From the IMG/VR virus record IMGVR_UViG_3300037847_000966, positions 1 through 25,385 of that record: a DNA stretch of 25,385 nucleotides. The stretch is one strand, 5' to 3'. Origin of the DNA: a virus. The notes under the pieces were generated by a model. The model made no database searches. It saw nothing but the letters and a program-made list of their open reading frames with translations, and was not told where the DNA came from. The translations under genes were made by a program, and so were the position numbers. Numbering within the stretch: position 1 is the stretch's first letter; every line of letters begins with the position of its first letter. Below, piece by piece: positions 1 to 25,385 of the stretch.

Positions 1-71
1 AAATGAACGACGATTTAGTAGCAACTGCGCCTATAAATATGATTAATGAAGGATTTTTAAAACCAAGATAA
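1..71 (+). CDS. C-terminal end of an upstream late gene (partial)
   Basis: The frame is open from the left edge to a TAA at 69-71 and encodes a tail of about 23 residues ending in GFLKPR. An ATG at 3-5 is in frame, but 22 residues alone would be an odd free-standing gene, so I read this as the end of a larger protein cut by the window edge. It stops one base before the ATG of the connector-like gene at 73, so the two are probably cotranscribed. The function cannot be told from this fragment; by position it would be a virion-structure gene. Confidence 0.5.
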   Translation, partial: MNDDLVATAPINMINEGFLKPR

Positions 72-72
72 T

Positions 73-651
73 ATGGCATACGTTTTATTTATATCAGAAC
101 AAAAATTAAAAGATAGTACGGCAATAAACCTTAATGTCGATACAAGTTTATTACTACCGTATGTACGTCAGGCGCAAAAACTTTATGTAGAGCCAAAACT
201 TGGTACGCAGCTTTTTGATAAGTTAAAAACACTTATAACTAATGGCACAATAGGTAACGTAGGTAACGAAGCATACAAAACCTTGTTAGACGATTATATA
301 GGAGATATGTTGCCAAACTGGGCTTTTTATCACGCTATTCCGTTTTTGAGATTTAAAATCGAAAACGGTAATATTTTTTCTAAGACATCTGAAACTGGTA
401 CGGCTTTAAGCACATCTGAAGCTCAACACCTCAGAGAGGAAATTAGAAATACGTCTGAATATTATACCGAACGTATGATTAAATATATAAAAGATAATAC
501 ATCTAGTTTTCCAGAATACAATACAAATACTGGGTCAGACGTTAATCCAGACCCTAACGCTTATTACGCTGGTATGAATTTAGAGCGACCTAGAAGACAA
601 GGTAATAAATTAACTTTAAGAGATTTTTTAAATTCAAGTGATTATCTATAA
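73..651 (+). CDS. Head-tail connector-like protein (DUF6712-like)
   Basis: This 192-residue protein starts with a helical domain: the first 60 residues hold the segment LLLPYVRQAQKLYVEPKLG followed by a helix-rich stretch with DDYIGDMLPNWAFYHAIPF. This resembles the DUF6712 proteins of Bacteroidetes phages, which look like gp6/gp15-type adaptors that sit under the portal and join head to tail. The C-terminal 45 residues are polar and Asn/Pro-rich, as expected of an extended arm. The stop overlaps the next ATG (TAATG at 649-653), which suggests translational coupling. Length and predicted fold fit a connector; the family call is from memory of the pattern and not from a profile search. A tail completion protein would be the alternative. 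Confidence 0.6.
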   Translation: MAYVLFISEQKLKDSTAINLNVDTSLLLPYVRQAQKLYVEPKLGTQLFDKLKTLITNGTIGNVGNEAYKTLLDDYIGDMLPNWAFYHAIPFLRFKIENGNIFSKTSETGTALSTSEAQHLREEIRNTSEYYTERMIKYIKDNTSSFPEYNTNTGSDVNPDPNAYYAGMNLERPRRQGNKLTLRDFLNSSDYL

Positions 652-770
652 TGAAAAAATATTATAAAACAAAAACAATAAACATAACAAAGCTAAAATC
701 CTACTTGGACAAGCTAAAAACAAAAAAAGATGAACGACCTAAGAGACACGATACAAGTAGGAATAGCTAA
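651..770 (+). CDS. Small basic protein, unknown
   Basis: A 39-codon ORF starts at the ATG inside the TAATG junction at the end of the connector gene and runs to TAA at 768-770. The product is Lys/Arg/Thr-rich (it begins MKKYYKTKTINITKLKSYL) with no membrane segment or cysteine. Its last 41 bases overlap the next small ORF, which starts at 730 in another frame. The exact stop/start coupling is the main argument that it is translated; I do not recognise a family. It could be a coupling peptide that only delivers ribosomes to the holin-like gene. Confidence 0.4.
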   Translation: MKKYYKTKTINITKLKSYLDKLKTKKDERPKRHDTSRNS

Positions 771-885
771 CGGAAGCGCTATTAGTTTTAGTATTACAGA
801 TTGCAACGAAATTTTAACGCTTGTTTCTCTAATACTAGCAATAGCTTTTACTATATATAAATTTATAAAATTTGACAGAAATTAA
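730..885 (+). CDS. Holin-like one-TM small membrane protein
   Basis: This 51-residue protein has a polar N-terminus (MNDLRDTIQVGIANGSAIS) and a single hydrophobic helix at about residues 28-45 (ILTLVSLILAIAFTIYKF), followed by a short basic tail, KFDRN. Size, one central membrane span, charged C-terminus and a position immediately before a cell-wall-type lysis protein fit a small phage holin, which would make holes in the inner membrane at lysis. The gene overlaps the next (TTG start at 872) by 14 bases, so the two are probably translated together. It starts inside the previous small ORF. No homologue was checked, and an antiholin or pinholin role is equally possible. Confidence 0.55.
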   Translation: MNDLRDTIQVGIANGSAISFSITDCNEILTLVSLILAIAFTIYKFIKFDRN

Positions 886-1390
886 AAAATGGCTCGTAAA
901 GCTACTACAAACACTTATAAATCTTCTAGAAAAAAAAGAAAAGGAAGACATAGTAAACAAGACAGAAATACCTATCGTGGACAAGGGCGTTAATTTACTT
1001 ATAATTAGAGATACATTTACAGATAAATCTACTTTAGGTAAATTATACGTTAACGGCGAAATGTTTTGTGATACTTTAGAATTGCCTTATAGAGACAATC
1101 AAAGAAGTATATCAAGCATACCTGCTGGAGAATACAAAGTAAATTTAAGACCAGCAAGACAAAGCGCAACTAGAGACTATTTACACATGATAGTCGAAGA
1201 AGTACCAAACCGCTCATATATATTATTTCATAGAGGCAACAAGCCCTCACATACTAGAGGTTGTATTCTAGTAGGACAAACTCGCCAACAGGACTTTGTT
1301 GGTAACTCAACTTTAGCTATGGATTTGTTAATGAAAGAAGTAATAAATTTAGGCGGCGAAAACATTAAATTAATAATCAAAAATAGATAA
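872..1390 (+). CDS. DUF5675 family protein, probable lysis/cell-wall enzyme
   Basis: This 172-residue protein has a DUF5675-like domain at about residues 40-170: a beta-rich start (LLIIRDTFTDKSTLGKLYVN, CDTLELPYRD), the turn IPAGEYKV, then H120-RGN-123 and S126-HTRGC131-I. The His and the later GC resemble the HG...SHGC layout of L,D-transpeptidases, so a cysteine-dependent peptidoglycan activity is my inference. Residues 1-40 form an extra amphipathic leader (KKWLVKLLQTLINLLEKK). The start is TTG at 872: an in-frame TAA lies at 866-868 and the first in-frame ATG, at 1061, would cut off the domain start. It lies between two small membrane proteins, as lysis genes do. The leader region also encodes a second ORF in another frame (889-993). 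Confidence 0.7.
   Translation: MTEIKKWLVKLLQTLINLLEKKEKEDIVNKTEIPIVDKGVNLLIIRDTFTDKSTLGKLYVNGEMFCDTLELPYRDNQRSISSIPAGEYKVNLRPARQSATRDYLHMIVEEVPNRSYILFHRGNKPSHTRGCILVGQTRQQDFVGNSTLAMDLLMKEVINLGGENIKLIIKNR
889..993 (+). CDS. Overlapping 34-aa basic ORF ending in RGQGR
   Basis: Nested in the leader region of the DUF5675 gene, in the +2 frame relative to it, is an ATG ORF of 34 codons. The product is strongly basic: it starts MARKATTNTYKSSRKKRKG and ends NTYRGQGR. Small Lys/Arg/Ser-rich proteins with MARK-like starts and a terminal GQGR are, as I recall, common in Bacteroidetes and marine phages, and this one reads as a member and not as random frame noise. If both frames are used, about 105 bases are dual coding. 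It begins 4 bases after the stop of the holin-like gene at 885, so it has the better coupled ATG. Its role is unknown; nucleic-acid binding is a guess from charge. Confidence 0.5.
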   Translation: MARKATTNTYKSSRKKRKGRHSKQDRNTYRGQGR

Positions 1391-1392
1391 CT

Positions 1393-1536
1393 ATGGAATG
1401 GAAAGAAATTTTATTAGCAATTTTAGCAATCGCTGAAATTATCGTAAGGTTAACGCCAACAGAAAAAGACAACTCAATATTAAATAAAATTATGTGGGTT
1501 GTAAACAAATTAATCCCTAACAAGATTAAAAAGTAA
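1393..1536 (+). CDS. Small membrane protein, lysis-cassette associated
   Basis: This 47-residue product has an N-terminal hydrophobic helix at about residues 4-19 (KEILLAILAIAEIIVRL), then the polar stretch TPTEKDNS and a second amphipathic helix ending NKIKK. It starts 3 bases after the DUF5675 stop and ends in a TAATG overlap with the phosphoesterase gene. The position, together with one clear membrane helix and a basic tail, suggests a second holin, antiholin or small spanin-like helper of lysis. There is no lipobox, so a lipoprotein spanin is unlikely. I have seen similar TPTEKDNS-type mini-proteins in flavobacterial phages but cannot name a family. Confidence 0.55.
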   Translation: MEWKEILLAILAIAEIIVRLTPTEKDNSILNKIMWVVNKLIPNKIKK

Positions 1537-2219
1537 TGAAAAAAATAAATAGACTTATCGTTGGAGATGTTCATTTGCCTTATACGCATAAAAAATATCT
1601 TTGCTTCGTTAAGTCTATTTATGACAAATATTCTTGTAACGCCGTTTCTTTTACTGGAGATTTAATTGACTCTCATTTTGCGTCATTTCATCATACGTCT
1701 ACTGAGACAGATGGTAAGTATGAATTATCTATGAGTATTGAAAAGGTAAAAGAATGGTACAAGGTATTTAATAATGACACCGTACCGCACGGTATAACGG
1801 TAACTTTAGGAAATCACGATTTGATTATAGCTAGAAAAGCTGAAGACTCTGGAATTGATAAGCGTTGGGTAAGAAATTTAAACGAAGTACTTGGTTGCCC
1901 AGACTGGATATTTGAAGAACAATTTGTACACGATAACGTCTTATATACACACGGTACTGGCTGCTCTGGTAAAGGTATTATGAAAAGAGTTCAAAACTGG
2001 GGGTCATCTATGATACAGGGTCATATACACACACAAGCTTTTATTGATTATACGGCATCTTTAACTGATTTAAAATTTGGTATGCAAGTACCAAACGGTA
2101 TAGATTATAAGTCTTTTGCATACGGCTACGCAAAATTTCACACCGCTAAACCTATACTTGGGTGCGCCGTTATTTTAGATAATGGTCGCCTACCTATATT
2201 AGAATTAATGCCTTTATAG
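1536..2219 (+). CDS. Calcineurin-like metallophosphoesterase
   Basis: This 227-residue protein carries the ordered metal-binding motifs of the metallophosphoesterase superfamily: GDVH (10-13), GDLID (41-45), GNHD (92-95), a histidine in the THGTG segment near residue 140, and GHIHT near residue 161. Together these bind two metal ions and cleave a phosphomono- or diester bond. The substrate cannot be read from the motifs; phage members have been linked to nucleic-acid ends, nucleotides and protein phosphates. It starts at the TAATG after the small membrane protein and is the last gene before the promoter-bearing gap at 2220-2340, so it belongs to the late transcript. No signal peptide is seen, so it should act in the cytoplasm. 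Confidence 0.88.
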   Translation: MKKINRLIVGDVHLPYTHKKYLCFVKSIYDKYSCNAVSFTGDLIDSHFASFHHTSTETDGKYELSMSIEKVKEWYKVFNNDTVPHGITVTLGNHDLIIARKAEDSGIDKRWVRNLNEVLGCPDWIFEEQFVHDNVLYTHGTGCSGKGIMKRVQNWGSSMIQGHIHTQAFIDYTASLTDLKFGMQVPNGIDYKSFAYGYAKFHTAKPILGCAVILDNGRLPILELMPL

Positions 2220-2283
2220 TTCTAATTTTTACATAAACTCTTATCTAGTATTTATTTAATTATTAACATTTTTTGTTGATATA

Positions 2284-2315
2284 TTTGTTTATATCATTTA
2301 TTTTGTTTACTTTTG
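2284..2315 (+). promoter_or_regulatory. Bacteroidetes-type promoter for the early operon
   Basis: In the 121-base gap between the phosphoesterase and the next gene, TTTG at 2284-2287 and TACTTTTG at 2308-2315 match the Bacteroidetes primary-sigma consensus (-33 TTTG, -7 TAnnTTTG) with a 20-base spacer. Transcription would begin around 2320, leaving a leader of about 20 bases before the ATG at 2341. A second TAnnTTTG match (TATATTTG, 2280-2287) overlaps the -33 box but has no TTTG at the right distance upstream. This is the best host-type promoter in the window and fits the start of an early operon. Confidence 0.75.
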
Positions 2316-2340
2316 TATCATATTAACTAAAGCATTAAAT

Positions 2341-2592
2341 ATGAAATACGATTACAAAATGTTAGAGGCAACAAATAAAGACGAAGCTATTGTCTCTATA
2401 TTAGACGCAGTAAAGCATAACGCAGTATGGTTAAACAAATGCCAAAGCTATGTAGCTAGAACTACAATAGGCTTAAAGACTGAATTAAAACAAAAATTTT
2501 TAGATTTATTACCTGAACAAGATGTTATTGATTTGTTTGTAGAACTGAAAACCGAATACTATAACTTTTTAGACAATACAAGATGGGCTTAA
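2341..2592 (+). CDS. Hypothetical protein, first gene of the early operon
   Basis: This 83-residue, mostly helical soluble protein has no cysteine cluster or membrane segment; it contains KCQSYVARTTIGLKTELKQK and ends in NFLDNTRWA. It is the first gene after the promoter at 2284-2315, the usual place for an early host-takeover or regulatory protein, but nothing in the sequence assigns a function. Its 3' end overlaps the next gene by 10 bases. I do not recognise the family. Confidence 0.75.
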   Translation: MKYDYKMLEATNKDEAIVSILDAVKHNAVWLNKCQSYVARTTIGLKTELKQKFLDLLPEQDVIDLFVELKTEYYNFLDNTRWA

Positions 2593-2930
2593 TATGTAAA
2601 GAATTTCACTTCTATAATAACGGAGTATATAAAACTATAAGTAAATTAGCTCCAGAGGGTTGGTTTACAGATATTGAAAAGGTCGAGCCTAGTATAAGAA
2701 TATTTGGTACACCAGAGCAAGTAGAACAAGCTTATCAAGATTATGTTAAAATGACTGGTCTTAACCTAAATGAAACATACGACTTTAAAGTTGAGCCTAA
2801 AGGTTCTTGGTGGCATAATATTTACGGTAAAGACGCTGATAGTATAAATAAAAAGACTCAAGATAAACTTGATAAATATGAAAAACTATATAATAAACAA
2901 AATAAAAAAGCACTAATAACTACAATATGA
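2583..2930 (+). CDS. Hypothetical early protein
   Basis: This 115-residue protein is rich in aromatic residues in the first two thirds (FHFYNNGVYK, EGWFTDIEKV, GSWWHNIYG), with a Lys/Asn-rich charged tail (DKYEKLYNKQNKKAL). It starts inside the end of the previous gene and its stop overlaps the next ATG (ATGA at 2927-2930), so it is translationally linked on both sides. The segment FGTPEQVEQAYQDYVK could be a small helical unit. Function unknown. Confidence 0.75.
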   Translation: MGLICKEFHFYNNGVYKTISKLAPEGWFTDIEKVEPSIRIFGTPEQVEQAYQDYVKMTGLNLNETYDFKVEPKGSWWHNIYGKDADSINKKTQDKLDKYEKLYNKQNKKALITTI

Positions 2931-3313
2931 CAACTGAAAAAATAAAAGACGCTTATAATAAATACGGACTAACTAGGGACGACGTATACAAACATCAACA
3001 CTATATAATTATAACTCGTAGCGGTATTGAAAAAATACAAGCTATTGAAAATATAAAAATTGACTACGAAATAGTAAAATGCGAAAAAGACTTTTGTGTA
3101 ATAAAAGCAATTGCTATAAAAGGTAAAGAGATTATACAAACTTTTGGCTCTGCTTTAAAAGGTAATGGTTTTAAAGATGGTAATACTATGTCTTGGTATG
3201 TAGTCGAAATGGCTGAAAAAAGAGCTATGTCAAGAGCGGTGCTTAAAATGACTGGTTTATATGAGTTAGGAGTATTTGGCGAAGACGAAAGCGAAGAATT
3301 TAAACGTAAATAA
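2927..3313 (+). CDS. Putative Rad52/ERF-like single-strand annealing protein
   Basis: This 128-residue protein has a beta-rich core (IDYEIVKCEKDFCVIKAIAI, EIIQTFGSAL) followed by a helix with MAEKRAMSRAVLKMTGLYE. A strand-strand-helix layout with an A-E-x-R-A-x-x-R-A helix followed by a small hydrophobic end is typical of the Rad52-like phage annealing proteins (ERF, Sak), where it lines the ssDNA groove. It sits next to an OB-fold ssDNA-binding gene and upstream of NinG and NinB, which fits a phage recombination set. It is shorter than classical ERF (about 200 residues) and has no C-terminal tail. The family call is an inference from the motif and context. Confidence 0.5.
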   Translation: MTTEKIKDAYNKYGLTRDDVYKHQHYIIITRSGIEKIQAIENIKIDYEIVKCEKDFCVIKAIAIKGKEIIQTFGSALKGNGFKDGNTMSWYVVEMAEKRAMSRAVLKMTGLYELGVFGEDESEEFKRK

Positions 3314-3327
3314 TTAAATAAATAAAA

Positions 3328-3519
3328 ATGGAAACAAAAGAAGTTGTAAATGAATTAGAAAATATTATTGAAAAAATTAGAGAAAGGACTAGATATAATG
3401 ATTGGGCTTCTAGTTCGTTTTTGTGGGAACGAGTAGATGAAATGAAAAAAGTAATTAATCAATTAAATAATAAATATGAAAAAATACAAAGTAAAAGATT
3501 TATCAAAACTAGCAACTAA
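3328..3519 (+). CDS. Small helical protein, unknown
   Basis: This 63-residue charged protein is likely one long helical hairpin or coiled coil (EVVNELENIIEKIRERTRY, VDEMKKVINQLNNKYEKI). It has a good A-rich leader (AAATAAAAATG). The last 44 bases overlap the next gene in another frame, a longer overlap than elsewhere here. No function is evident; a small dimerising helper of the recombination or replication proteins is possible but not shown. Confidence 0.6.
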   Translation: METKEVVNELENIIEKIRERTRYNDWASSSFLWERVDEMKKVINQLNNKYEKIQSKRFIKTSN

Positions 3520-3685
3520 ACAAAAAATGCATGAGTTAAAAGATTATGTAATCCTTATTAAAAAATGGGAAAAAAACGGAGTTGTAAGATGTAAAGTTGA
3601 AAGTCCTAATGGCTATGAATATATAGTATACGCTGACAACTTAGAAGAAATTAAAACAAAGTCTAACAAAAAATCAAAGAAATAA
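3476..3685 (+). CDS. Small basic protein, unknown
   Basis: This 69-residue Lys-rich protein has a possible small beta sheet (YVILIKKWEKNGVVRCKVES, GYEYIVYADNLEEI) and a very basic tail, KTKSNKKSKK. The ATG lies inside the preceding gene, and its stop forms a TAATG junction with the ssDNA-binding gene at 3685, so it is embedded in the same translated block. The charge suggests nucleic-acid contact, but I know no family for it. Confidence 0.6.
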   Translation: MKKYKVKDLSKLATKQKMHELKDYVILIKKWEKNGVVRCKVESPNGYEYIVYADNLEEIKTKSNKKSKK

Positions 3686-4011
3686 TGCAAATAGAAGGAA
3701 AATTAATTAAGATACTTGAAGCTGAAAGCGGTACTAGTAAAAACGGTAAAGCGTGGATTAAGCAGTCTTGTATAGTACAAACAGATAGCGAATATAATAA
3801 TCAAGTATGCATATCTGCTTTTGGCGAAGATAAAGTAGAAAATTTAAATAAATTAAAAGAAGGTCAAGATGTACAAATTTGGTGCAACGTATACTCAAGA
3901 GAATACAATGGTAAATATTATAATCAAATTGACGGTTGGAGGTTTTCTAAAAGCGGCTCAGATTTTAAACCTCAAGATATGATTACTTCTGATAACGATA
4001 TGCCTTTTTAA
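3685..4011 (+). CDS. DUF3127-type OB-fold ssDNA-binding protein
   Basis: This 108-residue protein matches the DUF3127 pattern seen in Bacteroidetes: a GKLIKILEAESGTSKNGKAW start, a core of beta strands, the SREYNGKYYNQIDGWRF segment, and the acidic terminus DNDMPF. DUF3127 proteins have an OB fold like SSB, and the acidic end ending in Phe is the feature by which SSB recruits partner proteins. It would coat ssDNA during phage replication and annealing. It lies between the Rad52-like protein and the two replication-initiation genes. Coupled starts (TAATG at its 5' end, one base gap at its 3' end) put it in the same operon. Confidence 0.8.
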   Translation: MQIEGKLIKILEAESGTSKNGKAWIKQSCIVQTDSEYNNQVCISAFGEDKVENLNKLKEGQDVQIWCNVYSREYNGKYYNQIDGWRFSKSGSDFKPQDMITSDNDMPF

Positions 4012-4012
4012 A

Positions 4013-4528
4013 ATGACAAGTAAATATAATTTTAGAGCTATTTGTGATTTAACAGAAAATGTTTTAAATCTTGAGAAAGGTCAATTAAAACATAAAAGCA
4101 GAAAAAGACCATTACAAATAGCTAGGCAAGTTGCAGCTATGATAGCAAGAAACGAAGAAGACATACATCAAAAAATAATAGGCTCGATTTTAAATAGAGA
4201 TAGGTCGTTAATTTATTATTATGAACATAAACACGAGGGTAACTATAAGTATTGTTCTTTATATAGAGACGCTTATAATAAAGTTTATAAAGCATATAAA
4301 GACATAGAAGGCTCAAAAGATGTTTTTATAAAAGGTAGTCATATAAAAAACTATTTATTAAAAAAAGGTATTAAAGAAGCTCCGTTAAATTTAGATGATG
4401 TTATTATAGCAGTTTATAGTGGCGAAGCATCTACATTAATAAAAGTTACTTATTTAGATTTTGCAAATCAATTAGAAAATATTAAGTTAGCACTAAAAAA
4501 TTATCATTATAAAATAGAAATAATGTAA
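4013..4528 (+). CDS. Orphan DnaA domain-IV-like DNA-binding protein
   Basis: Residues 27-75 of this 171-residue protein read like the C-terminal DNA-binding domain of DnaA: SRKRPLQIARQVAAMIAR (29-46) corresponds to the basic loop and helix before the helix-turn-helix, and IGSILNRDRSLIYYYEHKH (56-74) to the recognition helix that reads the DnaA box. No AAA+ ATPase domain (no Walker motif) is present, so this is a stand-alone DNA binder. The remaining 95 residues are unassigned. It could mark the phage origin, recruit host DnaA or helicase, or compete with host DnaA. It is followed by a replisome-organiser gene through a TAATG overlap. The domain match is clear; the role is inference. Confidence 0.72.
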   Translation: MTSKYNFRAICDLTENVLNLEKGQLKHKSRKRPLQIARQVAAMIARNEEDIHQKIIGSILNRDRSLIYYYEHKHEGNYKYCSLYRDAYNKVYKAYKDIEGSKDVFIKGSHIKNYLLKKGIKEAPLNLDDVIIAVYSGEASTLIKVTYLDFANQLENIKLALKNYHYKIEIM

Positions 4529-5145
4529 TGAATAAACCTAACTATTACGCAATACTTCCGTCAACAATAAGATATGACGAAAATCTTAAACCAAATGTTA
4601 AGTTGTTATATGCAGAAATTACTGCTTTATGTAATATGAACGGAGAATGTTTTGCTAGTAATAGATATTTTGCAGAGCTTTATGGTAAAAGTAAAGGAAC
4701 AATTTCTGGTTGGGTTAGTGATTTAGTAAAAGCTGGTTACGTTAAAATTGAATATACTTATAAAAAGGGTAGCCGACAAATCGAACATAGGTATATTAAA
4801 ATTATCGCAGGGGCTATACCAGAAAAATTGAATGACCTATACGATAAAAGTTTAAAGAGTAATAATACAAGTATTAATAATAAACTTACAGTTAGTAATA
4901 AAAAGCGCTTTAAAAAACCAACTTTAGAAGAAGTTAATCTTTATTGTAAAGAACGTAATAATAATGTTAGCGCAGAAACTTTTATAAATTTTTATGAATC
5001 TAAAGACTGGTATGTAGGAAAAAATAAAATGAAGTCTTGGAAGGCTGCCGTAAGAAACTGGGAGTCTCGAGATAAAAGTAAGCAAACTATGAGTAAAATT
5101 GATAAACAATTAAACCAATACTTAGACGGAAAAAAATATTTATGA
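4528..5145 (+). CDS. Winged-helix replication initiator / replisome organiser
   Basis: This 205-residue protein has an HTH_36-type winged helix at residues 5-90 (LPSTIRYDENLKPNVKLLYAE, then NRYFAELYGKSKGTISGWVS as the turn-helix, and VKIEYTYKKGSRQIEHRYI as the wing). After an Asn-rich linker comes a C-terminal module (RFKKPTLEEVNLYCKERN, FINFYESKDW, KMKSWKAAVRNWE) that recurs at the end of phage replication proteins of the DnaD/replisome-organiser type. Such proteins bind the phage origin and load the host helicase. No helicase, primase or polymerase gene is in the window, which fits this role. The TAATG overlap with the DnaA-like gene supports joint function. Confidence 0.72.
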   Translation: MNKPNYYAILPSTIRYDENLKPNVKLLYAEITALCNMNGECFASNRYFAELYGKSKGTISGWVSDLVKAGYVKIEYTYKKGSRQIEHRYIKIIAGAIPEKLNDLYDKSLKSNNTSINNKLTVSNKKRFKKPTLEEVNLYCKERNNNVSAETFINFYESKDWYVGKNKMKSWKAAVRNWESRDKSKQTMSKIDKQLNQYLDGKKYL

Positions 5146-5510
5146 AAACACTAAAACAAGAAGACTTAAAAGAATTAACAGAAAAAGTATACGAGCTTTT
5201 ACATAAAACTGCAATAGAGATAGGTCAAAACCCAGACGGTAAAACAATAGCAGCTTTAAGCAAAATATTTGCAAATGATTTACAAAAGGAAAACAGATTT
5301 AAAAATTTGACTTTTAATCAAATAGTAGATGCCTTTAGTTTAGGGGTTAGATTTGGTAAAGACGAACCATTTTTAAATATAAGAACTTTTTATAAGTGGA
5401 CTTACGAACACAAAAAAACAATAGACAATGCTTATTATCAAGTACATACTTTGGGTCAGTCAAAAGAAAAAACACTTTATTATCAAGAACCAATAAAATT
5501 AATTAAATGA
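5142..5510 (+). CDS. Hypothetical replication-region protein
   Basis: This 122-residue, mostly alpha-helical protein contains IEIGQNPDGKTIAALSKIFA and a segment FLNIRTFYKWTYEHKKTIDN. It overlaps the end of the replisome organiser by 4 bases (ATGA) and its own stop overlaps the next ATG in the same way. Small helical genes in this place often encode helicase-loader partners, but there is no Walker motif or known signature here, so the role stays open. Confidence 0.7.
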   Translation: MKTLKQEDLKELTEKVYELLHKTAIEIGQNPDGKTIAALSKIFANDLQKENRFKNLTFNQIVDAFSLGVRFGKDEPFLNIRTFYKWTYEHKKTIDNAYYQVHTLGQSKEKTLYYQEPIKLIK

Positions 5511-5839
5511 AAAAACTAATAACTAAAATTAAAAAATTAATAACTAAAATGAGAAAAATAATTATAAAAAAAGACGAAGTAAAAACTCAATCAGACGCAA
5601 TACTCTGGCATCTAAAAACTTACGGAGCTATAACAAGTTACGAAGCAATTAGAGAATACGGAGCTACAAGACTATCTGCAATTATTTTTAATCATAGAAA
5701 AGATGGATATATTATAGATAGCGTACCTTTAACAAAAAAAACTAGATTTGGTCGAAACACAACAATATCAAAATACGTTTATGTTAAACCAATTACTTTA
5801 AATGAACAACTAGGAATGTTTTGTGAAATCGATAAGTAA
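5507..5839 (+). CDS. HTH_39-type helix-turn-helix protein with repeated basic N-terminus
   Basis: Residues 27-95 of this 110-residue protein match the small phage HTH family often labelled HTH_39: SDAILWHLKTYGAITSYEA, REYGATRLSAIIFNHRKDGY, then a wing ISKYVYV. It should bind DNA. Residues 1-24 consist of near-repeats (KKLITKIKKLITKMRKIIIKK) produced by a tandem DNA duplication at about 5508-5570. An alternative start at the ATG at 5549 would remove the first copies, but the ATGA overlap with the preceding stop favours 5507. The next gene starts 17 bases before its end. It may be a regulator or a recombination accessory factor. Confidence 0.65.
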   Translation: MKKLITKIKKLITKMRKIIIKKDEVKTQSDAILWHLKTYGAITSYEAIREYGATRLSAIIFNHRKDGYIIDSVPLTKKTRFGRNTTISKYVYVKPITLNEQLGMFCEIDK

Positions 5840-6227
5840 ATTAAAAAAAGAATTAGACAAATGGTTTAGTTTGTTTATAAGATTAAGAAATGCAACTGAG
5901 TACGGTCTAGCTCAATGTTTTACTTGCGGTAAAGTAGACCACTATAAAAAATTACAATGCGGACACTTTCAGAGCCGTAAACATATCAGCACAAGATTTG
6001 ACGAAAAAAATTGTCAAGTCCAATGCGTAGCTTGCAATATGTTCAGATTTGGCGAGCAGTATCGCTTTGGCTTAAATCTTGATAGTAAGTACGGAGACGG
6101 AACGGCTGAAGAATTAGAGGTCGTTTCGAGGTTTATTATAAAAATGAGTAAACCAGATTATGAAGAAAAAATAACTTATTACAAATCACTTGTTAAAAAC
6201 TTAAAAAAAGAGAAAGGAATAGAATAA
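5823..6227 (+). CDS. ninG: NinG/Rap-like recombination endonuclease
   Basis: This 134-residue protein has the NinG (lambda Rap) signature: C32-FTC-35, then C46-GHF with SRKHISTRFDEKN, then C64, C68-VAC-71 and the CN end of a zinc-bound HNH-like core. Lambda NinG is a structure-specific nuclease that cuts Holliday junctions and D-loops. The start is GTG at 5823; no in-frame ATG precedes the first motif. At 134 residues it is shorter than lambda NinG (about 200), having a smaller N-terminal part but all metal ligands. It pairs with the NinB-like gene at 8192 and the Rad52-like gene at 2927 to form a phage recombination set. Confidence 0.8.
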   Translation: MKSISKLKKELDKWFSLFIRLRNATEYGLAQCFTCGKVDHYKKLQCGHFQSRKHISTRFDEKNCQVQCVACNMFRFGEQYRFGLNLDSKYGDGTAEELEVVSRFIIKMSKPDYEEKITYYKSLVKNLKKEKGIE

Positions 6228-6250
6228 GTTATTTTGTATATAATTGTCGT

Positions 6251-6607
6251 ATGTCAGAAGTTATATACGCAAGTAGCGAACATAAACAAACGGTTGAGTT
6301 ATACATCAACACTTGTAAGCAATTTGCAAAAGATGTTTCTACAAAATCTAAATACAATAACTTTGAAGACGTTATTAAAACAATCAAAGAGTATCATAAC
6401 GGTTATGGAAAAGGAGTAAAAGAAAATAATTACTATGACTGGTTAATGATAATACCTATAAATTTATCAGTAGCTACAAATAGTTTTTTTGCTGGTTTAG
6501 AATCTAAAAATAACAGGGCAACTATAAGGGCTTACAAAGTTGTTTTAGAACAATTATTAATAGAAACCGTAGATAAAATTGAATTACTAGAACCAGAAAA
6601 TGAATAA
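6251..6607 (+). CDS. Hypothetical protein upstream of the sigma gene
   Basis: This 118-residue, helix-rich acidic protein has an uncommon hydrophobic patch in the middle (WLMIIPINLSVATNSFFAG) that is too polar at its edges for a confident membrane segment. It starts after a 23-base gap and its last 8 bases overlap the sigma-like gene, so the two are probably translated together. No cysteines and no known signature are seen. A partner or anti-sigma of the following protein is one reading of the overlap, but it is only a guess. Confidence 0.7.
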   Translation: MSEVIYASSEHKQTVELYINTCKQFAKDVSTKSKYNNFEDVIKTIKEYHNGYGKGVKENNYYDWLMIIPINLSVATNSFFAGLESKNNRATIRAYKVVLEQLLIETVDKIELLEPENE

Positions 6608-7205
6608 GATTTATACAGAAATAGCAAAGCTAACAGATAAATTTAGAAAAATGGCTTTTGGTATTTGTAAAGATGAAAACAAAATTAATAATGCGGTACA
6701 AGAGTTGATGTTATATCTACTTCAAGCAAACCCTTCTGTAATTAAAAATATATATGATAAAGATGGAATAGAAGGTATAACAAGATATGGGGCGGTTGCT
6801 CTAAAAAGAGCGCTTACAAGCACAAGGTCTAATTTTTATTATAAATATGAAAAATATTATACGAATATTGATAACTTTAATTATATTTATAGCTCAACTC
6901 ATGATAATAATTACAACTTTAAATCTCATGCTAACCATAATGTTTTACATAATATTGCAGAGGTTGAAAATACGTACGATAACGAAAAGGAAAAGAAAAT
7001 TATTTTAATGGAAACCGAGCTAGATAAATTTCATTGGTACGATAAAGAAATATTTAAACTTTATTATTATGAGGGGAACACGCTAGACTCACTTGCAAAA
7101 AAAACAAAAATAAGTAGAAATAGTCTATTTACAACAATAGATAAAGTAAGAACAGAATTAAAGACAAAATGTAATGAAGTTTTACAATGCGAAAATAAAG
7201 AATAG
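6600..7205 (+). CDS. Phage-encoded RNA polymerase sigma factor-like protein
   Basis: This 201-residue protein has a region-2-like start (DKFRKMAFGICKDENKINNA, VQELMLYLLQ) and a region-4-like helix-turn-helix near the end (YDKEIFKLYYYEGNTLDSLA, KKTKISRNSLFTTIDKVRTE). The two are joined by a long Asn/Tyr-rich linker, the layout of small ECF-type sigma factors. It should bind host core RNA polymerase and redirect it to phage promoters. Its place in the early/middle operon, before all morphogenesis genes, fits a late-gene activator. The recurrent AT-rich element upstream of late blocks is a candidate target. The middle (about residues 85-125) is low complexity. Confidence 0.7.
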   Translation: MNKIYTEIAKLTDKFRKMAFGICKDENKINNAVQELMLYLLQANPSVIKNIYDKDGIEGITRYGAVALKRALTSTRSNFYYKYEKYYTNIDNFNYIYSSTHDNNYNFKSHANHNVLHNIAEVENTYDNEKEKKIILMETELDKFHWYDKEIFKLYYYEGNTLDSLAKKTKISRNSLFTTIDKVRTELKTKCNEVLQCENKE

Positions 7206-7212
7206 CTTTCAA

Positions 7213-7305
7213 ATGCAATTTGGTTTTCAGAGTCCAAACTGGAATAGATGTAGCGTAAATAGCTTAGACTTACAAGATAAAACAAAAAAGAAAAAAAAGA
7301 AATGA
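7213..7305 (+). CDS. 30-aa peptide ORF in the sigma downstream gap
   Basis: A 30-codon ORF fills the gap between the sigma-like gene and the zinc-binding gene. It starts with MQFGFQSPNWNRCSVNSL and ends in six lysines; its TGA overlaps the next ATG (ATGA at 7302-7305), so it could couple translation across the gap. Trp, Cys and Pro in the first half make it look less like random AT-rich noise. No family is known to me, and the short length keeps confidence low. Confidence 0.4.
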   Translation: MQFGFQSPNWNRCSVNSLDLQDKTKKKKKK

Positions 7306-7706
7306 AATTTTTTGTAGCTAACGAAGTATATAAAGAGCGTATGTCTATATGCAAGTCTTGTGAACACTATTTAAGTTTATTAGGGAATTGCGGAATTTGT
7401 AAATGTTTTATGAAAGTAAAATCTCGCATAGCCCCTATGGAATGTCCAAAAGGTAAATGGCTTAAAACAACTGAAGTAAAAGAACCAAAAGAAATACCCC
7501 AAGATATTATAGAAGAGGTTTTAGATTTGTTTCCTAAAATAAAAAATGGTCGAGCTAAAACTCAAGAAGATAAAAGAAAATTAATAACTTTATATAATAC
7601 TATTTATAATACTAATTACAATACCAATACAAGTTGCGGAAGTTGCTTAAGTACTTGTTTTGACGGTATAAAAAAATTATATAAAAAAAATAAAAAAAAT
7701 GACTGA
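7302..7706 (+). CDS. Zinc-binding cysteine-rich protein
   Basis: This 134-residue protein has a compact N-terminal zinc site, C17-x2-C20, C30-x2-C33-x-C35 and C48 in ECPKGKW, a pattern I know from small Bacteroidetes phage and prophage proteins. The C-terminal part holds an Asn/Tyr/Thr repeat (LYNTIYNTNYNTNTS), then a second cysteine group, CGSCLSTCFDG, and a basic end. The first site probably binds zinc; the second may join it or form another. The leader is A-rich and coupled to the preceding mini-ORF. Function is unknown; proteins of this kind often act as small adaptors to nucleic acids or polymerase. Confidence 0.65.
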   Translation: MKFFVANEVYKERMSICKSCEHYLSLLGNCGICKCFMKVKSRIAPMECPKGKWLKTTEVKEPKEIPQDIIEEVLDLFPKIKNGRAKTQEDKRKLITLYNTIYNTNYNTNTSCGSCLSTCFDGIKKLYKKNKKND

Positions 7707-7944
7707 AAAAATACCAAGCTATTATATAGGAACTAAACACAAAATAGAAGCAAGAAAAGTAGTTGAAGACTTTCAAGGAGATAATTATAATTTAGGAACG
7801 GCTATAACATATTTATTAAGAGCTGGAAAAAAAGAGGGTAATTCAATAGAGCAAGATATTAGAAAGGCAATTAATCATTTACATTTTGAGCTAGACAGGC
7901 TGCATAAAGAAACTAAAACAAGAACTGGAGCTTTATCAAGATGA
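7699..7944 (+). CDS. DUF3310 family protein
   Basis: This 81-residue protein fits DUF3310: a short start (YYIGTKHKIEARKVVEDFQ), then DNYNLGTAITYLLRAGKK and DIRKAINHLHFELDRL. DUF3310 is widespread in phages; it occurs alone or fused to nucleotide-kinase-like parts such as T7 gp1.7, so a link to nucleotide metabolism has been suggested. Here it is the bare domain. The start overlaps the preceding stop by 8 bases, and its stop overlaps the next gene in an ATGA junction. Confidence 0.8.
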   Translation: MTEKIPSYYIGTKHKIEARKVVEDFQGDNYNLGTAITYLLRAGKKEGNSIEQDIRKAINHLHFELDRLHKETKTRTGALSR

Positions 7945-8192
7945 AATATAAATGTGAATGCGGAGACTATGAAAAAGAGATTAATAAAATTTCTATTGTT
8001 TATCGTCAGGGTAACTGGGTTACAAAAGGTTCAGAATGTCCTTGCGGTAAATATATGGATAGTGAACCAGAAGAAGGTATGCCAACTATAAAAAGAACTG
8101 AACCGTCTTTAAGCAAAAAGGGAGATTATCTTTGGGACTCTGCTAAAGAAAAGCTAGTAGGCGAAAGAGGTGTAAATGAAGACTTTGCATAA
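7941..8192 (+). CDS. Small zinc-ribbon-like protein
   Basis: This 83-residue protein has two knuckles, C5-E-C7-G and CPCGKYMD (about 34-41), separated by a strand pair (KISIVYRQGNWVTKGSE); together they could bind one zinc. The second half is polar and has no motif (it includes KGDYLWDSAKEKLVGERG). It is joined to DUF3310 by an ATGA overlap and shares a single base with the following NinB-like gene. I know similar small proteins from Bacteroidetes phage early regions but no function. Confidence 0.65.
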   Translation: MKYKCECGDYEKEINKISIVYRQGNWVTKGSECPCGKYMDSEPEEGMPTIKRTEPSLSKKGDYLWDSAKEKLVGERGVNEDFA

Positions 8193-8575
8193 TGAATTTT
8201 GTAATACACACAAGTCAAGATAAACAGACGTTATATAATTATTTAAAAGAGTTGGATAGCGGATATATAGTTAAAGTAAGTAAACAAAGAAACAACCGAA
8301 GCAATATGCAAAACAATTACTACTGGGCTTGTATTGTACAACCGTTAGCAAACGAGCTAGGATATTTTCCAGACGAAATGCACGATACACTAAAAGTAAA
8401 GTTTGCTAGTCTTTGGGAAAGTATAGAAGTAAACGATAAACAAATAGGTTTACAAAAAGTAAAAAGTACGGCAAAAATGAACAGTAAAGAATTTGAGATA
8501 TATGCAGACCAAATAAGGATTTGGGCGCTAACAGAATTAAATATCAAGTTAATGTTACCAAACGAATACGAATAA
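8192..8575 (+). CDS. NinB-like recombination protein
   Basis: This 127-residue protein resembles phage NinB: a beta start (VIHTSQDKQTLYNYLKEL), the basic strand IVKVSKQRNNRSNMQNNYYW, a helix (IVQPLANELGYFPDEMHDTL), and a helical end (NSKEFEIYADQIRIWALTEL). Lambda NinB (Orf) is a recombination mediator that binds ssDNA and SSB and loads annealing protein. With the DUF3127 ssDNA-binding protein and the Rad52-like and NinG-like genes, it completes the expected set. It is the last gene before the terminase block. Sequence similarity is at the pattern level, so the subfamily is uncertain. Confidence 0.65.
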   Translation: MNFVIHTSQDKQTLYNYLKELDSGYIVKVSKQRNNRSNMQNNYYWACIVQPLANELGYFPDEMHDTLKVKFASLWESIEVNDKQIGLQKVKSTAKMNSKEFEIYADQIRIWALTELNIKLMLPNEYE

Positions 8576-8577
8576 AA

Positions 8578-8593
8578 TCTATTATATATAAAG
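8578..8593 (+). promoter_or_regulatory. Recurrent AT-rich element, copy 1 (terminase block)
   Basis: TCTATTATATATAAAG lies 3 bases after the NinB-like stop and 41 bases before the small-terminase ATG. It shares TCTATTATATA with the copies at 10163 and 24209. The larger distance to the ATG makes a ribosome-binding role unlikely and a promoter core more likely. Of the five copies this is the least like the others at its 3' end. Confidence 0.4.
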
Positions 8594-8618
8594 ACTTGAT
8601 TAATCAAATTATTTCAAA

Positions 8619-8879
8619 ATGAGTACACACGGAGGAAAAAGAATAGGAGCTGGACGTAAGCCAAAAGCTGAAGAACAAAAGTTAATAGAAAAATTAACAC
8701 CCTTAAACGACTTAGCTTTAGAGTCATTAAAAAAAGGGTTAGAGAAAAAAGAACAATGGGCGGTCAAGTTATACTTTGAATATTTTTACGGAAGACCTCA
8801 ACAAAGAGTAGATGTAACTAGCAACGAAGAAACTTTAAATATGCCGCTAATAACATTTATAGATTCTGAAACTGAGTAA
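8619..8879 (+). CDS. Terminase small subunit-like protein
   Basis: This 86-residue protein starts with HGGKRIGAGRKPKAEEQKL, the basic hook common at the N-terminus of small terminase-like proteins in Bacteroidetes phages, followed by helices (LNDLALESLKKGLEKKEQWA, VKLYFEYFYGRPQQ) and an acidic tail. It would bind phage DNA and hand it to the large subunit for cutting and packaging. It is short for a complete TerS (usually 130-180 residues), so it may be a minimal DNA-binding version. Its end overlaps the large-subunit frame, which fits the pairing. Confidence 0.7.
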   Translation: MSTHGGKRIGAGRKPKAEEQKLIEKLTPLNDLALESLKKGLEKKEQWAVKLYFEYFYGRPQQRVDVTSNEETLNMPLITFIDSETE

Positions 8880-10068
8880 AAAATATAATCCGCTATTTGA
8901 TTCAGAAGCTAGATACTTTATAATAACTGGAGGTCGAGGGTCTGGTAAATCTTTTGCTGCAACTGTATTTTTGACTCTACTTACTATGACCGCAGGAATA
9001 CGAGTATTGTTTACTAGGTTTACTATGGTATCTGCGCACCTATCTATAATACCAGAATTTTTAGAAAAAATAACTTTATTAGGATATGACAATATATTTA
9101 GTATAAACAAAGCCGAAGTAATAAATACAAAAAACAATAGCGATATACTATTTAGGGGTATTAAAACTAGCGCTGGTAACCAGACCGCAAGTTTAAAATC
9201 CTTACAAGGTATAAGTTGTTGGGTGCTTGACGAAGCAGAAGAATTAATAGACGAAGACATTTTTGATACAATAGATTTAAGTATAAGAGAAAAGGGAGTA
9301 CAAAACAGAATTATACTAATATTAAATCCTGTTACAAAAGAACATTGGATATATAAAAGGTTTTTTGAAGACAAAGGAGTACAAGCTGGTTTTAATGGCG
9401 TTAGAGACAATATATGCTATATTCATAGTACATACCTTGACAACAAAGATAATCTGTCTAAGAGCTTCTTAGAGCGTGTAGAAGCTATAAAGCACAGGAA
9501 CTTTAAAAAGTATAAACATAAAATACTTGGTGGCTGGTTAGACAAAGCAGAGGGGGTTGTATTTGAGAATTGGTCAATAGGAGAATTTAATCCAGACGGA
9601 CTACAAACTAGTTGCGGTATGGACTTTGGATTTAGTGTTGACCCAGATAGCTTAGTAGAAGTAGCAATAGATAAAAAGAAAAAAATAATATATTTAAAAG
9701 AACACTTATATAAAAACGGATTAAAGTCTCATCAACTGGCAGAACTTATATTAGAGAAAGTAGGAAATAAATTAATTATAGGCGATAGCGCAGAGCCAAG
9801 ACTAATAGAAGACTTAAGACATTTAGGGGTAAATATAAAACCAGTAAAAAAAGGGACTATTGAAAGCGGTATAACCAGAATGTTAGATTATGATATAGTT
9901 ATAACAAAAGAGTGTATAAATTTAGCTAAAGAATTTAATAACTATATATATGCTGATAAGGGTTCTAAGTTATTTGTTGACGCTTACAATCACGGAATAG
10001 ATGCAGTTAGATATAATATAATTTATCATTTAGACAATCCGAATTTAGGTAAATATTATGTACAATAA
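8866..10068 (+). CDS. Terminase large subunit (PBSX/phage_term_2-like), non-AUG start
   Basis: The DNA-packaging motor: ATPase plus headful nuclease, acting at the portal. Walker A is ITGGRGSGKS (about 20-29) and Walker B is SCWVLDEAEELIDE. ILNPV follows as a coupling motif. Nuclease acidic residues lie in GMDFGFSVDPD, IIGDSAEPR and NHGIDAVRY. The first ATG in frame (8971) lies after Walker A and would destroy the ATPase. The frame opens after a TAG at 8860-8862; candidate starts are ATT 8863, CTG 8866 and CTG 8872. CTG 8866 gives MKLSKKYNPLF, the usual start of relatives, and 400 residues, a normal length. It overlaps the small-subunit stop by 14 bases, so coupled re-initiation is likely. 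Identity is firm; the exact start is not. Confidence 0.9.
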   Translation: MKLSKKYNPLFDSEARYFIITGGRGSGKSFAATVFLTLLTMTAGIRVLFTRFTMVSAHLSIIPEFLEKITLLGYDNIFSINKAEVINTKNNSDILFRGIKTSAGNQTASLKSLQGISCWVLDEAEELIDEDIFDTIDLSIREKGVQNRIILILNPVTKEHWIYKRFFEDKGVQAGFNGVRDNICYIHSTYLDNKDNLSKSFLERVEAIKHRNFKKYKHKILGGWLDKAEGVVFENWSIGEFNPDGLQTSCGMDFGFSVDPDSLVEVAIDKKKKIIYLKEHLYKNGLKSHQLAELILEKVGNKLIIGDSAEPRLIEDLRHLGVNIKPVKKGTIESGITRMLDYDIVITKECINLAKEFNNYIYADKGSKLFVDAYNHGIDAVRYNIIYHLDNPNLGKYYVQ

Positions 10069-10101
10069 AAGGGAAGCCCCGCACGTTCAAGCTCCCCTTT
10101 T
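10067..10101 (+). terminator. Hairpin terminator after the large terminase
   Basis: Arms AAAAGGGAAGC (10067-10077) and GCTCCCCTTTT (10091-10101) pair over 11 positions with a single A-C mismatch around a 13-base loop, ending in four T. It begins at the terminase stop codon. The T tract is short and the hairpin is symmetric (A tract on the 5' side), so it could act in both directions. It closes the terminase block before the tail block. Confidence 0.6.
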
Positions 10102-10160
10102 CAAATTAATTTACTAACTAAAACGCGGCAAATATAATACTTTAAACTAAATATCAACAA

Positions 10161-10177
10161 TTTCTATTATATAATAT
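10161..10177 (+). promoter_or_regulatory. Recurrent AT-rich element, copy 2 (tail module)
   Basis: TTTCTATTATATAATAT lies directly before the ATG at 10178 and is identical over 17 bases to the copy at 24207-24223. It contains the perfect 12-base palindrome TATTATATAATA and an E. coli-like TATAAT. It follows a terminator hairpin, so a new transcript should start here. If TATAAT is a -10 box, the start point would fall at or near the ATG and the mRNA would be nearly leaderless. It does not match the Bacteroidetes TAnnTTTG box. Confidence 0.5.
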
Positions 10178-10813
10178 ATGAAAGTAAAAATAAAAAAAGG
10201 TAAAAAAACAAAAACATACAATGTTGTTGAAAGCTGGGAAGAGGTGACACTTGAAAAATTCATGCAACTAAATATGAGTGAAATTGACACACAGTCAAAA
10301 GAAGCATTAGAAGTTATCGCAGTATTATCAGATTTACCAAAAAATATAATTAAAAAATTATCATTACGAGACGTAACAAATCTATTTGAAAGATTAGGAA
10401 AAATAGACATACAAGACGTTTTGAAGCATACAGTAATAATTGACAATGTAGAATATGGAATGCACCCAGATTTATCAGAAATAACTCTTGGTGAATATGC
10501 AGATTTAGAAACATTCATGGGTAATGATTTGCAAAAAAATTTACCAGAAATAATGGCAATACTATTTAGACCAATAACGGAAAAGGACGGTGATGTATAT
10601 ACAATAGAAGCCTATGATGGTAATATAAAGATACGAGCCGAAAAAATGAAGAAAATGTCAGCAGAGCAAGTACAACAAGTACTGGTTTTTTTTTGGACTT
10701 TCGTAAGGATATTTATAATGATTTTGCCGTTGTCTTTGGTGGAGGGGCAAAAGTTGAAGATGATGGAAAATTACCTGAGACCTTTGCAAAAAAGTGGGGA
10801 TGGTTTGGCGTAA
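10178..10813 (+). CDS. Tail assembly chaperone-like protein, zero-frame product
   Basis: This 211-residue reading has the features of the Bacteroidetes-phage tail chaperone-type protein up to about residue 172: ITLGEYADLETFM, MAILFRPITEKDGD, a helix ending VQQVLVFF. Just there a run of nine T (10686-10694) is crossed. The zero frame then adds 39 unconvincing hydrophobic/basic residues to a TAA at 10811-10813, while the -1 frame continues as a well-formed protein (10693-10956). Lambda gpG/gpGT and many siphophages make two products in this way, the long one binding the tape measure and the short one the tube. The zero-frame product would be the short form. It is the first gene of the tail block. 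Confidence 0.65.
   Translation: MKVKIKKGKKTKTYNVVESWEEVTLEKFMQLNMSEIDTQSKEALEVIAVLSDLPKNIIKKLSLRDVTNLFERLGKIDIQDVLKHTVIIDNVEYGMHPDLSEITLGEYADLETFMGNDLQKNLPEIMAILFRPITEKDGDVYTIEAYDGNIKIRAEKMKKMSAEQVQQVLVFFWTFVRIFIMILPLSLVEGQKLKMMENYLRPLQKSGDGLA
10687..10693 (+). other. Probable -1 frameshift site (T TTT TTT)
   Basis: Within the run of nine T at 10686-10694 the zero frame reads GTT TTT TTT TGG, giving the slippery heptamer T TTT TTT at 10687-10693. A -1 slip continues as TTG GAC TTT CGT and opens the 10693-10956 frame. A polymerase slip adding one base in the T run would have the same effect. A hairpin (TTTTGCC 10722-10728 with GGCAAAA 10746-10752) lies about 28 bases downstream, rather far to be a standard stimulator. 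A sequencing homopolymer error is the main alternative. Confidence 0.6.
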
Positions 10814-10956
10814 TGCATAGATTGTGTAATCAAGATATAAGTAAATTGGAGACAATTACTAAATTAAATTTATTAGAATGTTTAACATGGCTAACATACG
10901 AAACAGATTTAAATCAACAAAACAAAGTAAATTATGGTAGAAAACAAGTCGTATAA
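10693..10956 (+). CDS. Tail assembly chaperone C-terminal extension (-1 frame)
   Basis: The -1 frame continues from LDFRKDIYNDFAVVFGGG through LPETFAKKWGWFGVMHRL and LNLLECLTWLTYETDLNQQN to a TAA at 10954-10956. The KKWGW...L.WL.YE.D pattern recurs in chaperone-type proteins of Bacteroidetes phages, where it is continuous with the preceding domain. It has no ATG of its own before the conserved part and no leader, so it should be made as a fusion of about 259 residues (10178-10956) by -1 slippage at the T run. Independent initiation at TTG 10693 is possible but poorly supported. Its end overlaps the next gene by 23 bases. Confidence 0.65.
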   Translation: MDFRKDIYNDFAVVFGGGAKVEDDGKLPETFAKKWGWFGVMHRLCNQDISKLETITKLNLLECLTWLTYETDLNQQNKVNYGRKQVV

Positions 10957-11479
10957 TAATGTAACAAATTTTTTATGTAGATTGGGTGAATATCACGAAC
11001 AAATACATAGCGTATCTGTTGGTGATATATTTCAGATAAATTTACAAAAGATGCAAAAGCTGCCATTAATGCATATAAACCCTACAAACGTAACAACTGG
11101 CGATAGTTCTTTAACATATAATTTTCAAATATTTATTTGTGATTTAGCAGATAATGATATGGCTAGTCAGACAAAGCAGCAAAGTGAATTGACAAAATTA
11201 ATTAATCAAAAAAATAACGAACAAGAAATTTGGAATCAAACATTAGATATTGCTACTGATATTATTGGCATGTTAAGACATAGCTCAAGACAATCAATAG
11301 CAGGTACAAACGATATTAATTTTCCAAAATATTTTACAACTGGTCAATTTACAATAGAACCCTTTCAAGAAAGATTTGATAATTTATTATGCGGTTGGTC
11401 GTTTAGTGTCGGTATACAAGTTATAGATGATTTCCAAACTTGTAATATACCAGTAACAGATTTAGGCGCAGGGTACTAA
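10934..11479 (+). CDS. Tail terminator/completion-like structural protein
   Basis: This 181-residue protein follows a pattern I know from Bacteroidetes phages: a helical start (SYNNVTNFLCRLGEYHEQIH), VSVGDIFQINLQKMQKLPL, the strand LTYNFQIFICDLAD, a long helix (EIWNQTLDIATDIIGMLRH), and a closing beta part FERFDNLLCGWSFSVGIQV-like. The alternating strand/helix layout and size resemble phage tail terminator proteins that cap the tube, but the call rests on pattern and position next to the tail chaperone. It overlaps the preceding gene and ends in a TAATG junction with a mini-ORF. Confidence 0.55.
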   Translation: MVENKSYNNVTNFLCRLGEYHEQIHSVSVGDIFQINLQKMQKLPLMHINPTNVTTGDSSLTYNFQIFICDLADNDMASQTKQQSELTKLINQKNNEQEIWNQTLDIATDIIGMLRHSSRQSIAGTNDINFPKYFTTGQFTIEPFQERFDNLLCGWSFSVGIQVIDDFQTCNIPVTDLGAGY

Positions 11480-11544
11480 TGAAATTTAAAATAGGAAAAT
11501 ATAAAATAACAATAGGATTTTTTAAGATAACAATACATATATGA
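11479..11544 (+). CDS. 21-aa linking mini-ORF
   Basis: A 21-codon ORF fits exactly between two genes: its ATG lies in the TAATG after the tail-terminator-like gene, and its TGA overlaps the next ATG (ATGA at 11541-11544). The peptide (MKFKIGKYKITIGFF and on) has a repeated basic/hydrophobic pattern K-I-x-x-Y-K-I-T-I / F-F-K-I-T-I. The double coupling suggests that ribosomes read it, either for the peptide or simply to carry them across. No family is known. Confidence 0.4.
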   Translation: MKFKIGKYKITIGFFKITIHI

Positions 11545-11900
11545 ACTACGACGATTTATTAGAAAAATTAGAAGCTATTAGTATAAATTTAGAATCATAT
11601 ACTGATTATCCAGAATCAGCTACTAATAATGCTAAAAGAGCAATAAAGTATAAAAAAGAAAACGGAAGCTCGTGCGGAACTAAGGTTGGCTGGACTCGCG
11701 CTAATCAACTCGCAAACAGAAAGCCTATTAGCAGAGATACAATTGCGCGTATGGCTTCATTTAAAAGACACGAACAAAACTCAGATGTACCATACGACGA
11801 AGGTTGCGGCGGCATTATGTACGACGCTTGGGGTGGAAAAAGCGGTGTTAACTGGGCAATAAATAAATTAAAACAAATAGATAATAAAAACAAAAAATAA
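11541..11900 (+). CDS. Phage VGWTRANQLA-motif protein
   Basis: The C-terminal 85 residues of this 119-residue protein hold a compact conserved block: AIKYKKENGSSCGTKVGWTR, ANQLANRKPISRDTIARMAS, FKRHEQN, then DEGCGGIMYDAWGGKSGVNW. I know this block from many tailed phages, usually next to or fused with prohead protease or portal genes. Here it stands alone among tail genes. Two cysteines (in SSCGT and EGCGG) and many Trp/Gly suggest a small rigid fold. Its codon use (GCT, GCG, CGC present) is less AT-biased than its neighbours, so it may have come separately. The molecular role is not known to me. Confidence 0.65.
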   Translation: MNYDDLLEKLEAISINLESYTDYPESATNNAKRAIKYKKENGSSCGTKVGWTRANQLANRKPISRDTIARMASFKRHEQNSDVPYDEGCGGIMYDAWGGKSGVNWAINKLKQIDNKNKK

Positions 11901-11902
11901 TT

Positions 11903-12352
11903 ATGGCAGATTTAGTAACAACGATTAGCGAAAGTGTAACACTCAACGGTGCGTTACGTGGCTCTACAAATACTGTAACAACAACAGGAATTACAGATGT
12001 TATGGAACGTATATTGACTTGCGCACACTCAAACACAACAACAATAGCGGTATTTAATTCAACACCACACGGAGCGGCAGGTGCATTAGATGTTGAAAAC
12101 TGTAAGTATTTACGAATAACAAATTTAAGTACAGACCAAGACATAAAACTAGCAATAGTAACAACAAACACTAATTATCAGGTAACAGTACGCGCAGGGG
12201 GTTCGCATGTTTTATTTCAAGCAGAAGACCTAGCAATTGGTGAAACAGATACAACTCCTGCTTTTGGTACTTTAGAAGATGTTGTAACCGTACAGGTAAG
12301 ACCATCAGCATCAACTGATGTACAGGTAGAATTATTTGCAGGGCTAGTATAA
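11903..12352 (+). CDS. Small beta-rich virion protein
   Basis: This 149-residue Thr/Val/Ala-rich protein appears all-beta (VTLNGALRGSTNTVTTTG, TTIAVFNSTP, KYLRITNLSTDQDIKLAIV, YQVTVRAGGSHVLFQAEDL, VVTVQVRPSASTDVQV). Proteins that start MADL followed by such strands are common in marine phage genomes and are virion parts, but their exact place is unclear; a tube, decoration or collar protein are candidates. It has an A-rich leader and lies between the VGWTR protein and an HK97 gp10-like gene (TAATG at its end). Confidence 0.6.
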   Translation: MADLVTTISESVTLNGALRGSTNTVTTTGITDVMERILTCAHSNTTTIAVFNSTPHGAAGALDVENCKYLRITNLSTDQDIKLAIVTTNTNYQVTVRAGGSHVLFQAEDLAIGETDTTPAFGTLEDVVTVQVRPSASTDVQVELFAGLV

Positions 12353-12951
12353 TGGAAGAAGAAGAATACATACTTGAATTACAGACTTATTTTCAAGAAT
12401 TTGCAGACAAAGTAGTTAACCAAACAAAAGAGGCACTATATAATGCAAAAGGAGATAGCACAAGATTAGGTGATAGTATAAGGTCAGAGGTTGTGTATAA
12501 TGAAGCAGAGGGAAAAATGTCAATTATGTTTTATATGCTAAACTATGGGGCATACGTAAATCAAGGTGTATCAGGTAATGAAGCGGCGGCAAATCAAACA
12601 TATACAAATTGGAGGGGTGAAGTAGTTAGTTCTGATTTTGCATATTCTGATAAAATGCCACCTGTTGCAGTAATAGAAGAATGGGTTAAGAAAAAAGGAA
12701 TAAAAGGTAAAAAGTCTTTAAAGAAATATAGAAAAAATAAAAACAGTACAATAAAGGGTGCGGGTCAGTTTATAACAAGCAAGTCATTGGCTTTTGCAAT
12801 ATCTAAGTCAATACAAAAGAAGGGAATAAAAAGCACAAGTTTTTTTACAAAACCTTTTGGTAGTTTGTATTCAGAATTAAAAGAAGGCATTGCACCAATA
12901 TTAAAAAACAAAATACAAGATATGTATTTTACAACATTTACAAAATTTTAG
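12352..12951 (+). CDS. HK97 gp10-like tail/neck protein
   Basis: This 199-residue protein looks like the HK97 gp10/neck family: an N-terminal helix (LQTYFQEFADKVVNQTKEAL), a strand pair with VVYNEAEGKMSIMFYMLNYG, AYVNQGVSGNE, PPVAVIEEWVKKKGI, and a basic stretch ending with a helix bundle (SKSLAFAISKSIQKKGIKST, FFTKPFGSLYSELKEG). Gp10-like proteins sit at the head-tail interface and help the tail attach. The motif Y(G)AYVNQGVSG with a later P-V-x-x-I-x-x-W is the usual hallmark. The end of the protein is Lys-rich. Confidence 0.7.
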   Translation: MEEEEYILELQTYFQEFADKVVNQTKEALYNAKGDSTRLGDSIRSEVVYNEAEGKMSIMFYMLNYGAYVNQGVSGNEAAANQTYTNWRGEVVSSDFAYSDKMPPVAVIEEWVKKKGIKGKKSLKKYRKNKNSTIKGAGQFITSKSLAFAISKSIQKKGIKSTSFFTKPFGSLYSELKEGIAPILKNKIQDMYFTTFTKF

Positions 12952-12954
12952 AAT

Positions 12955-14364
12955 ATGGCAAATTCAATTATAGAACAACAACCTGCAAGAACAGTATTAC
13001 CTGTTGGACAAGATGTGATATTTGTAGTTTCAAATGATGATGCAGTAGGGTTTCAAACAAGGGTTAAATTTGTTGCAGAGGTTCATATAAAAAATGGTGC
13101 AATATCATTAAGTAATACTTCATCAAGAATAGGTGTTTTTAAAACAACGCCAAATAATGCAGGGGTGGGTATTTTTAATTTTAGAAATATTGTAGAAAAC
13201 TATGTTAATGCACAACATATAGCAGGTTTTAAAAGCACATACAAAGGCGTGTCTTCTGATGGTAAAAACCACCCTATTCATTTAATAGACAAATTAAGTT
13301 TGCAGGATGATATATTACGATATTTTGCAGTACAATTTAAAGTTGAATATTTGGGTGCTGATGTAACTAAACCAAATGAGGTTAATATTGCAGATGGAAC
13401 TGCGGCAAATAGTGTGCAATTCAAAATAACAAACGCATATTTAAAACACACAGATGTATTAACATTTTCAACAGACCCTAATAATCCTAATGGTTTTGGT
13501 TATGATATAACTAAATTTAAGCCAAGTGATACATCTAAGCAATTTTTAACTAATTTACCGACTACATTATATGCAAACATAAATGACTATGGAACAGTAG
13601 GTATTTTACAAACTGAAAACGATATATGGGATAATGCACGTAAAGTTAAATTTACTTATTACGAACCAGACGGAACTACTACAACAGAAACATATAGTAA
13701 AGGCGCAAGTACTGGTGCGTTTTTTGGTTGGTCGACAGATGGTAGAAAACAAATACTTTTATTAGGCATGTACCCTGCTAATTTAAGAAATTGGTCTAGC
13801 ACGTTTCCTGCAAGTACAATAGAAGGCGGTTATTACACAGTACAATTATTAGACAATAGCAATACACCAACATCTAAATTATATACAATAAATGTAAATT
13901 GTCCAGATGAAAAGCAATTTGAAAGCATTAGATTATGTTGGTTAAATCAATGGGGTGTTTGGGATTATTATACATTCAATAAAAAATCAACCACAAAAAT
14001 AAATAGTCAAGAAACAACATACCAACAACTAGAAGGTACATGGAACGAAAGGGTTTATAGCATAGGTGGTTTTAGAGGTGGCAAAAAAACATTTAGAAGA
14101 AACAGTACAGAAAGTATAGCTATTAATACAGATTTTGTAACAGAAGACTACAATACAGTATTTCAAGAATTAATAAATAGTCCAGAAGTTTTTATGTTAA
14201 AAGGGTTTCAAACAGATGTTGCAGATAGCGTTTTAAATCAATACGTTATACCCGTAAGATTAACAACAAAAGACTTTACAACAAAAACTATTAGTAATGA
14301 TAAATTAATACAATATAGCTTTAATATAGAAAAAAGTTTAACATTAAGAACACAAAGCGTGTAA
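12955..14364 (+). CDS. Large tail structural protein, baseplate/distal-tail type
   Basis: This 469-residue protein is mostly beta with no membrane or catalytic signature: Ig-like start (ARTVLPVGQDVIFVVSNDD), NFRNIVENYVNAQHIAGF, a central region around QFKVEYLGADV, Trp-rich segments (RLCWLNQWGVWDYYTFNKKS), and a C-terminal domain with DYNTVFQELINSPEVFMLKG. The WLNQWGVWDYYTF segment recurs in large tail proteins of Bacteroidetes phages, where it belongs to a baseplate or distal-tail ring. It is followed by the hub-like gene with TAATG, so the two probably assemble together. The exact ring position is unknown. Confidence 0.6.
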   Translation: MANSIIEQQPARTVLPVGQDVIFVVSNDDAVGFQTRVKFVAEVHIKNGAISLSNTSSRIGVFKTTPNNAGVGIFNFRNIVENYVNAQHIAGFKSTYKGVSSDGKNHPIHLIDKLSLQDDILRYFAVQFKVEYLGADVTKPNEVNIADGTAANSVQFKITNAYLKHTDVLTFSTDPNNPNGFGYDITKFKPSDTSKQFLTNLPTTLYANINDYGTVGILQTENDIWDNARKVKFTYYEPDGTTTTETYSKGASTGAFFGWSTDGRKQILLLGMYPANLRNWSSTFPASTIEGGYYTVQLLDNSNTPTSKLYTINVNCPDEKQFESIRLCWLNQWGVWDYYTFNKKSTTKINSQETTYQQLEGTWNERVYSIGGFRGGKKTFRRNSTESIAINTDFVTEDYNTVFQELINSPEVFMLKGFQTDVADSVLNQYVIPVRLTTKDFTTKTISNDKLIQYSFNIEKSLTLRTQSV

Positions 14365-17120
14365 TGTCAGTACAGTTAATTATATATCCACAATTTTTTG
14401 ATGGTGAAACACCATTAAATAACTACCAATTAGAGTATGTTATAGATGGTGTGTCATTTTTAACAGTTAATAGTTCACCTTCATATACTGCCACACAATC
14501 AAATGCTATATTAGATGCCTTAACAAATGCACCACCATTAATAGCAAATCAATGGTACAGATTTAGAAGTTCAGATGCAGGTACACCGTCATTTCCTGAA
14601 AATTCTAGCAATAAGCTAAAACTATATAAAACAAGTACACAAACAAAATGCGGTGTTTACCAGAGATTAACTAATTTGAATGTAGGGCAAGATTATACGT
14701 TTGAAGCAACTATAACAACAGGGACATCAGATTTATTATTTTTAAGTGTTTATGATGGAACATCAGTTGTAACACAACCACTCTTTTCATCAGCAGCAGG
14801 TACAGTAACAACAACTTTTTCAGCTTCAGCCACAGATAATACAATAGTTTTAACATATACAAATACAGTAACGACTAGCGGTCATATTCTAATTAGTAAT
14901 ATAATGGTGCAACCTAGTGTGTCACAAACCGCAAATTTAAGTGGTGGACAGGTTACGGTAGATTTATATGAAAACGAAGATATTCCTTTAACATTAAGCG
15001 TTGATGATTTTAAAAATGTAGCGGAGAAAGTACAGTCATATAGTAAGGCTTTTGATTTACCTGCAACTAAAAGAAATAATAAAATATTTGATAATATATT
15101 TGATATAACAAGAACAGATACAGGGATAGTATTTAATCCATATATAAAAACAAAATGTGAACTAAAACAAGATGGTTTTATTTTATTTGAAGGCTATTTA
15201 CGATTAATAGATATAACAGACAAATTAGGCGAAATAAGCTACAATGTAAATTTATATAGTGAAGTAATTGCATTGGCAGATTTTTTAAAAGAAAAAACAT
15301 TTAACCAAATAGATTTTACAGAATTAACACACGCATATAATAAAACAAATATAAAATATAGTTGGAATGATAGCGGTAGTACAGGGATAACATATACAGA
15401 GGCAAATACATCAGGCTATAGAGATGACAACGATACGCTTAAATATCCGTTTGTTGATTGGGAACATCAGTTTACAACAGATAGTAATAACAATCCAGAA
15501 TTACTAACATTAGGTAATGCATTTAGACCTTGGATGCAAATAAAATATTTAATAGAACGTATATTTCAAGATAGTCCTTTTACATTTGAAAGTACATTTT
15601 TTAATACAACAGATTTTAAAAAATTGTATATGGACTTTAATTGGGGTGGTGAAAAAGAACCCCATAACAATCAAGCAACAGGTACAGGTACAAATCAAAG
15701 CACCACAGGTACGGCGGCAGGATTAAATACATATAGTAAATTAATATTTGATGAAGAAACCTTTTCAGATGATGATTTATTTGGCTACGATAGTGCAAAT
15801 ACAAAATTTGTATCACAATTTGATAATCAATTATTTGTTGTAGATTTTACTTTTGGTGTAACATATACAGGTCTTAGTAGCCCATCTACTGCGCAAACAG
15901 TAGGTAATGTTGTTTGGCGAGAATTTGATAGTGGTGGTGGTTTTGTAAATAATTATTCATTACAAAATATAAATACATTTGGTACAGGGGCAACCTCAGC
16001 AGGATTGGTTGTTTCAGGTACTTTTGCCGCTACATTGCCACAAGGTAATTATTTAGTTCCAATGTTTACAAGAACAAGTGCGGTGTCTACAATGACACAA
16101 ACACCTGTCACAGGTGTGCCGAATGGTCTTTCAGATACAGTTATAACAGTAGGTAATGTAATAATAAATAATTCTACATTTGCGGATAACTTACGAGGGG
16201 AATTAAAACAATGGGAGTTTTTAAAAGGTATAATGACAATGTTTAATTTAATTTCAATACCAGACAAAGACAATCCTAATAATATATTAATAGAACCTTA
16301 TGGTGATGTATTTATAAATAATACTTCAGGTGGTAGCGTTTCTGATTTAACACTTAAAGACAGAGGCATACAACATGATTGGACAGACAAAGTAGATGTT
16401 AGTGAAATAAAAATGTCGCCATTGACTGATTTAAATAAAATTACAAAATTTTTATTTACAGAGGATGAGGACGATTATACATATATGCAGTATAAAAGAG
16501 CCACAACAGGATTTATGTACGGAAGTAAAATATTTGATGCTAGTGGTTTTACAGTATTGGATGGTGAAAAAGAAATAAAAGCAGACCCTTTTGCAGCTAC
16601 TGTTGTTAAACCATTAATGCCTGAATATAGTGATTTTATTATCCCTTCAATATATTCTTATAATGCAGATGATGGCACTAGTAGTGGTTTTGATAATAGC
16701 CCTAGAATATGTTATAATGTAGGCAAAAAAACATTAACAAGTTGTACTTATTCTATACCAGCACAAAACTTTGTAAGCGGTAATGCGGCAGAAGATGAGT
16801 TTTTACAATTTGCGCACTTATCTACTATTACAACAACAAACAATACATTAGATTTTCATTTTGGTGAATGTCAGTTGTTTACAGGCGTGGGAAATACAGT
16901 TACAAAAAATCTATTTAATTTATATTGGCTGCCTTATTACAATGAGTTATATAATTCAGATACAAGAACAATGATTTTAAAAGTGGATTTAACACCTAGT
17001 GATATTGCGTTGTTTAAATTGTACGACACAGTATTCATTAAAAATAGAGAATTTAGAGTAAATAAAATAGATTACAAACCAAGTGATTTATCAACAGTAG
17101 AATTTATATTAATACCATAA
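14364..17120 (+). CDS. Baseplate hub / tail-tip protein with carbohydrate-binding-like inserts
   Basis: This 918-residue protein is the largest in the window. Residues about 75-185 form a jelly-roll unit like carbohydrate-binding modules (WYRFRSSDAGTP, YQRLTNLNVGQDYTFEATIT, VYDGTSVV, ILISNIMVQPS). After it comes the hub-like part (DVDDF-like LSVDDFKNVAEKVQSYSKAF, FDLPATKRNNKIFDNI, FEGYLRLIDITDKLGEISYN) and a second beta-sandwich at about 490-600 (FVVDFTFGVTYTG). The C-terminal part (ILKVDLTPSDIALFKLYDTV, FIKNREFRVNKIDY) resembles hub tail ends in Bacteroidetes phages. It would close the tail tip and contact cell-surface glycan. There is no visible lytic domain. Confidence 0.65.
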   Translation: MSVQLIIYPQFFDGETPLNNYQLEYVIDGVSFLTVNSSPSYTATQSNAILDALTNAPPLIANQWYRFRSSDAGTPSFPENSSNKLKLYKTSTQTKCGVYQRLTNLNVGQDYTFEATITTGTSDLLFLSVYDGTSVVTQPLFSSAAGTVTTTFSASATDNTIVLTYTNTVTTSGHILISNIMVQPSVSQTANLSGGQVTVDLYENEDIPLTLSVDDFKNVAEKVQSYSKAFDLPATKRNNKIFDNIFDITRTDTGIVFNPYIKTKCELKQDGFILFEGYLRLIDITDKLGEISYNVNLYSEVIALADFLKEKTFNQIDFTELTHAYNKTNIKYSWNDSGSTGITYTEANTSGYRDDNDTLKYPFVDWEHQFTTDSNNNPELLTLGNAFRPWMQIKYLIERIFQDSPFTFESTFFNTTDFKKLYMDFNWGGEKEPHNNQATGTGTNQSTTGTAAGLNTYSKLIFDEETFSDDDLFGYDSANTKFVSQFDNQLFVVDFTFGVTYTGLSSPSTAQTVGNVVWREFDSGGGFVNNYSLQNINTFGTGATSAGLVVSGTFAATLPQGNYLVPMFTRTSAVSTMTQTPVTGVPNGLSDTVITVGNVIINNSTFADNLRGELKQWEFLKGIMTMFNLISIPDKDNPNNILIEPYGDVFINNTSGGSVSDLTLKDRGIQHDWTDKVDVSEIKMSPLTDLNKITKFLFTEDEDDYTYMQYKRATTGFMYGSKIFDASGFTVLDGEKEIKADPFAATVVKPLMPEYSDFIIPSIYSYNADDGTSSGFDNSPRICYNVGKKTLTSCTYSIPAQNFVSGNAAEDEFLQFAHLSTITTTNNTLDFHFGECQLFTGVGNTVTKNLFNLYWLPYYNELYNSDTRTMILKVDLTPSDIALFKLYDTVFIKNREFRVNKIDYKPSDLSTVEFILIP

Positions 17121-17974
17121 TGTCAGAAATACCATACATAAAAGATTTTGAAATAAAACCGAATGCAATAAGTGCTGACGGCATAGTTACATTTACAGAT
17201 GGAACTAATAATGTAACACCTAACCAATTACAATGTGAAAGGTATGGTTATACATACGATAATACAACTCGCACTTGTAGAGCATTTTTATATAAAAGAG
17301 AAATAAATGTTGTAAATCAATTTGCAAGTAATAATGTGCAAGGTGATGACAACACAGTAGACAATGGTTCTAATAACACTTATGTTATGGGTGAAAAAAA
17401 CCAAATACAAACAGGTAGCAGAAATAACATAGTTGTAGGAACTAATAATGTAATGAATGCCAAAATAAAAAATAGCGCAATGTTTGGTATTGCAGGAAAT
17501 GGTGTTATAGATGGTGCTATGATTTTTGGCGGTAATTCATTAACAGACAGATTAGGCACTAGACAAACAATAACATTAATGTATGGTTGTCAAACGACTA
17601 ACAATACGACTACTGATAGTTTTGTAAATAATACAGAATTAAAATATTTTCAACCAGAGAACAATAGGGTTTATTATTTTCAATCAGAAACATTAGCAGT
17701 TCGAGTTGGTGGTTCTAGTGGTTCTGGTTCAGTTGGAGATTTTAAAGCATGGGTAGAACGTGGTGTTGTAGTTGCTGATGGTACAGGAAATTTAAGTATA
17801 GATAGAAGTAGAACAAGTCCTGCAAGTAGTGGTTCGGTTAGTGGTTGGTCGCCAATTAATGCAGTTAGCGCACCAAATTTTAGACAAACAGTAAAGGGGG
17901 CTACTGATATGACAATAGAATGGGTTAGCACAATAAGATTTATGCAAATATGGACAGGAGTTACAATTCCTTAA
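17120..17974 (+). CDS. Tail-tip adhesin with Asn-rich beta-helix repeats
   Basis: This 284-residue protein has a leader of about 60 residues, then residues 66-140 rich in NN, NT and NNV repeats at fairly regular spacing (NNVQGDDNTVDNGSNNTYVM, NIVVGTNNVM). This is the pattern of a left-handed beta roll as in YadA-type head repeats. The C-terminal 120 residues form a Gly/Ser-rich beta domain (GGSSGSGSVGDFKAWVERG, WSTIRFMQIWTG-like end), a likely receptor-binding head. It starts at TAATG after the hub gene and precedes the tape measure, so it is likely a tip fibre or host-recognition protein. A trimeric state is likely by analogy. Confidence 0.6.
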   Translation: MSEIPYIKDFEIKPNAISADGIVTFTDGTNNVTPNQLQCERYGYTYDNTTRTCRAFLYKREINVVNQFASNNVQGDDNTVDNGSNNTYVMGEKNQIQTGSRNNIVVGTNNVMNAKIKNSAMFGIAGNGVIDGAMIFGGNSLTDRLGTRQTITLMYGCQTTNNTTTDSFVNNTELKYFQPENNRVYYFQSETLAVRVGGSSGSGSVGDFKAWVERGVVVADGTGNLSIDRSRTSPASSGSVSGWSPINAVSAPNFRQTVKGATDMTIEWVSTIRFMQIWTGVTIP

Positions 17975-17985
17975 AATAAAAAATT

Positions 17986-19959
17986 ATGGCAGAAGAAATA
18001 TTAGAATTAAAAATTGATGCAGATGTATCTGGAGCGAAACAAGAGGTTTCAGAATTAAAAGATGAATTAAAAGCAACTAAAGAAGAGGTAAAAGAATTAA
18101 ATGCCAGTAATAAAGCACTAAACGAAAGCAACGAAAGTTTAGCAAAAAGTGTATTAGATATTGCACAGAATTATACAGGCATGGGCGGTCAAATAAGGCG
18201 TGTACGTGGTCTTATTGGTAAATTAATACCTACATTTAAAAATCTCTTTAAAACAATAAAATTAGGTGTTGCGTCTACTGGAATAGGTGTTTTAGTGATA
18301 GCTTTAGGTTCTATTGTAACGGCTATGGCTAGCACCACAAAAGGCGGTAAGGCGGTAAAAGCTATAATGAATGGTATTGGTGAGGTTGTAAACTTTTTAA
18401 TCAAACCATTGCAAATAGCAGGTGACGCTCTTTTAGGGTTGTTCGGCGTAGATGATGCTCCTGCGGTAGATGTAGTTGCAGACATGAAAAGTGAAATAGA
18501 AAGTTTAAATCAGGCTTTAGGAGATATACAATTACAAAGAATTAAAAACAAACAAACTAATAGAGAAAATCAAAAAATAGTTGACGACACTACTAAATCA
18601 GAAGAAGAAAGATTAGCAGCATTAAAAGAAAATTATGAATTAAATAAAAAATTAAATGCAGAGGAACTGGCAAATGTAAAAGTTCAAGTTTGGAAACAAG
18701 GAGAGGTTGCAAGATTGGCAAAAAGTGCTTACGATTGGCACGTACAACAAGGGGCATCACAAGAAACGCTAAATGCTTTAAAACAAGCACAAATTACAGA
18801 AGAAAATACCTTGCTGAATTTAAGAAAACAAATGGCAAATTTAACAGATGCTCAGTTTATAGAAGAAACAAACTATGAGAATGCAATAACTCAAGTAAAG
18901 TCTTTTAATATAGATAATGAAAAAGACAAAGAGTTAGAATTAGCAGCTATTAGAAAAAAAGCACGTGAAGATAGAATAGCAGGTGAAAAGAAAGTTAATG
19001 ATATTATTAATAAATTAACAGAAGAATTAGCAATTAGTGCATTAAAAACTGATGAAGAAAAGGAGTTGAAAAAACTAGAATTTCAAAATAAAAAAGCAAT
19101 AGAAGATATTGAAAATTCAAAGGCTGACAAAAAAACAAAAGATGCAGCTTTATTATTATTGGATGAACAGTATAAAGAAAAACAGGCTGAAATAGTTAAA
19201 AAATATGATGACGAAGAACAAGAAAAAAGAGATGCAGAGTCAGAACAACTTGAAAAAATAAGAAACGAAAATTTAATTGCTTTAGAGGAAGATGAAAACG
19301 AACAGGCTAGAATGAAGCTTGCTATACAAAAAGCCGCAGACATAAAAGCAATAGAAGACTTGGAAAACAGAAAGGAATTGGAGTTGGAAATTGACGAAAA
19401 ATATAAAAGACTCGAAGCAGAAATAGACAAGAAAGCAAAAAAAGAACAAGAAGAAAGAGATAAGGAGGCACATGATGCTAAAATGGGTATGGCTATGGAT
19501 GGTATGAATTTAATACAAGAAATAGCAAATTTTGAAGCAGACCAAGCCGTTGCAAAAGATGAAGAAATAGAAAGGTCACAAACAAGAGGTGCTAAAATAG
19601 CAAAAGCAGTTGCATTAGCACAAGCGGCAATATCAGGTACAGAAGGTGTTATAAATACTTTTAAAAGCGCAGCAGACAGTCCTTTGGCGAGTGTAATACC
19701 CGGCTATCAATTTATACAAGCAGGATTAGCAGCAGGTTTTGCCGCACAAAATATTAGAAAAATAGCGGCAGGTGAACCACCAAGTGATACAGGCGGAACG
19801 TCTGGCGTAGATACAACACCAGCACCAGCTATGATGGGAGGGGCATTTACATTAGGTGAAGCGGCAGCTCCAGAACCAGTCCGTGCTTTTGTTGTGACTG
19901 ACGAAATGACCTCGAGTCAAGCACAATTAGCAAATATTAGGCGAAGAGCCACAATTTAA
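17986..19959 (+). CDS. Tail tape measure protein
   Basis: At 657 residues this is a tape-measure type protein: an N-terminal coiled coil (VSGAKQEVSELKDELKATKE), one hydrophobic stretch at 94-116 (GVASTGIGVLVIALGSIVTA), a very long charged coiled coil (about 160-520, with NEQARMKLAIQKAADIKAIE and many Glu/Lys heptads), then an Ala-rich hydrophobic end (AKAVALAQAAISGTEGVINT). It sets tail length by stretching inside the tube. With the common rule of about 1.5 angstrom per residue, 657 residues give a tail near 100 nm, so a siphovirus. It lies after the hub and adhesin genes, while in most siphophages it precedes them. Confidence 0.82.
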   Translation: MAEEILELKIDADVSGAKQEVSELKDELKATKEEVKELNASNKALNESNESLAKSVLDIAQNYTGMGGQIRRVRGLIGKLIPTFKNLFKTIKLGVASTGIGVLVIALGSIVTAMASTTKGGKAVKAIMNGIGEVVNFLIKPLQIAGDALLGLFGVDDAPAVDVVADMKSEIESLNQALGDIQLQRIKNKQTNRENQKIVDDTTKSEEERLAALKENYELNKKLNAEELANVKVQVWKQGEVARLAKSAYDWHVQQGASQETLNALKQAQITEENTLLNLRKQMANLTDAQFIEETNYENAITQVKSFNIDNEKDKELELAAIRKKAREDRIAGEKKVNDIINKLTEELAISALKTDEEKELKKLEFQNKKAIEDIENSKADKKTKDAALLLLDEQYKEKQAEIVKKYDDEEQEKRDAESEQLEKIRNENLIALEEDENEQARMKLAIQKAADIKAIEDLENRKELELEIDEKYKRLEAEIDKKAKKEQEERDKEAHDAKMGMAMDGMNLIQEIANFEADQAVAKDEEIERSQTRGAKIAKAVALAQAAISGTEGVINTFKSAADSPLASVIPGYQFIQAGLAAGFAAQNIRKIAAGEPPSDTGGTSGVDTTPAPAMMGGAFTLGEAAAPEPVRAFVVTDEMTSSQAQLANIRRRATI

Positions 19960-19998
19960 AAATCAAATATATTAACTTAAAATCTATTTAATAATATG
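19957..19998 (+). promoter_or_regulatory. Recurrent AT-rich element, copy 3 (capsid module), with upstream repeat
   Basis: From the tape-measure stop codon, TAAAAATCAAATA followed by TCTATTTAATAATATG (19983-19998, ending at the ATG) fills the short gap. The core differs from TCTATTATATAATATG (24209-24224) at two positions only. The same upstream 13 bases and the same core are also found at 21629-21670. This element marks the exact border of the tail and capsid modules. Confidence 0.5.
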
Positions 19999-20706
19999 CC
20001 TTGTAAAAAATGTAAAGACGGAAAATATAAGCACGGAGAAACTGGAGAATGTAAATACGATTCTAAAGCAGAGTGCGAAGAAGCTAATAAAGACTATTAC
20101 GAGAATCTAAAAACAACTCGTATAGTAGAATTAATTATTCAAGATGATTCAGAAGAACTTGCTATTGACGCTATTTCTCTAGTAAACAGTCCAGCAATAG
20201 AACAAGATTTTGTTTATTTTGGAAAAGAAAAAAATAATCTTACTTTTGCTAAAGTCGACGAAGAAAAAAGGATGTTGGTTAGTCCAGCGCTTATTCCTAA
20301 CAAGCAAATTTTCAGATACGACCCCAATACGGATAGTGAGTACTACGTATATTTTAGCCCTGAGACTGTCAGAAAAGCTAGTGAGTTGTACTTAAAACAT
20401 AACAACCACCATAAAGCTACATACGAACACCAAGACCGTGTAAGCGGCGTTTTAACGGTTGAATCTTGGGTAAAAGAAGGTGATATGGATAAGTCTAAAT
20501 TATATGGTTACGACCTACCAAACGGGACGTGGTTTGTAAAAATGAAAATAACTAATGACGACCTTTGGTCTAAGATTAAGGACGGAGAATTAAAGGGGTT
20601 AAGTATTGAGGGTTATTTTGCTGACCGTTTCGAGGCTATGCAGCATAAAAAACATTCAGACGAAGAAGTATTAAAAGCTTTATTAGAAATTATAAATAAA
20701 AAGTAA
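19996..20706 (+). CDS. Prohead serine protease, XkdF/S78_2-like, with N-terminal zinc ribbon
   Basis: This 236-residue protein would cut scaffold and capsid precursors during head maturation. The protease core (about 40-210) shows the XkdF-type pattern: AIDAISLVNSPAIEQDF, TYEHQDRVSGVLTVESWV with the likely catalytic His145, GYDLPNGTWFVKMKITNDD, and GELKGLSIEGYF with the likely Ser203. The first 30 residues add four cysteines (C3, C6, C19, C27 in CKKC...GECKYDSKAEC), a small zinc-ribbon or disulfide knot. It heads the capsid block, two bases before the next gene. Catalytic roles are inferred from the motif, not shown. Confidence 0.8.
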   Translation: MPCKKCKDGKYKHGETGECKYDSKAECEEANKDYYENLKTTRIVELIIQDDSEELAIDAISLVNSPAIEQDFVYFGKEKNNLTFAKVDEEKRMLVSPALIPNKQIFRYDPNTDSEYYVYFSPETVRKASELYLKHNNHHKATYEHQDRVSGVLTVESWVKEGDMDKSKLYGYDLPNGTWFVKMKITNDDLWSKIKDGELKGLSIEGYFADRFEAMQHKKHSDEEVLKALLEIINKK

Positions 20707-20707
20707 T

Positions 20708-21160
20708 ATGAGCAAAAAAGAAAAAATACTAGCAAAATTAAGTGAACAAAGAAAAGGACTTAAAAAAGTAAACTTATCTATTATGAGCGATTTAAAGGCT
20801 GCTCTTGAAAATATGAGGTCTTACGATATAGAGTATGATTATGACAAAGCCTTTACAGAGTACGAATATGCTTTAAATTTAATGGAACAAGCAAGACAAG
20901 CGGCAAATGCTTATGTAGAGTCTTACTCAAAATTTGAAGAAAATGTATACGAACATTGGGACGCGTATACTGAAGCTAGCACTAAATTTGGAGAATTAGA
21001 GTTGCAATTAGATTATTTAGGAATAGAACCAAGTAGCGAAGTTGAGTCTTATAGAGACGAAATAGTAGAAGGTGAAAGACAAGGGCAAGAAGCTTTTGGC
21101 AGAACTCAAAGCGATTTTGGTAAACATAACGATTTAGTAGATATAAGCGATTTTAACTAA
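20708..21160 (+). CDS. Helical capsid-block protein A
   Basis: This 150-residue acidic, helical protein has a long coiled-coil-like N-terminal half (KLSEQRKGLKKVNLSIMSDL, YDKAFTEYEYALNLMEQARQ), then LDYLGIEPSSEVESYRDEI and a charged tail. It starts with TAATATG after the protease and lies before the scaffold. It looks like a tandem relative of the next gene: both share a helix, then a (Y/E)xGI/VxP segment, then a Tyr/Glu-rich helix. A minor scaffold or head-internal protein is likely from position. Confidence 0.65.
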   Translation: MSKKEKILAKLSEQRKGLKKVNLSIMSDLKAALENMRSYDIEYDYDKAFTEYEYALNLMEQARQAANAYVESYSKFEENVYEHWDAYTEASTKFGELELQLDYLGIEPSSEVESYRDEIVEGERQGQEAFGRTQSDFGKHNDLVDISDFN

Positions 21161-21172
21161 AAAATAAAAACA

Positions 21173-21631
21173 ATGACTAATAAAAGTAAATTCTTTGCAG
21201 AATTAAAAAACGAAAACAATAAGAAAAAATTTAACGTAGAAAAAAAAGACTTATCTAAAGTGCAAAAAATATCTTTGGGTTTAATTGATAATTTTGCTTA
21301 CGGAGATGTACAATCTTTAGGAGACGAGATGCGTAGGTTAGCATATTCTACTGAAGAATGGTACGACGAAAATTTTGATAAATTTATAGAAGCTAGAGGT
21401 ATGTTAAGAGATGTGTATTTTAATAATAGTGAAGCGTTTATTACAGAAGCAGACGTAGCTGGAGATAGAGAAATATTAGACACTTTAAAATCAACGGCTG
21501 ACGAAATAGGAGTACCAGTAGAAGACCTTTACCCAGATTATGAAAGACACTTAAGTATATTGGACGACTTAGACTATTACGAACAAAGATTTGATGAGCA
21601 AAAAAGAGAATTAGAACAATACGGATTTTAA
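21173..21631 (+). CDS. Helical capsid-block protein B
   Basis: This 152-residue protein is similar in size, acidity and layout to the preceding one (152 against 150 residues). It has KVQKISLGLIDNFAYGDVQS, FDKFIEARGMLRDVYF, then DEIGVPVEDLYPDYERHL and a helical end (DYYEQRFDEQKRELEQYGF). The GVPVEDLYPDY part lines up with GIEPSSEVESY in protein A, which suggests an old tandem duplication. It has an A-rich leader and the gap after it holds a copy of the recurrent element. The function is unknown; it probably has a structural role in the head. Confidence 0.65.
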   Translation: MTNKSKFFAELKNENNKKKFNVEKKDLSKVQKISLGLIDNFAYGDVQSLGDEMRRLAYSTEEWYDENFDKFIEARGMLRDVYFNNSEAFITEADVAGDREILDTLKSTADEIGVPVEDLYPDYERHLSILDDLDYYEQRFDEQKRELEQYGF

Positions 21632-21670
21632 AAATCAAATAAACTTAATATAAATCTATTTAATAAAAAA
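21629..21670 (+). promoter_or_regulatory. Recurrent AT-rich element, copy 4 (scaffold), with upstream repeat
   Basis: Starting at the stop codon of protein B, TAAAAATCAAATA and then AAATCTATTTAATAA repeat the sequence at 19957-19994 with a slightly altered middle. The core TCTATTTAATAA (21655-21666) is followed by A6 and the scaffold ATG 23 bases after the core begins. The changed distance to the ATG again argues against a ribosome-binding site. Confidence 0.45.
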
Positions 21671-21677
21671 AGAACCT

Positions 21678-22523
21678 ATGGACATCAAAGAACAAATCAT
21701 TAAAGCTCTAGGATTAAGCAAAGCCTTAAAATTAGAGTGGCAAGCAAAGTCTGAGGATGGTACTATATTTGTTTCAACGGCTGAAGAACTAGCTACTGGA
21801 GTAGATATTTCTGTATTAACTGAAGACGGAACGACTATTCCTTTACCAATCGGTACTTATAAAACGGCTGAAGGCGTTACTTTTCGAGTAGAAGAAGAGG
21901 GCGTTGTAGCTGAAGTTATGGAGACTGAAACTGAAGAAGTAGTTACAGAAGAAGCTATGGAAGAAGAAAGTCCGGCTGAAAAAGCTGACTGGGCTAAATC
22001 TTACGAAGAGCTAAAAGACAAAGTAGAAAACTTAGAAGACGCTATCGCTGATATTAAAGCTAAAATTGGCGGAGATTCTGAAGAAGTTGAAATGGCTGAC
22101 GAAGAAGCAACTGAAGAGGTTGTAACTGAAGTAGTAGAAACAGTAGAAGAAGCGGTTGAAGAAATAGCGGCTGCTATTGACGACGCTACTCCAGCAGAGG
22201 TAACTCCAGAATTAGCAGCTAAAGCGGCTGAGGTTGCAGTAGAAGTAATGCAAGAAAAAGCTGAAGAAGTAGCTGAAGACGCAGAATCTACTGATATGAA
22301 GAAGAAAAAAGATAAAATGAAGGATAAAAAGAAAAAAAGAGAATATAGCAAAATGTCTCGTTTAGAAAAACAAAACAAAGAGCTAAGAGAAAAGCTAAGA
22401 ACTAAACCGGCTGATAGCCCTCTAAGCGTAAATAAATTTTCTAATTCTAGACCTTCTTTATCAAGAAAAGAATACAATAAACTATCAAGAAGAGAGAAAT
22501 TTCTTTACGATTTAAATAAATAA
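21678..22523 (+). CDS. Capsid scaffolding protein
   Basis: This 281-residue protein has a typical scaffold make-up: an N-terminal beta-rich part (LKLEWQAKSEDGTIFVSTAE), then a very acidic Ala/Glu/Val region (residues about 70-200, EVMETETEEVVTEEAMEEES, EEVAEDAEST), a coiled coil (SYEELKDKVENLEDAIADIK), and a strongly basic end (KKKKDKMKDKKKKREYSK, ...LSRREKFLYDLNK). Scaffolds hold capsid proteins in place during prohead growth and are removed by the protease; the basic end usually touches the capsid inner wall. It lies directly before the capsid gene. There is no separate domain of known enzymatic function. Confidence 0.8.
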   Translation: MDIKEQIIKALGLSKALKLEWQAKSEDGTIFVSTAEELATGVDISVLTEDGTTIPLPIGTYKTAEGVTFRVEEEGVVAEVMETETEEVVTEEAMEEESPAEKADWAKSYEELKDKVENLEDAIADIKAKIGGDSEEVEMADEEATEEVVTEVVETVEEAVEEIAAAIDDATPAEVTPELAAKAAEVAVEVMQEKAEEVAEDAESTDMKKKKDKMKDKKKKREYSKMSRLEKQNKELREKLRTKPADSPLSVNKFSNSRPSLSRKEYNKLSRREKFLYDLNK

Positions 22524-22549
22524 ATAATAACAATTAAAAACAAAAAATT

Positions 22550-23476
22550 ATGGCATTTAATGTAACGAGTAATTTTGAGGGAAAAGCGGCTGGATTCTAT
22601 ATAAGTGCGGCACTTAACCAAGCAAAATCACTAGACTATTTAACAATGATTGAGAATGTTAAATTCAAATCTAACATTCAAACTATGGCTGGTTCAAATG
22701 TAGTTAGAGACGCTACTTGCGACTTTACAGACCACGGAACTCTTGCTTTGACTGAAAAGCAGCTTACAGTTGAGAACTTCCAAATAAACCTTGATTTATG
22801 TAAAAAAACGCTTTTAAGTAGCTGGGAGGCTTTACAAATGAGAGCTGGAGCTGGAGCGCCACCACCACCATCATTTGAGGACTATGTAATTTCTTACATG
22901 GGTGAAATTATAGCTGACGCTATGGAGACTTCTATATGGACTGGTACTAATGGTACTAACGGTCAATTTGAAGGTTTCTTATCTGCGGCTGGACTTTTAT
23001 TACCAGCTCAAGATGCAACTGTTGTACAATCTTCAGCTTCTGGAGCTTATACGGCTGCAAATATTATAGCTAACTTACAAACTTTAACTGCTGATATGGC
23101 TGCTAATATAGCACCTTTATTAACAAAGGAGGACCTTCATATTTATATGAACCCTAAGACTTATGCTTTCTATATTTCAGCAGTATCTACATTAGGATAT
23201 GTAAACGCTTACAATATGAATGGAGACTATGAGCCAGTTTTTGAAGGCTACAAAATAGCCGTTTGTCCTGCTTTACCAGACAACCAAATGGTTGCGGCTG
23301 CTAAGTCAAATCTTTACTTTGGGACAGATTTACTTTCGGATGGGTTAGGAACATCTCCATCAATTAGAATTTTAGATATGGCAAATTTAGATGCCTCAGA
23401 TAATATGAGGTTGGTTTGCAGATGGGCGGCTGGAATCCAGTCTGGAGTTGGAGCTGATATCGTTAGACAATCGTAA
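22550..23476 (+). CDS. Major capsid protein (HK97 fold)
   Basis: This 308-residue protein is preceded by scaffold and protease and has an HK97-type layout. The N-arm starts MAFNVTSNFEGKAAGF; an alpha/beta region with VENFQINLDLCKKTLLSSWE follows, then the spine-helix region FEDYVISYMGEIIADAMETS and IWTGTNGTNGQFEGFLSAAG, and an A-domain part YEPVFEGYKIAVCPALPDNQ with LYFGTDLLSDG. It forms the icosahedral shell. A small run GAGAPPPP (residues 100-107) is unusual and lies just before the spine region. The start has the typical A-rich Bacteroidetes leader (AAAAACAAAAAATTATG). Confidence 0.85.
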   Translation: MAFNVTSNFEGKAAGFYISAALNQAKSLDYLTMIENVKFKSNIQTMAGSNVVRDATCDFTDHGTLALTEKQLTVENFQINLDLCKKTLLSSWEALQMRAGAGAPPPPSFEDYVISYMGEIIADAMETSIWTGTNGTNGQFEGFLSAAGLLLPAQDATVVQSSASGAYTAANIIANLQTLTADMAANIAPLLTKEDLHIYMNPKTYAFYISAVSTLGYVNAYNMNGDYEPVFEGYKIAVCPALPDNQMVAAAKSNLYFGTDLLSDGLGTSPSIRILDMANLDASDNMRLVCRWAAGIQSGVGADIVRQS

Positions 23477-23490
23477 TAAATTAATTAAAT

Positions 23491-23516
23491 AAGCGAGGGC
23501 GTAAAAACCCTTGCTT
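23491..23516 (+). terminator. Hairpin after the major capsid gene
   Basis: AAGCGAGGG (23491-23499) pairs with CCCTTGCTT (23508-23516) over nine positions with one G-T wobble and an eight-base loop, followed by TTTATAA. The T tract is short, so it may be a weak terminator or an RNA-stabilising 3' end. Such a site would raise capsid mRNA over the downstream gene. Confidence 0.55.
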
Positions 23517-23540
23517 TTATAACCTTAAAAATAAAAAAAT

Positions 23541-24128
23541 ATGGCTTGTACGGCACTTAGTAAAGGAAGAGGTCTTGACTGCTCTAGAATCGCTGGAGGG
23601 GTTAAAAATATTTATTTTTCGGTTTACTCAGACTTTGGTAGCACGGACTGGTCTTACGACGGTTCTAATCCGCAAGAAATAGACGCTATTGACTGGAATA
23701 GTAAAAGTATTTACAAGTATGTAATGCCTCTTGGTGTTGCGTCTGTTACAGATACAATTACTGGTTCTACGGAAAATGGTACTATTTTTTATACACCTAC
23801 GGTAAACATAATGTTAAATAAATTAACTAAAGAAGACCAAAACGAAATTAGACTTTTAGGACAGACTAAAGTAAGAATATTAGTAGAGCTTAATGCAAAA
23901 TTAGCTTCAGGACATGATGTTATTTTAGCTTGTGGTTTTGAAAACGGAATGGATTTAAACACAGGTACTATGGATAGTGGGGCGGCTTTTGGAGACAGAA
24001 ACGGTTACACTCTAACCTTCACAGGAATGGAGTCAAGACCAATGGCGTTTTTAGAAGACTATACTACTAGTATTTTTGATAACTCAGGATTTACAAACAA
24101 AGGAACACCATTTGTTGTTTCAGTGTAA
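23541..24128 (+). CDS. Tail-tube-like protein
   Basis: This 195-residue protein begins MACTALSKGRGLDCSRIAGG and has the signature VKNIYFSVYSDFG, ENGTIFYTPTVNIMLNKLTK, DQNEIRLLGQTKVRILVELN, GAAFGDRNGYTLTFTGMESR. This pattern is frequent in Bacteroidetes phages near the capsid gene and looks like the beta-barrel tail-tube fold (gpV-like) or a head-tail ring. C13 and the first C are part of the conserved N-terminus. It is separated from the capsid gene by the hairpin at 23491 and followed by a strong terminator at 24157, so it can be regulated on its own. Confidence 0.65.
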   Translation: MACTALSKGRGLDCSRIAGGVKNIYFSVYSDFGSTDWSYDGSNPQEIDAIDWNSKSIYKYVMPLGVASVTDTITGSTENGTIFYTPTVNIMLNKLTKEDQNEIRLLGQTKVRILVELNAKLASGHDVILACGFENGMDLNTGTMDSGAAFGDRNGYTLTFTGMESRPMAFLEDYTTSIFDNSGFTNKGTPFVVSV

Positions 24129-24156
24129 TTTATAAGTAGTTTCATATATTAAAAAG

Positions 24157-24183
24157 GAGTAACTAATGTTACTCTTTTTTTTT
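24157..24183 (+). terminator. Strong rho-independent terminator
   Basis: GAGTAAC (24157-24163) and GTTACTC (24168-24174) form a perfect 7-bp stem with loop TAAT, followed by nine T (24175-24183). An A run before the stem extends it with A-T pairs. This is the best terminator in the window and ends the capsid transcript. Confidence 0.88.
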
Positions 24184-24206
24184 ATTTACCAAATAAATTT
24201 ATACTT

Positions 24207-24223
24207 TTTCTATTATATAATAT
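24207..24223 (+). promoter_or_regulatory. Recurrent AT-rich element, copy 5 (after terminator)
   Basis: TTTCTATTATATAATAT is identical over 17 bases to 10161-10177, and it lies after a strong terminator and directly before an ATG (24222-24224, overlapping it by 2 bases). A new transcript start is needed here, which supports a promoter. The mRNA could be nearly leaderless. Confidence 0.55.
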
Positions 24224-24701
24224 GATACAAGCGGTAACAGAAACGGATTTAACTACATATTTACAAACTGAAGACAACAGAATAGATACAAGTGTTAGTT
24301 CAGATAAGATTAGATACTTAGTAAAGTTTACCAACGATATGGATAAATCAATACAATACGCTTACTCTAATGTACATTTAGTTTACGACAGGTATACTAA
24401 ATTTAATTTTACTTATAACGCTACTAAAGATGTATACGAAGGCAAGGTAAATTTTAAACCATCTGGATATTATCAATACGAGGTTTATGAAGTTAGTTGG
24501 TCAGGAGCGGTTGCTATAAGCGCAGGTAATGCGCCAGTAAATGAAAATGATGTATTACCAGTAGGACCTACTCACGGAGTCGTACAAGGGCTTGTAACTA
24601 AAGGAAAAATGTATGTCGCAGATAAATCTGGAACGGCTCAAGTACAATACAATCAGCATACAGAAACAGAGGGAACAAATTATATATATTACGGAAATTA
24701 A
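24222..24701 (+). CDS. Virion-associated beta-rich protein
   Basis: This 159-residue protein begins with an acidic/polar part (VTETDLTTYLQTEDNRID), then beta strands in an Ig-like order (SDKIRYLVKFTNDMDKSI, AYSNVHLVYDRYTKFNF, EGKVNFKPSGYYQYEVYEVS), then VLPVGPTHGVVQGLVTKGKM and YVADKSGTAQVQYNQHT. I know similar proteins from marine flavobacterial phages but with no function. It is the first gene after the terminator/element pair, ahead of small and LamG-type surface proteins, so a decoration, collar or fibre-base protein is plausible. Confidence 0.6.
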   Translation: MIQAVTETDLTTYLQTEDNRIDTSVSSDKIRYLVKFTNDMDKSIQYAYSNVHLVYDRYTKFNFTYNATKDVYEGKVNFKPSGYYQYEVYEVSWSGAVAISAGNAPVNENDVLPVGPTHGVVQGLVTKGKMYVADKSGTAQVQYNQHTETEGTNYIYYGN

Positions 24702-24712
24702 AAAATTAAAAA

Positions 24713-24991
24713 ATGGCAATAGAAAACGTACAACAATTATTAACAGAACAATTAGGCAAAAATGGTGGCACAGAGATAGTAACATCTTCAGCAGCAGTAA
24801 GCTCTAAAGATTACTATTGCGTGTATTTTCCTGTAAATACCGTAGTTTCAGCAATAACAGTAGCAGATGCAACAGGCGAAAGCGCATTACAAACTACATT
24901 ACCAGCAGGAACAACTTTATTTATGAATGTAACGGCATTGACGCTGACTAGCGGTATTGCAATATGTTATAATGAAGGCTTAACTACATAA
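24713..24991 (+). CDS. Small virion surface-type protein
   Basis: This 92-residue Thr/Ala/Val-rich protein has alternating strands (TEIVTSSAAVSSKDYYCVYF, NTVVSAITVADATGESALQ, TTLPAGTTLFMNVTALTLTS) and the end GIAICYNEG. It looks like the small structural proteins common in marine phages, for example those next to fibre genes. Codon use (GCA, ACA) is like the tail module and unlike the preceding gene. It ends 1 base before the next ATG. Confidence 0.6.
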   Translation: MAIENVQQLLTEQLGKNGGTEIVTSSAAVSSKDYYCVYFPVNTVVSAITVADATGESALQTTLPAGTTLFMNVTALTLTSGIAICYNEGLTT

Positions 24992-24992
24992 T

Positions 24993-25385
24993 ATGTTAGC
25001 ATTAAAATTAGGACAAAACATTGGCGGTATTGCTAATAGAAATTCATTTAGCAATGTCTATTCTTTGCTATATGATGGTGTTGATGATTATGTTAATTTA
25101 AGTGATGCACGTGGCGAAATAGATGTGCAAGTTGGAACATTTTCCGCATGGGTTAAATTAGAAACAACAGGTATAAATGCTCCTGTATTTAAATTTTATG
25201 TAAATTCTAATAATCAAATTACTATAATCTATTTACATGCAGCTAATGAACTTAAATATATGTATAAAGGAGCAGGTACAAATACACAAGTACAAGCATC
25301 GTCAAGTATTGAAAATGATGGAAATTACCATCACGTAGCAATGACTTGGGATGTTGATAACAATAGAATGAAAGCATATCTCGAT
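24993..25385 (+). CDS. LamG/concanavalin-like adhesin, 5' part (truncated by window)
   Basis: The first 131 codons of a protein that runs past the right edge. The visible part has the LamG-like (laminin G/concanavalin A) pattern: YSLLYDGVDDYVNLSD near residue 24, GTFSAWVKLETTG, a beta stretch with FKFYVNSNNQITIIYL, and NDGNYHHVAMTWDVDNNRMK. The N-terminal 20 residues are an anchoring start. Such domains bind carbohydrates, and in phages they sit on tail fibres or capsid fibres. The rest is not seen, so its length and further domains are unknown. Confidence 0.75.
   Translation, partial: MLALKLGQNIGGIANRNSFSNVYSLLYDGVDDYVNLSDARGEIDVQVGTFSAWVKLETTGINAPVFKFYVNSNNQITIIYLHAANELKYMYKGAGTNTQVQASSSIENDGNYHHVAMTWDVDNNRMKAYLD

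Follow-up and report, generated by a model that had tools for sequence, protein, structure and literature searches.

A bipartite element as the probable late promoter of a Bacteroidetes siphophage, with a phage-encoded ECF-like sigma factor as its candidate reader

Five copies of a bipartite sequence element, each at the head of a late gene block of a Bacteroidetes phage, are probably late promoters read by an ECF-like sigma factor that the phage itself encodes. The stretch of DNA analyzed (herein the window) comprises 25,385 nucleotides, bases 1 through 25385 of the 28,148-base virus record IMGVR_UViG_3300037847_000966. Its two ends share 100 bases, with a single mismatch between them, and the genome accordingly maps as a circle of ∼28.05 kb; the best explanation takes it for a circularly mapping Bacteroidetes siphophage of roughly 28 kb. 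The main genes of the window all share the + strand. The stretch at ∼2.3 through 8.6 kb holds genes of early type (DnaA-like, replication, NinG-like, and sigma-like), followed by the terminase genes (8.6 through 10.1 kb), the tail genes (10.2 through 20 kb), and then protease, putative scaffold, major capsid, and probable portal genes, the portal and scaffold being named from position and length.

The element and its five copies

On its + strand the window contains five exact matches to TCTATTWWATA and no more, at the five sites where an earlier note on this DNA had placed its copies; in 200 dinucleotide shuffles the string averages 0.12 matches and never exceeds 2. All five copies lie between genes, in a window whose intergenic share is just 4.3%. 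Counted from the T of TCTATT (8578, 10163, 19983, 21655, and 24209), the ATG follows at 41, 15, 13, 23, and 13 nt, respectively. Three of the positions given earlier were exact, and the other two (10161 and 24207) counted two extra T's; the 17 identical bases reported for these copies (10161 through 10177 and 24207 through 24223) are indeed present, as is a stop codon or terminator before each copy. A weight matrix of 40 columns, trained on relatives only, ranks the five sites first (scores of 42, 40, 31, 23, and 16); the next + strand site in the window scores 1.5 and the best − strand site 2.7.

Alignment of 266 distinct contexts on TCTATT reveals that the element has an upstream half, (T/C)AAA(C/A)(T)AAA, followed by the core TTCTATTATATAnTA. 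The upstream block at −19 to −12 reads CAAATAAA, or TAAACTAAA at the tail gene, with near-invariant A's at −18/−17; information is low between and outside the halves. The logo is free of gaps, and the spacing between the halves is fixed, their starts lying ∼19 nt apart. Two halves at fixed spacing is the layout of a site for a two-domain sigma factor. The earlier description of a TCTATT-TATAAT form thus captured the element but missed its upstream half, and TATAAT is probably not a −10 hexamer in the usual register; TATAnTA as a −10 at the usual spacing was set aside, as RNA would then start after the ATG in many copies. The loose core TCTATTTATAAT with three mismatches is near background (194 found versus 148 expected), so the name "TATAAT-like" understates the conserved part. 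A scan with the sigma-70 consensus was uninformative (101 promoter-like sites versus 89 in shuffles).

The five candidate promoters, P1 through P5, are all on the + strand. P1 (8559 through 8591) precedes the small terminase gene and is composed of the upstream element CAAACGAA (8559 through 8566) and the core TCTATTATATA (8578 through 8588), with a predicted RNA start at ∼8591. P2 (10144 through 10176) precedes a Phage_TAC_7-like tail gene and combines AAACTAAA (10144 through 10151) with the same core (10163 through 10173) and a predicted start at ∼10176; an inverted repeat at ∼10070 through 10105 was spotted by eye only. P3 (19964 through 19996), before the prohead protease gene, has the upstream element CAAATATA and the core TCTATTTAATA (19983 through 19993), and its predicted RNA start is the A of the ATG (19996). 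P4 (21636 through 21668), before the genes for the putative scaffold and the major capsid protein, has CAAATAAA upstream and the same core as P3 (21655 through 21665). P5 (24190 through 24222) shares its upstream element with P4 and its core with P1 (24209 through 24219), and would start RNA at the A of the ATG of the 24222 gene, which it serves together with the genes downstream. An intrinsic terminator computed at 24151 through 24180 (+ strand) ends the preceding transcript directly upstream of P5. An inverted repeat followed by T-rich sequence, between the major capsid gene and the next (23489 through 23525), may be a partial terminator and brings no new promoter.

The leader between P1 and the small terminase gene also contains a 12-bp perfect palindrome, TTGATTAATCAA (8596 through 8607, + strand). 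It is present in 50 of 85 distinct small-terminase upstream regions, and 66 of its 73 occurrences in relatives lie 16 through 19 nt from where the core element starts. The palindrome is a candidate operator, or may serve as a packaging site.

The late copies do not resemble promoters of the Bacteroidetes primary sigma factor (TTTG and TAnnTTTG boxes): as the earlier note had held for the host box, none of the TAnnTTTG positions listed for the window falls at the five late elements. A host-type promoter, TTTG-N20-TACTTTTG (2284 through 2315, + strand), heads the early gene block, with TAnnTTTG at 2308; this box is found in 49 of 51 homologous early leaders, versus 12 expected from shuffles. The combination of a host-type early box and a distinct late element fits a two-step program, with the host sigma factor acting first and the phage sigma factor later.

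Conservation in related phages and the position of start codons

Searches with three proteins (capsid, sigma, and large terminase) yielded ∼240 related loci (2.2 Mb), which are partly redundant and not phylogenetically independent. Across these loci the weight matrix places the element before 65 of 65, 98 of 99, 50 of 74, 17 of 19, and 56 of 57 orthologs of the first genes behind P1 through P5, respectively, and before none of 1,954 other gene starts. Exact core matches were used for training irrespective of their position, so the zero at other starts is not built in. About a third of the protease upstream regions are without the element, some of them because the starts are miscalled; no element lies upstream of the major capsid gene. 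The first 84 loci contain 130 forward and 20 reverse copies, with ∼4 forward in shuffles. The position-weight search that the earlier note had proposed thus agrees with its reading both in the window and in relatives. In many relatives a ParB-N/N6-methyltransferase gene is inserted before the small terminase gene (terS) and carries its own copy of the element (for example L188:4391-5566 and L099:4316-5479). The element therefore travels with unrelated first genes, which argues for a portable promoter and not an inherited flank.

The distance from the element to the ATG ranges from 13 to 51 nt, with a pronounced accumulation at the lower bound. Of 269 distinct cases in which an ATG follows at no more than 60 nt, 82 have it at position 13 from the T of TCTATT and 165 at positions 13 through 16; the only ATGs nearer than 13 are three likely miscalled starts, for which a conserved downstream Met fits better. 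T12 (78%) and A13 (92%) are conserved even where the ATG is farther off, which makes position 13 the likely RNA start. Diversity at third codon positions is highest from codon 2, so the ATGs look real. An ATG at positions 13 through 16 would leave the mRNA with no leader or one of 1 to 3 nt, and because start codons accumulate there and are practically never nearer, the first genes of most late blocks probably have leaderless or nearly leaderless messages. On this comparative evidence, with start codons abutting the element, the earlier proposal of nearly leaderless transcripts holds up well. Wide use of leaderless messages would be unusual for such hosts, given that only 5.5% of mRNAs are leaderless in Flavobacterium psychrophilum (PMC9723704); for 87% of the transcripts predicted in F. 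johnsoniae, the leader exceeds 10 nt (PMC6847099).

A phage sigma-like protein and a second lineage

The candidate reader of P1 through P5 is a protein of 201 aa encoded at 6600 through 7205 (+ strand). Its sequence is weakly sigma-like: it has a PHROG sigma factor match at 1.4e-4, and 43 of its 74 homologs give weak Sigma70_r4 matches, while the window protein itself falls below the Pfam Sigma70_r4 cut-off. A PDB profile search with it returned no sigma factor and nothing relevant, and a single-sequence search found no match in named phages. The AlphaFold model (mean pLDDT 79) is confident at ∼1 through 90 and 128 through 199, joined by a disordered linker (91 through 126), and this predicted fold matches sigma factors. 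The Foldseek matches of the model are mostly sigma factors, the best being Mycobacterium tuberculosis SigL (E = 2e-3), and none reaches E = 1e-3. Region 4 of the model superposes on region 4 of Escherichia coli sigmaE bound to −35 DNA with 1.6 Å over 69 residues; whole-length fits have a large rmsd because the arrangement of the domains is not fixed. The model shares the makeup of ECF sigma factors, with regions 2 and 4 joined by a linker and no further region, and the best matches are ECF structures; since the window protein is below the Pfam cut-off and fails the curated family cut-offs by sequence, we term it ECF-like and do not file it as a member of the ECF group.

Viral contigs contain 161 relatives of this protein. 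The neighbors of the gene are the same in 117 of 120 loci; in the remaining three no left neighbor was called. No element was found in 91 distinct regions upstream of the gene. Against bacterial genomes, the sigma alignment found two loci only, one of them a phage contig in a Euryarchaeota MAG. That 29-kb contig (PBGL02000003.1) is a phage of this group, with a 62% identical sigma protein and two late promoter copies; its placement in the MAG looks like a binning error.

The nearest named phages are Nonlabens phages P12024S and P12024L (Inhavirus), for which 61% (terminase) and 29% (capsid) are shared. Judging from this pair and from the host-type early promoter, the host of the window phage would be a flavobacterium; the phage group is abundant in the sea. 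The pair encodes a Sigma70_r2 protein a short distance ahead of the terminase genes, a place equivalent to that of the window gene. It scores above the Pfam Sigma70_r2 cut-off and has N-terminal homology to the window protein (hhalign E = 9e-5), the two sigma groups being alignable over 52 N-terminal residues only. A model of the P12024-type protein was of low confidence (mean pLDDT 62) and was left out.

The P12024 phages thus resemble the window phage in their homologous terminase and capsid, in a sigma-like gene before the terminase genes, and in a bipartite element at late gene starts, but the element is a different one and the sigma protein has diverged. Their late genes are preceded by TAAAACAAA-N13-CGTTAATA (AACAAA-N13-CGTTA), which abuts the ATG and occurs six times on the + strand of P12024S and never on the − strand (25 and 0 over eight loci). 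The window-type element is nearly absent from P12024-type loci (one match). Around more distant sigma relatives, AACAAA-N-CGTT-N-ATG gives 24 forward and 2 reverse-complement matches, with 7 in a reversed control. Element and sigma gene therefore diverge together while the geometry is kept. None of the open-access papers searched describes a promoter role for the P12024S/L element.

Mechanism, alternatives, and known systems

In the mechanism that we propose, early genes, including the sigma gene, would be transcribed from the host-type TTTG/TAnnTTTG promoter. The sigma factor would thereby come to activate, at a later stage, the terminase, tail, and head blocks and the one from 24222 onward. 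Host RNA polymerase carrying the phage ECF-like sigma factor (6600 through 7205) would read P1 through P5, with region 4 binding the upstream half, region 2 melting the downstream half, and RNA starting ∼13 nt after the T of TCTATT. We infer that this protein reads the element, where RNA would start exactly, and when; the conserved sigma-like gene supports the use of a phage sigma factor that had been raised earlier.

The main competing reading keeps the element as a late promoter or operator and makes the 6600 through 7205 protein a RinA/ArpU-like activator that recruits a host sigma holoenzyme. Late activators of that type sit upstream of the small terminase gene in Gram-positive siphophages, where the sigma-like gene is also found; they also use a sigma region 4 fold, and among the PHROG families one of transcriptional regulators (phrog_36) matches the protein weakly. 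We nevertheless regard this as unlikely, because the model has an N-terminal helical domain in addition to region 4 and aligns lengthwise to two-domain sigma factors, the P12024 homolog passes the Pfam Sigma70_r2 cut-off, and the element has no host −7 box. Reading of the late promoters by a host alternative (ECF) sigma factor is less probable still. In its favor, F. psychrophilum has a host ECF motif with a CGT box (PMC9723704), and CGTTA forms part of the P12024-type element. Against it, a change of element from one phage lineage to another goes along with a change in the phage's own sigma-like gene, a gene that the whole group retains.

A translation signal upstream of the ribosome start would account for an element that abuts many start codons; it is hard to reconcile with the variable distance to the ATG, the absence of the element before the major capsid gene and the other starts, the upstream partner at fixed spacing, and the position of the element after a terminator at P5, and we consider it very improbable. 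The same variable distance, the fixed partner, and the placement before late first genes bear out the earlier judgment that the element is a promoter and not a ribosome site. Chance similarity in AT-rich gaps, for which the near-background count of the loosest form might speak, is practically eliminated: shuffle counts, strand bias, placement before orthologous late genes with none at other starts, and the co-diverged element of another lineage all refute it.

Read as promoters for a phage sigma factor, the five elements are best understood, by analogy, as working like those of phages 7-11 and phiEco32, and not as host primary-sigma promoters or single elements of the T4 type. As in that strategy, the element lies before several late units and not elsewhere, and the sigma-like protein is encoded outside the late units. 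The phiEco32-like Salmonella phage 7-11 has late promoters (GTAAtg-16-aCTA) read by its sigma factor gp47 (PMC8948821); like the window phage, it has bipartite promoters at several late blocks, a phage-encoded sigma factor, and early genes on the host sigma factor, but its element is another one and leaderless starts are unmentioned in that paper. The middle/late promoters of phiEco32 (tAATGTAtA) are read by gp36, and RNA starts 6 through 9 bp from the promoter element in both phages (PMC8948821). A phage sigma factor with lineage-specific promoters is common to phiEco32 and the window phage; phiEco32 has a single element and a sigma factor without recognizable region 4, whereas the window phage has two halves and a region 4. 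Motif SM6 of F. psychrophilum marks host promoters of the ECF type, whose −10 box is CGT, in a regulon that includes type IX secretion genes (PMC9723704); its box is like that of the P12024-type element, whereas the window element has CTATT there and is a phage element, not part of a host regulon.

Late promoters of phage T4 (TATAAATA) are AT-rich and are read with the phage sigma factor gp55. The window element shares the AT-rich late sequence and, probably, a phage sigma factor as reader, but T4 has no −35 element, whereas the upstream half at −19 to −12 is conserved here.

For Bacteroidetes phages, late gene control is essentially undescribed in the open-access literature searched, which yielded no report of a phage-sigma late promoter strategy in them. 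The finding supplies a promoter model that can be applied predictively to hundreds of uncultured genomes, with each promoter variant tied to its own sigma gene, and P12024S/L form a cultured pair suited to testing it. We lean towards a broader view, in which late promoters and start codons are fused across a large Bacteroidetes phage family and the phage sigma factor, co-evolving with these promoters, produces leaderless late mRNAs in hosts that rarely use such messages; the late switch would then alter how translation begins as well as which promoters are used. If the late messages are leaderless, these phages would be a natural setting in which to study leaderless translation, in a phylum without Shine-Dalgarno sequences.

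Two further observations concern the terminase genes. Over 8866 through 8974 of the window, the large terminase has no in-frame ATG or GTG start before its Walker A motif. Among 121 relatives with the upstream stop in view, a CTG is present in all 121 (CTG only in 81, with TTG in addition in 40), in a conserved CTGAaaCTGA context that overlaps the small terminase gene at its end. Translation may start at CTG or involve some other recoding step. Lastly, the terminase matches of Shigella phage Henu10 (OQ791282.1) and Riemerella phage ON933637.1 are identical in score and coordinates, and the host label of the Henu10 record may be wrong.
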